Below, one piece after another: positions 1-64,000 of a stretch of DNA of 64,000 nt. Numbering within the stretch: the stretch's first letter is position 1; each line of letters begins with the position of its first letter. The notes under the pieces are model-generated. The model did no database searches, had not been told where the DNA came from, and saw only the letters and a program-made list of their open reading frames with translations. The stretch is from NCBI GenBank assembly GCA_020621865.1, contig JAHRYW010000006.1, positions 1 to 64,000 on the forward strand, in the 5' to 3' direction. The DNA comes from Betaproteobacteria bacterium. Lineage in GTDB: Bacteria > Pseudomonadota > Gammaproteobacteria > Burkholderiales > Rhodocyclaceae. A program made the translations under genes and the position numbers.

Positions 1-335
1 TGATCCAGCGCATGGCCATGGCCCGCGACCACGATCCCGGCTACGACGGCGCCTACGCGCTGGCCAGCATCGCCCCGATGCCGCTCTGGCTGGCTTCGCT
101 GGCCATGCTGGTGCCGAGCCTGAGCTTCAACGTCGCCATCGGCGTCATCGCCCTGCTCGCCTCGATTGCCCTGATCCGTCACGGTGTCCGCCCCCTGCTG
201 CACATCGCCGACGACAAGATCGCCCACTACGTGTCCAACATGGTGACCATGGCTGCCATCGCGGCATGGGTCGTCCTGATGATCATGGCGGCAATGATTC
301 TGAGCATCTTCTTCGGCGTCGCCAGCGCCCTGTAG
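1..335 (+). CDS. Yip1 family membrane protein, C-terminal part (5' end outside window)
   Basis: The frame is open from base 3 and ends at a TAG at 333-335, so only about 110 C-terminal residues are present. They form three hydrophobic segments (around AYALASIAPMPLWLASL, NVAIGVIALLASIAL and the C-terminal AAIAAWVVLMIMAAMI). The spacing and the AYxLAS...P opening resemble the C-terminal half of Yip1/DUF1282 membrane proteins. An ATG at 12 is only an internal methionine of the longer frame. The function of bacterial Yip1 proteins is poorly known. Family assignment is moderately sure. Confidence 0.6.
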   Translation, partial: IQRMAMARDHDPGYDGAYALASIAPMPLWLASLAMLVPSLSFNVAIGVIALLASIALIRHGVRPLLHIADDKIAHYVSNMVTMAAIAAWVVLMIMAAMILSIFFGVASAL

Positions 336-453
336 AAACTCGCCTGACACCCGAAAGCAATGGCCCGCCAAGGCACGCTGGCCATTGGCGTTGGCGGCTG
401 CGCCCCATGGCTTAGAATGAACCCTTCGTCATTCAGGCAGGGCAGGCCGTTTC

Positions 454-1527
454 GTGGATTTCGCCTTCATCCAGCACACCATCGCCGTGATGCCGCCATT
501 CGTCCGCTGGGCTTGGGTGGCGGTCCTGCTCGCCTGCCTGGCGACGATGGGCCTGATCCAGTTATGGGAACACCGCCATTTCGCCCGATTGGGCAAGGCG
601 GGAAGCTGGGCCAGCCTGCGTCTGCTACTGCTGATCATCATCCCGCTGACGGCCGGCGTGCTGATCATCCCGGCCCAGGCGATCTCCGGCCCCGAGGCGC
701 TTGCCTATTTCTACGGTGCCCTATTCACTGTCGCGCCGCTGATGTGGTTCGGCCTGCACGTCCTTTGCGGCCGCTGGCTACGTCCAGCCCTGAGCAAGGG
801 CGAAAGCCTGTTTCTGGCGGCCAGCGCGCTGTTCACGCTGTTCGTGCCGGTGATCGGCCTGTCCCTGGCGCAGGGGCCGATCTTCATGGCCACGCGCAGC
901 ATCGAGGCCAGCAGTTACCAGAGTGCGCCGCGCATGCCGCTCGCCCATGTTGCCGGCGCCCCTCGGCGCTTCGAGCTTCCGGACGGAGAAGTGATATTCA
1001 CGCAAAGCCTGATGGCCGCCCCCGGCATCCGGCTCGACCGCGTCGATTACAAGTTCGGCGATCTCTGGAGCGGCCAAAAGGACAGCCTGCCGCAATTCCT
1101 CTGTCGGCACGGCGAGGATCTCCACCTGATGTGGCCTGCCCGTGAGCCGACGCCGCAATTCCGCATCTTCTGGCGGAACGCCGCCGGCCAACTGGTGCAG
1201 GCCGACCATTCGCCGGCTGCCAACGCGCTGGCAGCGGCGCCGGCCGAGGTGTTCGCGATCGGATTCCGTGAGGATGGCATCGACCCGCCGGCGCCCATCC
1301 CGCGCGCCAGGGCTTCGCTCGGTTACCTGCGTCCGGACGGCAGCTTCCATTTCCGGTGGCTGGACATGCTCCAGCCGGGCGAAAGTTTCGACGACAACTG
1401 CCTGATGCGCGGCTACCGGCGCGTCGACTGGCAGCGCGAAGGAGCGATCCAGAAAGTAGCCCTCTACTTCACCCTGAACGGCCAGCCGCCGCTGCGCGCC
1501 GAGATCGAGCGTCCGCCGGCAAATTAG
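454..1527 (+). CDS. Unknown inner-membrane protein with C-terminal soluble domain
   Basis: This 357-residue protein starts with GTG at 454, shortly after AGGCAGGGCAGG at 435-446, which can serve as ribosome binding sequence. The first ~150 residues hold four hydrophobic segments (about residues 15-35, 52-75, 83-105 and 110-135). The remaining ~200 residues are soluble and rich in charged and aromatic residues. I do not recognise the family. The frame is long, GC3-biased in the expected way and ends just before the convergent anti-sigma gene. No partner is evident. Confidence 0.7.
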   Translation: MDFAFIQHTIAVMPPFVRWAWVAVLLACLATMGLIQLWEHRHFARLGKAGSWASLRLLLLIIIPLTAGVLIIPAQAISGPEALAYFYGALFTVAPLMWFGLHVLCGRWLRPALSKGESLFLAASALFTLFVPVIGLSLAQGPIFMATRSIEASSYQSAPRMPLAHVAGAPRRFELPDGEVIFTQSLMAAPGIRLDRVDYKFGDLWSGQKDSLPQFLCRHGEDLHLMWPAREPTPQFRIFWRNAAGQLVQADHSPAANALAAAPAEVFAIGFREDGIDPPAPIPRARASLGYLRPDGSFHFRWLDMLQPGESFDDNCLMRGYRRVDWQREGAIQKVALYFTLNGQPPLRAEIERPPAN

Positions 1528-1542
1528 CGGTCCGCTGGCGGC

Positions 1543-2349
1543 TCACTTCCCGTCAAGCTGGTCGTACACCGCCGTCGCCACCTTGGCCAGTTCGCCCTTG
1601 GCAATGCCGGCCGACAAGGCATAGCCGAACTTGCCCTCGACCCAGTAAAAGACGTTGATCTCGCCCTCGCGGGCGAAGCGGAAGCCGGTTTCCGGCTTGC
1701 CCGCGTTTTCGGTGGTCACGTACAGCGTCATGCGCTGGCCGCTGGCGTCCTGGTACATGAACTGGGCAACCGGGCCGCTATTGCCGGGCAGCAGGCGGCC
1801 GCCGACCAGTTCGTAGCCGAGGCCGCCCAGCTTGGGCGGCTTGACCGGCGTGCCGAGACGTTTGGACAGCCATTTGACCAGTGCTTCCTCCTGGTCGGCC
1901 GTGACCTCGACCGGGCGCCGTGCGTCCGGGCTATAAACCACATGGGCGACGGCGGCCTGCTGCGGCAGCGGCACCAGGCGGGCCATGGTCTGGCCACCCG
2001 GATAGCGGTCGTGGGCCAGCCAGCCACCGATGCCGCCGAGCGTGGCGACCAGCACGCCAGCCGCCAGGCGCTGCAATACGGGAAATTTGAATTTTGGCCA
2101 TTTTTTGCCTTCGACCGTAGCATTCAGCGGCTGCACGGTCAGTGCCGACCAATGATCGGGCAAAGGCTCTTCCAGCACCGGGTCGAACAGCGCTTTGAGC
2201 GCCAGCTTTTGCGCCCGATAGGCGGCCACCCGCTCGGCGTCCTCGGGGTGCCCGGCCAGCCAGGCTTCGACCTCGCCCCGCCGCGCCGCGGTCAAGGCAT
2301 CGTCGACATAGGCTTGCAGGTCGTCTTCGGTCATCTTCAGCGGGTTCAT
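1543..2349 (-). CDS. Transmembrane anti-sigma factor
   Basis: This 268-residue protein probably binds and inhibits the ECF sigma factor encoded just upstream, with which it shares a 4-base ATGA overlap. Residues 1-70 form a cytoplasmic anti-sigma-like domain (LQAYVDDALTAARRGEVEAWL, as in RskA/FecR-type regulators). A single membrane segment lies near 95-112 (AAGVLVATLGGIGGWLA), followed by a periplasmic domain of about 150 residues. Bases 2081-2125 carry one copy of the dispersed repeat, which encodes the Lys/aromatic stretch NATVEGKKWPKFKF just before the membrane segment. That position tolerates basic residues. The role is inferred from gene order and topology. Confidence 0.85.
   Translation of the reverse strand: MNPLKMTEDDLQAYVDDALTAARRGEVEAWLAGHPEDAERVAAYRAQKLALKALFDPVLEEPLPDHWSALTVQPLNATVEGKKWPKFKFPVLQRLAAGVLVATLGGIGGWLAHDRYPGGQTMARLVPLPQQAAVAHVVYSPDARRPVEVTADQEEALVKWLSKRLGTPVKPPKLGGLGYELVGGRLLPGNSGPVAQFMYQDASGQRMTLYVTTENAGKPETGFRFAREGEINVFYWVEGKFGYALSAGIAKGELAKVATAVYDQLDGK
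2081..2125 (-). repeat. Dispersed 43-bp element, copy 1 (inside anti-sigma gene)
   Basis: Minus strand: GAATGCTACGGTC, GAAGGC, AAAAAAT, GGCC, AAAATTCAAATTTCC. Sense to the gene, coding NATVEGKKWPKFKF. Confidence 0.92.
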
Positions 2350-2846
2350 CTTACGACCCTCAGGTTGGGGCTGGACTGCCGGCCCGCCATGATCACGCGC
2401 AAGCGCTCCCGCCCGCGCGCCAGGCGGGACATCACGGTACCGGCCGGAATACCCAGCGCGGCAGCCACTTCGGCGTAACTCATCTCTTCCAGGGCGACCA
2501 GCAGCAGCACTTCGCGCTGCTCGTCCGGCAACTGGCGCAGGGCCGCCTCGATATCCATCATTTCCAGGCGATCAGTCTGGGTGGCGCGCGTCGGCACATC
2601 GTCGGCCTCCTCGTCGAGCGAAAGGGTAGACAAGGCACCGCGCCGCAACTGGTCCACCCGCAGGTTATGCATGATGCCGAACAGCCAGGCGCGCAGATCG
2701 CTGCCCGGCCGCCATTGGGCAAAGCGGCTCCAGGCCCTTTCCAGCGTGTCCTGCACCAGATCGTCCGCCGCCGCACGGTCGCCGAGCATCGCCCGCGCAT
2801 AGCGGCGCAGGCGGGGCAACTCGGCAAGGATCGTGCGGCTGTCCAC
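2346..2846 (-). CDS. ECF-type RNA polymerase sigma factor
   Basis: This 166-residue sigma-70 family protein directs RNA polymerase to a small regulon. Region 2 is seen in residues 1-80 (DLVQDTLERAW and LRAWLFGIMHNLRVDQLRR). Region 4 lies in the last third (LPDEQREVLLLVALEEMSYAEVAAALGIPAGTVMSRL, a helix-turn-helix). It begins with GTG at 2844-2846. The gene lies 9 bases after the lipoprotein gene stop and overlaps the anti-sigma gene by 4 bases, so all three are probably co-transcribed. The size matches the RpoE-like/EcfG-size class. The signal it answers to is not visible. Confidence 0.93.
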   Translation of the reverse strand: MDSRTILAELPRLRRYARAMLGDRAAADDLVQDTLERAWSRFAQWRPGSDLRAWLFGIMHNLRVDQLRRGALSTLSLDEEADDVPTRATQTDRLEMMDIEAALRQLPDEQREVLLLVALEEMSYAEVAAALGIPAGTVMSRLARGRERLRVIMAGRQSSPNLRVVR

Positions 2847-2855
2847 GGTATCGGG

Positions 2856-3242
2856 TCAGGGACGGGCGACGTGCCAGACGTTGTTGAATCCGTCGCCGGT
2901 CTTGTCGCCCGGCTTCTGGTCCTTGGCCCAGTAATACAGCGGCTTGCCCTTGAAGGCCCACTGCTTCTTGCCGTCGTCGCGCATCACGATGCTGTAGTCG
3001 CCGCTGGCGGCATCGCCGTCAATCGCGAACAGCGGCGGCCAGTTGGCGGCGCACGGGCCGTTGCACATGCTCTTGCCGCTACCGGCGGCGTCCTTGTCGA
3101 AGACGTACAGGGTCATGCCGTTGCTGCCGGCGAGTAGGTCGCCGGACACCATGGCCGGCGCCGCCGCCCGGGTGCCATGGCCGGAACAGGCGGCCAGCGT
3201 GGCCGAAACGATGAGCGCGAGAACCAGGTTGTTCGTTTTCAT
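2856..3242 (-). CDS. Secreted lipoprotein with COG4315-type repeats
   Basis: This 128-residue protein has a signal peptide with lipobox LAACSG, so Cys19 is the likely lipidated residue. The mature part contains the two-copy motif of the COG4315 'secreted repeat' family: GMTLYVFDKD...CNGPCAANWPP, and later GKPLYYWAKDQKPGD..GVWH-like NNVWHVARP. Members are periplasmic proteins of unknown function, often encoded beside ECF sigma factors. GGAGA sits before the ATG. It is the first gene of the lipoprotein-sigma-anti-sigma unit, which suggests it is part of, or an output of, that signalling system. Confidence 0.85.
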   Translation of the reverse strand: MKTNNLVLALIVSATLAACSGHGTRAAAPAMVSGDLLAGSNGMTLYVFDKDAAGSGKSMCNGPCAANWPPLFAIDGDAASGDYSIVMRDDGKKQWAFKGKPLYYWAKDQKPGDKTGDGFNNVWHVARP

Positions 3243-3306
3243 GATGATCTCCGTTGGTTATGGGGTGCATTGCGGGGTGCTACACCCAGGTATACGGAAA
3301 GCATCG

Positions 3307-4464
3307 TCAATTTATTCCATCGGCGCGCGCCAGTCGCCACAAGGAAGTCACCTCGGCCGCCCGGGCGGCATGCAGCGGATCACCGGCATCCTGCGCCTTA
3401 GGATGCTTAGGCCGGGCATCGAGCCGACCGATCACCTGCAACCCGGCCTCGGCAATCCAGGTCAGCAACTGCTGGCGTGACCGCAGACCGAGGTGTTCGG
3501 CGATATCCGAAATGATCAGCCAGCCCTCGCCGCCGGCGGCCAGATGCCCGGCCAGGCCGCCGAGGAAGCCGCGCAACATGCGTGAATCGGGGTCGTAGAC
3601 CGCGTACTCGACCGGCGAGGTCGGCTGCGCTGGCACCCATGGTGGATTGCAGACGACCAGCGGCGCCTGGCCGGGCGGAAAGAGGTCGGCCTTGAGCACC
3701 TCGATGGCGGCGCCCAGCCCCAGATTCCGGGCATTTTCGCTGGCGCAGGCGAGCGCCCGCTCGTCCTGGTCGGTGGCGATGATGCGCTTGACCCCGCGCC
3801 GCGCCAGCACGGCGGCGATGATGCCGGAGCCGGTGCCGATGTCGAAAGCCAGTTCGCAGCCGGCCGGCAAGGGTGCCGCGGCGACCAGATCGACGTATTC
3901 ACCGCGCACCGGCGAGAAGACGCCGTAATGCGGATGGATGCGCCCCTGCACTGCCGGCACCGGGACACCCTTCTTGCGCCACTCGTGGGCACTGACCACG
4001 GCCAGCAGTTCGCGCAGCGAGACCAGCGAATACTCCTCACCCGGCGGACCGTAGGCCGCGCTGCAGGCATCCCGCACATCCTGCGCCCGGCGTAGCGGCA
4101 GCGAATAATCGGCCGCCAGCGGTACCAGCAATCGACCAAGCAAGGCCGCGCGCAAACCCTGCTGCTGGCGATGCCGGGCAAAGGCTTCGGCCGGCGTCTT
4201 TGGCGCCTTGCCGCGAGCCGCGCCGAAACGACGGTCGGCGCGCTTGGTCAGCGCCTGCAGCAGATGTCGGGCATTGACCCAGTCGCCGCGCCAGAGCAGC
4301 GCCGTGCCTGATTCCAGCGTGCGATAGGCGGCATCGGCGGCGGTCCGGTCATCGGCGATGTCAACCGCCGGGTACGGCGCGATGCCGGCTTCGGAACGCC
4401 AGCGGGCGCTTTTCGCCTGGCCGGCCTCGTGCCAGCGAATGACGGGATGGTTTGGCTTGTTCAT
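3307..4464 (-). CDS. Class I SAM-dependent methyltransferase (small-methyltransferase domain)
   Basis: This ~385-residue protein has a C-terminal Rossmann methyltransferase domain: the SAM-binding motif FDIGTGSGIIAAVLA, then the acidic ATDQDERAL and the catalytic loop NPPWVPAQP, which is typical of amino-N-methyltransferases of the HemK/RsmC/RlmG group. The first ~180 residues form a domain I do not recognise. The substrate could be rRNA or protein glutamine; the NPPW motif does not decide. Two adjacent starts (ATG at 4471-4473 and at 4462-4464) have equally weak ribosome binding sites; I chose the second. Confidence 0.75.
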   Translation of the reverse strand: MNKPNHPVIRWHEAGQAKSARWRSEAGIAPYPAVDIADDRTAADAAYRTLESGTALLWRGDWVNARHLLQALTKRADRRFGAARGKAPKTPAEAFARHRQQQGLRAALLGRLLVPLAADYSLPLRRAQDVRDACSAAYGPPGEEYSLVSLRELLAVVSAHEWRKKGVPVPAVQGRIHPHYGVFSPVRGEYVDLVAAAPLPAGCELAFDIGTGSGIIAAVLARRGVKRIIATDQDERALACASENARNLGLGAAIEVLKADLFPPGQAPLVVCNPPWVPAQPTSPVEYAVYDPDSRMLRGFLGGLAGHLAAGGEGWLIISDIAEHLGLRSRQQLLTWIAEAGLQVIGRLDARPKHPKAQDAGDPLHAARAAEVTSLWRLARADGIN

Positions 4465-4616
4465 GGCCGGCATTGTAGGCCATATGCCAGCCCCAAAAAA
4501 TCACCACTTAATTACCAAATTCGTGAAATATTAGACAGTCGCAAAACCTCCCAAGCGGGAAAATATCGCCATCCGCCACCATTTTGACCTCGGCTCAAGC
4601 GCAAAAGGGAAAAGCC

Positions 4617-5354
4617 ATGGGACATTCCAACGCTCTCCATTCCGGCCACATCATCGACTCCGCCTCCATGCTGCTCGGCAGCAAGCCGCAGCCGCCCAGT
4701 CGCGACGCCCAGCAACGCCAACGCGCCATGCAACTCCGCCTGGCACAGCTGAATGCCGCCATGGGCCAGCCGGACGACATCATGCAGGATCCGGAATTTG
4801 TGCCACCGGCGGAATCCACCGCCAAACCGGCCGGCAGCAAGATCACGCTGATCATTGTCGCGTTGGCGGCCGCGATTGGCTGGACTGCGCTGTTTTCCCA
4901 ATCCGGCCAAACCCAGAAGCCAACCCCGCCGAGCGTAGCGCCGGCCCACACCGCCCCGGTTGCTATGGCTGCCCCGGCCGCCCCGATCACCGTCGCCCCG
5001 CCGACGATCAGCGACGAAACGGCCGTCAATGAACTGCTGAAGGACTGGCGCAGCGCCTGGTCGCAACGCGATGTCACCGCTTACCTCGGTGCCTACAGCC
5101 AGGATTTCAAACCGGCGGACGGCAGTTCGCGCAGCGCCTGGGCCGCCGCGCGGGCCCAAAAACTCGCCGCGGGCGCGCCGATCACCCTCGATATTCACCA
5201 GCTGACGCTCGACCGGATCGACAGCGATCATTTCAAGGCGAGGTTCCAGCAGGACTACGCCGCCGGGAACTACCGCGAAACGGCTCGCCAGAAAACCATG
5301 CTGATCGCCCGCGAAGGCAGCGCATGGCGCATCGTCGAGGAAAGGCAGGAGTAA
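4617..5354 (+). CDS. Membrane-anchored protein with C-terminal NTF2-like (Cds6/SnoaL-type) domain
   Basis: The start is ATG 4617, preceded by AAAAGGGA; an upstream TTG at 4584 would add 11 residues without a better site. The 245-residue protein has a cytoplasmic basic N-terminus, one membrane helix near residues 80-97 (ITLIIVALAAAIGWTALF), a Pro/Ala linker, and a C-terminal domain of about 120 residues beginning VNELLKDWRSAWSQRDVTAYLGAYSQDF. That opening is characteristic of the NTF2-like domains attached to L,D-transpeptidases and TPR proteins. The domain may bind a ligand or partner in the periplasm. It ends at an intrinsic terminator. Confidence 0.75.
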   Translation: MGHSNALHSGHIIDSASMLLGSKPQPPSRDAQQRQRAMQLRLAQLNAAMGQPDDIMQDPEFVPPAESTAKPAGSKITLIIVALAAAIGWTALFSQSGQTQKPTPPSVAPAHTAPVAMAAPAAPITVAPPTISDETAVNELLKDWRSAWSQRDVTAYLGAYSQDFKPADGSSRSAWAAARAQKLAAGAPITLDIHQLTLDRIDSDHFKARFQQDYAAGNYRETARQKTMLIAREGSAWRIVEERQE

Positions 5355-5378
5355 GCCCAGCCACTGAGACAGCGCAGC

Positions 5379-5404
5379 AAAACCGGCCTCCTGGCCGGTT
5401 TTTT
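5379..5404 (+). terminator. Intrinsic terminator after the NTF2-like gene
   Basis: Bases 5381-5388 (AACCGGCC) pair perfectly with 5393-5400 (GGCCGGTT) around a four-base loop and are followed by T5401-5404, giving a T run of six with the stem end. It stands 25 bases after the stop codon at 5354. Confidence 0.85.
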
Positions 5405-5574
5405 CATGGCGGATTGCGCACCGGAATCCTGTTCCACTGGCCGGCTGTGCTATGGTGCCCGCTTTCGGCTCCCAGCCCATCCCGGAGCGCCCGGCAACCT
5501 GACTGCAGGCCACCGATGGCAGCACCGGAAGCGCTGGCCAGCCGACCGCTCCACATCGACGAACCGACCCACCG

Positions 5575-6798
5575 ATGACCGCAACCGCCCCCGTCGCCCA
5601 AGCCGTACAACCCGCAACCCCGTTTCTCGGCCTGGCCCCCTTTCTCCGCCAGAGCATCGCCGGCATCGATCTGATGCCGGCCGCCCAAGCCATGCTGGCC
5701 AGCGCCGAAACGCAACCGGACGACGCCAACCTGTGGATGAATCTGGCCACCGCGATGCTCTGCCTCGGCCATCGCGACCTCGGCCTGTCGATCCAGGCCC
5801 AGGCCCTGGAAATCGACCGCATCTACCGGCGGCCGGCCGCCATCCAGCCCGCCCGGTTCCGCCTGCTGATGCTGATGATGCCCGGCGACCTGGCCGAAAA
5901 CACGCCGCTCGACTGCCTTCTCGAAAGCAGCGATGTCGACCTGATCTGCTACTACCTGTCGCCGGAAGCGCCGTTCGCCCTGCCGATTCCTGAGCACGAC
6001 GCAGTGATGGTGGCGCTCGGCGATTCCGATGCCAACCAGCCGATGCTGAGCTTCCTGGCCCACGCGCTGGCCGACTGGCCGAAGCCGGTGATCAACCCGG
6101 CGCAACACATCCCTGCCACCGAACGCGGCGCCCTCAGCCAGATCATGCAGCGCGCCCCGGGCGTCGTCATGCCGACCACGTATCGGGTCAAACGCCGGCA
6201 GCTCGCCGCCGTCGCCGATGGCCGACTGACGCTGGCCGAACTGGCCGCCGGCCTGGCCTTCCCGGTCATCCTCCGTCCGGTCGGTTCGCAGGCCGGCCGG
6301 GACCTCGACCGGATCGACGATCCGGCTGCGCTGGCCGCCTACCTGACCACGGTCGACGAACCCGACTTCTTTCTCGCCCGCTTCATCGACTACAGCAGCA
6401 GCGACGGCCTGTTCCGCAAATTCCGCATCGCCCTGATCGGCGGCCGCCCCTTCGCCTGCCACATGGCCGTATCGGCGCACTGGATGGTGCACTACGTCAA
6501 TGCGGGGATGTACGAAGACGCCGCCAAGCGAGCCGAAGAGGCCGAATTCATGGCCAACTTCGAGCACTTCGCCGAACGCCACCGGGCGGCGCTGGAGGCC
6601 ATCCATCAGCGCCTGAAACTCGATTATTTCTGCATTGACTGTGCCGAAACCCAAGACGGACAGTTGCTGATTTTCGAAGCCGACCATGTCATGGTCGTGC
6701 ACGCCATGGACCAGGAAGCGCTCTTTCCCTACAAGCAGCAGCACATGCGCAAGGCCGAACGGGCATTCCGCGATTTCCTGCTCGGGCTGGGCGGATGA
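5575..6798 (+). CDS. TPR/ATP-grasp domain protein of unknown substrate
   Basis: This 407-residue protein has an N-terminal helical region with one clear TPR-like repeat (PDDANLWMNLATAMLCLGHRD, residues ~48-68). The C-terminal half looks like an ATP-grasp ligase: LAFPVILRPVGSQAGRDL resembles the ATP-grasp lysine/arginine region, FFLARFIDYSSSDGLFRKFRIALIGG the central sheet, and the end LDYFCIDCAETQDGQLLIFEAD the metal-binding acidic segment. ATP-grasp enzymes join a carboxylate to an amine or thiol. Its ATGA overlap with the SerC-like gene points to translational coupling and a shared pathway. The substrate is not deducible. Confidence 0.75.
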   Translation: MTATAPVAQAVQPATPFLGLAPFLRQSIAGIDLMPAAQAMLASAETQPDDANLWMNLATAMLCLGHRDLGLSIQAQALEIDRIYRRPAAIQPARFRLLMLMMPGDLAENTPLDCLLESSDVDLICYYLSPEAPFALPIPEHDAVMVALGDSDANQPMLSFLAHALADWPKPVINPAQHIPATERGALSQIMQRAPGVVMPTTYRVKRRQLAAVADGRLTLAELAAGLAFPVILRPVGSQAGRDLDRIDDPAALAAYLTTVDEPDFFLARFIDYSSSDGLFRKFRIALIGGRPFACHMAVSAHWMVHYVNAGMYEDAAKRAEEAEFMANFEHFAERHRAALEAIHQRLKLDYFCIDCAETQDGQLLIFEADHVMVVHAMDQEALFPYKQQHMRKAERAFRDFLLGLGG

Positions 6799-7892
6799 TC
6801 GCACCGTCCAATGCGCTGAATTTTTCCGGCGGCCCCGGCGCCCTGCCGGAAAGCGTCTTGCGGCAGACACAGCAAGCGATCATCAGCGTCCCAGAGGTCG
6901 GCCTCTCGGTGCTCGGCATCAGCCATCGCTCGGACTGGTTTGCCGCCGTGGTCGCCGAAGTCGAAGCCAATATCCGCCGCCTGCTCGGCCTTGGCACCGA
7001 CAGCCACGTGCTGCTGCTGCAAGGTGGCGCAACGCAGCAGTTCTCGATGGTGCCGATGACCCTGCTGCGCGGCAAGGCGCAGGCCGCCGACTATCTGCAC
7101 ACCGGCTACTGGAGCGGCAAGGCGCTGCCCGAAGCCCGGCGCGAAGGCCCTGTCCGGGTTGTCTGGAGCGGCGAGGCCGAGGGTTTTCGCCGCCTGCCCG
7201 GCGATGACGAACTGCACTTTTCGCCGGACGCCCCCTATCTTCACTACATCTCCAACGAGACGGTCGAAGGCCTGCAGTTCCATCGCATTCCGGGCCGCGA
7301 CGACGTGCCGCGTATTTGCGACATGTCGTCGGACTTTTTGTCACGTCCCTGCGAAGCCGACCGCTTTGCCCTGATCTACGCCCATGCCCAGAAGAACATC
7401 GGGCCGGCCGGCGTCACCGTCGTCGTCGTCAAGGACCAGCTGCTGCAGGACAATCCGGCCGACCTGCCCGGCTTCCTCGATTACCGGACGCACGTCGCCG
7501 CGCATTCCAATTTCAACACGCCGCCGGTCTTCGCCATCTACGTCGTGCTGCTCGTCACCCGCTGGCTGCAGGCCGAGGTCGGCGGGCTGGAAGCCATGGC
7601 CGCGATCAACCGCGCCAAGGCGGCGCTGCTCTACGGGGCGCTCGACGGCAGCGACGGGTTTTATCGCGGCCGCACAGCGGTGGCGGACCGTTCGTTGATG
7701 AACGTCGCATTCAACCTGCCGACGCCGGAGCTCGACCGCCAATTCCTGGAAGAAGCCCGGCTGGCCGGTTTATCGGGTCTGGGCGGCCATCGCGCCATCG
7801 GCGGCATCCGCGCCTCGATCTACAACGCCCTGACCCTGCAGGCCGTCGAACGGCTGGTCGGATTCATGGCGGATTTTCGCCAGCGGCGATGA
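6795..7892 (+). CDS. serC: SerC-like phosphoserine aminotransferase
   Basis: This 365-residue PLP enzyme of the SerC family converts 3-phosphohydroxypyruvate and glutamate to phosphoserine and 2-oxoglutarate. Family motifs are complete: NFSGGPGALPESVL (9-22), SHRS (43-46, phosphate-binding His-Arg), GGATQQFSMVP (77-87), DMSSD (176-180), AQKNIGPAGVT (198-208, PLP lysine K200) and GHRAIGGIRASIYNA near the end. It is translationally coupled to the upstream ATP-grasp gene. The wording GLSVLGISHRSDWF differs from the usual proteobacterial SerC, so a paralogue with a related phospho-keto acid substrate is possible. Confidence 0.8.
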   Translation: MIAPSNALNFSGGPGALPESVLRQTQQAIISVPEVGLSVLGISHRSDWFAAVVAEVEANIRRLLGLGTDSHVLLLQGGATQQFSMVPMTLLRGKAQAADYLHTGYWSGKALPEARREGPVRVVWSGEAEGFRRLPGDDELHFSPDAPYLHYISNETVEGLQFHRIPGRDDVPRICDMSSDFLSRPCEADRFALIYAHAQKNIGPAGVTVVVVKDQLLQDNPADLPGFLDYRTHVAAHSNFNTPPVFAIYVVLLVTRWLQAEVGGLEAMAAINRAKAALLYGALDGSDGFYRGRTAVADRSLMNVAFNLPTPELDRQFLEEARLAGLSGLGGHRAIGGIRASIYNALTLQAVERLVGFMADFRQRR

Positions 7893-7895
7893 ATT

Positions 7896-8278
7896 GGAAA
7901 GCCGGCCGATAAGCCGGGTTCTGTTCCCCCCTTGCGGGGTTCGGCAATCATTCCTCTAGGCCTGCCGTCACCGACAGGCTCAAGCAACCTACCCGGAAGC
8001 AGCGCGGGCCACGCCTCAGCTTCCCTATTTGGTCTTGCTCCGGATGGGGTTTACCGTGCCGTCCGCCGTTACCGTGGACGCGGTGAGCTCTTACCTCGCC
8101 GTTTCACCCTTACCTGTGCGTCTTGCGACGCCATCGGCGGTTTGCTTTCTGTTGCACTTTCCGTTGCCTTGGGTCTTGCGACTTATAGCACCCAGTCGTT
8201 AACTGGCATCCTGCCCAATGGAGCCCGGACTTTCCTCCCCGTGCTTGCGCACGCAGCGATTGCCTGGCCGACTTTCCA
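7896..8278 (-). ncRNA. rnpB: RNase P RNA (M1 RNA)
   Basis: The minus strand carries the bacterial type A RNase P RNA, the catalytic subunit that matures tRNA 5' ends. The 3' end reads ACAGAACCCGGCTTATCGG (complement of 7904-7922), the universally conserved tRNA-CCA contact region. The 5' end GGAAAGTCGGCCAGGCAATCGC pairs with the 3' end CCGGCCGGCTTTCC to form helix P1. The conserved block complementary to TCCGGGCTCCATTGGGCA lies near the 5' end. The length of about 383 nt fits. Ends are placed from P1 pairing and are accurate to a few bases. Confidence 0.95.
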
Positions 8279-8284
8279 GCGCGG

Positions 8285-8290
8285 ATTATA
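8285..8290 (-). promoter_or_regulatory. -10 box of the rnpB promoter
   Basis: On the minus strand these bases read TATAAT, a perfect -10 hexamer, seven bases before the predicted 5' end of RNase P RNA at 8278. No good -35 hexamer lies at 17 bases (GGGCGA), so the promoter would rely on its -10 box. Confidence 0.7.
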
Positions 8291-8324
8291 CGCGCGCCGG
8301 CGATGGCTCGCCCGGCCGGACCTT

Positions 8325-8368
8325 AAATGCTACGGTCGGAGGCAAAAATCGGCCAATTTTCGAAGAAT
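8325..8368 (+). repeat. Dispersed 43-bp element, copy 2 (intergenic)
   Basis: AATGCTACGGTC core at 8326-8337, then GGAGGC, A-tract AAAAAT, CGGCC and AATTTTCGAAG. It lies between the rnpB promoter and the 3' end of the Lrp-type gene. Confidence 0.9.
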
Positions 8369-8373
8369 ATGGG

Positions 8374-8844
8374 TCAGGCCTCGCCCACCGGCAAGGCGTT
8401 GCGGTCCACCACCTTGCGCAGCACGAAGCTGGAATGCACGCCGGTCACGCCGGGAATGCGCGTGATGCGGTTGAGCAGCAACTCCTGGTAACCATCCATG
8501 TCGCGGACCACCACCTTCAGCTGGTAATCGGCATCCTGGCCGGTAATCAGAAGGCATTCGAGCACTTCGGGAATATCGGCGATCTGCGTTTCGAAATTGG
8601 CGAAGCGCTCCGGCGTGTGCTGGTCCATCGAAATGTGGATCAGCGCCATCAGCGTCAGGCCGAGCTTCTTGGCATCCAGATGTGCCCGGTAACCGGCGAT
8701 CAGCCCCGACTCCTCCAGCGTGCGCACCCGGCGCAGGCAGGGCGACGGCGACAGGCCGATGCGGTCGGCCAGATCCTGGTTGCTGATCCGCCCATCGGCC
8801 TGCAGGATGGCGAGAATTTGCCGGTCGTAACGATCAATCTGCAT
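8374..8844 (-). CDS. Lrp/AsnC family transcriptional regulator
   Basis: This 156-residue regulator begins at ATG 8842-8844 (MQIDRYDRQILAIL), the family's normal N-terminus; a longer frame upstream has no family similarity. Residues 5-55 form the winged helix-turn-helix (ISNQDLADRIGLSPSPCLRRVRTLEESGLI). The C-terminal RAM ligand-binding domain follows (ALIHISMDQHTPERF..., VLECLLITGQDADYQLKVVVRDMDGYQELL). It is divergent from leuA across an AT-rich 132-base gap, so it may regulate leuA or itself. Its effector is probably an amino acid by family precedent. Confidence 0.93.
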   Translation of the reverse strand: MQIDRYDRQILAILQADGRISNQDLADRIGLSPSPCLRRVRTLEESGLIAGYRAHLDAKKLGLTLMALIHISMDQHTPERFANFETQIADIPEVLECLLITGQDADYQLKVVVRDMDGYQELLLNRITRIPGVTGVHSSFVLRKVVDRNALPVGEA

Positions 8845-8976
8845 TAAATATCCGCTAAATTTAATTTCACGCAATTTTCTGCCAATCATACGCCAAACAA
8901 GGCATCAATACGCAAGCACCTGCGGGCTACTTTCGCCTAATATTTCGCCATCGCAAAACATTTTCCGGAGCTTGCC

Positions 8977-10665
8977 ATGATCACCAACCCCGCCTGCAAA
9001 TACACCGCCTTCCCGCCGGTCCAACTCGTCGACCGCCAATGGCCAAGCCGTGTCATCGATAAGGCGCCGATCTGGATGAGTACCGATCTCCGCGACGGCA
9101 ACCAGTCGCTTTTCGAGCCGATGAACGCCGAGAAGAAGATGCGCATGTTCAAGATGCTCTGCGACATCGGCTTCAAGCAGATCGAAGTCGCCTTCCCGTC
9201 GGCGTCCGAAACCGAGTTCGGCTTCGTCCGCGAGCTCATCGAAGGCGGCCACATTCCCGACGACGTCACCATCGAAGTCCTCACCCAGGCCCGCGAACAC
9301 CTCGTCCGCCGCACCTTCGAATCGCTCAAGGGTGCCAAGAAGGCCATCGTCCACGTCTATAACGCCACCTGCAAGACCTTCCGCGACAACGTTTTCGGCA
9401 TGAGCAAGGCCGAGGTCGTGCAGATGGCCGTCGATGCCGTCAAGCTCATCCGCGCCCAGGCCGAAGCGATGCCGGAAACCGAGATCACCCTCGAATACAG
9501 CCCGGAACTCTTCACCGCCACCGAACTCGATTTCGCCAAGGAAGTCTGCGACGCCGTCACTGCCGCCTGGGGCGCCACGCCGCAGCGCAAGGTCATCCTC
9601 AACCTCCCGACCACGGTCGAGATCGCCACGCCCAACATCTACGCCGACCAGATCGAATGGATGCACCGCAACCTTGAGCGCCGCGACAGCGTGATCATCA
9701 GCCTCCACCCGCACAACGACCGCGGCACCGCCGTCGCCGCCGCCGAAATGGGTTTGATGGCCGGCGCCGACCGCGTCGAGGGCTGCCTCTTCGGCAACGG
9801 CGAGCGCACCGGCAACGTCGACCTCGTCACCCTCGCCCTCAACATGTACACCCAGGGCGTCCATCCCGGCCTCGATTTCTCGGACATCAACGCCGTCGCC
9901 CGGACTTTCGAACACTGCAACCAGCTCCCCATCCACCCGCGCCACCCGTACGTGGGGGATCTCGTGTTCACGGCCTTCTCCGGCTCTCACCAGGATGCCA
10001 TCAAGAAGGGGTTCTCGGCTCAAAAGGCCGACGAGCAATGGTCAGTGCCCTACCTCCCGATCGACCCGGCCGACGTCGGCCGCAGCTACGACTCGGTGAT
10101 CCGCGTCAACAGCCAGTCGGGCAAGGGCGGCATCGCCTACCTGATGGAAGCCGAGCACGGCGTGGTCATGCCGCGCCGCCTCCAGGTCGAGTTCTCCGGC
10201 GTCGTCCAGCAGCATACCGACGCCCATGGCGGCGAAGTGAGCGCTGACGACATCTGGAATCTCTTCAGCCAGGCCTATCTCGACAAGACAGCGCCGGTCC
10301 GCTACCGCGAGCACCACCTGTTCGAGCACGGCACGGCGCAAGGCATCCGCCTCTCGGTCGACATCGACGGCACGCCGCATATCCTGAGCGGCGAAGGCAA
10401 CGGCCCGATCAACGCCGCCATGCACGCCCTCGAATCGGCCGGCATCAAGGTCCAGGTACGCAGCTACGAGGAGCGCTCGATGGTGCCGATGGGCGAAGAC
10501 GGCAACGCCCGCGCCTGCGCCTTCGTCGAAATGGCGGCCAGCGGCCAGGGCGAAACCTTCGGCGTCGGCATCGACAGCAACATCGTCACCGCCTCGATCA
10601 AGGCCATCATCAGCGGCATCAACCGCCTCGGCGCCGCCCAGGCCGGTCGCCAGCAGGCCGCCTGA
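8977..10665 (+). CDS. leuA: 2-isopropylmalate synthase, long form
   Basis: This 562-residue enzyme condenses acetyl-CoA with 2-oxoisovalerate, the first committed step of leucine synthesis. The N-terminal TIM barrel has the HMGL-type catalytic motif DLRDGNQS (37-44) and the metal-binding HPHNDRGT with [22 protein letters not shown] downstream. The C-terminal ~130 residues form the LeuA dimer domain for leucine feedback ([20 protein letters not shown]). The N-terminus starting before [18 protein letters not shown] and the total length mark the actinobacterial-like long form also found in some betaproteobacteria. CCGGAG precedes the ATG. Confidence 0.95.
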
Positions 10666-10672
10666 GCCCCGC

Positions 10673-10704
10673 CAATCCCTTGCCAGAACATCGGCAAGGG
10701 ATTG
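10673..10704 (+). terminator. Hairpin after leuA
   Basis: CAATCCCTTGCC (10673-10684) and GGCAAGGGATTG (10693-10704) form a perfect 12-bp stem with an eight-base loop, seven bases after the leuA stop. It is followed by AATTTC rather than a clean T run, so termination may be weak or the hairpin may protect the mRNA. Confidence 0.6.
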
Positions 10705-10722
10705 AATTTCATGATATTTTTC

Positions 10723-10751
10723 TTGCTTTTCAAGCGTGCGGCGCGTAAGAT
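10723..10751 (+). promoter_or_regulatory. Sigma-70-like promoter for the transglutaminase gene
   Basis: TTGCTT (10723-10728) and TAAGAT (10746-10751) stand 17 bases apart, between the leuA hairpin and the transglutaminase gene. The leader to the ATG at 10948 would be about 190 bases. I see no other strong structure in that leader. Confidence 0.6.
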
Positions 10752-10947
10752 GCTCCCAGCCTCGCGCCAGATGGTGCCGGCCTCTTCGTTCTGCCCCGCG
10801 TAAATGCTGTCCCCCTGCCGCCCCTTCGCCCCGCGAACCGCCGGCACACCGAACTGAACATTTCCCCGTCGCAAAGCGCCGTTTCATTGCTCGTCCGAGC
10901 GCTTCCGGCTTGTCCGGGCTTTCGGGCGGCGTCAACCTGGGGAATTC

Positions 10948-11826
10948 ATGGTCCGCATCCAGTTCGCTATTGACCTGCACTACGAACTGAATTTTCCGGG
11001 CGCCGATTTCGTTTTCAACATCCACGCTGCACAAACTGACAGTCAGCACATCGTCAGCGAGCGCCTGCTGGTCAGCCAGCCGGTGCCGACGACGATCCAG
11101 GCCGACCCGGCGACGCACGCCCGTTTTCTGCGGCTGACCGCCGCGCCCGGTCCGCTGCACGTCAGCTATCAGGCGCTGGTCGATATCGACCATCACCTCG
11201 GCAACCCCGACCTGATCGAGGAAACGCCGGTCGCCAGGCTGCCGCTGTCGGCACTGAGCTACATCTACCCCAGCCGCTACTGTCAGTCGGACCGCCTTGC
11301 CGTCCTGGCGATGAGCGAATTCGGCCACCTGCCCAAGGGCTACCGCCGCGTCGAGGCGATCCGCAACTGGGTCAACCAGCACGTCGCCTTCCGCAGCAAC
11401 ACCAGCAGCTCGACCACCTCGGCCCTCGACACGGTGACCGACCGCGTCGGCGTCTGCCGCGACTTCGCCCACCTGATGATCGCCATCTGCCGGGCGCTGA
11501 GCATCCCTGCCCGGTTTACCACCGGCATCGACTACGGCGCCGACCCGGCGCTCGGGCCGACCGACTTCCATGCCTACGTCGAGGTCTTCCTCGGCGGCCG
11601 CTGGTACCTGTTCGACCCGTCCGGCACCGCCATCCCGATGGGCTTCGTCCGCCTCGGCACCGGCCGCGATGCCGCCGATGTCTCCTATGCCACGATCTTC
11701 GGCAGCGTCAGTTCGCCGCCGCCGATGATTTCCGTCACCGCCCTCAGCGAACCCGGTCAGCCGTGGGAAATCCCCCACCACCGACCGGAAGCGATATCGA
11801 CCGATGCGTCGGTCGCCCCCCTCTGA
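10948..11826 (+). CDS. Transglutaminase-like cysteine protease family protein
   Basis: This 292-residue cytoplasmic protein (no signal peptide) carries the transglutaminase-like papain-fold domain with the full catalytic triad: Cys170 in GVCRDFAH, His208 in FHAYVEV and Asp223 in FDPSG. The N-terminal ~110 residues form the beta-rich domain that usually precedes it. Bacterial relatives are thought to be peptidases or amidases rather than cross-linkers; the substrate is unknown. GGGGAATTC lies immediately before the ATG. Downstream, infA follows with 30 bases between. Confidence 0.88.
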   Translation: MVRIQFAIDLHYELNFPGADFVFNIHAAQTDSQHIVSERLLVSQPVPTTIQADPATHARFLRLTAAPGPLHVSYQALVDIDHHLGNPDLIEETPVARLPLSALSYIYPSRYCQSDRLAVLAMSEFGHLPKGYRRVEAIRNWVNQHVAFRSNTSSSTTSALDTVTDRVGVCRDFAHLMIAICRALSIPARFTTGIDYGADPALGPTDFHAYVEVFLGGRWYLFDPSGTAIPMGFVRLGTGRDAADVSYATIFGSVSSPPPMISVTALSEPGQPWEIPHHRPEAISTDASVAPL

Positions 11827-11856
11827 ACCCCTTTTTTCACATTATTGGAGAAACCA

Positions 11857-12117
11857 TTGGCCAAAGAAGAACTGCTTGAAATGAACGGTGTCGTCAACGA
11901 CGTCCTCCCCGACGGCCGTTTCCGCGTCGAACTCGAAAACGGTCACTCGATGATCGCCTACACCGCTGGCAAGATGAAGAAGCACCACATCCGCATCCTG
12001 CTCGGCGACAAGGTCACGCTGGAACTGTCGCCCTACGACCTGACCAAGGGTCGCATCACCTTCCGCCACATCGAAACGCGCGGCACGCCGGCCCCGCAGC
12101 AGCGTCGCCGCTACTAA
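11857..12117 (+). CDS. infA: Translation initiation factor IF-1
   Basis: This 86-residue OB-fold protein binds the ribosomal A site during initiation. The sequence [39 protein letters not shown] is the second, betaproteobacterial IF-1 type, which is longer than the standard 72-residue form and has a basic tail PQQRRRY. Translation probably starts at TTG 11857-11859, giving the family N-terminus MAKEE with GGAG four bases upstream; no ATG is available. A TTG start suggests restrained expression. The primary infA of the ribosomal operon is not in this window. Confidence 0.93.
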
Positions 12118-12893
12118 GACGCGGTATTGCGCCGCCCCGGGCGGAACTGCCAGGTATCTTCGTAATACGCCAGGTCCTCGCTGTCCGGCGTGACACCGGG
12201 GATGCCGAGCAGCGGCAAAGGCGAGAAGTCGCGCGGTCGGGCGTATTGGCCGCTTTTCAATTTGGCCGAAAAAATGCCATCGACCGTAGCATTCAGCGCC
12301 CTGGCCTCCAGCGCCAGCCATGCCTCGGGTATTTCGCAGAGGATCGCCTTGGCGGTCAGTCCGCGAAACGGCTTCAGCAACTGCTCGTAGGTGGCGTGGC
12401 CGAAGATGACGAAGCGCATGCAGCGCTTCACGTCATCGCGCCGCTCGACGAACAACTCCTGCCAACGAAAACCGCGCAACAGCTCTAGCAGTTCCGGCTG
12501 CGTGGATAGCACGCCGATACCGCATTCGTCGAAATGGGTCAGCGCGTCGCGGGCCATGCCGCGCTCTGCGCCGGGCGCCTGCATGGCGCGCATGTGAGCG
12601 GCGCTGACGGCGATCTTGGTCTGTGGAAAACTCAGCCAGACCAGCGCGTTGAAGAAATCGTGCCAGTTATCGGGCCGGGTTTCGACCTCGCCGCTGTCCC
12701 AGATCCGGCATTCGTAAACCAGGCCGTCCGGGCGCGGCGGCACGAAGCGCACCCGCTGGCCGTTTTCGGTATGAATCGGGAACTGCTCGGCCAGTTCGGC
12801 CACCGCCTGCGCATCGGGCCGTGGCGGCAGGCGGTCCAGCCAGTGGCGCAGCGGATCGAACAGCGGCGCCGCGTACAACTCGCCGGCACTCAC
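12114..12893 (-). CDS. DUF3025 domain-containing protein
   Basis: This 259-residue protein matches the DUF3025 family by [17 protein letters not shown] (about residues 77-93) and [16 protein letters not shown]. Function is unknown. It has no signal peptide. It overlaps the convergent infA stop by 4 bases and its start overlaps the upstream lipoprotein gene by 4 bases, so it is probably translated from the same mRNA as that gene. A repeat copy at 12253-12294 encodes [14 protein letters not shown] in the C-terminal quarter, in the same frame as the copy in the anti-sigma gene. Confidence 0.85.
12253..12294 (-). repeat. Dispersed 43-bp element, copy 3 (inside DUF3025 gene)
   Basis: Minus strand: GAATGCTACGGTC, GATGGC, T-tract ATTTTTT, CGGCC, AAATTGAAAAG. 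Sense to the gene, coding [14 protein letters not shown]. Confidence 0.9.
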
Positions 12894-13327
12894 TCCTCGG
12901 CCGCCGCCGCGTCCTTCTCTTCCTTGACGAAGACCAGCTCGCCCTTCTTGATGCGGAAGGTGCCCATCAACTGGCCCATGCCTTCCGGCGGCTCGCTGTC
13001 CATCTTGGCAAAGCTCTCACAGGTCTGCGTCTCGGTCGCGAACATCCGTTTGCCGACCTTGACGATGAAGGCGCCGGACGGCACCTGGTAGACCTCGACG
13101 CGCGTCTTCTCGGTGCCCGTCCCCAGGTTGTGCCGGCGCAGGCAGGCCGGCATCCGCGAGACGACCAGGTAGAGATTGACCTTCGGGTCCCACGGGTAGG
13201 GCTGCTCGCGGATCAGCGACAGCACATGCTCGCGGGTGCCGTCGATTTCATACGTCGCGCCGTCGTTGATGCAGGCTGTCAGCAGCGGCGCGGCCAGCAG
13301 CGGCAAGAGGAGGTGACGCAGACGCAT
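12890..13327 (-). CDS. Small secreted lipoprotein of unknown function
   Basis: This 145-residue protein has a short signal peptide with lipobox LLTAC (Cys19). The mature part is about 125 residues with two further cysteines (in ACLRRH and QTCESF) that could form a disulfide, and it ends in a charged [11 protein letters not shown] tail. I do not recognise a family. It lies between pyrC and the DUF3025 gene on the same strand, 11 bases after the pyrC stop, so the three are probably one operon. Confidence 0.75.
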   Translation of the reverse strand: MRLRHLLLPLLAAPLLTACINDGATYEIDGTREHVLSLIREQPYPWDPKVNLYLVVSRMPACLRRHNLGTGTEKTRVEVYQVPSGAFIVKVGKRMFATETQTCESFAKMDSEPPEGMGQLMGTFRIKKGELVFVKEEKDAAAAEE

Positions 13328-13338
13328 AATGGTTTTCC

Positions 13339-14370
13339 TCAGAGCATTTTCCAGGACAGGGTTTCGCCGGCGCGCAGCGGAACGATGGTGTCGGTGCTGA
13401 TGTACGGGTAGTCGGCCGGCACCGTCCAGCTTTCCTTGGCCAGCGTCACCGTGCCGCGGTTGCGCGGCAGGCCATACCAGTCCGGGCCGTGTAAGCTGGC
13501 GAAGGCTTCCAGCTTGTCGAGCGCCCCGGCCTGCTCGAAGGCTTCGGCGTACAGCTCGATGGCGGCGTAGGCGGTGTAGCAGCCGGCGCAGCCGCAGGCC
13601 GCTTCCTTGGCGCCCCTGGCGTGTGGCGCCGAATCGGTGCCGAGGAAGAATTTCGGATTACCGGAAATCGCCGCGGCGACCAGCGCCTCGCGATGCGTCT
13701 CACGCTTCAAGACCGGCAGGCAATACCAGTGCGGCCGCACGCCGCCCTGGAAGATGGCGTTGCGGTTGTAGAGCAGGTGGTGGGCGGTGATCGTCGCCGC
13801 GACATTGGCCGGCGCAGCGGCCACGAACTCGGCGGCATCCTTGGTCGTGATGTGTTCCATGACCACCTTGAGCTTCGGGAAGCGCTGGATCAGCGGTTCC
13901 AGAACCGTATCGATGAAGACCTTCTCGCGGTCGAACAGGTCGACCGTCTGGTCGGTCACTTCGCCATGGACCAGCAGCGGCAGGCCGACGCGCTCCATTT
14001 CGGCCAGCGTCGCGTCGGCCTTGCGGATGTCGGTCAGGCCGGCGTCGGAATTGGTCGTCGCACCGGCCGGGTAGAGCTTGACCGCCTTGACGAAGCCGGA
14101 AGCGGCGGCCTTGGCGACCTCGGCCGGCGGCGTGTTGTCGGTCAGGTACAGCGTCATCAGCGGCTCGAACGAGGCGCCCGCCGGCAGCGCCGCAACAATG
14201 CGGTCACGGTAGGCGGCCGCTTGCTCGACGGTGGTCACCGGCGGCTTCAGGTTGGGCATGACGATGGCCCGGCCAAATTGGCGGGCGGTGTGGGCGAGCA
14301 CGGAAGCCAGGGCTTCGCCGTCACGCAGGTGGAGATGCCAGTCGTCGGGGCGGGTGATGGTGATCTGCAT
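13339..14370 (-). CDS. pyrC: Dihydroorotase
   Basis: This 343-residue zinc amidohydrolase cyclises carbamoyl aspartate to dihydroorotate in pyrimidine synthesis. Motifs are clear: [10 protein letters not shown] (9-18, the metal-binding HxH), [26 protein letters not shown], and [14 protein letters not shown] with the catalytic aspartate. These and the length mark the class II PyrC type of Proteobacteria. GGGAAATACC precedes the ATG. It probably heads the pyrC-lipoprotein-DUF3025 unit. Confidence 0.97.
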
Positions 14371-14398
14371 GGTATTTCCCGGATTAATTTCCCGAATT

Positions 14399-15235
14399 TT
14401 AACTTTTCAGGGCCAAGGCACGCTCATAAAGTGCGTTTTTTGCCGCGCCGGTGATCTGCGACGCCAGCTTGGCGGCCTGCTTAACTGGCAGACCCTCGGC
14501 CAGCAGCAGCTTGAGGACACGCTCACCTTCGCCGCTGTCGGCATCGGCCGGTGCGCCGGACAGCATCAGCACGAATTCGCCGCGCTGGCGGTTGCTGTCT
14601 TCCTGCAGCCAGGCCAGCGCGCCGCTCAAGGGGCAGGAATGCACGGTTTCGAACAGCTTGGTTAGCTCGCGGGCGATGACCAGCGTCCGCTCGCCGAATA
14701 CGGTGGCCAGGTCGGCAACGGTCTCCAGCACGCGATGTGGCGCTTCGTAGAAAACCAGGGCGCAGGGATAGTCGCGCAATTCTTCCAGTGCCTGCCGGCG
14801 CTGGCCGCCCTTGGACGGCAGGAAGCCGTAGAACAGGAAATGCTCGTCGAGCAGCCCGGACGCGGACAGCGCCGTGGTCGCCGCGCAGGGGCCGGGCAAG
14901 GGGACGACCATGCAGCCGGCGGCGCGCACGGCAGCGACGATGCGGGCGCCGGGGTCGGAAATACCGGGCGTACCGGCGTCGGAAATCAGCGCCACCGCTT
15001 CGCCGACCTGCAGCTTTTCGACGATGCGCGCGGCGGCTTCGTGTTCGTTGTGCTGGTGGGCCGGGATGGTCCGCGCCTGGGCGCCGAGCTGCTTCAACAG
15101 CGGGCCGCTGTGGCGGGTGTCCTCGGCGGCGACCCAGGGGACGGTGCGCAGGATTTCCTCGGCACGCCGGGTCAGGTCGGCGAGATTCCCGAGCGGCGTC
15201 GGGACGACATACAATGCAGCCGATTCTTCTGTCAT
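14399..15235 (-). CDS. rsmI: 16S rRNA (cytidine-1402-2'-O)-methyltransferase
   Basis: This 278-residue tetrapyrrole-methylase-fold enzyme methylates C1402 of 16S rRNA. The start chosen is ATG 15233-15235 ([22 protein letters not shown]). Hallmarks are [32 protein letters not shown] (SAM loop), [17 protein letters not shown], and the C-terminal helix-rich tail. Only ten bases separate its start from that of the divergent yraN, so the two promoters must overlap the coding regions or each other. The rsmI/yraN pairing is a common proteobacterial arrangement. Confidence 0.96.
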
Positions 15236-15245
15236 TTTTATCTGT

Positions 15246-15608
15246 ATGCAGGCAAAGGCCAACGATACCACCACCGCTCGCGGCCGCGAAGCTGAAGAAA
15301 GGGCCGCCAAGCATCTTGAATGCTACGGTCAGCGGGTTATTTCGCGCAATTTCAGAATTCGGGGCGGCGAGATCGACCTGATCTGCAGGGATGGCAAGAC
15401 ATTGGTCTTCGTCGAGGTGCGCCAGCGCAGCCGCAGCGACTTCGGTGGCGCCGGCGCCAGCATCACGACCGCCAAGCGCCGGCGCATCGTGCTCGCCGCG
15501 CAGCATTACCTGGCCGGCCAGCCGGCTTGCGACTGCCGTTTCGACTGCGTGTTGATCGACGGCGACAAGCTCGAATGGATCAAGAATGCGTTTGCTGCCG
15601 ACGATTAG
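15246..15608 (+). CDS. yraN: YraN/UPF0102 family nuclease-like protein
   Basis: This 120-residue protein starts at ATG 15246. It has the UPF0102 restriction-endonuclease-like core GGEIDLICRDGKTLVFVEVRQRS (acidic residues of a PD-(D/E)XK fold) and the family RN[FW]R motif before it. The family is linked to Holliday junction-type folds, but its activity is uncertain. A repeat copy (15318-15360) encodes ECYGQRVISRNFRI exactly where relatives carry their conserved xxGYxILxRNxR motif, so protein and DNA constraints overlap there. It is followed by a HIRAN gene that overlaps it by 23 bases. Confidence 0.93.
   Translation: MQAKANDTTTARGREAEERAAKHLECYGQRVISRNFRIRGGEIDLICRDGKTLVFVEVRQRSRSDFGGAGASITTAKRRRIVLAAQHYLAGQPACDCRFDCVLIDGDKLEWIKNAFAADD
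15318..15360 (+). repeat. Dispersed 43-bp element, copy 4 (inside yraN)
   Basis: GAATGCTACGGTC (15318-15330), AGCGGG, TTATTTCGCGC, AATTTCAGAATTC. The A/T tracts are partly replaced to keep the conserved YraN motif. Confidence 0.85.
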
Positions 15609-15951
15609 CCTGCTCTGCTGGCTGAGCGGCGCCCAGGCCGACAGCGTCCGCATGCTGGTGCAAAGTTCGCCGCTGGCCGGCAGCCAGTATTACGCGATGG
15701 AAGCTTTCTGGACCGAGATCAGGGTCGGCGACACGCTGACCCTGGTCCGCGAACCGGACAACAAGCACGACCGCAACGCCATCCGCGTCGACTGGCGCGG
15801 TCACAAGCTGGGCTACGTGCCACGCGCGCAGAACCGGGCGGTCGCCGCGGCGATCGATGCCGGCGACCGCCTGACTGCCCGCGTGTCGTCCCTGAGCGAC
15901 AACAAAAATCCATGGCAGCGCCTGGCATTCGAAGTCTTCGCCGAGCTGTGA
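15586..15951 (+). CDS. Secreted HIRAN-domain protein
   Basis: This 121-residue protein has a predicted signal peptide (MRLLPTISLLCWLSGAQA, cleavage after residue 18), then a HIRAN domain: GSQYYAMEAFWTEIRVGDTL, REPDNKHDRNAIRV and GHKLGYVPRAQNRAVA. HIRAN domains usually bind DNA 3' ends within SWI2/SNF2-type remodelers, so an exported single-domain version is unusual. The start overlaps yraN by 23 bases, indicating translational coupling. Its place between yraN and diaA is conserved-looking context but says little about function. Confidence 0.82.
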   Translation: MRLLPTISLLCWLSGAQADSVRMLVQSSPLAGSQYYAMEAFWTEIRVGDTLTLVREPDNKHDRNAIRVDWRGHKLGYVPRAQNRAVAAAIDAGDRLTARVSSLSDNKNPWQRLAFEVFAEL

Positions 15952-15994
15952 GGTAGAATGGGCTGACTCACATCCCCACAAGCCTTTGAACCAT

Positions 15995-16585
15995 ATGGAT
16001 TTGATCGCCCGCGTTGCCCAGCACTTCGAGGACAGCGCCCAGACCCAACTGAACGCCGTCGAAATGCTGGCCGCCCCCATCGCTGCCGCCATCGAGACGA
16101 TAACCAACAGCCTGATCAACGGCGGCAAGATACTCGCCTGCGGCAACGGCGGCTCGGCCAGCGATGCCCAGCGCTTCGCCGGCAAGCTGATCGGCCGCTT
16201 CGAGGCGGAGCGCCAGGAACTGGCCGCCATCGCGCTGAACGCCGACTGCACGATCCTGACCGCAGTCGCCAACGATTACGCCCTGAGCCAGATATTCTCC
16301 CGCCAGGTGCGCGGCCTCGGCCATGCCGGCGACGTGCTGCTGGCCATTTCGGCGGCCGGCAATGCCAGCAATGTCATCGAGGCGATCAACGCGGCACACG
16401 AACACGACATGCACGTCATCGCGCTGACCGGCAAGGATGGCGGCCAGATCGCCGAAATCCTGCGCGACGACGATATCCACCTCTGCGTACCGGCCGAACG
16501 GACGGCACGTATCCAGGAAACCCACCTGCTCGTGATCCATTGCCTGTGCGATGGGATCGATGCACTTTTACTGGGAGTCGAATGA
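15995..16585 (+). CDS. diaA: SIS-domain protein DiaA/GmhA
   Basis: This 196-residue SIS-fold protein reads as DiaA, which promotes DnaA assembly at the origin, or the related sedoheptulose-7-phosphate isomerase GmhA. Motifs are ILACGNGGSASDAQRFAGKLIGRFEAER, LTAVANDY, RQVRGLGHAGDVLLAISAAGNASN and ALTGKDGG. The yraN-diaA-yraP order, as in E. coli, favours DiaA; betaproteobacterial databases often call it GmhA. I chose ATG 15995 (MDLIARV); a TTG nine bases upstream is possible. Its TGA overlaps the yraP ATG. Confidence 0.88.
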   Translation: MDLIARVAQHFEDSAQTQLNAVEMLAAPIAAAIETITNSLINGGKILACGNGGSASDAQRFAGKLIGRFEAERQELAAIALNADCTILTAVANDYALSQIFSRQVRGLGHAGDVLLAISAAGNASNVIEAINAAHEHDMHVIALTGKDGGQIAEILRDDDIHLCVPAERTARIQETHLLVIHCLCDGIDALLLGVE

Positions 16586-17244
16586 TGCAAAAAGCCAAAC
16601 TCACCCTCGCCGTACTGACCCTCGCCACCGCCCTGCCCATGCTCCAGGGCTGCTTCCCCGCTGTTGTCGGCGGCGCTGCCGTCGGCGTCATGTCGGCCCA
16701 CGACCGCCGCTCGACCGGCACCCAGACCGACGACGAAGCCACCGAATGGAAGGCCAAACTGAAGGTTCCCGATCAATACAAGGAAACCGCGCACGTCAAT
16801 TTCACCTCGTACAACCGCCGCGTGCTGATCACCGGCGAGGTGCCGAACGACGAGGCCAAGGCAGCCATCGAAAGCCAGGTGCGGATGATCGACGGCGTCC
16901 GCGAGGTTTACAACGAAATGGGCATCGGCCCGGTCTCCTCGCTCGGCAGCCGCAGCACCGACTCCTTCATCGACTCCAAGGTCAAGGCCCGGCTGGTCGA
17001 CTCGAACCAGATTTCGGCCAACCACATCAAGGTCGTCACCGAACGCGCCATCGTGCACCTGATGGGCATCGTCAACGACCGCGAAGCCAAGGTTGCCGTC
17101 GGCGTCGCCCGCACCACGTCCGGCGTCAAGAAGGTGGTCAACCTGATGGAAATCGTCAGCGAAGACGACACCCGCCGCATCGACAGCCAGACGCTCGGTT
17201 CACGCAACCCGCCGCCGGCCAACGCGCCGGTCGAGACACGCTGA
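16582..17244 (+). CDS. yraP: BON-domain lipoprotein YraP/DolP
   Basis: This 220-residue outer-membrane lipoprotein has a lipobox LQGC and two BON domains (about residues 68-130 and 142-205; YKETAHVNFTSYNRRVLITGEV and SNQISANHIKVVTERAIVHLMGIV). E. coli DolP (YraP) supports outer-membrane integrity and BAM activity at the division site. Translation is coupled to diaA through an ATGA overlap. The C-terminal tail is Pro/Asn-rich. Length and gene order match the family. Confidence 0.92.
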   Translation: MMQKAKLTLAVLTLATALPMLQGCFPAVVGGAAVGVMSAHDRRSTGTQTDDEATEWKAKLKVPDQYKETAHVNFTSYNRRVLITGEVPNDEAKAAIESQVRMIDGVREVYNEMGIGPVSSLGSRSTDSFIDSKVKARLVDSNQISANHIKVVTERAIVHLMGIVNDREAKVAVGVARTTSGVKKVVNLMEIVSEDDTRRIDSQTLGSRNPPPANAPVETR

Positions 17245-17297
17245 GGATCGTGGCGCGGCGCCGCTAGCCGGGAACATTCCCCGGCGGCGGCAATCTA

Positions 17298-17332
17298 CCC
17301 GGTAAGCGCCCGTCTGACGGGCCAACCGGGAG
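17298..17332 (+). promoter_or_regulatory. Hairpin covering the ribosome binding site of the HExxH gene
   Basis: CCCGGT (17298-17303) pairs with ACCGGG (17325-17330), and inside this GCCCGT (17308-17313) pairs with ACGGGC (17317-17322) around a CTG loop. The right arm contains the GGGAG ribosome binding sequence (17328-17332) that serves the ATG at 17338, so the structure could limit translation. There is no T run, so it is not an obvious terminator for yraP. Confidence 0.45.
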
Positions 17333-17337
17333 AAAGA

Positions 17338-17760
17338 ATGGACGCATCCCTGACCGCCTACCTGCTGGCCGCCGCCATCCGGATCACCGGTCTGGCGCCG
17401 GTGACGGTCGACGAGTTGCCGCCTTTCGTCCCGCTATCCTCCCGCGACCTGGAGCGCCAGGTCTGCCCCGATGGCGGGCCGGGCTGCCGGGGCATCGTCG
17501 CCTATTTCGACGCCCTGCACTACCGCGTGCTATACCGCGACAGCCTGAATCTCGATGAGCCCTTCGACCATTCCTTCCTGCTGCACGAGATGGTCCATGT
17601 GCTGCAACACCGCCAGGAAGGCAATGCCATGTACGAAGATTGCCGCGCCCTGCTGCGCACCGAGGCCCAGGCCTATCGCGCCCAGAACATCTACCTGCGC
17701 GCCCACGACCAGCTGGCCTATGTCGGCACCCGACTGAGCCAGGCCTCGTGCACGCAGTAG
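17338..17760 (+). CDS. Small HExxH putative metalloprotease
   Basis: This 140-residue protein carries HEMVHVLQH (residues ~83-91), the HExxH zinc motif, followed by the conserved-looking ALLRTEAQAYRAQN, where the glutamate may be the third zinc ligand. A hydrophobic N-terminus (about residues 5-20) could be a weak signal or anchor. Three cysteine-containing segments suggest export. It resembles small secreted putative peptidases of unknown function (DUF6647-like); that name is from memory of the motif pattern. The gene ends at TAG directly before the MITE-like element. Confidence 0.7.
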   Translation: MDASLTAYLLAAAIRITGLAPVTVDELPPFVPLSSRDLERQVCPDGGPGCRGIVAYFDALHYRVLYRDSLNLDEPFDHSFLLHEMVHVLQHRQEGNAMYEDCRALLRTEAQAYRAQNIYLRAHDQLAYVGTRLSQASCTQ

Positions 17761-17895
17761 CTAGTGCTCTGCTTCGTAGATGGCCGAACTACAGAAAGCG
17801 CAGAATTTGCGCCTGTGGCTAGGCGCGAACCGCAGCGATAGCACAGGGGCAAAGGCCAGCTTTATGGTTCGGTTATCTGCGAAGCAGACCACTAG
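17761..17895. mobile_element. MITE-like inverted-repeat element flanked by CTAG
   Basis: This 135-base segment begins and ends with CTAG, which may be a target duplication. Just inside are 25-base inverted ends that match at 21 positions (left TGCTCTGCTTCGTAGAT then GGCCGAAC; right, as complement, TGGTCTGCTTCGCAGAT then AACCGAAC). The interior has no open frame and holds smaller hairpins such as GCGCAGAATTTGCGC. It sits exactly between the stops of two convergent genes, and its right CTAG supplies the TAG of kup. It may also act as a two-way terminator. Confidence 0.6.
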
Positions 17896-19784
17896 AGCAC
17901 GACCTGGGTGCCCAGTTCGACGACGCGGTTGCTCGGAATCTTGAAGTAGGCCGTCGCCGAACCGGCGTTGCGGAACATGGCGATGAAAATTTTCTCCCGC
18001 CAGAAGGCCATTTCGGAACCCAGGCGGGGAATCAGCGTCTCGCGACCGATGAAATAGGAAGTTTCCAGCGCATTGAACTCCAGCCCGGCATCGCCGCATT
18101 GGGCGAGCGCCGCCGGCACGTCCGGCTCGTCCATGAAGCCGTACTGGATGACCACGCTCCAGAAATTTTCCTTCAACGGATGCACCTCGACCCGGTCGAC
18201 ATCCGGTACGTAGGGCGCATCGAAGAACTGCACCGAGAGCAGCACGACCCGCTCATGCAGGACCTTGTTGTGCATCAGGTTGTGCAGCATCGCGTGCGGC
18301 ACCCCCTTCGGGTCGGCATTCAGGAACACCGAGGTCCCGGCCACCCGGGTCGGCATCGACGAACCGAGTGAATCGAGGAACATCGACAACTCCAGGCGCT
18401 CACCGCGCAGGCGGTCGGACAGCAACTGGCGGCCGCGCTTCCAGGTCGTCATCAGGATGAAGGTGCCCATCCCGGCAACCAGCGGAAACCAGCCCCCGTC
18501 GGGAATCTTCAGGATATTGGCGGAAAGGAAGACCAGTTCGACGGCGAGGAAGCAGGCAAACAGCAGGCTGGCCCGGATCCAGCCCCATTTCCAGACCTTG
18601 GCGGCGACGACGGTGGCCAGGATGGAGGTGATCACCATGTCGCCGGTCACCGCGATGCCGTAGGCGGCGGCCAGGTTGTTCGAGGATTTGAAGCCGAGGA
18701 CCAGGATCATCACAGCGACCATCAGCCCCCAGTTGACGGCCGGCAGGTAGATCTGGCCCTGCGCCTTCTCGGACGTGTGCTGGACTTCCATGCGCGGCAC
18801 GAAGCCCAGTTGCATGGCCTGCCGGGTCACCGAGAAGGCGCCGGAAATGACCGCCTGCGAGGCGATCACCGTGGCCAGCGTGGCCAGGCCGATCAGCGGA
18901 TAGAGCGCCCATTCCGGCGCCGAACGGTAGAAGGGATTGTCGGCCATCGCCGGGTCGGCGAGGATGGCCGCCCCCTGGCCAAAATAGTTGAGGACCAGCG
19001 CCGGCAGCACGAACAGGAACCAGGCGCGGGAAATCGGTTTGCGCCCAAAATGGCCCATGTCGGCGTAGAGTGCCTCGGCGCCGGTCACGGCGAGCACGAC
19101 GTTACCCATGGCAACGAGCGACATGGCCTTGTTGGCGAGCAGGAACTCGAGGCCGTACAGTGGATTGAGCGCGGCCAGGATGGCCGGATGCTCGACGATA
19201 TTGACCAGGCCCAACGCAGCCAGCGTCGAGAACCAGAGCAGCATGACCGGACCGAAAAAGGCGCCGACCACCGCGGTACCGCTTTTCTGGACGAAGAACA
19301 GCACGAACAGGACGACGATGGTGATCGGAATGACGAAGGCGTGCAGTGCCGGCGCCCCCACCTCCAGGCCTTCGACGGCGGAGAGGACCGAGATGGCCGG
19401 GGTGACCATGCCGTCGCCGTAGAACATCGCGGCGCCGAGCACGCCGACGATCATGATCCACTTGGCGTGATGCGGCTTGTCCTGGACGGTGTGCAGGGCC
19501 AGCGCGATCAGCGCCATGATGCCACCCTCGCCGCGGTTGTCGGCGCGCATGATGAAGGTCACGTACTTGACCGAAACGACGATGATCAGCGCCCAGAAAA
19601 AGAGCGACAGACTGCCATAGATGTTGGCGGGATTAACCGGGATCGGGTGATTGCCGGCGAAGACTTCCTTGACCGCGTACAGCGGACTGGTCCCAATGTC
19701 GCCGTAGACCACCCCGAGGGCGGCCAGCGCCAGGGCGGCAAAACGTTGGCCGGTCACATCGCCGGCTTGCTGGTGACTGCTCAT
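17892..19784 (-). CDS. kup: Low-affinity potassium uptake protein Kup
   Basis: This 630-residue KUP/HAK transporter imports potassium with protons. The N-terminus LALAALGVVYGDIGTSPLYAVKEVF is the family signature, followed by about twelve membrane segments (residues 15-430) and a cytoplasmic C-terminal domain ending YFKIPSNRVVELGTQVVL. The length equals E. coli Kup. GGGGAA precedes the ATG. Its stop codon lies in the flank of the MITE-like element, but the C-terminus looks intact. Confidence 0.96.
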   Translation of the reverse strand: MSSHQQAGDVTGQRFAALALAALGVVYGDIGTSPLYAVKEVFAGNHPIPVNPANIYGSLSLFFWALIIVVSVKYVTFIMRADNRGEGGIMALIALALHTVQDKPHHAKWIMIVGVLGAAMFYGDGMVTPAISVLSAVEGLEVGAPALHAFVIPITIVVLFVLFFVQKSGTAVVGAFFGPVMLLWFSTLAALGLVNIVEHPAILAALNPLYGLEFLLANKAMSLVAMGNVVLAVTGAEALYADMGHFGRKPISRAWFLFVLPALVLNYFGQGAAILADPAMADNPFYRSAPEWALYPLIGLATLATVIASQAVISGAFSVTRQAMQLGFVPRMEVQHTSEKAQGQIYLPAVNWGLMVAVMILVLGFKSSNNLAAAYGIAVTGDMVITSILATVVAAKVWKWGWIRASLLFACFLAVELVFLSANILKIPDGGWFPLVAGMGTFILMTTWKRGRQLLSDRLRGERLELSMFLDSLGSSMPTRVAGTSVFLNADPKGVPHAMLHNLMHNKVLHERVVLLSVQFFDAPYVPDVDRVEVHPLKENFWSVVIQYGFMDEPDVPAALAQCGDAGLEFNALETSYFIGRETLIPRLGSEMAFWREKIFIAMFRNAGSATAYFKIPSNRVVELGTQVVL

Positions 19785-19846
19785 TGATTCTGTTCCCCGT
19801 CATCCGGCGGCCTTCTCAATGGGCCGCTCGGAATCGTAATTCCTGC

Positions 19847-20695
19847 TTAGCCGCCGAGCGCTGCTTTCAGCGACTGCACTTCTTCTTCCGACTCCTCGAC
19901 GATCTCGGCCAGCGTTTCGGCATCGAACAGGGTATCGAGCATCGAGGTATCGACTTCGCCGTCGAGTTCCGGATCGCGCCAGCTGGAAGTGCGGTTGGCG
20001 ATCTTGTTGGCGACGTAGAGCACGTCGGATAGTGTCTTGACCTCGCTGACTTCGCGATCGGTCTCGTGGTCGCGGACCGCTTCGAGCACGGGTTCCGGCG
20101 AGCCGAGCGCCGAGAGCAGGGCGTGGCCGATATTGTCGTGCCAGCCGACCAGCAGGCCATGCAATTCGGCCTTGTCGTTGACCAGTTCCGGGAAGTTGGC
20201 GGCGCGCGACATCAGGTAGAAGACGCCGAGGTCATGGACCAGACCGGCGAACATCGCCTCGTCGCCGTTGATCTTGGCCAGCTTGCGGGCCAGCACGCGG
20301 CACAGCGCGGCGACGTGCGAGGTATGTTCCCAGAGCTTCTGGGAAATGCCTTCGAAAGGCTGCATCTGCTTCGACTTCAGCAGTTGCTCCATGGCCACCG
20401 CGAAGGAGACGGTACGCACCGCTTCCATGCCGACGCGGACGATGGCGTTCTTGACGTCGGCGATCTCGCGCCCGCTCGGGTTGAGGGCCACCGAGTTGGC
20501 CATGCGGATGATCTTGGCGCTCATCAGCGGCTCGGCACCGACCAGCTTGCTCAGTTGCTCGACGCTGAGGTTCGGGTCCTTCAGCGCGGCGCGCACCTGG
20601 AAGGTGATGTCGAGAAAGGTCGGGAAGGTGATCTCGCTGCCCGACAGATCGCGGGCGATGTCTTCGAGAACCTTGAAGGTGACGGGGTTGGTCAT
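19847..20695 (-). CDS. HDOD domain signalling protein
   Basis: This 282-residue cytoplasmic protein matches the HDOD domain (a relative of HD phosphohydrolases without the full catalytic set): FPTFLDITFQVRAALKDPNLSVEQLSKLVGAEPLMSAKIIRMANSVALNP, IVRVGMEAVRTVSFAVAMEQLL, HTSHVAALCRVLARKL and MFAGLVHDLGVFYLMSRA. HDOD proteins act in signal relay with other regulators. It lies alone between ssb and kup on the minus strand. The C-terminus is acidic (EIVEESEEEVQSLKAAL). Confidence 0.9.
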   Translation of the reverse strand: MTNPVTFKVLEDIARDLSGSEITFPTFLDITFQVRAALKDPNLSVEQLSKLVGAEPLMSAKIIRMANSVALNPSGREIADVKNAIVRVGMEAVRTVSFAVAMEQLLKSKQMQPFEGISQKLWEHTSHVAALCRVLARKLAKINGDEAMFAGLVHDLGVFYLMSRAANFPELVNDKAELHGLLVGWHDNIGHALLSALGSPEPVLEAVRDHETDREVSEVKTLSDVLYVANKIANRTSSWRDPELDGEVDTSMLDTLFDAETLAEIVEESEEEVQSLKAALGG

Positions 20696-20758
20696 GCGGC
20701 TTTACCTCTGGTCGAAACGTGAGCACGCCGCGCCGGACGGCGCGGCAGCGGTCGATTT

Positions 20759-21220
20759 TCAGAAGGGGATGTCGTCGCCGAGATCGTCGAAGGAGGGCTT
20801 CGGCTTGTTCTTGGGCGGGGCCGGTTGGTAATCGGTCGGCTCGCTGTCGTAGCCACCGCCACCGCCGGCCGGGGCGCCCATGCCCTGGCGTGAGCCGAGC
20901 ATTTTCATTTCATCGCCGCGAATCTCGGTCGTGTAGCGCTCCTGGCCGTTCTGGTCGGTCCATTTGCGGGTCCGGATGCTGCCCTCGACATAGACCTGCG
21001 AGCCCTTCTTCAGGTACTGGCCGGCGATTTCGGCAAGTTTGCCGAAGAAGGAAATGCGGTGCCACTCAGTCAGTTCCTTGCGCTCGCCGGTTGCCTTGTC
21101 CTTCCAGTTTTCGCTGGTCGCCACGGTGATGTTGCACATCGCCTCGCCGCTGGCCGTGTAGCGGACTTCCGGGTCCTTGCCCAGATTGCCGACGATGATT
21201 GCCTTGTTAACCGATGCCAT
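20759..21220 (-). CDS. ssb: Single-stranded DNA-binding protein
   Basis: This 153-residue SSB has the OB-fold N-terminus [21 protein letters not shown] and [29 protein letters not shown], a Gly/Pro-rich linker, and the acidic tip DDLGDDIPF that recruits replication and repair partners. GGGGAGAGAG gives a strong ribosome binding site. It lies 11 bases after the MFS gene stop on the same strand. With uvrA on the other side of the region this is the familiar ssb-MFS-uvrA neighbourhood. Confidence 0.98.
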
Positions 21221-21231
21221 GACTCTCTCCC

Positions 21232-22440
21232 CTAAGCGGTTTGTGCCGCAGCGGCAGCCGAGCGCCGTTGCGGGAAATTCATTGAATTCGCGACTGCCAG
21301 CCAGACGAAGACCAGTCCGGCGCAGGCGGCAAAAACAGCATTATCGCCGAAATGCTGCGCAATATATCCGCCGGCTGCACCGCCGATGAATAGCCCCATC
21401 GCCTGCGTCGTGTTGTACACGCCGAGGGCCGCGCCCTTGGCGGCCGGCGGCGCGGTGCGCGAGACCAGCGAGGGCAGTGTCGCCTCCAGAACGTTGAAGG
21501 CGACGAAGAAGAGCAGCAGCCACAGGGCCAGCGCCCACAGGCTGGCGTGCAGCAGGAACAGGCCGATCTGGACGACAAGCAGCAGGCCGACGGCGGCGAT
21601 GAAGATCGGCCGCATCTTGTCCTTGCGCTCGGCGGCGATGATCGCCGGGACCATGATGGCGAACGAGACCAGCACGGCCGGCAGATAGACCTTCCAGTGT
21701 TCGGCGGCGGCGAGTCCGCCGTGGTCGACCAGGGCGTGCGGCAGGACGACGAACATCGCCATCTGGACCATGTGCAGCACGAAGATGCCGAGATTCAGGC
21801 GCAGCAGGTCGGGGTCGAAAACGACCCGGCGCAACGGCAGCTTTTCGTGGCCGTGCGGCGGCGGCGCGGGTGGCACGGCCTTGAGCAGCAGGCCGATGGC
21901 GGCCAGCGCCAGCACACCGGTCATGATGAACAGGCCGGCCATGCCGATCCAGCCGTAGAGGACCGGGGCACCGACCAGCGACAGCGCGAAGACCAGGCCG
22001 ATCGACGAGCCGATCATCGCCATCACCTTGGTCCGGTGCTCCTCGCGCGTCAGGTCGGCGGCCAGCGCGGTGACTGCCGCCGAGATGGCGCCCATGCCCT
22101 GCAGCACGCGACCGATGATGATCCAGGTCATGTCCGGCGCCCAGGCGGCGACGAAGCTGCCCAGCGCGAAGATGACCAGGCCGACGACGATGACCTGCTT
22201 GCGCCCGAAAATGTCGGATGCGATGCCGTAGGGAATCTGGAAAATGGCCTGGGTCAGGCCGTAGGCGCCCAGCGCGAAACCGACCAGCGCCAGGTTGTCG
22301 CCACCGGGCAGGGTCTTGGCATAGACCGAGAACACCGGCAGGATCAGGAACAGCCCCAGCATGCGCAGGGCGAAGATGGAGGCCAGCGAAGCGCCGGCGC
22401 GGCGTTCTTCGGGGCTCATGCGATCAGTTGGGGAGGACAT
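21232..22440 (-). CDS. Major facilitator superfamily transporter
   Basis: This ~402-residue protein has 12 predicted membrane segments. MFS motifs include [21 protein letters not shown] (loop 2-3), [22 protein letters not shown] (helix 4-5) and [17 protein letters not shown] near the end. It resembles YajR-type drug/solute transporters that stand between ssb and uvrA in many Proteobacteria; the substrate is unknown. I chose ATG 22438-22440 ([16 protein letters not shown]); an in-frame ATG 21 bases upstream is also possible and neither has a clear ribosome binding site. Confidence 0.9.
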
Positions 22441-22515
22441 TATGGTTTGTAATTGTTGCATTGCAGCGAAGCGCAAATATTAGCAGGTTTGCCCCCGGCG
22501 TCACCGCCTGGCGAC

Positions 22516-22560
22516 GAATGCTACGGTCGGCGGCAAAAAAGGGGCAAAAACCGGATTTTC
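22516..22560 (+). repeat. Dispersed 43-bp element, copy 5 (intergenic)
   Basis: Core GAATGCTACGGTC (22516-22528), GGCGGC, then A-rich tract AAAAAAGGGGCAAAAA and CCGGATTTTC. It lies in the divergent gap between the MFS gene and the SPFH gene, just upstream of the SPFH promoter. Confidence 0.9.
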
Positions 22561-22567
22561 CGCCGCA

Positions 22568-22596
22568 TTGGCGAGGTTCCCGGCCGATGCTATGCT
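22568..22596 (+). promoter_or_regulatory. Promoter of the SPFH gene
   Basis: TTGGCG (22568-22573) and TATGCT (22591-22596) are 17 bases apart and lie 26 bases before the ATG at 22622, directly after a repeat copy. Confidence 0.6.
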
Positions 22597-22621
22597 CGGC
22601 CGCATTCAGTCAGGAGGAAGC

Positions 22622-23497
22622 ATGAGCGACAACATCGAAGAACGCGCCGCCACGGCCATTTCCGGCTGGCTGGCCCTGCCCGTCTGGCTAGTGCTGCTGG
22701 CCGGCGCCCTGTGGCAGGTATTCGGCAACATCGCCCTCTACAACCGGCCGCCGGCCATGCTCGGCATCGTCATGCTGCCGCTGCTGATTTTCCTGGCCAA
22801 GGGCTTCATCATCCTGGCACCGAACATCGCCGCCGTCTTCACCTTCTTCGGCCGCTATGCCGGCACCCTGCGCGACGACGGCTTCTTCTGGGTCAATCCT
22901 TTCTACCAGCGCCAGCGCATCTCGCTGCGCGTCAATAACCTGAACACGCCGACGCTGAAGGTCAACGACCGGGCCGGCAACCCGATCGAAGTCGGCGCCG
23001 TCGTCGTCTGGCGGGTAGCCGACGCCGCCCGCGCCGCTTTCGACGTCGAGGACTACGCCACCTACATCGGCATCCAGAGCGAATCGGCCGTCCGTGCCGT
23101 GGTCAGCGCCCGCTGGTACGACGGCGACGAGCATGGCCACAACTCGCTGCGCGCCGATCTGGACAGCGTCGCCCAGGCACTGGCCGACACCATCCAGGAA
23201 CATGTCGCGCTGGCCGGGCTGGAGATTATCGAGGCACGCATCGCCCACCTCGCCTACGCGCCGGAAATCGCCAGCGCCATGCTCCGCCGCCAGCAGGCCG
23301 AGGCCGTCGTTTCGGCGCGCGGCCGCATTGTCGAAGGCGCCGTCAGCATGGTGCGGCTGGCCTTCGAGCAACTGGAGCGCGAAAACATCGTCAAGCTGAC
23401 CGAGGCCGACCGCGTCCGCCTGGTCGGCAACCTGCTGACCGTGCTGGTCTCGGACAACGAGACGCATCCGGTCATTTCGGTGGACAAGGCGGGCTGA
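22622..23497 (+). CDS. SPFH/Band 7 domain membrane protein
   Basis: This 291-residue protein starts at ATG 22622 behind AGGAGG. It has two N-terminal membrane segments (about 17-36 and 45-65) and then an SPFH/prohibitin domain: APNIAAVFTFFGRYAGTLRDDGFFWVNPFY, RVNNLNTPTLKVNDRAGNPIEVGAVVVWRV and a helical region ending LVGNLLTVLVSDNETHPV. Such proteins form membrane scaffolds; this version resembles stomatin-like SPFH proteins with a double N-terminal anchor. No NfeD partner gene is adjacent. Confidence 0.9.
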   Translation: MSDNIEERAATAISGWLALPVWLVLLAGALWQVFGNIALYNRPPAMLGIVMLPLLIFLAKGFIILAPNIAAVFTFFGRYAGTLRDDGFFWVNPFYQRQRISLRVNNLNTPTLKVNDRAGNPIEVGAVVVWRVADAARAAFDVEDYATYIGIQSESAVRAVVSARWYDGDEHGHNSLRADLDSVAQALADTIQEHVALAGLEIIEARIAHLAYAPEIASAMLRRQQAEAVVSARGRIVEGAVSMVRLAFEQLERENIVKLTEADRVRLVGNLLTVLVSDNETHPVISVDKAG

Positions 23498-23508
23498 ACC
23501 GCCGCTTG

Positions 23509-24189
23509 CTACCTGCTCCGCACGCCCCGGCAGACCGGAAACCCGGAGCAGCCCCAGAAGGCCAGGCCGCGGCGTTCTCCGCGCCCGGCAACGCGGTTGA
23601 TCATGGCCCTGCCGCATTGCGGACAGGCCGGCGCCAGATCGCCGCCGAGATCGGGTGCGCCAGGTGCTTCGTCTACCCCGCCAGCACCGGCGATCATCCG
23701 CCACAGCGATTCGACCGGCACCAGGCGGATGGCGCGGCCGGTGGCGAAGCTCCGGGCCTCGTCGGTGAAGCCGCCCGAGGTCACGATGAAGCAGCCGACT
23801 GCCCGCTCGGCCCGCATCGCGGCGAACAGGTCGCGCACCATCGGCAGGTCGACCCAGCTGGCCTGCCACTGTTTGCATTGCACCAGGTAGCGGTGGCGTC
23901 CCAGGTACATTTCGAGATCGACGCCGCCATCCGCGCCGCGCCCGCCGCGCTCGACGACCAGATAACCTTCCCGCCGGAAGGCCGCGGCGACCAGCCCGAC
24001 GAACTCCGGCCAGGCCATGCCCGCCAGCGCATCCGCGCCGGGTGCCGCTGCCGTCTCGGCCGGCGATGACGGCCGGCGCCAACGCAGGGCATCGGCCCGC
24101 AGCCGGCCCGGAAAGCGAAAAATGCCGACCAGGGTCGCCAGCGCGCCGTGCAGCATGTCTTCGAGCAGGGACTGATTTTGGCGAGCCAT
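23509..24189 (-). CDS. Mrr-like restriction endonuclease with topoisomerase-type zinc ribbon
   Basis: This 226-residue protein starts at ATG 24187-24189 (MARQNQSLLEDML). Residues ~55-165 form an Mrr_cat-type nuclease domain: MAWPEFVGLVAAAFRREGYLVV, then GGVDLEMYLGRHRYLVQCKQW, which is the D...QxK active site, and VGCFIVTSGGFTDEARSFA. The C-terminus has a four-cysteine ribbon (CPQCGRAMINR...FWGCSGFPVCRG) like those of topoisomerase I. The hydrophobic segment near 14-25 may anchor it. Such proteins are common singletons; a role in restriction or DNA repair is unproven. It converges on the SPFH gene. Confidence 0.85.
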   Translation of the reverse strand: MARQNQSLLEDMLHGALATLVGIFRFPGRLRADALRWRRPSSPAETAAAPGADALAGMAWPEFVGLVAAAFRREGYLVVERGGRGADGGVDLEMYLGRHRYLVQCKQWQASWVDLPMVRDLFAAMRAERAVGCFIVTSGGFTDEARSFATGRAIRLVPVESLWRMIAGAGGVDEAPGAPDLGGDLAPACPQCGRAMINRVAGRGERRGLAFWGCSGFPVCRGVRSR

Positions 24190-24267
24190 GATCGGGCGAA
24201 AAATGAAATCAGAATATTCTGATGGCAAGTCGCTCCAGCGGCAAGCGATCACTTGCTTTTATGGAAA

Positions 24268-24313
24268 GCAAAATTTGAAAATTGGCCATTTTTTGCCGCC
24301 GACCGTAGCTTTC
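24268..24313 (-). repeat. Dispersed 43-bp element, copy 6 (intergenic)
   Basis: Read on the minus strand: GAAAGCTACGGTC core (the only copy with AAAG in place of AATG), GGCGGC, tract AAAAAAT, GGCC, then AATTTTCAAATTTTGC. It lies in the uvrA leader region, just upstream of the uvrA promoter. Confidence 0.9.
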
Positions 24314-24322
24314 GAGCCGGGC

Positions 24323-24332
24323 TTGCTATAGT
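24323..24332 (+). promoter_or_regulatory. Extended -10 promoter of uvrA
   Basis: TTGCTATAGT (24323-24332) contains an extended -10 element, TGC followed by TATAGT, 31 bases before the uvrA ATG. I see no clear LexA box in this gap. Confidence 0.5.
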
Positions 24333-24363
24333 TCCCCCTTCCCCGAACACAGAAGCCACAGCG

Positions 24364-27185
<2,822 letters not shown>

Positions 27186-27189
<4 letters not shown>

Positions 27190-27557
27190 GCGCTGCCGAG
27201 TTCAAGGGCAAGAAGGGCCTGCGCCGCCTGTGGAACGCGCTTGGTTATTCGCGTGACGGCCTGATCGCCGCCTGGCGGAACGAGGCGGCTTTCCGCGAGG
27301 AGATCCTGCTCGCCGCCATCGCCATCCCGCTCGCCTTTTATCTCGGCAAAACCGGGGTCGAGCGGGCGCTGATGGTCGGCAGCATCATCCTGATCCTGAT
27401 CGTCGAAATCCTCAATTCGGCGGTCGAGGCCGTGGTCGACAAGGCCTCGCCGGAAAAGAGCGAACTGGCCAAGCGGGCCAAGGACATGGGCAGCGCCGCC
27501 GTGCTGTTGAGCCTGGCCAGCGCGGCGGCCATCTGGGCCTGCCTGCTCTGGCCCTGA
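27186..27557 (+). CDS. dgkA: Diacylglycerol kinase
   Basis: This 123-residue integral membrane protein phosphorylates diacylglycerol from envelope lipid turnover. It has the DgkA signature [34 protein letters not shown] and three membrane helices. The start ATG 27186 overlaps the uvrA stop (ATGA), so it is translated from the uvrA message. The pairing with uvrA is probably only operonic. Confidence 0.96.
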
Positions 27558-27575
27558 GCGCTGCGCTCGACCGGG

Positions 27576-28154
27576 TCAGGCTGCGGCCTGCCGGCGTTCC
27601 ATTTCCCGGCGCAGGGCATTGAACTGCTCGGCCAGCTCATGGCGCATGAAGCTGACGCCCAGCGCTGACGGCAGCCAGCGGTCGGGAATCATCTCGGCCT
27701 GATAGTCGATCCGGGCACCACGCCCCTGCGCCTGCACGCGCAGCTCGCTGTGCATGTATTTGGTCGAACCGCTCAGCGCATCGGCAACCAGACGGCCATC
27801 CGGGAACACTTCAACCCGGCGGCGCGATTCGAAGCGGACCGAGAATGGCCCGAAATCGGCCTTGCCCCGCTGCTCGATGACCAATACCCGGCCTGTGCGG
27901 GAAACGATGCGGCTGCTTTGCAGATTGGGCACGACGCCGACCATGTGGTCGAAATCGGTCAGCACGTCGAGCGCGGTGGCCGGCGAGGCGGCAACCGAAA
28001 AGGAAAGCCGGGAAGAATAGGTGCCGTCGCGATAGCTGACATCGACATCGTCGTCGGCCAGATCGCCGGCCGGCAGATCGGCCGCCGACACCGGCTGGCC
28101 GAGCAGCGCGAGCAAGAGAAGGATTTGGGGGAAGCAGCGGGCGATGGTGGACAT
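27576..28154 (-). CDS. Secreted SRPBCC/START-like protein
   Basis: This 192-residue protein starts at ATG 28152-28154 and has a signal peptide (CFPQILLLLALLGQPVSAAD). The mature part matches SRPBCC ligand-binding folds of the polyketide-cyclase/coenzyme Q-binding type: FSVAASPATALDVLTDFDHMVGVVPNLQSSRIV, then DFGPFSVRFESRRRV and RGARIDYQAEMIPDRWLPSALG. A periplasmic member may bind a hydrophobic ligand; the ligand is unknown. It converges on dgkA. Confidence 0.8.
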   Translation of the reverse strand: MSTIARCFPQILLLLALLGQPVSAADLPAGDLADDDVDVSYRDGTYSSRLSFSVAASPATALDVLTDFDHMVGVVPNLQSSRIVSRTGRVLVIEQRGKADFGPFSVRFESRRRVEVFPDGRLVADALSGSTKYMHSELRVQAQGRGARIDYQAEMIPDRWLPSALGVSFMRHELAEQFNALRREMERRQAAA

Positions 28155-28253
28155 GAACAATTTCCGGACGGTCGACTGCAGTGACCACTGACTATGCCAT
28201 CAGGTTCCGGCGCCAACAATTTTGCTGGCCGATGGCCGCTTCCGGCCCCGCGT

Positions 28254-29573
28254 TCAGAACAGCCGGGCGTTATATGGTTCGCTTGATGCCTGGCTGCCCT
28301 CGGCCACTCCACCGGCCAGCACGATGGTGTTGCGGCCACGGTGCTTGGCGTCGTAAAGCGCCTCGTCGGCGTGCTTGAGGGCAATCTCGATCGGGCATTC
28401 GCTGGCATCGGCCAGGCCGATACTGACCGTCACCTTGACCGCACGCCCATCCGGCAGCGCGACCTCGGTTTCCGCACAGCGCAGGCGCAGGCGTTCGGCC
28501 AGCTTCGCCGCGTCGCCCGGGGGAATTTCCGGGAACAGGAAGGCAAACTCCTCGCCGCCATAGCGGCAGACCAGGTCGGACTGGCGCAGCGCCTCGCGGA
28601 CGAGGTCGGCGAAAGTCTTGAGCACCAGGTCGCCGGCGGCATGGCCGTAGGTGTCGTTGAGTTTCTTGAAGTAATCGAGGTCGGCCATCGCCACCGTGAC
28701 CGGGCGGCGGTAGCGCTGCGCCCGCTGCAGTTCAACCTCGGCGATCTGCATGAAATGGCGGCGGTTCATCAGGCCGGTCAGGCCGTCCTTGTTGGCCAGT
28801 TTTTCGAGCACATGGCGGGCCTGGTCGTTCTGGATCAGCAGCGCGTGCTGCTCGCGTATGGCTTCCTCGACGGCCTGGATTTCGCGCATCGCGGTCGGCA
28901 GGAACTCGGGCGCCGGCTGGACGACGCTGAGGTTGGACAAGGCCCGGTCGATGGCCTGCAGCGGTTTGATCAGGTGGCGGCGAACGAGGACGACGAAGGC
29001 GAGCAGAAACAGCCCGAACAGCAGCAGCACGCCCATCAGCTTGTAACGGGCCAGGCGCATCGCCTCGGTGGCGACGTTGAGGTCGCTGGTCACCAGGTCC
29101 ACGCCCTGGATCGAGACATCATCGACCTGCGTGCCGAGGCGGGCGGCCAGCCGTTGCCACTCGCCGTAGAAGGTGGCCGGGCGGCTATCGTCGCGGATCG
29201 ACTGGCGGACGACTTCGCCGAGGAATTGCTCGGTTTCCCGCGCCAACTGGGTGGCGCCCGGATGCTCGAGGATGCTCGGGTGGCTGGCGATCAGTGTGAC
29301 GACGAACATCGATTGCTGGCGCGAGGCGTGCGAATTGACGGCGAAGATGCGCTCGCCTTCCTGGCGCAACTGTTCGAGATTCCGCGCCAGGCGCTGGTAG
29401 CGGATGATCTCGGGAACGGTCTGCGCCTGCAGGCGGCTGTTGGCGTCGATGACCCGCTGCTGGTCGAGGGCGAGCAGCACCACGGCGGTCCCGAAAATGA
29501 CCAGGAAGATGGCCGCCAGCAAGGCAAAGGCGCGGCTGGCATAGAAGCCGCGCTGCTTGATCAGCACGGACAT
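28254..29573 (-). CDS. Membrane diguanylate cyclase (GGDEF)
   Basis: This 439-residue protein has a first membrane helix at about 15-36, a periplasmic helical sensor of ~145 residues, a second helix at about 180-198, a HAMP-like linker and a C-terminal GGDEF domain. The active site is GGEEF (339-343) and the inhibitory I-site RxxD is present (RQSD, 330-333), so it should make cyclic di-GMP and be feedback-inhibited. I chose ATG 29571-29573; a GTG 30 bases upstream exists. It follows the periplasmic binding protein gene by 49 bases on the same strand, suggesting that protein supplies the signal. Confidence 0.92.
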   Translation of the reverse strand: MSVLIKQRGFYASRAFALLAAIFLVIFGTAVVLLALDQQRVIDANSRLQAQTVPEIIRYQRLARNLEQLRQEGERIFAVNSHASRQQSMFVVTLIASHPSILEHPGATQLARETEQFLGEVVRQSIRDDSRPATFYGEWQRLAARLGTQVDDVSIQGVDLVTSDLNVATEAMRLARYKLMGVLLLFGLFLLAFVVLVRRHLIKPLQAIDRALSNLSVVQPAPEFLPTAMREIQAVEEAIREQHALLIQNDQARHVLEKLANKDGLTGLMNRRHFMQIAEVELQRAQRYRRPVTVAMADLDYFKKLNDTYGHAAGDLVLKTFADLVREALRQSDLVCRYGGEEFAFLFPEIPPGDAAKLAERLRLRCAETEVALPDGRAVKVTVSIGLADASECPIEIALKHADEALYDAKHRGRNTIVLAGGVAEGSQASSEPYNARLF

Positions 29574-29622
29574 GGACAGGCTTTTCCGGCCGCTTGGCGG
29601 CACGAGGAAACGGCAGTTCGCA

Positions 29623-30357
29623 TCAACTCACCCGAAATGGCAGGAAGCGTGAATTGATTCGATCATACGTCCCATTGCGCTTGATGCGATCAAGCGCCGC
29701 ATCAATTTCTTCTTTCAGCGCCGGCCGCCGCGGCGAGATGCCGAAGGCAAGATCGCCGGCCAGTTCGGGGATGCGCATGACCAGGGGAACCAGGTCGAGT
29801 TGGCGGACGGCCGGCGATTTGTGCAGGTGGAGCGCACTGACCATCGGCACCATGGCCGCCTGTACCTGCCGGGCCAGCAGCGGCGCCGCCAGTTCGCCAT
29901 GGGTGTCCACCGCCAGCGTCGCCCAGCCCTGGCGGCGGGCGTAGCTTTCCTGCTCTGAGCCGCCGACCACGGCCACCCGCAAGCCCGGCTGACCGGGCTG
30001 GACGCCACGCGGGGCCAGCCACAGCGACTGCGAACGGTAATGGGCCTTGGCAAAGATCAGCTTGCCTTGCCGCTCGGCCGTTTGCTGCAAGCCGACACCG
30101 GCGATGTCAGCCTTGCCCTGGGCGATGGCATCGACCACGGCGCCCTGCGTCGTCACCTCGAACTGACAGCTGGCCTGGATCTCCCGGCAGATGGCGCGGA
30201 CGATCTCGACATTGAAGCCGGTCAGTTGCCCGCTCTCGTCACGGTAGGACAGCGGCGGCGCGTCGTCGAGCACCAGCACGCGCAGCGCCTGCTCCGCGCC
30301 GGCGGCGGCGCCGACGGGCAGGAGACAAGCAAGCAGCAGGCACAGGCGAGAAAGCAT
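29623..30357 (-). CDS. Periplasmic amino-acid-type substrate-binding protein
   Basis: This 244-residue protein begins at ATG 30355-30357, with a signal peptide (LCLLLACLLPVGAAAGA). It has the SBP_bac_3 pattern LRVLVLDDAPPLSYRDESGQLTGFNVEIVRAICREI, then AIAQGKADIAGVGLQQTAERQGKLIFAKAHY, and LKEEIDAALDRIKRNGTYDRI near the end. No ABC permease or ATPase is nearby; instead a diguanylate cyclase follows directly, so it is more likely a ligand sensor than a transporter part. Confidence 0.88.
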   Translation of the reverse strand: MLSRLCLLLACLLPVGAAAGAEQALRVLVLDDAPPLSYRDESGQLTGFNVEIVRAICREIQASCQFEVTTQGAVVDAIAQGKADIAGVGLQQTAERQGKLIFAKAHYRSQSLWLAPRGVQPGQPGLRVAVVGGSEQESYARRQGWATLAVDTHGELAAPLLARQVQAAMVPMVSALHLHKSPAVRQLDLVPLVMRIPELAGDLAFGISPRRPALKEEIDAALDRIKRNGTYDRINSRFLPFRVS

Positions 30358-30386
30358 GGCGACGCATGACGAGGAAATAATCGGGC

Positions 30387-30427
30387 AGTATAAAGCCATA
30401 CACCCGTTTGAAATGACTAGTCATTTC
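30387..30427 (-). promoter_or_regulatory. Putative promoter with 18-bp palindromic operator
   Basis: On the minus strand TATACT (30387-30392) is a good -10 box, 30 bases before the binding-protein ATG. The perfect palindrome GAAATGACTAGTCATTTC (30410-30427) lies exactly at the -35 position, 17 bases further, and starts one base beyond the addA stop. This arrangement suits a repressor site or an activator-replaced -35. No T run follows, so it is unlikely to be an addA terminator. Confidence 0.5.
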
Positions 30428-30428
30428 C

Positions 30429-33400
30429 CTAGCCGGGCAATTCGACCAGTTTTCCCTGCAACGGAAAGTAGATGGCCAGGCGCAGCGGCAACGGGTCGCC
30501 GGCGAACAGGCCGGCATAGCGGGCGAGCTGCGGCCGGTAGCTGGCGGCACGCTTGGGCAGTTCGTCTTCGGGCAGGCGGACGGTCTTGTAGTCGATGATC
30601 CAGCGGCAGCCGTCGGCGACGAAGGTGCGGTCGATCACGTGATGGGCGACTGCCTCGCCGTCGCGGCTGGTCCACGCCTGTTCGGCGCCGCCCTGCGGAT
30701 GATCGGCCAGCAGCCAGCGGCCGGTTTCGGAGGCGATCGTGGTTTCGAGCGCCGCGACGACCTCGGCGGCACCGCTGTCGGCCTCGGGCTCGCTGTGGCC
30801 CTGGCCGCGCAGCCAGCGGCGGTAAGCGGGCAGCAGGGCGCTGAATGCTACGGTCACCGGCTTTTTTTGCCCATTTTTCGAAATCAGTTCCAGGCAGCGA
30901 TGGACCAGCGTGCCGACCGAGGCTTCGAGCGACAGGCCGGTTTCAACGCCATCGAGATCGAGCGGGTTGTCGGCCGGGCGCAGGCCCTCGGGGATGGCGG
31001 CCAGTGTTTCCGCCAGGCCGACGGTGCGCAGGCGGACCAGTGGCGGCACGAAGGCGGCCGGGTCGATGGCCGGGCGCAACGCCTCGGCCGCGGGATTATC
31101 GGCCAGCGCCGCGGCGAACACCGGCTGGGCGACGCCGGGCCAGAGCAGCTTGAGCAGCGTGCCGGCGGCCGGGGGCTTCAGGCCGTCGTCCTTTGCTTCA
31201 TCGGCAACCGCGACGCCGAGCAGATGCAGCGTGCGAATGGCCCGCGTCGCCGCAACGTAGAGCAGGCGCTCGTCCTCGTGCGCGGCGCGTTCGGCTTCGA
31301 GTTTTTTCAGGTAGTCGTAGACAGTCGGCTCGCCGTTGTCGGCGCCCTTTTGCTTGAGCGGGGCGACCAGCAGATGTTCATCGCCATCGGCGCCGGCCAC
31401 CTCGTCCCAGAGCAGCAGGCTGCTGTCGTTGCCGCCGGTTTCGCGGTGCAGGCCGGGCAGGATCACGGTGTCGAATTCGAGGCCCTTGGATTTGTGCACG
31501 GTCATCATCTGCACCGCGTCGCCCAGCGGGTCGGACGGCGCATAGAGTTCGGCGGCGTGGGCAGCCAGCGTCTCGGCATCGAGATTGCGGGCGGCAGCCA
31601 GCCGGTCGACCAGGCGGAAGAAAGCCTCGACGTCCGGCAGCGCCTCCGGCGCCTCCAGGCAGCGCGGCCCGCCGAGCATCAGCCAGACACCTTCCAGCCA
31701 GCGCCGTGCCGGCTGGCGGTCGCGCCCGGCGAAGGCGGTGCGCAGCACGTCGCGCAGATGCCGCAGGCGTTGCCGGCCGTCGGCGGACAGGCGGGCGACG
31801 CGTGCTTCGTCCTGCATCAGCTGCCAGATCGTCGATTGCTTGTCGCCGGCGGCCAGCGCGTGCAGGTCGGCCAGGGTCAGGCCGCACCACGGGGCGCGCA
31901 GCAGGGCCAGCCAATGCACGCGGTCGGCGCGGTGATGCAGGGCGCGGAACAGGGTCAGCAGATCCTGCACATGCTGGCGACCATCCAGGCCCTCGATATC
32001 GACCGCCTGGAAGCGCAGCTCCGGCGCGCTTCGGCGGATTTCGGCGACCAGCGCATCGAGGTGGCTGCGGGCGCGGACCAGCACCGCGATGCTTTCCTGC
32101 GGCGATTCGCGGCGGGCGGCGCGGATGATGGCCAGCACCTGGCGGGCCTCCTCGCCGACCGCATCGGCGCCGGGACGCTCGATGACCGGATGGACGACGA
32201 CGCCGCTGTCGGCCCGTGCCGGCCGGGTGGCAGCCGAGGCGGCGTAGCGCACGGCGCCGGCCTCGGGGCCGTCTTCAGCCGGGAAGATGCCAGGGAAAGC
32301 GGCATTGACCCAGTCGACGATGCCCGGGTAGGAGCGGTTGTTGCGGAACAGGCGCAGGTGGCCGAGCCGGATGTCGCCGATGCCGCGCTCGCGGACGCGC
32401 AGGAACAGGCCGACGTCGGCCTTGCGGAAGCGGTAGATCGACTGCATCGGGTCGCCGACCACGAACAGCGTCCGGCCGTCGTCCGGCATCCAGCCACGGG
32501 TCAACTTTTCGAGCAGTTCGACCTGGCTCGGGCTGGTGTCCTGGAATTCATCGACCAGCAGGTGGCGGATGCGGTAGTCGAGGGCCTGGGCCAGGTCGGT
32601 CGGCGCCTCGTCGTCGCCGAGCGCCAGCCCGGCGCGGGCGGCGATTTCGATGAAATCGACCTCGCCGGCCTCCTGGAAGGCCAGCCACAACTGCCCGGCG
32701 GCCAGCCGGAGCAGGCGCGAGAAGCATTCGACGGTGGCCCATTCGGCCTCGCTCAAAACGGGCTGCGGCAGGCCGGGCAGCATGGCCAGCGTTTCTTCCA
32801 GCCCGGCCACGCCGCGCAGGTCGGCGAGCAGTTCGAGCATCGCCTTTTTCTGCTCGGCGAACTCGGCGCCGGCTGGAAAGCCGAGGCGCTTGTCCACCGT
32901 CTTGCGCAGCGTGCCGGTGCCGGTCAGCAACAGCCGGCCGACCGCCTGCCAGCGGGGCAGGTCGGCAAATGCTACGGTCAGCGGCAAATTCCAGTCAGAA
33001 ATGGAATCCAGCGCCCCCGGCGCATTAGCCGCGGCAAAGCGGGCCAGCGGCATCAGCAGCGTCTGCAGGCGGCGGTCGACCAGGCGCTCGACGGCCGCCA
33101 GGTCGCGCTCGATCAGCGCCGCGAAGCCTGCCTCGACCTCGGCCTTCATCGCCCCGCTTTCGATGCGCGAGGCGTGGTGCAGCCACTGGTCGCGGCGGCC
33201 GAGCATGGCCACGAGCAGCTTTTCCAGCCGCCCGGCGTTGTTGTCCATGAAGGCCAGCGCGGCGCCGACCACCTCGGCATCCGGCGTCCCGGCTTCGAGC
33301 ATCTCCAGCGTCCGGCGGGCGGCGGTGGCGTAGTGCGCCTCGGCATCCTCGCTGACCCCAGGCTGGCTGCCGAAGCGGCTGAGGTAGGGCATCTGCCGGG

Positions 33401-33791
33401 CCAGGCTGGCGCACAGCGCGTCGATGGTGGTGATGCGCAGGCGGCCGGGGTGGCCGAGCAGTTGCCAGCCGCGCCCGGCATCGTGGGCCAGCACGCGTTG
33501 GGCCAGATCGAAGGTCAGGCGCTTGTGGGCGGCTTCCGGCATTTCGCCGCCGGCCGCCCGCTCCAGGCTGCCGAGGATGCGGTCGCGCATCTCGGTCGCT
33601 GCCTTGTTGGTAAAGGTCAGCGCCAGCACCTCTTCCGGTTCGTCGACCACCGCCAGCAGGCGCAGGTAGCGCTGGGTCAGCAGCTCCGTCTTGCCCGCCC
33701 CGGCCGGCGCCTCGACGATGAAGGAGGCGACCTCCAGCGCCCGCTGACGGGCGAGATCATCCTCGGCAAGGCGGTCGAGTGCAGCGCTCAA
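30429..33791 (-). CDS. addA: AddA-like helicase/nuclease (UvrD family)
   Basis: This 1120-residue protein is an ATP-dependent helicase with nuclease for double-strand break repair. N-terminal Walker A APAGAGKT (29-36) is followed by LALTFTNKAATEMRDRI, the helicase motif LLVDEFQDTSPSQVELL, GDPMQSIYRFRKAD and VMTVHKSKGLEFDTVILPG. The C-terminal ~150 residues form a PD-(D/E)XK nuclease (LVHRCLELI, IDRTFVADGCRWIIDYKT). The family is the AddA-like UvrD protein common in beta- and gammaproteobacteria. Two dispersed repeat copies lie inside (30843-30885, coding NGQKKPVTVAF, and 32967-33009, coding LPLTVAFADL). Its start overlaps the response regulator by 4 bases. Confidence 0.9.
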   Translation of the reverse strand: MSAALDRLAEDDLARQRALEVASFIVEAPAGAGKTELLTQRYLRLLAVVDEPEEVLALTFTNKAATEMRDRILGSLERAAGGEMPEAAHKRLTFDLAQRVLAHDAGRGWQLLGHPGRLRITTIDALCASLARQMPYLSRFGSQPGVSEDAEAHYATAARRTLEMLEAGTPDAEVVGAALAFMDNNAGRLEKLLVAMLGRRDQWLHHASRIESGAMKAEVEAGFAALIERDLAAVERLVDRRLQTLLMPLARFAAANAPGALDSISDWNLPLTVAFADLPRWQAVGRLLLTGTGTLRKTVDKRLGFPAGAEFAEQKKAMLELLADLRGVAGLEETLAMLPGLPQPVLSEAEWATVECFSRLLRLAAGQLWLAFQEAGEVDFIEIAARAGLALGDDEAPTDLAQALDYRIRHLLVDEFQDTSPSQVELLEKLTRGWMPDDGRTLFVVGDPMQSIYRFRKADVGLFLRVRERGIGDIRLGHLRLFRNNRSYPGIVDWVNAAFPGIFPAEDGPEAGAVRYAASAATRPARADSGVVVHPVIERPGADAVGEEARQVLAIIRAARRESPQESIAVLVRARSHLDALVAEIRRSAPELRFQAVDIEGLDGRQHVQDLLTLFRALHHRADRVHWLALLRAPWCGLTLADLHALAAGDKQSTIWQLMQDEARVARLSADGRQRLRHLRDVLRTAFAGRDRQPARRWLEGVWLMLGGPRCLEAPEALPDVEAFFRLVDRLAAARNLDAETLAAHAAELYAPSDPLGDAVQMMTVHKSKGLEFDTVILPGLHRETGGNDSSLLLWDEVAGADGDEHLLVAPLKQKGADNGEPTVYDYLKKLEAERAAHEDERLLYVAATRAIRTLHLLGVAVADEAKDDGLKPPAAGTLLKLLWPGVAQPVFAAALADNPAAEALRPAIDPAAFVPPLVRLRTVGLAETLAAIPEGLRPADNPLDLDGVETGLSLEASVGTLVHRCLELISKNGQKKPVTVAFSALLPAYRRWLRGQGHSEPEADSGAAEVVAALETTIASETGRWLLADHPQGGAEQAWTSRDGEAVAHHVIDRTFVADGCRWIIDYKTVRLPEDELPKRAASYRPQLARYAGLFAGDPLPLRLAIYFPLQGKLVELPG
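30843..30885 (+). repeat. Dispersed 43-bp element, copy 7 (inside addA)
   Basis: GAATGCTACGGTC (30843-30855), ACCGGC, T-tract TTTTTTTGCCC, ATTTTTCGAAATC. It runs antisense to addA and replaces the usual A-tract by T. Confidence 0.9.
32967..33009 (+). repeat. Dispersed 43-bp element, copy 8 (inside addA, degenerate downstream part)
   Basis: Core AAATGCTACGGTC (32967-32979), AGCGGC, AAATTCCAGTCAG, AAATGGAATCC. The core is intact but the A/T tracts are poor. Antisense to addA. Confidence 0.75.
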
Positions 33792-34174
33792 GTCGCGTCT
33801 CCGGGCAGATCGAGCAGCCGGCGGATGGCCGGTAGCAGGTCGGCCAGATGTCCCTTGGGGACGAAGGCGTCGGCGCCCAGCCTGACCATCACGCTGCCCT
33901 TGGTCTCGCCGATGGTGCCGGAGATCAGGATCACCGGCACCATCGGCCAGCGCCGCTTCAGGTAGGCGAGGTTTTCCGGGAAATAGATGCCCGGCACCGC
34001 GTAATCGGACAGCACGAGGTCCCAGCCGCCCTCTTCCAGCGCGGCCAGCATGGCGGCCTGGTTATCGACCCAGCGGCAGCGAAAGTCGATGCCGCTGCGC
34101 TTCAGTTCGCGTTCGACGAGCAGGAAGTCCGCCTCGTTGTCCTCGATGTGGAGGATGGCCAGCGGGCCGTCCAT
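33788..34174 (-). CDS. Stand-alone response regulator receiver protein
   Basis: This 128-residue single REC domain has the acidic pocket E11-D12, phosphoacceptor Asp57 (DLVLSDYAVPG) and ILISGTIGET with the lysine of FVPKGHLADL near the end. It has no output domain, so it probably relays phosphate or acts by protein contact. It overlaps addA by 4 bases and follows the FMN reductase gene by one base, so it sits inside the addB-addA operon, an unexpected place for a signalling protein. Confidence 0.93.
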   Translation of the reverse strand: MDGPLAILHIEDNEADFLLVERELKRSGIDFRCRWVDNQAAMLAALEEGGWDLVLSDYAVPGIYFPENLAYLKRRWPMVPVILISGTIGETKGSVMVRLGADAFVPKGHLADLLPAIRRLLDLPGDAT

Positions 34175-34175
34175 C

Positions 34176-34724
34176 TCAGGCTTTCAGCTTCCGGGTCAGA
34201 TCGGCCAGCACCCGCATCTGGGCGGCGACCTGGCCGATCAGCTTAGCGTCGGTCAGGTTACCGTCGGCATCGAAGGCGCCGGCAAAGGCGCTGGCGAAGA
34301 CTTCCGGCTTGTTGACCATGTGCAGGTCGAGAAAAACACAGACCTGGCGCAGGTGGTACTGGGCACGCGAGGTGCCCATGCCGCCGCCGGCGCCCATGAT
34401 CGCGGCAGTCTTGCCGGCGAGCAGCGCGTTGTCCGGTTCGCGCGACAGCCAGTCGATGGCGTTCTTCAGCGCCGGGGCGATCGAGTAGTTGTATTCCGGA
34501 CAGGCGAAGACCAGCCCATCAGCGGCGCGGGCCTGGTCCATCAGGCGCTGGACGGCGGCCGGGCGCTCGGTCAGGTCGACGTTGTAGAACGGCACCGCCG
34601 AGAGGTCGGCGATTTCCATGGTGACGCCTTCCGGCAGTTCGGCCATCGCCGCCCGCAACAGGCCGGCGTTGGTCGACTGGCGGCGCAGGCTGCCGCAGAT
34701 ACCCAGCAATTTCAGTTCACGCAT
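34176..34724 (-). CDS. NAD(P)H-dependent FMN reductase
   Basis: This 182-residue flavodoxin-like protein starts at ATG 34722-34724 behind AGGAG. Motifs are LLGICGSLRRQSTNAGLLRAA (FMN phosphate loop), FACPEYNYSIAPALKNAIDWLSR and AAIMGAGGGMGTSRAQYHLRQV. It belongs to the YhdA/ChrR-type NADPH-dependent FMN reductase (quinone or azo reductase) family. It is encoded between addB and the response regulator with gaps of 17 bases and one base. The connection to DNA repair is unclear; protection from redox damage is a guess. Confidence 0.93.
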   Translation of the reverse strand: MRELKLLGICGSLRRQSTNAGLLRAAMAELPEGVTMEIADLSAVPFYNVDLTERPAAVQRLMDQARAADGLVFACPEYNYSIAPALKNAIDWLSREPDNALLAGKTAAIMGAGGGMGTSRAQYHLRQVCVFLDLHMVNKPEVFASAFAGAFDADGNLTDAKLIGQVAAQMRVLADLTRKLKA

Positions 34725-34741
34725 GTTGGTTCTCCTGTTCT

Positions 34742-37426
34742 TCAGTTGGCCACGGTAATCGGTGCGGCGGCCGCGGCCAGCAGGCGGCGCCGTTCGGGCA
34801 GGCGGAGCAGGGGCAGGACTTCGCAATACTGCAGCCCCTTCTCATCGGCGAAAACGACGCCGGCCCGGCCCTGCTTCACTTCGCTGGCCACGGCGTGCAG
34901 ACGCTCGCGCCAGTGAGTAATGACGGCGATCCAGTCGGGAAATTCCGCCGGATCGAAAATTTTCTGCTTGTCGTCACCGATGCCCTGCACGCCGGGCAGG
35001 ATGTCCTTTTCGTCGGCGACGCCGGCGAACCCCGGCTTGTCGAGCAGGACCTTGGCGAAGACGACGGCCGCTACTTCGTCATTGACCAGCGCGGCGTAGA
35101 TCGGCAGCTGCGGCTCGGTGATGCGCTGCTCGGCCCAGTTCTTGGTGTCGATCGCGGCCCCGGTCTTGTAGTCGATGATCACCTGGCGGCCGTCGGCCAA
35201 CTGGTCGATGCGGTCGACAACCATGCGCACCTTGATGCCTTCGATCTCGACTTCGGCCGGCTGTTCGCAGGCAATCACCGCGAACCCCTGGCCGCGTCTG
35301 GCCTCGACAGCCAGCCAGAGGTCGAGCAGGCGGGCCAGGCGGGCCGCTTCGAGTTCGCGGAAGCGGGCCGGCAGGCTTGTCCGCCGGTCCAGTTCAAAGG
35401 TCTGCAAGGCCTTGGTCACGGCCTCGGCAATCGCCTCCCGGCGCGCCGCCTCGCCCAGCGCCGCCAGCGCATCGGACGAGGGAACCGCCGTCCAGAAGGC
35501 CTCCAAGGCTTCGTGAACGAGCGTGCCGCGGGCGGCCGGATCGAGGCCCTCGACCGCCTGCTCCATCGCCTCGCCACCGAGCCGGAACTGGTAGTAGGCC
35601 CAGGCCGGGCAGATCGCCTGGGCGCGCAGCAGCCAGCTGCCGCCGGAGACCTTCTCGCCCTCGGCCACCGGCGGCGCCATGGCGTCGTCGAGCAGTTCAA
35701 GTGCGGCCGGCGCTTCAGCGGCCATGGCCCGGGCCAGCGTCGCCACCTCAGTCGGCAATCCAGCGGCCGGCGGCATGCCGGCGATCAGCGGACTGGGGCG
35801 CAGCACGCGGTTGCCATCGGCCTGCGCCCAGGAAAATGTCACCTGCGGCGCCGATTGCCGCAGGCGGGCATGCACGCGCTGGGCGAAATCGAGTTCAACC
35901 TCGGCGCTGGCGTGCGCCGACCCGGCGCTGCGCTGCAATTCGGCCGGCAGCAGCGGGCTCGGCCGGGGCGGTGGCGGCCACAGGTCGTCGTTCATGCCCA
36001 TCACCCACAGCGCGTCGAATTCGAGGCCGGCGCTTTCGAGCACGCCGAGCACCTGGATCGCCGGCCGGCCCCGCGTTTCCGGCTGGAACAGCCGCTGCCG
36101 GCAGAGTTGCGACAGGCGGCGCACGGCCTCGGCAAAAGCCAGCGGGCCGAGCAGGGCATCGAGCCGGCCGAGGCCGTCGAGCACCTCGCCAAAGGCGCGA
36201 TGGGCCTGGAATTCGTGGCTGGACAGCGAACGGTCGCCCGGCCAGCCGGCCGCCTTCAGGCAGGCGCGGAAAACGCCGGCCCATTGCCCCGGCAACAGCT
36301 TGCGGCTGGCCAAGCTGGCCGCGGTCACGAAGGCGTCGAGCGCCGCCACCGTCTGCGGACAAAGGGGCGGCGCCGACTCGGCCAGGCGGGCGGCCAGCCG
36401 CAGCAAGGCCGGCAAGGTGGTGAAATACGGCAGATCGCGGCGCAGCGCCGCATCGAGCCGCGCCCGGCCGTCGGCTTCAGCTTCGGCGGCCGACCAGCCG
36501 CCGGCCAGCAGCAAGGCCGACAGGCGGCTCTGCTCGACCTTGGCCCGGCCGCTGCCGAGCGCCAGCAGGTCGAGGGCGACGTGGATCAGCGGCAGATCGG
36601 CCAGCGCCCGGCCGAGCGAAAAGTTGAAGCAGCGCGGCATTTCGGCCGCATCGGGACGGATCAGCGCCGGGTGCAGGGCATCGTCGAGCAGAAACTCCAG
36701 CCGGTCGCGCACGCCGGCCAGGTCGGGTGCCACGATGCCGAGCCGGCAGGCCGGATTCTCGGCCAGCCGCGCCTGCGCCCAGGCGACGACGGCCGAACAT
36801 TCGGCATCGACGTCGGCACACGGCAAAACCTGGCAAATGCTACGGTCACCGCCATTTTTTGCCCAATTTTCAAATTCCACCCCACGCCCGGCCAGCGCCG
36901 CCATCAGGTCGCGCTCCAGCGGCGTGTAGCGGTCGAAGCCGGCAAAGCAGACGCTCGCCGGCAAGGCGAAATGGCCGGCCGCGATCAAGCCGATCAACTG
37001 CCGGTGCAGGCCGGCCGTATCGACCCAGCCGCCGCTGCGGCAGCGCTTCTCGAACTCCGCCTGCCAGCCGAGAAACAGCTTTGCCTCGTCGGACAATGCG
37101 CTGCCGCCCGGCTGCAGCTTCCAGATCCGGCACAGCGCCTGCGCCTCGGCCGCCGAGGCAGCCATGCCCTGAACGTCGAACAGCGGCGCGGCTTCGGTCA
37201 GCGACCCGGCGATGACCTTTTCCCAGAGCAGGCGCTCGGCGAAGGCGTCGAGGGCCAGCGGCAACTCGGCGACGCCGGTCAGCAAGGCCTCGTCGGCCAG
37301 CCCGCCCAGCCACTGACCGACGGTCAGGGCCTGCCGGGTGCGCCAGACCGTCCCCGTGGCCGGCAACTCGCCGCGCAGGGTTTGCGCCAGGCGGGTCGTG
37401 GCACAGAGGGTCAGGCAGTCGCTCAA
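34742..37426 (-). CDS. addB: AddB-like PD-(D/E)XK nuclease/helicase-fold subunit
   Basis: This ~894-residue protein is the partner of AddA in break processing. I place the start at TTG 37424-37426 (LSDCLTLCATTRLAQTLRGEL) with CGAGG six bases upstream; the longer open frame runs into the comEA-like gene region in another frame and lacks sense. The middle resembles an inactivated UvrD helicase fold (LDALLGPLAFAEAVRRL, DALWVMGMNDDLWPPP). The C-terminus is a PD-(D/E)XK nuclease (VRMVVDRIDQLADGRQVIIDYKTG). It fits the 'probable DNA repair protein' family of beta- and gammaproteobacteria. A repeat copy lies at 36835-36878. I see no four-cysteine iron-sulfur set. Confidence 0.85.
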   Translation of the reverse strand: MSDCLTLCATTRLAQTLRGELPATGTVWRTRQALTVGQWLGGLADEALLTGVAELPLALDAFAERLLWEKVIAGSLTEAAPLFDVQGMAASAAEAQALCRIWKLQPGGSALSDEAKLFLGWQAEFEKRCRSGGWVDTAGLHRQLIGLIAAGHFALPASVCFAGFDRYTPLERDLMAALAGRGVEFENWAKNGGDRSICQVLPCADVDAECSAVVAWAQARLAENPACRLGIVAPDLAGVRDRLEFLLDDALHPALIRPDAAEMPRCFNFSLGRALADLPLIHVALDLLALGSGRAKVEQSRLSALLLAGGWSAAEAEADGRARLDAALRRDLPYFTTLPALLRLAARLAESAPPLCPQTVAALDAFVTAASLASRKLLPGQWAGVFRACLKAAGWPGDRSLSSHEFQAHRAFGEVLDGLGRLDALLGPLAFAEAVRRLSQLCRQRLFQPETRGRPAIQVLGVLESAGLEFDALWVMGMNDDLWPPPPRPSPLLPAELQRSAGSAHASAEVELDFAQRVHARLRQSAPQVTFSWAQADGNRVLRPSPLIAGMPPAAGLPTEVATLARAMAAEAPAALELLDDAMAPPVAEGEKVSGGSWLLRAQAICPAWAYYQFRLGGEAMEQAVEGLDPAARGTLVHEALEAFWTAVPSSDALAALGEAARREAIAEAVTKALQTFELDRRTSLPARFRELEAARLARLLDLWLAVEARRGQGFAVIACEQPAEVEIEGIKVRMVVDRIDQLADGRQVIIDYKTGAAIDTKNWAEQRITEPQLPIYAALVNDEVAAVVFAKVLLDKPGFAGVADEKDILPGVQGIGDDKQKIFDPAEFPDWIAVITHWRERLHAVASEVKQGRAGVVFADEKGLQYCEVLPLLRLPERRRLLAAAAAPITVAN
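36835..36878 (+). repeat. Dispersed 43-bp element, copy 9 (inside addB)
   Basis: Core AAATGCTACGGTC (36835-36847), ACCGCC, T-tract ATTTTTTGCCC, AATTTTCAAATTCC. It runs antisense to addB and encodes FENWAKNGGDRSIC there. Confidence 0.9.
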
Positions 37427-37454
37427 ACGGGCCTCGGATCGTTGCGTCTGGCGA

Positions 37455-38174
37455 TCAATAGGAAGCCGCCGGCTGGGCCGGTCTGGCAGGCGCCGCGGGC
37501 TTGGCCGGGGCTGCCGGCGAAGCGGGTGCTGCAGCTGGCTTGGCCGGTGCCGGTCCGGCGGCGGACGGCCGAGCCGGAGAGGGCTGGGCTGGCGATGGCG
37601 TGGCCGGTTTGGCCATCGGCGTGGCCGGCACTGCCGGCTTGGGCGCACTGGCCGGCTGGGCGGGCATCGCCGGTTTGGCCGGGCTTGCCGGTGTTGCCGG
37701 CTTGCTTTCCATCACGGGCCTGGCCGGCACCGCCGGGCCGGCCGGACGGGCCGGTTCGGCCGCCAGCGGCTTGGTCGACGGGGCAGCGGGCTTTTCCGCC
37801 GGGCGAGCCGGCGCTGCAGCAGGTTTAGGCATATCGGCTGCCGGACGCGCCACTGGCGCTGCAGGCGCCGGCCGGCTGGCTGCAGCCGGGGCCACCGTGG
37901 GAGCAGGAGCACGCGACGCGCCGCCGACCGTCACGTCGCCGCGCAAATCCTTCAGCGTGCTCGGCCCAATGCCGGGCACGTTTTCAAGCTCGCCCACCGA
38001 CTTGAAGGGGCCGTTTTTCTTGCGGTAATCGATGATGGCCTGGGCCTTGGTCGGACCGATGCCCTTGAGGGCGTCCAACTCTTCTTTCGTCGCCGTATTG
38101 ATGTTGATCTGGGCCAGAGCCAGGCCGGCCCACAGCAGGCAGGAGGCGGCAACCGTCAGGAAACGCGATTTCAT
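37455..38174 (-). CDS. comEA: ComEA-like helix-hairpin-helix protein with Pro/Ala/Lys-rich tail
   Basis: This 239-residue protein has a signal peptide (1-21), then ININTATKEELDALKGIGPTKAQAIIDYRKKNGPFKSVGELENVPGIGPSTLKDL, in which two helix-hairpin-helix motifs (LKGIGPTKAQ and VPGIGPSTLK) form the ComEA DNA-binding domain. ComEA binds incoming DNA in the periplasm during natural transformation. Residues ~85-239 are a low-complexity tail of PAKPA/PARPA-type repeats, with many lysines and arginines, about twice the length of the folded part. Most ComEA proteins of this class end after the domain. GGAG precedes the ATG. The addB gene follows within 30 bases. Confidence 0.85.
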   Translation of the reverse strand: MKSRFLTVAASCLLWAGLALAQININTATKEELDALKGIGPTKAQAIIDYRKKNGPFKSVGELENVPGIGPSTLKDLRGDVTVGGASRAPAPTVAPAAASRPAPAAPVARPAADMPKPAAAPARPAEKPAAPSTKPLAAEPARPAGPAVPARPVMESKPATPASPAKPAMPAQPASAPKPAVPATPMAKPATPSPAQPSPARPSAAGPAPAKPAAAPASPAAPAKPAAPARPAQPAASY

Positions 38175-38251
38175 GCTTGTGCTCCGCGAGAGTGAGAGTG
38201 GAAGTATGCCATCCGTTGGCGCTCCGGGGCTTGCCGGGCGTGACAGAAAAG

Positions 38252-38277
38252 AAAAAGCCCCGCAATGCGGGGCTTTT
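38252..38277 (-). terminator. Intrinsic terminator of the ompA-like gene
   Basis: AAAAGCCCCGC (38253-38263) pairs with GCGGGGCTTTT (38267-38277) with a three-base loop. On the minus strand the stem is followed by a T-rich run (CTTTTTCTTTTC). It ends the OmpA gene transcript and precedes the comEA-like gene. Confidence 0.88.
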
Positions 38278-38294
38278 CGGGAAGCGGAGTCGGC

Positions 38295-38954
38295 TTACTT
38301 GGTGCCGATGACTTCGATGTCGACGCGGCGATCCGGCTGCAGGCAGTCGATCAGGGCCTTGGTCTTGGCATTGCCCTTGCACTTGTCGCCGGTAACCGGC
38401 TGCTTTTCGCCCTTGCCTTCGGTGTAGACGCGGTTGGCTTCGATGCCCTTGGCAACCAGGTATTCCTTGACGGCGGCAGCGCGCTTCTCGGACAGCTTCT
38501 GGTTGTAGGAGTCGGAACCGATGCGGTCGGTGTGGCCGACGGCGAGGATCACTTCGAGCTTGATGGCCTTGGACTTGGCGACCACTTCGTCGAGCTTGGC
38601 CTTGCCTTCCGGACGCAGGACAGCCTTGTTGAAGTCGAACAGGGCGTCGGCGGCGACGGTGACCTTTTCGCCAGACGGCTTGACGCCAGTGTTGGCCGGC
38701 GCAGCGGCAGCGGCCGGGGCGGCGGACTTCGGTGCGCAAGCGGAAGCCGGCAGCAGGTCCTTGTCGCATTCGCAACCGGCCTTGTCGGCAGCGGCGGCGG
38801 CCGGCGTCCAGTAGCCGGTGCGCCAGCACAGGTCGAAGCCGGACTTGGCGACGACATCACGGCCGTCGATTGCATAAACGCGTTCCTGGGCCACGGCGGA
38901 GAAGCCGATACCGGCCAGCAGGGCGAGAACCAGAGATTTCTTGATGATGTTCAT
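38295..38954 (-). CDS. OmpA family outer-membrane protein
   Basis: This 219-residue protein starts at ATG 38952-38954 with a signal peptide (MNIIKKSLVLALLAGIGFSAVA). The C-terminal half is the OmpA peptidoglycan-binding domain: DALFDFNKAVLRPEGKAKLDEV, VGHTDRIGSDSYNQKLSEKRAAAVKEYL and QPDRRVDIEVIGT. The short N-terminal part (YAIDGRDVVAKSGFDLCWRTGYWTP) has three cysteines and no full beta-barrel, so it is an abbreviated family member anchored to peptidoglycan. It is likely highly expressed given its clean terminator. Confidence 0.94.
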   Translation of the reverse strand: MNIIKKSLVLALLAGIGFSAVAQERVYAIDGRDVVAKSGFDLCWRTGYWTPAAAAADKAGCECDKDLLPASACAPKSAAPAAAAAPANTGVKPSGEKVTVAADALFDFNKAVLRPEGKAKLDEVVAKSKAIKLEVILAVGHTDRIGSDSYNQKLSEKRAAAVKEYLVAKGIEANRVYTEGKGEKQPVTGDKCKGNAKTKALIDCLQPDRRVDIEVIGTK

Positions 38955-39119
38955 ATTCAGATGTCCCGGAAAAATTAAAAAAAGGTATTCGGTACGTAAC
39001 TGTTCAATTTTAGTACAAACCGTCACTTTTTAGGTACCAGCCATGCACATGACGGGTCAATTTTCTGCGCTAAGATCGGGTCTCCGGCGAGACAGCAATT
39101 ACCAAAAAGGATAATAAAC

Positions 39120-41174
39120 ATGACCCGCTTGCGAACATTGATCCACTGGCTGCTCGGCAAGACCCCGCCCCCCGGCGACCCGGTGGCCGACGCCCTGAAC
39201 CGCTTTCGCGACCCCGAAGCCGACACCCTGGAACTGGTCCGCCGCCTGGTGGCCACGCTGCGCCCGCAGAACCGGCGCGACCATGCGGCACCGGAACGCT
39301 TCCTGTCCATGCTCGACCGCCTGGAGGCCGATGCCGCGCTGCGCGCCGCCTTCTGCGGCCATATCGTCCATTTCATCGCCACCCGGCGGCTGGTCACCTT
39401 CTTTACCGACAGCGGCATCCTGCCCGGCACCGGCTTCTTCTCGGAATGGTGGCGCATCCTCGGCAGCCGCCTGCTCCCCGAGGTGCCGGATGAGCGCCGG
39501 CTGAAGGACTGCCTGCACGTCATCTACGACCGTTCCGACGACTGGCAGTGGCTGCAGGAAATCCTGCCCGAGGCCTCGCAGCGCTTCTGGGCGCTGATCG
39601 CCCCGGCCGAGGAGTTGCGCAACATCGACTGGCGCGGCATCCAGGAACAGATGCTCGATGCCGTGCTGCTGCTCGCCCACCGGGTCAGCGGCCTGGGCGT
39701 CGAGAGCGAACTGATGCGCGCCTCGCCCAACTTCGACGACGACACGCCGCGCTTCGTCGCGCTGTCGGCCGAAGCGCTCGATTTCGTCAACGCCTTCCGC
39801 GCCGCGCTGAACGATCCGACCGTGGCCGCCGACGACGGCAGCCAGTTGCTGGTCATCGCTGACCAGTGCCGCGACACCTTGCAGCGCATCCGCAAGCGGG
39901 CGCTGACGGTCGGCACCAGCCTGCACCTGTCCTATCTGCTGACGCGCAGCGAGCAGAGCCTGGAGCGCCTGCACGAACTGGCCGCCATCCTGATTGCCGG
40001 CGAACAGGCGGACACCCGGAACGAAGCCCTCCAGGCCTGGGCGGAGTTTGCCCACGCCGCCTTCCTGGCCGAAAACCGCCGCAACAGCCTGCGCTTCTAC
40101 CTCGGCCAGCTATCCCACCTGCTCGCCGTGCGCGTCACCGAAAACGCCGCCCGCTCCGGCGAGCATTACATCTGCGAGACGCCGGCCGACTACGGCCGGA
40201 TGTGGCGCTCGGCGGCCGGTGCCGGCGTCATCATCGGCCTGATGGCCCTGCTCAAGATCAAGGCCGCCGCGCTGAATGCCCCGCTGTTCGGCGAAGCCTT
40301 CCTGTACAGCATGATCTACGGCCTCGGCTTCGTGCTGATCTTCCTGCTCGGCATGACGGTCGCCACCAAGCAGCCGGCCATGACCGCGCAGACGCTGGCC
40401 AGCCTGCTCGGCGATCTCCGCCTGAGCCGCAGCGCCGACCTCGAACGCCTGGTCGACGTGATCGCCGCGGTCAGCCGCAGCCAGCTGGCGGCCATTGCCG
40501 GCAACGTGATGATCGCCCTGCCGGTCGCCGTGCTGGTCGGCCTCGGCCTGAGCTTCCTGGCCAACCAGCCGCCGATCACCGTCGACAAGGGCGCCCACCT
40601 GATCGCCGACCTCGACCCGCTGTCCTGGGCGCTGCCCCATGCCGCCATCGCTGGCTTCTACCTCTTCCTGTCCGGCCTGATCACCGGTTATTTCGACAAC
40701 CGCGCCGCCTACGCCGACATCGGCCCGCGCCTGGCCCGCCTGCGCTGGCTGCGCGCCCTGTTCGGCCGCGACCGTGCCGGCCGCATCGGCGCCTACATCC
40801 AGGACCGGCTGGGCGGCATCATGGGCAACTTCCTGTTCGGCTGCATGCTCGGTTCGACCGGCATCATCGGCACCATCCTCGGCCTGCCGCTGGATATCCG
40901 CCACATCGCCTTCGCCTCGGCCAACCTCGGTTACGCGCTGGTCGGCTTCCAGTTCGAACTGCCGCTCAAGGCCATCGCCTGGGCGGCTTTCGGCGTCGCC
41001 GCCATCGGCTTCACCAACCTGGCCGTCAGCTTCACGCTGGCTTTGCGCACCGCCATGCGCGCCCGTGGCATCCAGCTCGAGCATGGCGGCCTGCTGCTCA
41101 AGGCGCTGTGGCAACGCCTGAAGCTGCAACCGCGCAGCTTCGTTCTGCCCCCGCGTCCATTGGCCGACGCGTAA
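39120..41174 (+). CDS. Gcr-type multi-pass membrane protein ('site-specific recombinase' family)
   Basis: This 684-residue protein matches the family annotated as site-specific recombinase Gcr (SpecificRecomb). Residues 1-340 are soluble and helical (RLVTFFTDSGILPGTGFFSEWWRILGSRLLP, ISRxxxTSLHLSYLLTRSEQSL-like). The rest contains about six membrane segments ending near residue 640. I see no tyrosine- or serine-recombinase catalytic motif, so the family name is probably wrong. It precedes tamA by nine bases, suggesting a role in the envelope. AAAGGATAA lies before the ATG. Confidence 0.85.
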   Translation: MTRLRTLIHWLLGKTPPPGDPVADALNRFRDPEADTLELVRRLVATLRPQNRRDHAAPERFLSMLDRLEADAALRAAFCGHIVHFIATRRLVTFFTDSGILPGTGFFSEWWRILGSRLLPEVPDERRLKDCLHVIYDRSDDWQWLQEILPEASQRFWALIAPAEELRNIDWRGIQEQMLDAVLLLAHRVSGLGVESELMRASPNFDDDTPRFVALSAEALDFVNAFRAALNDPTVAADDGSQLLVIADQCRDTLQRIRKRALTVGTSLHLSYLLTRSEQSLERLHELAAILIAGEQADTRNEALQAWAEFAHAAFLAENRRNSLRFYLGQLSHLLAVRVTENAARSGEHYICETPADYGRMWRSAAGAGVIIGLMALLKIKAAALNAPLFGEAFLYSMIYGLGFVLIFLLGMTVATKQPAMTAQTLASLLGDLRLSRSADLERLVDVIAAVSRSQLAAIAGNVMIALPVAVLVGLGLSFLANQPPITVDKGAHLIADLDPLSWALPHAAIAGFYLFLSGLITGYFDNRAAYADIGPRLARLRWLRALFGRDRAGRIGAYIQDRLGGIMGNFLFGCMLGSTGIIGTILGLPLDIRHIAFASANLGYALVGFQFELPLKAIAWAAFGVAAIGFTNLAVSFTLALRTAMRARGIQLEHGGLLLKALWQRLKLQPRSFVLPPRPLADA

Positions 41175-41183
41175 AATGACGCG

Positions 41184-42860
41184 GTGATCGCCCGCCGCCT
41201 GTCCCTCCTGCTGTTCTTCCTGGCCAGCCCGCTGGCCGCGGGAGAACTCGTGCTGCAGGCGCCGGATGAAATCAGCGAACTGCTCGCCCCCTATCTGCCC
41301 GAGGAGGCCGGCAACCCGCGCCAGTTGCAGGAGGTGCTCGGCGAAATTCTGGCCACCGAGGGCTATTTCTCCCCGGCCTTCGCATTTGCCGAACAGGACG
41401 ACGGCCTCAAGCTGACCCTGGACCCCGGGCCGCGGACGACGATCGTTGCCGTCGACGTCGCGGTCGACGGGCCGGTCGACGCCAAAACCCGTGAAGGCCT
41501 GATCGCCGGCTGGCGCCTGCCGGTCGGCCAGCCCTTCCGGCAAGCCGACTGGAATACGGCCAAACAGCAGGTACTGAGCGAACTGCTTTCCCTCGAACAT
41601 GCCGATGCCCGGCTCCTCGACAGCGCGGCGGCGATCGACGCCGAAGCCCACCAGGCCAGCCTGCGCGCCCACTACACGACCGGTCCGCGCTACCGTTTCG
41701 GCGCGCTGCGTGTCGAAGGACTGGAGCGCTACTCGCCCGATCTGATCGAGCGCTACAACCGCCAGGTCGAGCCCGGCCAGCCCTACCGCGAGGAAAAGCT
41801 GAACGCACTGCAGGCCACGCTGCAGGCGACGCCCTATTTTTCGTCGGTAACGGCGACGCTGGACCGTGCCGCCGCCGAAATCCAGGACGACGGCACGGCC
41901 ACGGCGCCGGTCCTTGTCCGCGTCCGCGAACGTTCGCCGCACCGCCTCGCCTTCGGTGCCGGCGCCAGCACCAATACCGGCGCCCGCGTCGAGGTCAACT
42001 ATCACACGCCCGATCTCTTCAACCAGGCCTGGGAACTTAACAGCGGCCTGCGTCTGGAGCAGAAGAAGCAGACCGCCTACGCCGACGTCTTCCTGCCGCC
42101 GGACGAGCGCAACCGCCGCCACAGCGTCGGCGTGCTGGCCGAAGCGACCGACATTGAAGGCCTGAAGACCGAGCGCTACGCCTTCGGCGCCCAGACCGTG
42201 CAGCAGCGCGGCAGCGTCGAGCAGCGCCTGTCGCTGAACTGGCAGACCGAACGCCGCTATCCCGACGGCGCCTCGGCGGTGACCAGCCGGGCGCTGGTAC
42301 CCAACGCGATGTGGACCTGGCGCCAGGTTGACAGCCAGCTCGACCCGCGGCGCGGCGTCGTGCTCCAGGGGCAGGTCGGCGGCGGTGCGCGGGCGGCGCT
42401 GTCCGACCAGAATTTCGTCCGCCTGCACGGCCGCGCCCAGCTCTACATCCCGCTCGGCAAGGCCGACACGCTGACCCTGCGCGGCGAAGCCGGCTACACG
42501 CTGGCCGATTCCCGGCAGCACATTCCGCAGGACTACCTGTTCCGCACCGGCGGCGCCGGCTCGGTGCGCGGCTACGCCTACCAGAGCCTGGGCATCAAGG
42601 AAGGCACGGCGACCGTCGGCGGCCGTTACCTGGCCATCGCCAGCGCCGAAGCGACGCACTGGCTGGACGACGCATGGGGCATCGCCGCCTTCATCGACGC
42701 CGGTGACGCCGTCGATTCGCTGACTGATGTCCGGCTCGCCGTCGGCTACGGCCTGGGCGCCCGCTGGCGCAGCCCGGCCGGACCGATCGGCGTCGATCTC
42801 GCCTACGGCCAGCGCAACCACGAAATTCATCTGCACTTCTCGCTGGCCATTCCGTTCTGA
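41184..42860 (+). CDS. tamA: Translocation and assembly module subunit TamA
   Basis: This 558-residue Omp85-family outer-membrane protein inserts autotransporters and other beta-barrels. It starts at GTG 41184. A signal peptide (LSLLLFFLASPLAAG) is followed by POTRA-type domains (~25-250) and a 16-strand barrel with the Omp85 motif LFRTGGAGSVRGYAYQSLG near residue ~450. It ends in F. The stop TGA shares one base with the tamB ATG (TGATG), so the pair is coupled. Confidence 0.94.
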   Translation: MIARRLSLLLFFLASPLAAGELVLQAPDEISELLAPYLPEEAGNPRQLQEVLGEILATEGYFSPAFAFAEQDDGLKLTLDPGPRTTIVAVDVAVDGPVDAKTREGLIAGWRLPVGQPFRQADWNTAKQQVLSELLSLEHADARLLDSAAAIDAEAHQASLRAHYTTGPRYRFGALRVEGLERYSPDLIERYNRQVEPGQPYREEKLNALQATLQATPYFSSVTATLDRAAAEIQDDGTATAPVLVRVRERSPHRLAFGAGASTNTGARVEVNYHTPDLFNQAWELNSGLRLEQKKQTAYADVFLPPDERNRRHSVGVLAEATDIEGLKTERYAFGAQTVQQRGSVEQRLSLNWQTERRYPDGASAVTSRALVPNAMWTWRQVDSQLDPRRGVVLQGQVGGGARAALSDQNFVRLHGRAQLYIPLGKADTLTLRGEAGYTLADSRQHIPQDYLFRTGGAGSVRGYAYQSLGIKEGTATVGGRYLAIASAEATHWLDDAWGIAAFIDAGDAVDSLTDVRLAVGYGLGARWRSPAGPIGVDLAYGQRNHEIHLHFSLAIPF

Positions 42861-45800
42861 TGCGCCGCCTCGTTTCAATCGCCGCTCTCGTCATTCTTGG
42901 CCTCGCCGGCTGGCTGGGCAGCAGCGAAAGCGGCCTGCGCGCCATTGCCGGGCTGGCCGCCAGCGTCAGCGGCGGGCGACTGCAGATCGACGTGGCCAGC
43001 GGCCGCCTGCTTGGCGCCTTCAGCCTCGGCCAGGTGCGCTGGACGGACCCCGAGCAACAGATAGAGATCAGCGGCCTGCACGTCGACTGGTCGCCGGCCG
43101 CCCTGCTGCACGGCACGCTGCAGATCGCCACGCTGGGCATCGAACAACTGCACGTCACCCTGCGGCCGAGCCCGACGCCGACACCGCTGCCAACCGACCT
43201 GCGTCTGCCGCTGGCGGTCGATGCCGAAAAGATCAGCATCGCGACACTGCAATGGGGCGAGGCGCTGACCGTCACCGACCTCGTCGCCCGCCTGGACAGC
43301 GACGGCCGCCGTCATCGGATCGACGGCTGGCACGCCCGCACCGCCGGCATCGCGCTCAGCGGCAACGCCACGCTCGACGGCGCCGCCCCCTTCCCGGTCG
43401 AGGCCAACGCACAGATTGCCGGCCTGCTCGACCAGCGGCCGCTGGCCGTCGCGCTGACCGCCAGCGGCCTGCTCGAACGCCTGGCCGTTTCAGCAATCGC
43501 CACGCAGGGCGTCGCCGGCCATGCCGAGATTGAATTGACGCCCTTTGCCAGCGCCGCTTTTGCCAATGCCCGCCTGCAACTCGACGACATCGACCCGGCC
43601 GCCTGGCAGCCCGGCGCGCCGCAGGCCAGCCTGAGCATCGTCGCCGACGTCCAGCCGCAGGGCGAGGGCATCGTCGGCAGCTTCGGCCTGACCAATCATC
43701 GGCCCGGCCCGCTCGACCGGCAGCGCCTGCCGCTCGCCACGCTGGCCGGCACGCTGGAATGGCAAGGCAACGTCGCCCGCTTCGCCAGCCTGCAAGCCGC
43801 ACTGCCCGGCAACGGCGAACTGACCGGCCACGGCGAGTGGCAGAACGGCGCGCTGACGCTGGATCTGGCGGTCCGGCGCCTGCAGGTCGGGCAAATCGCC
43901 ACGATGCTACGGTCGCCGGCATTAAATGGCCAAATTTCAAGTGCTGTCGGCGGCGACCGGCAGAATCTCAACGTCGACCTGACCGGCGCCGGCTTCCGCC
44001 TGCGCGCCGAGGCCCACCACGCCGCCGGCCGCGTCACCCTGCCGCAACTCCGGCTGGAATCCGGCGATGCCCGGCTGGCCGCGCACGGCGAAATCGCCCT
44101 CGACGGCGAGCGGCGCTTCACGGCCGAAGGCGAATTGCAGCGTTTCGACCCGAGCCGCTTCGGCCAGCTGCCGGCGGCGCAGATCAACGCCCGCCTGAAG
44201 GCCGACGGCAAGCTCTCGCCGCAGCCGGTCGCCGAGGCCACTTTCGTGCTGCAGGACAGCCGGCTGGCCGGCCAGCCGCTGAGCGGCGAAGGTCGCGTCG
44301 CCATCGCCTGGCCGCGCATCCCGCGCCTCGATATCCAGCTGGCCGCCGGCGCCAACCGGCTGGTCGCCCAGGGCGCCTTCGGCCAGGCCGGCGACCGCGT
44401 GACGGTCGATGTCGCCGCCCCGCAACTCGCCCCCTACGGCCTGGACGGCGGCCTCGACGGCCACCTCGAACTGAGCGGCCTGAGCGACAGCCCGCGCCTG
44501 GCCCTGAGCCTCGATGCGGCCCGGCTCGGCCTGCCCGGGGTGGTCCGCCTGGGCGGCCTGAGCCTGAAGGCCGAGCTCGGCGGCGCGGCCAATTCGCCGC
44601 TCGCCCTGCGTCTCGATATCGCCACCCTGGCGACACCCGAGCAGCCGGGACTGGCCCGCAACCTCCACCTGCAGGGCGAGGGCAGCAACCAGGCGCACCG
44701 CCTGAGCGCCAGCGCCGAACTGGCCGGCGAGCACCGCCTGCAAATGCAGGCCGAAGGCGGCCTGAGCGCCGACCGCAGCAGCTGGCAAGGCAGGCTGAGC
44801 GAAGCCCGGCTGAGCAGCCCGGACCCGGCGCGCAATGTGACGCTCGTTGCCCCGGCCCCGCTGCAGCTGGCGACGACCGGCTGGAACGTCGGCCCGGCAC
44901 GCCTGGCCGGCAATCCGCTGGACTGGCAGGCGACGCTGCAGGCCGGCGCCGATGGCCGGCAGTTGCGCGCCACGCTGAGCGCCCGTGGCAGCCGGATCGG
45001 CCAGGTCGACGGCGAACTGGGTGCTGCCCTGCGCAGCCCGTGGTCGCTCGATCGGCAGGCGCGCTGGCAGGGCCGAGTGCAAGCCAAGGTGGCCGACCTC
45101 GGCTGGCTGGGCGAAGTGATCGGCGCCGGCTGGCACAGCGCCGGCCAGGGCGAGGGCGAACTGCGGCTGGCCGGCACGCCGGCCGTGCCGCTGGTCAGCG
45201 GTCACTTCCGTGGCGACCAGCTGGCCCTGCGCCTGCCCGAGCAGGGCCTGAACCTGGCGCGTGGCGAACTCGATGTAGACCTGCAGGACAACCTGCTGCG
45301 CATCAACCGGCTCGGTTTCGACAGCCTGCTCCAGCCCCTGCCGCGCACCCTTCGCCTCGAAGCCCGCGACAACCTGGCGGCGCTGACCGAAAAACCGGGC
45401 CGCCTCGAGATCACCGGCGAAATGCGCATCGACGCCGCGCTGTCCCCCGGCACCCCGGCCGCCAACGGCACCAACGACAGCGCCTTCCTCGATTTCCGCC
45501 TCGACCGCCTCGGTGCTTTCCAGCTGCCCGACCAGTGGGTGGCGCTTTCCGGCAGCGGCCGGCTGACCTGGCAAGGCGGCACGCTGGGCGCCCACGGCAA
45601 GCTGGCGGTCGATGCCGGTTACTGGCAGCTGGCGCCCGGCGGCACGCCCCGCTTGTCCGACGACGTCATCGTCAAACGCGCTGGCAGCGAGAAGGTGAAA
45701 ACATCCCTGCGGCCGAGGCTCGATCTCGACATCAGCACCAATCTCGGTCGCAATTTCCTGTTCCGCGGCGCCGGCCTGAGCAGCCGGCTGACCGGCGACC

Positions 45801-46537
45801 TGCGCATCACCGCCCAGGGCCGCGACCTGCCCCGGGCCAGCGGCACGATCCGCACCCTGGGCGGACGCTTCGACGCCTACGGCCAGAAGCTCGACATCGA
45901 GCGCGGCATCCTCAGCTTCAACGGCCTGCTCGACAACCCGGGGCTGGACGTGCGCGCCCTGCGCAAGGGACTGGCCGTCGAGGCCGGGGTGCAGATCGGC
46001 GGCACGGCACAAAAACCGGTGGTCAAGCTGGTCTCCGACCCGGAACTGCCCGACGCCGAAAAGCTCGCTTGGCTGGTTCTTGGCCACGGTCCGGAACAGA
46101 TGGGCGCCGGCGACGCGACGCTGCTTTTCTCGGCGGCCGGCGGCCTGCTCGGCAACGATTCGGGCAACCTGATCCAGCAGCTGAAAAAGACCTTCGGCTT
46201 CGACGAGTTCGGCATCCGCCAGGGCGCCATCGGCGACAGCGGCGGCCGCCAGGCGACCAGCCGGGTGGCCGGCGGCAGCAGCGTGGACACGGCAGCCACC
46301 ACCGGCCAGCAAATCCTCAGTGTCGGCAAGCGGCTGTCGTCGAATGCCCTACTCTCCTACGAGCAGACGCTGGGCCGCGCCGAGGGCATCGTCAAGCTGA
46401 CCGTCAACCTGACGCGCCAGATCGCCGTCGTCGGCCGCGCCGGCAGCGACAATGCGCTCGACGTCTTCTACACCCTGACTTTCGGCCGCAAGCCGACAAG
46501 CGCCGGCAAGGCCCCTCCGCCGGCCGAAGCCCCCTGA
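42860..46537 (+). CDS. tamB: Translocation and assembly module subunit TamB
   Basis: This 1225-residue protein is anchored by an N-terminal helix (SIAALVILGLAGWLGSS) and spans the periplasm as a long beta-taco that works with TamA and transports phospholipids. The C-terminal DUF490/TamB domain is clear: LDIERGILSFNGLLDNPGLDVRAL, LVSDPELPDAEKLAWLVLGHGPEQM and FGFDEFGIRQGAI, ending near QIAVVGRAGSDNALDVFYTLTFGRK. A repeat copy (43902-43942) codes ATMLRSPALNGQISS in frame. The size fits the family. Confidence 0.95.
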   Translation: MRRLVSIAALVILGLAGWLGSSESGLRAIAGLAASVSGGRLQIDVASGRLLGAFSLGQVRWTDPEQQIEISGLHVDWSPAALLHGTLQIATLGIEQLHVTLRPSPTPTPLPTDLRLPLAVDAEKISIATLQWGEALTVTDLVARLDSDGRRHRIDGWHARTAGIALSGNATLDGAAPFPVEANAQIAGLLDQRPLAVALTASGLLERLAVSAIATQGVAGHAEIELTPFASAAFANARLQLDDIDPAAWQPGAPQASLSIVADVQPQGEGIVGSFGLTNHRPGPLDRQRLPLATLAGTLEWQGNVARFASLQAALPGNGELTGHGEWQNGALTLDLAVRRLQVGQIATMLRSPALNGQISSAVGGDRQNLNVDLTGAGFRLRAEAHHAAGRVTLPQLRLESGDARLAAHGEIALDGERRFTAEGELQRFDPSRFGQLPAAQINARLKADGKLSPQPVAEATFVLQDSRLAGQPLSGEGRVAIAWPRIPRLDIQLAAGANRLVAQGAFGQAGDRVTVDVAAPQLAPYGLDGGLDGHLELSGLSDSPRLALSLDAARLGLPGVVRLGGLSLKAELGGAANSPLALRLDIATLATPEQPGLARNLHLQGEGSNQAHRLSASAELAGEHRLQMQAEGGLSADRSSWQGRLSEARLSSPDPARNVTLVAPAPLQLATTGWNVGPARLAGNPLDWQATLQAGADGRQLRATLSARGSRIGQVDGELGAALRSPWSLDRQARWQGRVQAKVADLGWLGEVIGAGWHSAGQGEGELRLAGTPAVPLVSGHFRGDQLALRLPEQGLNLARGELDVDLQDNLLRINRLGFDSLLQPLPRTLRLEARDNLAALTEKPGRLEITGEMRIDAALSPGTPAANGTNDSAFLDFRLDRLGAFQLPDQWVALSGSGRLTWQGGTLGAHGKLAVDAGYWQLAPGGTPRLSDDVIVKRAGSEKVKTSLRPRLDLDISTNLGRNFLFRGAGLSSRLTGDLRITAQGRDLPRASGTIRTLGGRFDAYGQKLDIERGILSFNGLLDNPGLDVRALRKGLAVEAGVQIGGTAQKPVVKLVSDPELPDAEKLAWLVLGHGPEQMGAGDATLLFSAAGGLLGNDSGNLIQQLKKTFGFDEFGIRQGAIGDSGGRQATSRVAGGSSVDTAATTGQQILSVGKRLSSNALLSYEQTLGRAEGIVKLTVNLTRQIAVVGRAGSDNALDVFYTLTFGRKPTSAGKAPPPAEAP
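43902..43942 (+). repeat. Dispersed 43-bp element, copy 10 (inside tamB)
   Basis: Core CGATGCTACGGTC (43902-43914), GCCGGC, ATTAAAT, GGCC, AAATTTCAAGTG. It is the only copy that starts CGATG and reads in frame as MLRSPALNG. Confidence 0.85.
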
Positions 46538-46858
46538 GCCACCGGGCCGGCTGAGCGGCCCCCTCCGCCCCGAATGCTACGGTCAGGCGGAAAAAAAGCT
46601 CAAATTCGAAAAACGGTATTACCCGCCGCCGGACGGCCCTGCGCCGCCACAGCCGGAGATGCCGATCGGCCTGTCGGACTACGCCGTTCGACCTAAGGGT
46701 TTTCACGTACCAGCCGACCGGGCTATGGCCTTCCATCTCCCCGCCCCCCTCCTCTGCTTTGCCGCAAAGCTACCAAGAGCGAATGTTCCGGTGGTTTGCC
46801 GCTACGTATCCTCCCCCCGGATCAAAAAAACATCTTGGGCAACTTTGCGGGGGGCAAC
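46538..46858 (+). promoter_or_regulatory. Intergenic region upstream of narK1
   Basis: This 321-base gap has no plausible gene. It holds a dispersed repeat copy near its start and, at 46756-46770, the perfect inverted repeat GCTTTGC-C-GCAAAGC, which could be an operator for the nitrate genes. I looked for FNR (TTGAT-N4-ATCAA) and NarL (TACYYMT) sites and found no convincing match. GGGGGG at 46850-46854 serves the narK1 GTG start. Confidence 0.4.
46572..46614 (+). repeat. Dispersed 43-bp element, copy 11 (intergenic)
   Basis: GAATGCTACGGTC (46572-46584), AGGCGG, AAAAAAAGCTC, AAATTCGAAAAAC. It is the last copy in the window, between tamB and the nar locus. Confidence 0.9.
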
Positions 46859-48124
46859 GTGGCAAGTCAGAAAACCAAACAACTTTCGGTGCTGATCATG
46901 AGCACGACGGCCTTCACCGTCTGCTTCATGGTCTGGATGATGTTCGCCGTGATCGGCATCCCGATCAAGCAGCAACTCGGCCTCAACGAAACCCAGTTCG
47001 GCATCCTTGCCGCCATGCCGGTACTGACCGGATCGCTGGTCCGCCTGCCGCTGGGCATGATGACCGACAAGTTCGGCGGCCGGCCGGTGTTTTTCACGAT
47101 CATGATGCTCACCGTCGTGCCGATCTACCTGGTCGGCCGGGCCACCGAATACTGGCAACTGCTGGTCGCCGGCCTGTTCGTCGGACTCGCCGGCGGCGCT
47201 TTCTCGGTCGGCATCGCCTACTGCGCCCGCTGGTTCGAAAAACAGAACCAGGGCTTCGCGATGGGCGTCTTCGGCGCCGGCAACGCCGGGGCCGCCGTGA
47301 CCAAGATCGTCGCCCCGTCGATTGTCATCGCCTGGGGCTGGACCATGGTGCCGACCGTCTTCGCGGCGATGATGCTGGTCACCGCGCTGGCCTTCTTCGT
47401 CTTCACCTACAGCGACCCGTCCCACAAGGTCGAATCCCATGTCACGGTCGGCCACCAGCTGAAGGCGCTGCGCGACCCGAACGTCTGGAAGATCTGCCAG
47501 TACTACTCGATCGTCTTTGGCGGCTATGTCGCGCTGGCCCTGTGGATGACCAAGTACTACGTCCAGGAATACGGCTTCGACCTGAAGAGCGCCGCCTTCC
47601 TGGCCGCCTGCTTCTCGCTGCCGGGCGGCGTGCTGCGCGCACTGGGCGGCTGGTTCTCGGACAAGTACGGCGCCCACAAGGTGACCTGGTCGGTGCTCTG
47701 GGTGTGCTGGATCTGCCTGTTCATCCTGTCCTACCCGCAGACCGAATTCACGGTCAAGACGGTGACCGGCCCGCAGACCTATCACATCTACCTGAACGAA
47801 TACGTGTTCACCGCCCTGATGTTCGTCGTCGGCATCGCCATGGCGGTCGGCAAGGCCTCGGTCTTCAAGTACATCTCCGATGACTACCCGACCAACATCG
47901 GCGTCATCTCCGGCATCGTCGGCCTGGCTGGCGGCCTCGGCGGCTTCCTGCTGCCGATCATGTTTGGCGCGCTGGTCGACCTGACCGGCATCCGCTCCTC
48001 CTGCTTCATGTTGATGTACGGCGTGGTCTGGGTCTCGCTGATCTGGATGTACTGGACCGAAGTCCGCGATGCCGACCTGATGCGTGGCAAGCACGAGCTG
48101 GTCGCTGCCGACAACCTCGAATGA
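46859..48124 (+). CDS. narK1: Nitrate/nitrite transporter NarK1
   Basis: This ~421-residue MFS protein of the nitrate-nitrite porter family starts at GTG 46859 behind a G-rich site. Twelve membrane segments are seen; family signatures are GILAAMPVLTGSLVRLPLGMMTDKFGGRPVF, AGGAFSVGIAYCARWFEKQNQGFAMGVFGAGNAGAAVTK, and GIVGLAGGLGGFLLPIMFG. NarK1-type porters import nitrate with protons, which starts respiration before nitrite accumulates. It is the first gene of the nar locus and precedes narK2 by 22 bases. Confidence 0.94.
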   Translation: MASQKTKQLSVLIMSTTAFTVCFMVWMMFAVIGIPIKQQLGLNETQFGILAAMPVLTGSLVRLPLGMMTDKFGGRPVFFTIMMLTVVPIYLVGRATEYWQLLVAGLFVGLAGGAFSVGIAYCARWFEKQNQGFAMGVFGAGNAGAAVTKIVAPSIVIAWGWTMVPTVFAAMMLVTALAFFVFTYSDPSHKVESHVTVGHQLKALRDPNVWKICQYYSIVFGGYVALALWMTKYYVQEYGFDLKSAAFLAACFSLPGGVLRALGGWFSDKYGAHKVTWSVLWVCWICLFILSYPQTEFTVKTVTGPQTYHIYLNEYVFTALMFVVGIAMAVGKASVFKYISDDYPTNIGVISGIVGLAGGLGGFLLPIMFGALVDLTGIRSSCFMLMYGVVWVSLIWMYWTEVRDADLMRGKHELVAADNLE

Positions 48125-48146
48125 TTCGCTTCACCAAGGAGTTTCA

Positions 48147-49787
48147 ATGAGTTCGAAAAACACCCCGGCGGCCAGCAGCGGCGCCGACCTGACCGACTGG
48201 CGTCCGGAAGACAATGCCTTCTGGGAATCCACCGGCAAACGCATCGCCAACCGCAACCTGTGGATCTCGATCCCGGCGCTGCTCTGCGGCTTCGCCATCT
48301 GGTTGATGTGGGGAATCATCTCGGTCCAGATGCTCAACCTCGGCTTTCCCTTCTCCAAGGAAGAGCTGTTCACGCTGACCGCGATTTCCGGCCTGTCCGG
48401 CGCGACCATGCGCATCCCGTCGTCCTTCTTCATCCGCCTGGCCGGTGGCCGCAACACCATCTTCCTGACCACCGCGATGCTGCTCTCGCCGGCCATCGGC
48501 ACCGGCATCGCCCTGCAGCATCCGGAATGGCCGCTCTGGATCTTCCAGATGCTGGCCCTGTGGTCCGGTGTCGGCGGCGGCAACTTCGCCAGCTCGATGT
48601 CGAACATCAGCACCTTCTTCCCGAAGCGCCTGCAGGGCACGGCACTGGGTCTGAACGCCGGCCTCGGCAACTTCGGCGTCACGACCATGCAGATCCTGAT
48701 CCCCATGCTGATGACCATGAGCGTGTTCGGCGCCTTCGGCGGCGAGCCGATGACGCTGGTCAAGGATAGCGGCTGGCTGTTCGGCAAGATCCCGGCCGGC
48801 ACCCCGACCTTCGTCCAGAACGCCGGCTTCGCCTGGGTCCTGGGCCTGGTGCCGATTTCCATCCTGGCCTGGTTCGGGATGAACAACCTGCGTACCGTCT
48901 CGCCGGAAATCGACAGCACGGTCGGCTCCTTCGCCAAGATCACCTGGCTGTACACGCTGGCCTTCATTCCCTCGATCGTCGGTATCTACCTCTACCTGCC
49001 GGCACCGACCGGCCTGGGCGTCCTCAACGCCTGGATCCTGATGCCGCTTGATATCGGCGCCGCCCTGCTGGTCATGAAACTGGCCGCCTTCGGCAGCATG
49101 AAGGCCAACGTCGCCAAGCAGTTCTCGATCTTCTCGAACAAGCACACCTGGTCGATGACGGCACTCTACGTCGTCACCTTCGGTTCCTTCATCGGCTTCT
49201 CGATGGCCCTGCCGCTGTCGATCACGGTGATCTTCGGCGAGAAGCACATCCTCGACGCCGCCACCGGCGTGTGGACCCACGTCAAGAACCCGGCCGCCCC
49301 CTCGGCGCTGACCTACGCCTGGATCGGCCCCTTCGTCGGCGCCGCCGTCCGCCCGCTCGGCGGCTGGATCTCCGACAAGCTCGGCGGCTCCATCGTTACC
49401 CAGTGCATCTCGGCAGTGCTGGTCGTCGCCTCGACCGCCGCCGGTTACGTGATGTTCCTGGCCTACCACTCGGCCACGCCGGAGCAGTACTTCTTCATGT
49501 TCATGCTGCTCTTCGTCGTCCTCTTCATGGCCTCGGGCATCGGCAACGGTTCCACCTTCCGTTCGGTCGGCTTCATCTTCGACCGCGAGCAGGCCGGCCC
49601 GGCCCTGGGCTGGACCTCGGCGGTCGCCGGTTACGGCTCCTTCATCGCCCCGGTCGTCATCGGCCAGCAGATCAAGGCCGGCACCCCCGAGTACTCGATG
49701 TACGGCTTCGCGGCCTTCTACGCCGTCTGCCTGGTCATCAACTGGTGGTTCTACCTGCGCAAGAACGCCTACATCAAGAATCCCTGA
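48147..49787 (+). CDS. narK2: Nitrate/nitrite antiporter NarK2
   Basis: This 546-residue porter starts at ATG 48147 with AAGGAG upstream. It carries RIPSSFFIRLAGGRNTIFL, GVGGGNFASSMSNISTFFPKRLQGTALGLNAGLGNFGVT and GWISDKLGGSIVTQ, the nitrate signature motifs of the NarK2 class, which exchanges nitrite for nitrate. In some denitrifiers NarK1 and NarK2 are fused into one protein; here they are separate, adjacent genes. The charged N-terminus is longer than in NarK1. Confidence 0.94.
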   Translation: MSSKNTPAASSGADLTDWRPEDNAFWESTGKRIANRNLWISIPALLCGFAIWLMWGIISVQMLNLGFPFSKEELFTLTAISGLSGATMRIPSSFFIRLAGGRNTIFLTTAMLLSPAIGTGIALQHPEWPLWIFQMLALWSGVGGGNFASSMSNISTFFPKRLQGTALGLNAGLGNFGVTTMQILIPMLMTMSVFGAFGGEPMTLVKDSGWLFGKIPAGTPTFVQNAGFAWVLGLVPISILAWFGMNNLRTVSPEIDSTVGSFAKITWLYTLAFIPSIVGIYLYLPAPTGLGVLNAWILMPLDIGAALLVMKLAAFGSMKANVAKQFSIFSNKHTWSMTALYVVTFGSFIGFSMALPLSITVIFGEKHILDAATGVWTHVKNPAAPSALTYAWIGPFVGAAVRPLGGWISDKLGGSIVTQCISAVLVVASTAAGYVMFLAYHSATPEQYFFMFMLLFVVLFMASGIGNGSTFRSVGFIFDREQAGPALGWTSAVAGYGSFIAPVVIGQQIKAGTPEYSMYGFAAFYAVCLVINWWFYLRKNAYIKNP

Positions 49788-49858
49788 TTTTTCCGATTTA
49801 AGTCACAACGAAACCGAAACGCGGCCCGCTCACCGGGCCGCCCACCTAGGAGCAAGCA

Positions 49859-52800
49859 ATGAGTCATTTTCTTGACCGCCTGAAATTCCTGAACAAGGTG
49901 CAAAGCACCTTCGCCGATGGACACGGCATCGTCACCAACGAAGACCGCAAGTGGGAGGATGCCTACCGCAACCGCTGGCGCCACGACAAGGTTGTACGGT
50001 CTACGCACGGCGTGAACTGTACCGGCGGCTGCTCCTGGAAGATCTTCGTCAAGAACGGCCTGGTCGCCTTCGAAATGCAGCAGACCGACTACCCGCGCAC
50101 CCGCGAGGACCTGCCCAATCACGAACCGCGCGGCTGCCAGCGCGGCGCCTCGTTCTCCTGGTATCTCTATTCGCCGCACCGCATCAAGCACCCGATGATC
50201 CGCGGCCGCCTGCTCGACCTCTACCGGGCCGAGCGCAAGTCCGGCAAGGATCCGGTCGAAGCCTGGGAAGCGATCCAGAACGATCCGCAAAAGCGCATTC
50301 AATACGTCGGCGTGCGCGGCCTGGGCGGTTTCGTCCGCACCAAGTGGGAAGAAGTCACCGAAATCGTCGCCGCAGCCAACATCTACACCATCAAGAAGTG
50401 GGGCCCGGACCGCATTTACGGTTTCTCGCCGATTCCCGCCATGTCGATGATTTCCTACGCTGCCGGCGCCCGCTACCTGTCCCTGATCGGCGGCGCCTGC
50501 GGTTCGTTCTACGACTGGTACTGCGACCTGCCGGCCGCTTCGCCGCAAACCTGGGGTGAGCAGACCGACGTGCCGGAATCGGCCGACTGGTACAACTCCA
50601 CCTACCTCGTCATCACGGGCGCCAACCTGCCGATGACCCGCACCCCGGACGCCCACTTCGCCACCGAAGTGCGCTACAAGGGCACCAAGATCGTCTCGAT
50701 GGCCCCGGACTACGCCGAATACGTCAAGTTCGCCGACCTCTGGATGCCGGTCAAACAGGGTACCGACGCCGCCGCCTTCCTGGCCATGGGCCACGTCGCC
50801 CTGAAAGAGTTCTACATCGACAAGCAGGACCCGTACTTCCAGGAATACGCCCGCAAGTACACCGACTTCCCGATGCAGGTCATGCTGCGCAAGCATGGCG
50901 ACGCCTACGTCACCGACCGCAACCTGCGTGCTTCCGATTTCGACGGCGCGCTGGGCGAATCGAACAATCCGGAATGGAAGACGGTCGTCTTCGACAAGAA
51001 GAGCAAATCCTTCGTCGCGCCGAACGGCTCCGTCGGTTTCCGCTGGGGCGAAGACGGCAAGTGGAACCTGCTGGAAAAATCGGGCACCGGTAGCGAGATC
51101 GAAGCCGAACTGTCCTGCATCGACAGCCGCGACGACGTCGTCTCGGTCGGTTTCCCGCACTTCACCGAAGGCGAATCCAGCCTGCTCTATCGCAATGTCC
51201 CGGTCCGCAAGCTGAAGCTGGCCAATGGCGAAGAAGCGCTGATCACCTCGGTCTGCGACCTGCAGATCGCCCAGTACGGCATCGACCGCGGCCTCGGCGG
51301 CGGCAATGTCGCCCGCTCCTACGACGACGCCAATGTCGCCTACACCCCGGCCTGGGCCGCCAAGCAGACCGGTGTCAAGGCTGCCGACATCGAGCGCACC
51401 GGCCGCGAATTCGCCGACAACGCCTCGAAGACCAAGGGCAAGTCGATGGTCATCATGGGTGCCGCGATCAATCACTGGTACCACAACGACATGCAGTACC
51501 GTTCGATCATGAACCTGCTGCACATGTGCGGCTGCGTCGGCCAGACCGGCGGCGGCTGGGCTCACTACGTCGGCCAGGAAAAGCTGCGCCCGCAAGCCGG
51601 CTGGGCACCGATCGCCTTCGCGACCGACTGGTACCGTCCGCCCCGCCAGCAGAACTCGACCTCCTACTGGTATTTCCACACCGACCAGTGGCGTTACGAA
51701 ACGGTCGATGCCGACGCACTGCTGTCGCCGGCCGGCAAGAACCGCAACAAGGGCTACACGCTGGCCGACTACAACGTCGACGCCGTGCGCATGGGCTGGT
51801 TGCCGGGTGCGCCGCACTTCAACCGCAATCCGATGGAACTGCTGGTCGAAGCTGAAAAATCCGGTGCCACCGACGAAGCCGCCGTCGGCAAGTATGTCGC
51901 CCAGCAACTGAAGGACGGCAAGCTCGACGTCGCCTTCGCCGACCCGGACAACCCGGTCAACTGGCCGCGCAACCTGATCGTCTGGCGCGGCAACCTGATC
52001 GGCACCTCGGCCAAGGGCCACGAGTACTTCCTCAAGCACCTGCTTGGCGCCCAAAACGGCGTCATGCAGGAAGGCACGGCCGGCGCCGCCTGCACCCAGG
52101 TCAATTACCTGCCCGAAGGCCCGGCCGGCAAGCTGGATCTGATGGTCGACATCAACTTCCGCCTGAACTCCACCGGCGCCTACTCGGACATCATTCTGCC
52201 GACGGCCACCTGGTACGAGAAGAACGACCTCAACACCACTGACATGCACCCGTTCATCCACCCGATCGGCGAAGCAGTGACCCCGGGTTGGGAATCCAAG
52301 TCCGACTGGCAGATCTTCAAGACCCTGGCCAAGACCTTCTCCGGTCTGGCCGCCAAGCACCTGGGCACGAAGAAGGACCTGATCGCCATGCCAATGCAGC
52401 ATGACTCCGCTCAGGAACTGGCCAACCCGTTCGGTCAGGTCAAGAACTGGAAGAAGGGCGAATGCGACCCGATTCCGGGCAAGACCATGTCGATCATCAA
52501 GGTCGTCGAGCGCGACTACGGCCAGACGTACAACAAGTACATCGCACTTGGCCCCTTGATGACCAAGCTGGGCAACAACGTCAAGGGCATCGACTGGAAC
52601 ACCGAGCACGAGTACAAGGAACTGGCTGTCCTCAACCGCACGGTGCAGGAAGAAGGCGTGTCCAAGGGCATGCCGTCACTGGAAGAAGACATCGCAGTCT
52701 GTGATTCGGTGATGCGCATGGCACCGGAAACCAACGGCGAGGTCGCCCACAAGTCGTGGAGCGCACTGTCCAAGAAGACCGGCATCGACCACCACCATCT

Positions 52801-53611
52801 CTATGCCGGCCGCCACGAGGACAAGATCACCTTCCGCGACATCGTCGCCCAGCCGCGCAAGATCATCACCGCGCCGACCTGGTCCGGCATCGAGTCGGAA
52901 ACTGTGTCATACACCGCCGGCTACACCAACATCCACGAGCACATTCCGTTCCGCACCCTGACCGGCCGTGCCCACTTCTACCAGGATCACGAGTGGTTCC
53001 TCGACTTCGGCGAAGGCTTCTGCACCTTCAAGCCGCCGGTCGACCTCAAGGCTCACCACACCGTGCCCGCCACGGTGCGAGCCAAGCCGCACCTGACCTT
53101 GTCGTGGATCACGCCGCACTCGAAGTGGGGTATCCACTCCAGCTACCAGGACAACCTGCGCATGCTGACGCTGTTCCGCGGTGGCCCGTACATCTGGGTG
53201 GCTGAAGACGACGCCAAGTCGGTCGGCATCCAGGACAACGACTGGGTCGAAGCGATCAACGCCAACGGCGCGACGATGGCCCGTGCCGTCGTCTCCCAGC
53301 GCGTGCCGCGCGGCATGGCCCTGATGTACCACGCCCAGGAGAAGATCGTGAATGTTCCCGGCTCGCCCTCGACCGGCAAGCGCGGCGGCATCCTGAACTC
53401 GGTGACCCGCGTGCTCGTCAAGCCGACCAACATGGTCGGCGGCTACGCCCAGCTGGCCTATGGCTTCAACTACTACGGCACGGTCGGCTGCAACCGCGAC
53501 GAACAAGTCGTCCTGCACAAGATTGAGGACCAATCGATCGACTGGCTGGAACGTCCCCTGACGCCGGAGCGCGAAGCACAGCGCAACCCCAAGGGCATCG
53601 GCAAGAAGTAA
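49859..53611 (+). CDS. narG: Respiratory nitrate reductase alpha subunit
   Basis: This 1250-residue molybdo-bis-MGD subunit reduces nitrate to nitrite at the cytoplasmic face. The FS0 cluster ligands His50, Cys54, Cys58 and Cys93 are present (RSTHGVNCTGGCSW and RGCQRG). The molybdenum ligand is Asp223 in FYDWYCDLPAASPQ. WGEQTDVPESADWYNS and the C-terminal WVEAINANGA...NPKGIGKK fit the family. Both numbers are one residue beyond E. coli NarG. AGGAGCAAGCA precedes the ATG. No twin-arginine export signal is needed for this type. Confidence 0.98.
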   Translation: MSHFLDRLKFLNKVQSTFADGHGIVTNEDRKWEDAYRNRWRHDKVVRSTHGVNCTGGCSWKIFVKNGLVAFEMQQTDYPRTREDLPNHEPRGCQRGASFSWYLYSPHRIKHPMIRGRLLDLYRAERKSGKDPVEAWEAIQNDPQKRIQYVGVRGLGGFVRTKWEEVTEIVAAANIYTIKKWGPDRIYGFSPIPAMSMISYAAGARYLSLIGGACGSFYDWYCDLPAASPQTWGEQTDVPESADWYNSTYLVITGANLPMTRTPDAHFATEVRYKGTKIVSMAPDYAEYVKFADLWMPVKQGTDAAAFLAMGHVALKEFYIDKQDPYFQEYARKYTDFPMQVMLRKHGDAYVTDRNLRASDFDGALGESNNPEWKTVVFDKKSKSFVAPNGSVGFRWGEDGKWNLLEKSGTGSEIEAELSCIDSRDDVVSVGFPHFTEGESSLLYRNVPVRKLKLANGEEALITSVCDLQIAQYGIDRGLGGGNVARSYDDANVAYTPAWAAKQTGVKAADIERTGREFADNASKTKGKSMVIMGAAINHWYHNDMQYRSIMNLLHMCGCVGQTGGGWAHYVGQEKLRPQAGWAPIAFATDWYRPPRQQNSTSYWYFHTDQWRYETVDADALLSPAGKNRNKGYTLADYNVDAVRMGWLPGAPHFNRNPMELLVEAEKSGATDEAAVGKYVAQQLKDGKLDVAFADPDNPVNWPRNLIVWRGNLIGTSAKGHEYFLKHLLGAQNGVMQEGTAGAACTQVNYLPEGPAGKLDLMVDINFRLNSTGAYSDIILPTATWYEKNDLNTTDMHPFIHPIGEAVTPGWESKSDWQIFKTLAKTFSGLAAKHLGTKKDLIAMPMQHDSAQELANPFGQVKNWKKGECDPIPGKTMSIIKVVERDYGQTYNKYIALGPLMTKLGNNVKGIDWNTEHEYKELAVLNRTVQEEGVSKGMPSLEEDIAVCDSVMRMAPETNGEVAHKSWSALSKKTGIDHHHLYAGRHEDKITFRDIVAQPRKIITAPTWSGIESETVSYTAGYTNIHEHIPFRTLTGRAHFYQDHEWFLDFGEGFCTFKPPVDLKAHHTVPATVRAKPHLTLSWITPHSKWGIHSSYQDNLRMLTLFRGGPYIWVAEDDAKSVGIQDNDWVEAINANGATMARAVVSQRVPRGMALMYHAQEKIVNVPGSPSTGKRGGILNSVTRVLVKPTNMVGGYAQLAYGFNYYGTVGCNRDEQVVLHKIEDQSIDWLERPLTPEREAQRNPKGIGKK

Positions 53612-53644
53612 TCGCGAACTGACACGCAATTTAGGAGAAACGAA

Positions 53645-55198
53645 ATGAAAATTCGCGCGCAATTCGCGATGGTCTTCAATCTCGACAAGTGCATCGGCTG
53701 CCACACCTGCTCGGTCACCTGCAAAAACATCTGGACCAACCGCAAGGGGGTCGAATACGCCTGGTTCAACAACGTTGAATCCAAGCCGGGCATCGGCTAC
53801 CCGAAAGACTGGGAAAACCAGGAGAAGTGGCTGGGCGGCTGGACCAAGGAAAACGGCAAGCTGGAACTGAAGGCCGGCGGCAAGTTGAAGAAGATCGTCC
53901 AGATCTTCGCCAACCCGAACCTGCCGCAGATCGACGACTACTACGAGCCCTTCACCTACGATCACGCCCGTCTGCAAAACGCGCCGCTTTCCGAAGCTGC
54001 GCCGACGGCTCGTCCGATCTCGCTGATCACCGGCCAGAAAATGGACAAGATCAATTGGGGCCCGAATTGGGAAGACGACCTGGCCGGCGAATTCGACAAG
54101 CGTTCGAAGGACCAGAACTTCTCGAACATGGAAAAGGAGATGTACAAGCAGTTCGAGAATACCTTCCATCTCTACCTGCCCCGCATCTGCAACCATTGCA
54201 TCAACCCGGCCTGCGTCGCCTCCTGCCCATCCGGCGCGCTGTACAAGCGTGAGGAAGACGGCATTGTCCTGGCCGACCAGGACCGTTGCCGCGGCTGGCG
54301 GATGTGCATTTCCGGCTGCCCGTACAAGAAGGTCTTCTTCAACTGGGAATCGTCCAAGGCCGAAAAGTGTATCGGCTGCTACCCGCGCGTCGAATCCGGC
54401 CTGCCCACGGTTTGCTCCGAATCCTGTGTCGGCCGCATCCGCTACAACGGCATCATCCTTTACGATGCCGACAAGATTCTCGACGCCGCCAGCACCGACC
54501 GCGAGCAGGATCTCTACAAGGCCCACCTCGACCTGTTCGTCGATCCCTTCGACCCGAAGATCATCGAGCAGGCCCAGAAGGACGGCATTCCGATGTCGTG
54601 GATCGAAGCGGCCCAGAAGTCGCCGATCTACAAGATGGCCGTCGAGTGGAAGATCGCCTTCCCGCTGCATCCGGAATTCCGCACCCTGCCGATGATCTGG
54701 TACGTGCCGCCGCTTTCGCCGGTACAGTCGCAGATCGACCAGAAGAAGCTGCCGACCGAATCCGACGGCGTCATTCCGAAGGCCGAAGCAATGCGCCTGC
54801 CGGTCAAGTATCTGGCCAACCTGCTGACCGCCGGCAAGGAGGACTACATCGTATCGGCCCTGAACCGGCTGATCGCCATGCGTTCCTACATGCGCTCGAT
54901 CCACGTCGAGGGCAAGCCGGACACCCGCCCGCTGGTTGCCGCCGGCATTACCGAGGACACCGCCAAGTCGATGTACCGCTACCTGGCGATCGCCAATTAC
55001 GAAGACCGTTTCGTGATCCCGACCGCGCACCAGGAAATGCAGATCGAGGATTACCACGGCTTCCAGGGCCAGAACGGCTTCACCTTCGGCAACGACTCCT
55101 CGGCCGGTATCTCGATGCATTCGCTGTTCCCCGAGCGGCGCAAGGAAACCATCGAACCGCGCGAACCGGCACCCTTTGCCGACGGCTCTGATTACTAA
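53645..55198 (+). CDS. narH: Respiratory nitrate reductase beta subunit
   Basis: This 517-residue iron-sulfur electron-transfer subunit links NarI heme to NarG. The first cluster is C16IGC19HTC22SVTC26, and other groups are RICNHCINPACVASCP, DRCRGWRMCISGCPYKK (the Trp marks the [3Fe-4S] site) and EKCIGCYPRVESGLPTVCSESC. All clusters look intact. It follows narG by 33 bases with an AGGAG ribosome binding site. Confidence 0.98.
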   Translation: MKIRAQFAMVFNLDKCIGCHTCSVTCKNIWTNRKGVEYAWFNNVESKPGIGYPKDWENQEKWLGGWTKENGKLELKAGGKLKKIVQIFANPNLPQIDDYYEPFTYDHARLQNAPLSEAAPTARPISLITGQKMDKINWGPNWEDDLAGEFDKRSKDQNFSNMEKEMYKQFENTFHLYLPRICNHCINPACVASCPSGALYKREEDGIVLADQDRCRGWRMCISGCPYKKVFFNWESSKAEKCIGCYPRVESGLPTVCSESCVGRIRYNGIILYDADKILDAASTDREQDLYKAHLDLFVDPFDPKIIEQAQKDGIPMSWIEAAQKSPIYKMAVEWKIAFPLHPEFRTLPMIWYVPPLSPVQSQIDQKKLPTESDGVIPKAEAMRLPVKYLANLLTAGKEDYIVSALNRLIAMRSYMRSIHVEGKPDTRPLVAAGITEDTAKSMYRYLAIANYEDRFVIPTAHQEMQIEDYHGFQGQNGFTFGNDSSAGISMHSLFPERRKETIEPREPAPFADGSDY

Positions 55199-55207
55199 GG
55201 AAGCGTC

Positions 55208-55756
55208 ATGAAACTATTCAAGCTGATTTCGCTGCTCCTCGACTATCCCGACGACGACGAGCTGGCCGGCCTGCAGCGCGCAGTCGACGACGCCGGTCGG
55301 GCCATCGACCTGATCGGTGCCATCGACAACGAAGGGATTTTCTCGAAAGACGAGCATGCCGCCATCGCCGAATTCGTCGATGGCCTGCTCGCCCTTGATT
55401 CCACCGAGGCCAAGTCCCGCTATGTACAGACTTTCGACATGGTTCCCGAACACAGCCTGCATCTGACTCACCATATCTTCGGTGAGGAAAAGACCCGCGG
55501 GCCGGCGCTGATCGACCTGTCTGAATATCTGAAGAGCTACGGCTTCAAGCACGACGAAGCCGAACTCCCGGATTTCCTGCCCTTGATCCTGGAATTCGTA
55601 TCACACCTCGATGAAAGCGAAGCGGCCGTCTTCCTGGGCGATACCGGCAAGGTACTCAAGGTACTGGCCGGCAATCTCGACAAGGCGGGCAGCCCCTATG
55701 CCAAGTTGATTCACATCATCGATAACCACGGCTCGCTGATCAAGCTGGCGGCCTGA
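55208..55756 (+). CDS. narJ: Nitrate reductase molybdenum cofactor assembly chaperone
   Basis: This 182-residue NarJ/TorD-family chaperone helps insert molybdenum cofactor into NarG before membrane docking. Typical segments are LFKLISLLLDYPDDDELAGLQRAV, FDMVPEHSLHLTHHIFGEEKTRGPALIDL and HDEAELPDFLPLILEFVSHLDESEA. It lies 9 bases after narH. Confidence 0.96.
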   Translation: MKLFKLISLLLDYPDDDELAGLQRAVDDAGRAIDLIGAIDNEGIFSKDEHAAIAEFVDGLLALDSTEAKSRYVQTFDMVPEHSLHLTHHIFGEEKTRGPALIDLSEYLKSYGFKHDEAELPDFLPLILEFVSHLDESEAAVFLGDTGKVLKVLAGNLDKAGSPYAKLIHIIDNHGSLIKLAA

Positions 55757-55769
55757 GGAGAAAACGATC

Positions 55770-56462
55770 ATGGTTTTTCTGCAAAAACTGATTTTCGCGG
55801 TCTATCCGTACATCGCCCTGACCGTCTTCGTCGTCGGTAGCTGGATTCGCTACGATGCCGAGCAGTACACCTGGAAGACGGATTCCACCCAACTGCTGTC
55901 CAAATCCAACATGGTGCTGGCCAGCAACTTCTTCCATATCGGCATCCTGTCGATCTTTGGCGGCCACTTTGCCGGTCTGGTCCTGCCGCACGGCCTCTGG
56001 TTGTCGCTCGGCGTGACTGATATGCAGCACCAGTGGCTGGCCATCATGGCCGGCTCGGTGTTCGGCCTGATGTGCCTGATCGGCGGCGCCATCCTGTGGG
56101 CGCGTCGGATGTTCAACCAGCGCGTCCGGGCGAGCAGCCGTTACTCCGACATCTTCATTCTGTCCTGGCTGATGGTCACGCTGATTCTCGGCTTGTCCAC
56201 GCTGCCGGTCTCGGTCGGCCACGCCAACCACGGCGACCCGGCCGTGATGCTGGCGCTGTCGGCCTGGGTGCAGAGCATCCTGACGCTGAACCCGCAGCCC
56301 GAACTGCTCGATGCGGTCGATCCGATCTTCAAGGCCCACATGTTCTTCGGCATGACGGTCTTCCTGGTCTTCCCGTTCACCCGCTTGGTCCATGTGCTGA
56401 CCGCACCGCTGAACTACCTGGGTCGTTCCTACCAGATCGTGCGAGCCAAGCGCACAGCCTGA
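55770..56462 (+). CDS. narI: Respiratory nitrate reductase gamma subunit
   Basis: This 230-residue membrane cytochrome b oxidises quinol and anchors NarGH. Five membrane segments and the heme b histidines are visible (FHIGILSIFGGHFAGL, and in the C-terminal KAHMFFGMTVFLVFPFTRLVHVLTAP). GAGGAG lies before the ATG. It is followed by an intrinsic terminator. Confidence 0.97.
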   Translation: MVFLQKLIFAVYPYIALTVFVVGSWIRYDAEQYTWKTDSTQLLSKSNMVLASNFFHIGILSIFGGHFAGLVLPHGLWLSLGVTDMQHQWLAIMAGSVFGLMCLIGGAILWARRMFNQRVRASSRYSDIFILSWLMVTLILGLSTLPVSVGHANHGDPAVMLALSAWVQSILTLNPQPELLDAVDPIFKAHMFFGMTVFLVFPFTRLVHVLTAPLNYLGRSYQIVRAKRTA

Positions 56463-56495
56463 TGTAGTGATAGGCTCGCGGCTAGCTCTGTCTCG

Positions 56496-56531
56496 CCATT
56501 CTGCCGCTGCAATGCGGCAGAATGGCTTTTT
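56496..56531 (+). terminator. Intrinsic terminator after narI
   Basis: CCATTCTGCCGC (56496-56507) pairs perfectly with GCGGCAGAATGG (56514-56525), followed by CTTTTT (56526-56531). It separates the narGHJI transcript from narXL, so the sensor genes need read-through or their own promoter. I could not identify that promoter. Confidence 0.9.
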
Positions 56532-56558
56532 CGTTTGCCCCGCAGGATAGCCGCAAAC

Positions 56559-58502
56559 ATGAAGCACGTCACAATCGATACCGATCACGAATCATCGCTG
56601 GAAAGCACGGAGCGACTGTCCGGAAAGATCACCGGCCTGCTCGTGCTGTTTTTCTTCGTCGCCGTCGCCGCCATCGGGACGACCCTTTATGTTTCCTGGC
56701 AACTCGAAGGCAGTGCCGCAGCGATCAACGACGCCGGCAGCCAGCGGATGCGCGCCTACCTGATGGGCTACCTGATGACCGGCAGCGACGCCGGTCCGAA
56801 CGAGATGGTGTTCGCCGAATTGCAGTCGGAACTGGAAAGATTCGACAAGGTCTGGCACGACCTGGAGTTTGGCGACCCTGAGCGGCCGCTGGCCGCCCCG
56901 CGTGACTGGGAAACGCTGACCGAGATCCGCACCCTGAAGACGAACTGGGCCCTGCATGGACGGCCACTGATCGAGCAATATGTCGCCAGCAAGGGCGACG
57001 CCACCGGCCGCGAAGCGACCATCGCCTACCGCCAGTGGGTCGGCGGTTTCGTCAGACAGCTCAACGCCCTGGTTCTGCGCATGGAGCACAACTACGCCCA
57101 CAGCACCAATCTGCTGCGCGCCGTCCAGATTGCCCTGTTTGCGCTCGCCCTGCTCGGTACGCTGGTCCTGATCCGCTTCTTTTTCGTTCAGGTGATCCGC
57201 CCGCTGGATCAAATCTATAGCGGCATCCAGCACATGGCGGAGAGCGACTTTGGCGCCCGTCTGCCAGTCAGGACGCGCGACGAATTCGGGGCCGTGGCCA
57301 AGGGCTTCAACCTGATGGCCGCCCACCTCGAACAGTTTTACGAGGATCTGGAGAAACTGGTTACCTCCAAGACCACCTCGCTCGAGGAACGCAACGCCCA
57401 ACTCGCCCTGATGTACGGCGTCACCGCCATCCTCAACGAAGCCAACGATGTCGACGCCTTGTGCGCCGCTTTCATCAACCAGGTGGCGACGGCCCTCGGC
57501 GCCGATGCGGGGTCGGTCCGTCTGGCCAGCGAGGCGCAGGGCGAAATGTACATGGTCGCCCACACCGGACTGCCCATCGACTTCCTCAGCCGGGAGATGG
57601 CGATCAATTGCGGCGAGTGCATTTGTGGCCACGCCGCCGAGAAAGGGATACCGATCATTGCCGACCCGGCCGGCGGCTGCGGCATGAGCCCGACCCAATG
57701 CGCCGACATGGGCTTCCATACCGTCGGGGCCTTCACGATCAACCACGACGCCTTCGTGATCGGCGTGTTCAGCTTGTTCTACAAGGCCGAAAGAGCCTTT
57801 TCGTCGTCGGAACAATCGATGCTCGAAACCCTCGGCCGCCATCTCGGCGTCGCCGTCGAATATCAGCGTCTGCGCTCGCGCGACCGGGAGCACGCGATTG
57901 CCGAGGAGCGCAACCTGCTGGCACAGGAACTCCACGACTCGATCGCCCAGGCCCTCTCCTTCCTCAACATCCAGGTCAAACTGCTGCAGGGTGCGATGGA
58001 CCTCGGCCGCCCCCAGGAAGCGCAAAAGGCGCTCGACCAGATTCGCGAGGGGGTCAAGGAAAGCTACGAAGACGTTCGCGAACTGCTCCTGCACTTCCGG
58101 ACCCGTGCCGGCGCGAGCAACGATCTCGACGCCGCAATCCGCAACGCGGTAGATCGCTTTGAAATGCAGACTGAAATTCCGGTCAGTTTCCTGTCCGTCG
58201 GCAAACGCGCCCCGCTGGAACCCGACAAGCAATTGCAGGTATTGCACATCGTGCAGGAGTCCCTGTCCAACATCCGCAAGCACGCGCGGGCTTCCCAGGT
58301 CGATATCGGCGTCGAGCGCAGCGCCGAGAGGACGGTGATCACGGTCAGGGACAACGGCACGGGCTTTGATCCGGCCAGTATCTCGGCCAGCGGCGGACAC
58401 GTCGGGCTGAAAATCATGAAGGAACGCGCATCCCGGGTGGGCGCGAAATGCACGGTCGATTCCCGACCCGGCCAAGGCACCACGGTCACGCTGGCATTGT
58501 GA
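56559..58502 (+). CDS. narX: Nitrate/nitrite sensor histidine kinase NarX
   Basis: This 647-residue membrane kinase senses nitrate and nitrite in the periplasm and phosphorylates NarL. The start is ATG 56559. TM1 is 26-46, the P-box INDAGSQRMRAYLMG (56-70) binds nitrate, TM2 lies near 193-212, then a HAMP domain, a GAF-like central module and a HisKA_3 domain with His459 in QELHDSIAQALSFL. The ATPase domain contains NGTGFDPA and G..GLKIMKERA. The central module has a cysteine cluster C351-C354-C356 plus two downstream cysteines. Confidence 0.95.
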   Translation: MKHVTIDTDHESSLESTERLSGKITGLLVLFFFVAVAAIGTTLYVSWQLEGSAAAINDAGSQRMRAYLMGYLMTGSDAGPNEMVFAELQSELERFDKVWHDLEFGDPERPLAAPRDWETLTEIRTLKTNWALHGRPLIEQYVASKGDATGREATIAYRQWVGGFVRQLNALVLRMEHNYAHSTNLLRAVQIALFALALLGTLVLIRFFFVQVIRPLDQIYSGIQHMAESDFGARLPVRTRDEFGAVAKGFNLMAAHLEQFYEDLEKLVTSKTTSLEERNAQLALMYGVTAILNEANDVDALCAAFINQVATALGADAGSVRLASEAQGEMYMVAHTGLPIDFLSREMAINCGECICGHAAEKGIPIIADPAGGCGMSPTQCADMGFHTVGAFTINHDAFVIGVFSLFYKAERAFSSSEQSMLETLGRHLGVAVEYQRLRSRDREHAIAEERNLLAQELHDSIAQALSFLNIQVKLLQGAMDLGRPQEAQKALDQIREGVKESYEDVRELLLHFRTRAGASNDLDAAIRNAVDRFEMQTEIPVSFLSVGKRAPLEPDKQLQVLHIVQESLSNIRKHARASQVDIGVERSAERTVITVRDNGTGFDPASISASGGHVGLKIMKERASRVGAKCTVDSRPGQGTTVTLAL

Positions 58503-58525
58503 GCGCGGCGGCTGTTTGAGAAAGA

Positions 58526-59197
58526 ATGGAAGAGGCTATGGAGAAAATCAGGGTACTAATCGTCGATGACCATCTGCTGTTCAGCAGCGGCGTCAGGGTA
58601 CTGCTTGAGCAGAATGAGCAGTTCCTGGTGCTGGGCGAGATTTCCGATGGCCTGGAAGGCGTCAAGCGGACCGAATCGCTGAAACCGGACATCGTGCTGA
58701 TGGATATTCACATGCCGGGAATTTCCGGGCGTGAAGCACTCAAATTGATCGGCGAATCGGCCCCCGAGGTTAAGGTCCTGATGCTGACCGTGTCTGAGGA
58801 CACCGGCGACCTCGTCGAATGCCTGAGAGCCGGTGCTGCCGGGTATGTCCTGAAAAATATTGCCGCCGATACCCTGGTCGATGCCTTGCTGAAAGTGCAT
58901 CGCGGCGAATCGGTGATTTCACCAAAGATGACTTCCCGCCTGATTCGGGATTTCCGGGCGCAGCAACCGCCCGGCGTGGCCATAGAACCTCGGCGGGAAG
59001 AAATGTCGCCGCGCGAGCAGGAAATCCTGCGCGGCCTGGCCAAGGGTCAGACCAACCGTGAAATTGCACTCGAACTGGGTGTCGCGGAAAGCACCGTGAA
59101 GATCCACATTCAGAACATCTTCAAGAAAGCCGGGCTCCGCGGCAGGGTGCAGGCTGCACTCTACGCCGTGGAACACGGCTACGCCGAAAAGACCTAG
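58526..59197 (+). CDS. narL: Nitrate/nitrite response regulator NarL
   Basis: This 223-residue regulator has an N-terminal receiver (DD14-15, phosphoacceptor Asp60 in LMDIHMPG) and a C-terminal LuxR/GerE helix-turn-helix (SPREQEILRGLAKGQTNREIALELGVAESTVKIHIQNIFKKAG). A second ATG at 58538 (MEKIRVLIVDDHLLF) would match the family N-terminus; neither start has an ideal site. It follows narX by 23 bases. It would control the nar locus, other anaerobic genes and possibly itself. Confidence 0.95.
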   Translation: MEEAMEKIRVLIVDDHLLFSSGVRVLLEQNEQFLVLGEISDGLEGVKRTESLKPDIVLMDIHMPGISGREALKLIGESAPEVKVLMLTVSEDTGDLVECLRAGAAGYVLKNIAADTLVDALLKVHRGESVISPKMTSRLIRDFRAQQPPGVAIEPRREEMSPREQEILRGLAKGQTNREIALELGVAESTVKIHIQNIFKKAGLRGRVQAALYAVEHGYAEKT

Positions 59198-59232
59198 TCC
59201 GGTAACGCCGGCTCAGGCCGGCAGCCAGCGGA

Positions 59233-61749
59233 TCACTGGAGGGATTTCGCCGGGCGATCCGCCGTCCATTTGGCCAGGATGGCCAGCAACTGCTCATGCT
59301 TGATCGGCTTGGCCAGGAAGTCGTCCATACCGGCCGCCATGCAGCGGTGGTGATCCTCCTCGAAAGCACCGGCAGTCAGCGCGACGATCGGCAGATGCCC
59401 GTGTCCCCCCTCGCTTTCCCAGCGCCGGATTGCCTCGGTGGCCTGCAAGCCATCCATGACCGGCATCTGGACATCCATCAGCACCAGATCGGGACGCAGG
59501 CCGCCGGTGATCGCGTCCAGCGCCTTGCTGCCGTTGTCGACGGCATCGATCTGCAGGCCGAGCTTGCCGAGCATGGCCTGCACCACCTTGCGGTTGACCG
59601 GATTGTCCTCGACCACCAGCACGCTGCCAGTCAGCGCCGCCGGAACGGCTGCGGGAGCAGCTGAAGTGGCCGGCAGCCGTTCGCTGCGCCGGCTTTCCTC
59701 GCCCTCGGCAACGATCCCGGCCCGAATGCGGAACCAGAAACGCGAGCCCTGTCCGACGACGCTTTCGACACCGGCCTCGCCGCCCATCATGCCGGCCAGG
59801 CGGCGAACGATGGAAAGCCCCAGGCCGGTGCCGCCATACTCACGGGTAGTCGAACTGTCCGCCTGCGAAAAGGGCTTGAACAGCACATCGAGTTTCTCCG
59901 GCGGGATGCCGATGCCGCTGTCGCGCACCGAAAATTCAAGCACCGCCGCGTCCTGCCCGCGAACGACCTCGATCGCCTCGACCTCGATGGAGCCCCGCTC
60001 GGTGAACTTGATGGCATTGCTGAGCAGATTGGACAGCATCTGGCGCAGCCGTATCGGGTCGGCGCGGAACCGCGCCCCGGCCGGACCGCGCCACCGGGCC
60101 CGGATGGCCAGCCCCTTGTCTTGCAGCGCGCCAGCAAACAGGGAGGTCGTTTCATCAACCACCTGAGCCGGTTCGAAGACAGCGACGAGCAGTTCGAGCT
60201 TGCCGGCCTCGATCTTCGACAGGTCCAGGATGTCATTGAGCAGGGCAAGCAGGGTCTGACCGGAATTCAGGATGGTCCGCGCAAACTCCTGGCGGTCCGA
60301 CTCGGACTGTCCCGGCATCAACAACATCTGGGCCATGCCGAGAATGCCGTTGAGCGGCGTCCGGATTTCGTGCGACATGACGGCCAGGAAGCGACTTTTC
60401 GCCTGATTGGCGGCTTCGGCCGACTGCTTGGCCTCGTAAAGTTCGGTGATGTCGATCCGGAAGCTGACGGTAAAGCCTTCCGGTGTCTTGCGTTCGCGGA
60501 TGCGCAACCAGCGCCCGCCATCGAGCTCCTGGATCAGTTCCGTGTTGCTGCTGCGATGCGCCGCCATCCGCTCGGCCACCCACGCCCGCTCCCGGCCGAT
60601 GGCTTCCTTGTACTGGCCGCGGGCGGCACCGATGCGGATGATCTCCTCGAATTTCATGCCCGGCACCAGCAGATCGGCCGACATCCGGTAATAGTCGCGA
60701 TACTGTTCGTTGCAGTAGGCCAGCCGGTCATCCTGGTCGTAGACCACGAAGGCTTCGCCGATCGCATCGACGGCCGAACGGAGCATGGCCTGGCTGTCCT
60801 GCAGGCGCTGTTCCACCTCGGCGCGCAGCGAGCGGGAACGGAACAGCAGCCACAGCAGCAGGGCAAAGGCCACGCTGACGCCGGCGGCCACTCCGAGTAC
60901 CCTGTCGCGATGGCTGTAATAACTGGCCAGGACATCCTCGACGGCATGCCCGATGACAAAGCTGAAACCGTATTCGGGCAGCCGGTAGAAGCCGTATAGA
61001 CGTTCGACGCCATCGACTTGCGCCCGTCGCGAGAAATTGCCCGAAATCGGGGCATCGGGTGCCAGATAAGGCGTGCCGGTCAATTTGCCGCCGATGCCCT
61101 GCTCATGCTCCGGCTGGCGGGCCATGATGTCGCCACTGTCGGCAACCAGCACGGCGACCGTATCCCGAGTCAATTTTTCGCTGAAGGCGACAATGGTTTC
61201 CGGGCTGACCGAAACGACGATCACTCCCTTGAACTTGTCATCGACCAGGATAGGCCGCGTAAACTGGATCGACCACTTGCCGGACACCTTGCCCTTGAGC
61301 GGCTTGCTGATGAACAGCCGGTCGCCACCGGCGAGATGGGTACGAAAATGCTCCCGCTCCCCGAGATAGACCCGATCCTTGGGCGCCGCCAGGTTGGAAT
61401 AAGCCATCCAGCCCTGCTCGTCGATCACGGCAACCTGGAAGGCGACGTCGGACATGTATTGCTGCCGGCGCTGCACCAGCTTGGCAAATTGCCGGGGATC
61501 ACCGTCCCAGCGCGTACGCAGATCAAGCAGGATTTCGTTCAGCCGCTTGATCGTCGATAGCGTATTTTCGGCGAAGGCCTGGGCCTGGAACTCGGTGGCG
61601 TGGGCTACTTCGCGCAGGTCGCTGCTGCGCCGCCGATCCAGCTCGTAGGCGGCGGCCAGCCAGATGATGGCCAGCCCAACAACCAGCGCCAGGCTGAAAA
61701 TCGCTCGAAGTGAGTACCGGTTCGGTGTCGCGGAAGCCTGTTCAGCCAA
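59233..61749 (-). CDS. Hybrid sensor histidine kinase (dCache-PAS-HisKA-HATPase-REC)
   Basis: This 838-residue membrane protein has TM helices near 15-35 and 290-308 bracketing a double-Cache periplasmic sensor (LGEREHFRTHLAGGDRLFISKPLKGKVSGKWSIQFTRPI). A PAS domain follows (DAIGEAFVVYDQDDRLAYCNEQYRDYY), then the H-box MSHEIRTPLNGILGM, an ATPase domain and a C-terminal receiver with LMDVQMPVMDGLQATEAIR. It converges on narL. No dedicated partner response regulator is seen nearby. The Cache type often binds small organic acids or amino acids. Confidence 0.94.
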   Translation of the reverse strand: MAEQASATPNRYSLRAIFSLALVVGLAIIWLAAAYELDRRRSSDLREVAHATEFQAQAFAENTLSTIKRLNEILLDLRTRWDGDPRQFAKLVQRRQQYMSDVAFQVAVIDEQGWMAYSNLAAPKDRVYLGEREHFRTHLAGGDRLFISKPLKGKVSGKWSIQFTRPILVDDKFKGVIVVSVSPETIVAFSEKLTRDTVAVLVADSGDIMARQPEHEQGIGGKLTGTPYLAPDAPISGNFSRRAQVDGVERLYGFYRLPEYGFSFVIGHAVEDVLASYYSHRDRVLGVAAGVSVAFALLLWLLFRSRSLRAEVEQRLQDSQAMLRSAVDAIGEAFVVYDQDDRLAYCNEQYRDYYRMSADLLVPGMKFEEIIRIGAARGQYKEAIGRERAWVAERMAAHRSSNTELIQELDGGRWLRIRERKTPEGFTVSFRIDITELYEAKQSAEAANQAKSRFLAVMSHEIRTPLNGILGMAQMLLMPGQSESDRQEFARTILNSGQTLLALLNDILDLSKIEAGKLELLVAVFEPAQVVDETTSLFAGALQDKGLAIRARWRGPAGARFRADPIRLRQMLSNLLSNAIKFTERGSIEVEAIEVVRGQDAAVLEFSVRDSGIGIPPEKLDVLFKPFSQADSSTTREYGGTGLGLSIVRRLAGMMGGEAGVESVVGQGSRFWFRIRAGIVAEGEESRRSERLPATSAAPAAVPAALTGSVLVVEDNPVNRKVVQAMLGKLGLQIDAVDNGSKALDAITGGLRPDLVLMDVQMPVMDGLQATEAIRRWESEGGHGHLPIVALTAGAFEEDHHRCMAAGMDDFLAKPIKHEQLLAILAKWTADRPAKSLQ

Positions 61750-61862
61750 GGTCTGATCCTGTTATCGATCGGTCCGGGCAGCAAACCGGAACACGAACTG
61801 TATTCAAGCGCAAAATGCGCCGCGCGATTATGACCAAAGTCAGAGCAACTTTCCATCAAGGC

Positions 61863-61887
61863 AAAAAAAAGCCGACCCTCGGTCGGC
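61863..61887 (-). terminator. Intrinsic terminator of the 83-aa gene
   Basis: GCCGACC (61871-61877) pairs with GGTCGGC (61881-61887); on the minus strand a run of eight T follows (complement of A61863-61870). A second hairpin ATCCCCG-AAC-GCGGGGAT (61892-61909 approx.) sits just before it. Confidence 0.88.
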
Positions 61888-61954
61888 ACACAATCCCCGA
61901 ACGCGGGGATCAGCGGAAAGGCCGAGCACTTTTGGCGTGCTTTCGGCCGAAAAA

Positions 61955-62206
61955 TCAGGCGGCGATGGACTGGCCCTCGTGACGAACCGCCTGCCGACGA
62001 ATCTCGGAACGCAATGCCACTTGCTGGCCGGCGGTAATCATGCGCTGCCCGGCACGCCACTCATACTTGACAGCACTGGCCTGGACGCCGGCGTTAAACA
62101 ACGCCTCGGCCATCTCGCGCCAGTCGTGACGCTCAATGTGGCGCCCGTCGCTCAGTTCGGCGACGAAGTCGTTCTTGAACAGTGAAACGTTTGCGGTAAT
62201 TGCCAT
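61955..62206 (-). CDS. Small unknown protein (83 aa)
   Basis: This small basic protein (MAITANVSLFKNDFVAELSDGRHIERHDWREMAEALFNAGVQ, shortened) has no signal peptide or membrane segment and no family I recognise. It has a very strong ribosome binding site (AGGAGGGG, 12 bases before the ATG) and a clean terminator, so it is a real and probably well-expressed single-gene unit. The segment EMAEALFNAGV is predicted helix; the C-terminal half is rich in Arg and Gln. Possibly nucleic-acid-associated, by composition only. Confidence 0.8.
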   Translation of the reverse strand: MAITANVSLFKNDFVAELSDGRHIERHDWREMAEALFNAGVQASAVKYEWRAGQRMITAGQQVALRSEIRRQAVRHEGQSIAA

Positions 62207-62307
62207 GACAGCCCCTCCTTTGACTACAGGTTAAGCGCGGGCAGCCAGCTTGTCCGTGGCATATTCCACACTTTCCCAAAAACACCCCGGGAGCACTGAA
62301 AATGATT

Positions 62308-64000
62308 TCAGTGCGACTTCAATCCAAACCGGACGCGAACGATGGAAATCAGGTCGTCGACGTAGGTAAAGACGACCGGAATCACCAACAGACTGAGAAA
62401 AGTCGAGGTGATCAGCCCACCAATGACGACAATAGCCATCGGCGCCCGGAAGCTCGGATCGGTGCCGACGCCGAGTGCGATCGGCATCATACCCGCCCCC
62501 ATCGCCACCGTCGTCATGACGATCGGCCGCGCCCGCTTGCGGCAGGCGTCGAGCAGCGCGCTCCAGCGGTCCAGGCCATGCTCGCGGCGGGCCAGCACGA
62601 CGTAGTCGATGAGCAGGATGGAGTTTTTGGTGGCGATGCCCATCAGCATGATCAGGCCGATCATCGATGGCATCGACAAGGCGGTCTGCGTGACGAACAA
62701 GGCCAGGAAGGCGCCCGGCACCGACAGGATGAGCGCGGCGAGGATGGTCACCGGCTGGACGAAATCCTTGAACAGCAGAACCAGCACGATGTAGATGCAG
62801 AGCACGCCGGTGGCCATGGCCAGCGAGAAACTCTGGAACAGCTCGCCCATCGCCTCGGCGTCGCCAACCGTGGTCTGGATAATGCCGGGCGGCAGGTTGG
62901 CCAGGCTGGGCAGGGCCAGCGCCTTGGCCTCGACCTCGCCGAGCGGCACGCCGTTCAACTCGATTTCGAAATTGATGTTGCGCAGGCGGTCGTAGCGGTC
63001 GATCTCGGCCGGCCCGCCGGCGATGCTGACGCTGGCGACGTTGGCGAGCAGCACCGGGCCATGCTTGCCGGGGACGGTCAGGCGTTCGAGCAAGGCAAGG
63101 TCGGTGCGCGCCGCCGGCGGCAGCTTGACGACGATGGGCACCTGGCGCTGGGCGAGATTGAGCTTGGCCAGGCCCTGGTCATAGTCGCCGGCGGTGGCGA
63201 TGCGCAAGGTGTCGGCAATGGCCGCCGAAGTCACGCCGAGGTCGGCCATGCGGGCGAAATCGGGGCGAATGACCAGTTCCGGGCGAACCAGGCTGGCCGT
63301 CGAGGTGATGTTGCCGATGCCCGGAATGCCGCGCAGCTCGCGCTCGACGACGCGGGCGTGGTCGGCCAGCAGGGGGCCGTTCTCGCTGGCCAGCACGAGG
63401 ATGTATTTCTCGTTGCCGGACGCCAGGCCGACCTTGACCTGGACGCCGGGGATGGCGGCCAGGCCCCGGCGCAGCTCGCCCTCGATGGCCTGCTTGCTGA
63501 TGCCGGAGCGCTCGCTGCGCGGCGTCAGGTTCAGCGTCAACGTCGCCTTGCGCACCTCGGCGGCGCCGGCCGGGGCAAAGGGGTCGCTGCCCGCCTTGCC
63601 GCCGCCGACGGCGGTATAGACCAGCCGGACATGCGGATTGGCCTGGGCAATGACCCGCGCCTGCTCGGCGGCGGCCAACGTGTCCTTGAAAGTGACACCG
63701 GGCGGCAGCGAGAGATAGATCTGTGTCTGCGACACGTCGTCGGGGGGCAGGAAGCCCTTGGGCAGCAGCGGCACCAGCATGAAGGAGCCGACGAAGAAGA
63801 AAGCCGCCGCAAGCAGCGTCAGGATGCGATGCTTCAGGCACCAGGCCGCCCAGCCCTCGTAACGGTGCAGCCAGCGTGGCGCAGCCTCGGCGTGGCCGAC
63901 CGGTTTGAGCAGGTAGGCGGCCATCATCGGCGTCAGCATGCGGGCAACGACCAGCGAGAAGAAGACGGCGATCGCCGCCGTCCACCCGAACTGGACGAAG
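62308..64000 (-). CDS. RND efflux transporter permease, C-terminal part (5' end outside window)
   Basis: The frame continues off the window; 564 residues are seen. They match the AcrB/MdtB-type HAE permease: FVQFGWTAAIAVFFSLVVARMLTPMMAAYLL, the porter domain with VSQTQIYLSLPPGVTFKDTLAAAEQA, and the transmembrane motif GIATKNSILLIDYVVLARREHGLDRWSALLDACRKRARPIVMTTVAMGAGMMPIALG. It ends FTYVDDLISIVRVRFGLKSH. Neighbouring periplasmic and outer-membrane partners would lie to the right, beyond the window. Confidence 0.93.
   Translation of the reverse strand, partial: FVQFGWTAAIAVFFSLVVARMLTPMMAAYLLKPVGHAEAAPRWLHRYEGWAAWCLKHRILTLLAAAFFFVGSFMLVPLLPKGFLPPDDVSQTQIYLSLPPGVTFKDTLAAAEQARVIAQANPHVRLVYTAVGGGKAGSDPFAPAGAAEVRKATLTLNLTPRSERSGISKQAIEGELRRGLAAIPGVQVKVGLASGNEKYILVLASENGPLLADHARVVERELRGIPGIGNITSTASLVRPELVIRPDFARMADLGVTSAAIADTLRIATAGDYDQGLAKLNLAQRQVPIVVKLPPAARTDLALLERLTVPGKHGPVLLANVASVSIAGGPAEIDRYDRLRNINFEIELNGVPLGEVEAKALALPSLANLPPGIIQTTVGDAEAMGELFQSFSLAMATGVLCIYIVLVLLFKDFVQPVTILAALILSVPGAFLALFVTQTALSMPSMIGLIMLMGIATKNSILLIDYVVLARREHGLDRWSALLDACRKRARPIVMTTVAMGAGMMPIALGVGTDPSFRAPMAIVVIGGLITSTFLSLLVIPVVFTYVDDLISIVRVRFGLKSH

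What the first reader, a model, noticed from the sequence alone, without database searches (positions are those of the whole stretch)
2081..46614. An 11-copy dispersed ~43-bp element with an invariant GCTACGGTC core
Copies lie at 2081-2125(-), 8325-8368(+), 12253-12294(-), 15318-15360(+), 22516-22560(+), 24268-24313(-), 30843-30885(+), 32967-33009(+), 36835-36878(+), 43902-43942(+) and 46572-46614(+). All 11 contain GCTACGGTC and nine contain AATGCTACGGTC. After the core comes a five- to six-base GC block (usually GGCGGC-like), an A- or T-tract of about seven, GGCC or GCCC, then AAATTT- and AAATTC-like runs. A 9-mer should occur less than once by chance in both strands of 64 kb. Seven copies are within genes and four between genes. 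I know of no description of this family.
Basis: seen in the sequence. Interest (0 to 1): 0.92.

Follow-up and report, generated by a model that had tools for sequence, protein, structure and literature searches.

The report
Uptake-signal-like repeats in Azonexus genomes
A short DNA signature is repeated about 300 times in this bacterium and varies in 'dialects' among its relatives; it looks like the labels by which two other bacterial families recognise and take up DNA of their own kind, which would make this a third such lineage.

Summary
GCTACGGTC occurs 11 times in the window (0.33 expected) and AATGCTACGGTC 310 times in the 2.9-Mb genome (control 0). From 113 copies the element reads R-AATGCTACGGTC-RRCSSS-W6-N-GGCC-AAAWT-YS-AAAWW: a fixed core and A/T tracts 10.5 bp apart, the anatomy of the Pasteurellaceae uptake signal sequence (USS). 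The genus is Azonexus/Dechloromonas. A dialect-blind pattern finds 190-566 copies in 16 of 76 genus genomes and no clear excess in 198 genomes of other genera of the order. Dialects keep CGGTC and differ to its left. Copies arise by point changes, not insertion. They are strand-neutral, rather evenly spaced, and six times rarer in low-GC DNA. I conclude that this is a USS-type self-recognition element kept by transformation (0.70). Against: uptake is untested; no receptor was found; comEC is broken in this MAG; 4 of 16 rich genomes lack a ComEA hit above cut-off. Unexpected: a 27-bp hairpin unit sits at one fixed spot inside some cores, with empty orthologous sites, and also inside an unrelated dispersed element of another genus.

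The parts
2084..2125 (-). element copy, inside ORF 1543-2349(-)
8325..8366 (+). element copy, intergenic
12253..12294 (-). element copy, inside a DUF3025 gene
15318..15359 (+). element copy, in frame inside a UPF0102/YraN gene; kept in a different dialect at the same site in G298
22516..22557 (+). element copy, intergenic
24272..24313 (-). element copy at the 5' end of a uvrA-like ORF (core AAAGCTACGGTC)
30843..30884 (+). element copy inside an UvrD-helicase/PDDEXK gene (AddA-like, name inferred)
32967..33008 (+). second element copy inside the same UvrD-helicase/PDDEXK gene
36835..36876 (+). element copy inside a PDDEXK gene (AddB-like, name inferred)
43902..43943 (+). element copy inside a tamB-like gene (core GATGCTACGGTC)
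46572..46613 (+). element copy, intergenic
37455..38174 (-). comEA-like gene (candidate partner: periplasmic DNA receptor of transformation)
   Evidence: TIGR00426 74.8 bits at 37929-38114; PF12836 79.8 bits

Best explanation
It is a species-specific DNA uptake signal of the Pasteurellaceae USS type. Inferred mechanism: a surface DNA receptor (type IV pilus or competence machinery, not identified) binds the core and the phased A/T tracts; fragments that carry the element are taken up and recombined more often, so copies that arise by chance mutation spread by biased uptake (molecular drive); when receptor specificity drifts, the left half of the core drifts genome-wide, which gives dialects. 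Shown here: copy number, anatomy, origin in place, dialects that change at orthologous sites, strand neutrality, even spacing, scarcity in low-GC DNA. Not shown: binding, uptake, receptor, present competence.
For: 310 exact 12-mers in 2.9 Mb, control 0. USS-like anatomy: A/T tracts centred about 10.5 bp apart downstream of a fixed core. Sharp consensus cloud: tail-only scan finds 85 perfect 12-mer cores, 19 with one, 7 with two, 3 with three, 0 with four mismatches. Origin in place: of 81 element-ortholog pairs (25 of 104 elements covered), 49 lack the core (4 or more mismatches) and none of these has a deletion over 5 bp. Dialects at the same site: GAATGCTACGGTC versus GAATTGCACGGTC. 190-566 copies in 16 of 76 genus genomes, control 0-11 over all 76. 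28 same-strand and 27 opposite-strand genic copies, 37 intergenic, 12 at gene edges. No strand bias about dnaA on C3 (12-, 10+ left; 12-, 9+ right). Gaps: none of 96 under 700 bp, 9.1 expected, CV 0.69, after leaving out the three largest. 3 elements in 26 low-GC 5-kb windows against 101 in 146 others; the two largest gaps hold transposition, resolvase and type I restriction genes. ComEA, DprA and type IV pilin genes are present in this genome.
Against: No uptake or binding data. comEC of this MAG is interrupted by about 2.35 kb and lacks a recognisable 3' part. ComEC occurs in 71 of 76 genus genomes, rich and poor alike, so presence does not track element number. ComEA (TIGR00426) is below cut-off or absent in 4 of the 16 rich genomes, one of them complete (G281), and in 5 of the other 60. 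No pilin cluster was restricted to rich genomes, in a partial survey. Density, about one per 8-9 kb, is far below the roughly one per kb of USS and DUS. No inverted pairs in the own sample. Element density rises with GC throughout (10.7, 12.5, 23.2 per 100 kb), so the low-GC depletion is not purely foreign versus own. With the three largest gaps kept in, CV is 1.06 and KS p 0.035.
Confidence: 0.7

Rival explanations
1. Binding site of a cytoplasmic nucleoid-organising, replication or repair protein (in the manner of Chi, KOPS, matS or SlmA sites).
For: Even spacing and phased A/T tracts suit an architectural protein; such sites also evolve in place.
Against: Asymmetric and strand-neutral about dnaA (against local GC skew 62 to 42 of 104, borderline), unlike Chi or KOPS; strong only in some species of one genus and at background in close relatives, with fast dialect turnover, which is odd for a core chromosome function.
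Confidence: 0.15
2. A transposable repeat (REP/MITE type) that spreads by copying.
For: Hundreds of dispersed copies; one genus.
Against: No insertion gap in 49 element-free ortholog alignments; A/T tracts vary as W rather than by descent; the left half differs by species at the same site.
Confidence: 0.04
3. A relict: uptake specificity was active in the ancestor and is now decaying in this lineage.
For: comEC interrupted in this MAG; also split in G298, which has 488 copies; sister clade of the own clade at background.
Against: The core cloud is still sharp, 85 perfect to 29 with one to three mismatches, so loss would be recent. This is the best explanation in the past tense.
Confidence: 0.25
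4. A regulatory site or transcription terminator.
For: 37 of 104 copies intergenic, above the non-coding share of about 6-11%.
Against: 55 of 104 lie inside genes, equally on both strands; no inverted pairs in the own sample.
Confidence: 0.03

Closest known systems
Uptake signal sequence (USS) of Pasteurellaceae (Hin AAGTGCGGT, Apl ACAAGCGGT)
   Same: Core of about 9-12 bp followed by two A/T-rich segments about a helical turn apart; inner GCGGT against (A/G)CGGTC here, and exactly GCGGTC in the G177 dialect; dialects; origin by point mutation; both strands; in genes and between.
   Different: Another class of bacteria; a GC block of six between core and first A/T tract; a third A-rich tract; density about a tenth; function unproven.
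DNA uptake sequence (DUS) of Neisseriaceae
   Same: Repeated, strand-neutral, dialects by clade, favours permissive regions.
   Different: DUS is continuous, 10-13 bp, without A/T tracts; sequence unrelated.
Chi / KOPS / matS type chromosome sites (recalled)
   Same: Hundreds of copies, in place, genome-wide.
   Different: Strand-polar or regional; the present element is neither.
REP/REPIN and very small mobile repeats (papers seen in listings only; SDRs of cyanobacteria recalled)
   Same: A fit for the 27-bp unit found inside some cores: tiny, hairpin-forming, sometimes tandem.
   Different: Not a fit for the main element, which does not insert.

Membership tests
USS (Pasteurellaceae) | Hundreds of copies far above chance on both strands | tested here: met
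   310 exact 12-mers, 140+/170-, control 0; density lower than USS
USS (Pasteurellaceae) | Core followed by two A/T segments about one helical turn apart | tested here: met
   tracts at +15..20 and +26..30, A/T 0.82-1.00 per column
USS (Pasteurellaceae) | Inner core GCGG | tested here: inconclusive
   ACGG in the own dialect; GCGG in the consensus of G177 (15 copies) and in some copies of other genomes
USS (Pasteurellaceae) | Arose by substitution, not insertion | tested here: met
   49 element-free alignments, longest deletion 5 bp
USS (Pasteurellaceae) | Clade-specific dialects | tested here: met
USS (Pasteurellaceae) | Inverted pairs that act as terminators (common, not universal) | tested here: not met
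   closest two of 104 own copies are 743 bp apart; overlapping inverted pairs do occur in some relatives, e.g. G328 C1:2524382/2524398
USS (Pasteurellaceae) | Preferential uptake of DNA that carries it | not testable with these tools
   needs a competent strain
USS (Pasteurellaceae) | Host is naturally competent | tested here: inconclusive
   ComEA, DprA, pilins present; own comEC interrupted
USS (Pasteurellaceae) | Host belongs to Pasteurellaceae | tested here: not met
   Azonexus/Dechloromonas
DUS (Neisseriaceae) | Continuous 10-13 bp motif with CTG core, no flanking tracts | tested here: not met
REP/MITE | Inserts into new sites | tested here: not met

The most novel reading that the evidence does not exclude
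Self-recognising DNA uptake evolved at least a third time, in Rhodocyclales, with USS-like anatomy and a near-USS inner core; and a 27-bp hairpin-forming mobile unit has specialised in landing at one fixed spot inside uptake-type sequences. It is found in cores of several Azonexus dialects, with empty sites, and in an unrelated 25-bp dispersed element of another genus: a parasite of uptake signals.
Probability: 0.35. Interest if true: 0.95.

Novelty: new variant of a known kind. Interest (0 to 1): 0.86.

Why it matters
A 2025 paper still names Neisseriaceae and Pasteurellaceae as the only families known to sort DNA by such motifs (PMC12616744, Introduction). A third lineage with cultured members, many dialects and species that lack the element is a natural experiment on how uptake specificity starts, drifts and is lost, and would help to find the USS receptor. 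The similar inner core (GCGGT, RCGGTC) asks whether kinkable DNA or a shared receptor fold drives convergence.

Tried and rejected
Family-wide count of the own dialect suggested restriction to one genome: 296 others had 0-7. This was a sampling effect, since the nearest species were not drawn; named neighbours L081 and L082 share the dialect.

Receptor hunt: PF07963 in 12 genomes (listing cut), 134 pilin-like ORFs clustered from 11 of them (my filter missed some). A cluster that looked rich-only was present in all 11 once read by hand. A variable two-gene pilin pair does not sort by element number. No candidate is claimed.

Rfam on three loci with the 27-bp unit: two matches, both far below gathering scores. 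Viral contigs hold no exact 25-mer of that unit. Plasmids: 6 records, Burkholderia and Paraburkholderia, partial cover.

ORFs of the comEC insert: no Pfam match in two ORFs.
Full report
Observation. GCTACGGTC is present 11 times in the window where 0.33 is expected. In the whole genome (G000, 2.9 Mb, 17 contigs, 74.65% complete) AATGCTACGGTC occurs 310 times, 140 on + and 170 on -, with none for the reversed pattern.

Anatomy. I took 800 kb of the genome besides the window and aligned 113 copies of GCTACGGTC without gaps. Conserved columns: R, AAT, GCTACGGTC, RR, C, SSS, six W (A/T 0.87-0.97), one free base, GGCC, AAAWT (A/T 0.82-1.00), Y, S, AAAWW; beyond that, background. The two main A/T tracts are centred at +17.5 and +28 from the G of GCTACGGTC, 10.5 bp apart. 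The tracts alternate between A and T runs, so they are conserved as A/T and not as letters. When only the tail is used to find sites, the core cloud is sharp: 85 perfect 12-mers, 19, 7 and 3 with one, two and three mismatches, none with four, among 220 hits (18 in the reversed control); the rest, as far as printed at a stricter threshold, are mostly shifted registers of the same sites, runs of N and a split form described below.

Relatives. Named neighbours from GTDB are Azonexus and Dechloromonas. Two near species (L081, L082) share AATGCTACGGTC; others carry the same tail after CGGTC with another left half. Consensus dialects, on 6-27 copies each..TsCcACGGTCAACcGG in G335, with similar forms in G348 and G298; tgCtGCGGTCgAC in G177; ctaCGGTCAACCgG in G281; CGGTCGACcGt in G147. 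Five poor genomes gave no copy in the 30-66 kb read of each. With the pattern CGGTCRNNNNNWWWWWNNNNNNWWWW, 16 of 76 genus genomes hold 190-566 copies, 26 hold 20-129 and 34 fewer than 20; the reversed control is 0-11. Among 198 genomes of other genera of the order no count exceeds 22, and none exceeds its own control by more than 6. Of 44 named genomes, 11 are rich, including Dechloromonas sp. Dech2017 (418); D. agitata (2) and D. hankyongensis (3) are not. On a one-gene tree of 47 rows the 12 rich rows need four changes, at least three forced by well supported branches: repeated gain or loss inside the genus.

Origin in place. I aligned 400-bp flanks of 104 tailed copies to 2.8 Mb of related DNA. 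25 elements were covered by 81 pairs: 10 keep the core (at most one mismatch), 22 differ at two or three places, 49 at four or more. In those 49 the longest deletion in the ortholog is 5 bp and 24 have none. At window 15318, inside a UPF0102/YraN gene, nine element-free orthologs align without a gap, while G298 has GAATTGCACGGTC for GAATGCTACGGTC. So elements are made by substitutions and a dialect can change at a fixed site. This is the test that Redfield and co-workers used for USS (PMC1626085, passages seen).

Distribution. With my own gene calls (coding 0.89-0.94), 55 of 104 copies are genic (28 same strand, 27 opposite), 12 at gene edges, 37 intergenic. There is no strand bias about dnaA on C3 (dnaA); against local GC skew 62 disagree and 42 agree. 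After leaving out the three largest gaps, none of 96 gaps is under 700 bp (9.1 expected), CV 0.69, KS p 0.004; with all 99 gaps CV is 1.06 and KS p 0.035. The three largest gaps (60.5, 53.8 and 27 kb) have GC 0.565, 0.563 and 0.548. Of ten large ORFs tested in each of the first two, several are mobile or restriction genes (TniQ, Mu/rve transposase, HsdRMS; HsdRM, resolvase, DDE transposase), while others are ordinary (dprA, mutY-like; dnaA, yidC): they are partly islands. Over all 5-kb windows 3 elements lie in 26 windows below GC 0.58 and 101 in 146 above; density keeps rising with GC.

Competence genes. ComEA lies in the window at 37455-38174(-). DprA is on C3; pilins are present. ComEC is found in 71 of 76 genus genomes and 51 of 51 good ones, so it does not separate rich from poor. 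TIGR00426 reaches its cut-off in 67 of 76; of the nine that do not, four are rich (G281, G299, G340, G357), which counts against the reading or means a diverged ComEA. The own comEC is in two pieces 2.35 kb apart and lacks a recognisable end.

Interpretation. What it works like: a USS. Steps shown: number, anatomy, in-place origin, dialects, strand neutrality, spacing, scarcity in low-GC DNA. Steps inferred: recognition by a surface receptor, biased uptake, molecular drive. Rivals are weighed in their field; the chromosome-site rival is the serious one, and the relict reading differs only in tense, so its odds overlap those of the best explanation. Is it a member of the USS family? Taxon is not met and uptake is untested, so I file it as a new variant.

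A 27-bp unit inside cores. Five copies in the own sample have the core split as AATGCTA (or a near form) | TCCCCCAAGGGGACTTCCT[T/G]CGGGGCG | CGGTC, then a normal tail. With part of the flanks in the pattern, 19 such places occur in G000, 9 in G346, 4 in G357, 1-2 in G281, G335, G177 and G348, and none in five others. The unit alone gives 20 in G000, so nearly all its own copies sit in cores. The halves follow each species' dialect. Orthologous sites in the own genome hold a plain element with exactly 27 bp less opposite six carriers (L302, L306, L307, L323, L327; L325; L306 also has a separate 9-bp gap); two more sites (L303/L311, L305) show a plain element but not a clean 27-bp gap. Gain is the simpler reading; precise loss is not excluded. 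The unit pairs as a hairpin with some matching double changes (C-G 51, A-T 6, G-C 1 at one pair), though the search expression allowed those letters beforehand. It occurs in 66 of 346 family genomes and 16 of 68 genera, in places as a 27-bp tandem. In most other genera its flanks show no element known to me. In genus g11, however, 7 of 10 loci have it inside CGCCGTN|27 bp|YYGCSGGGACTGACTTTT (one of them partial), and the plain form of that 25-bp element occurs 7-91 times per genome in 9 of 9 g11 genomes and not at all in 4 others.

Literature. PMC12616744: Introduction read in full. PMC1626085, PMC1939737, PMC3630211: passages only. Everything else was seen as listings. No listed paper joined Azonexus, Dechloromonas or Rhodocyclaceae with uptake sequences.

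Noticed in passing
G000 C1:17796, C1:50387, C3:356975, C4:92294, C4:102927 (loci L317, L320, L305, L322, L324) and relatives: A 27-bp hairpin-forming unit at one fixed spot and in one orientation inside element cores, with empty orthologous sites.
   Followed up: partly
genus g11, loci L349-L355 and L361-L390: A second, unrelated 25-bp dispersed element, CGCCGTNYYGCSGGGACTGACTTTT, 7-91 strict copies per genome on both strands; it too can hold the 27-bp unit. It may be another uptake-type sequence; Sulfuritalea-like named loci L139, L146 and L159 hold near forms.
   Followed up: partly
L300:8703-11052 (G000 comEC); G298 C33:109525/143311; G352 C1:2218607/2251157: comEC is split by an insert in three genomes (about 2.35, 34 and 33 kb), in the last two near the same profile position (26-29): a possible insertion hot spot.
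   Followed up: partly
window 24253-37648: Four of 11 elements lie in or at DNA repair genes (uvrA-like, two AddAB-like genes) close to comEA; Neisseria DUS are said to favour such genes (recalled). Not tested genome-wide.
   Followed up: no
G332, G328, G588, G593: In dialects that read CGGTCGACCG the core is palindromic and overlapping inverted pairs occur about 13-16 bp apart.
   Followed up: no
window 49859-56462: Respiratory nitrate reductase genes (alpha and beta subunits by Pfam).
   Followed up: no
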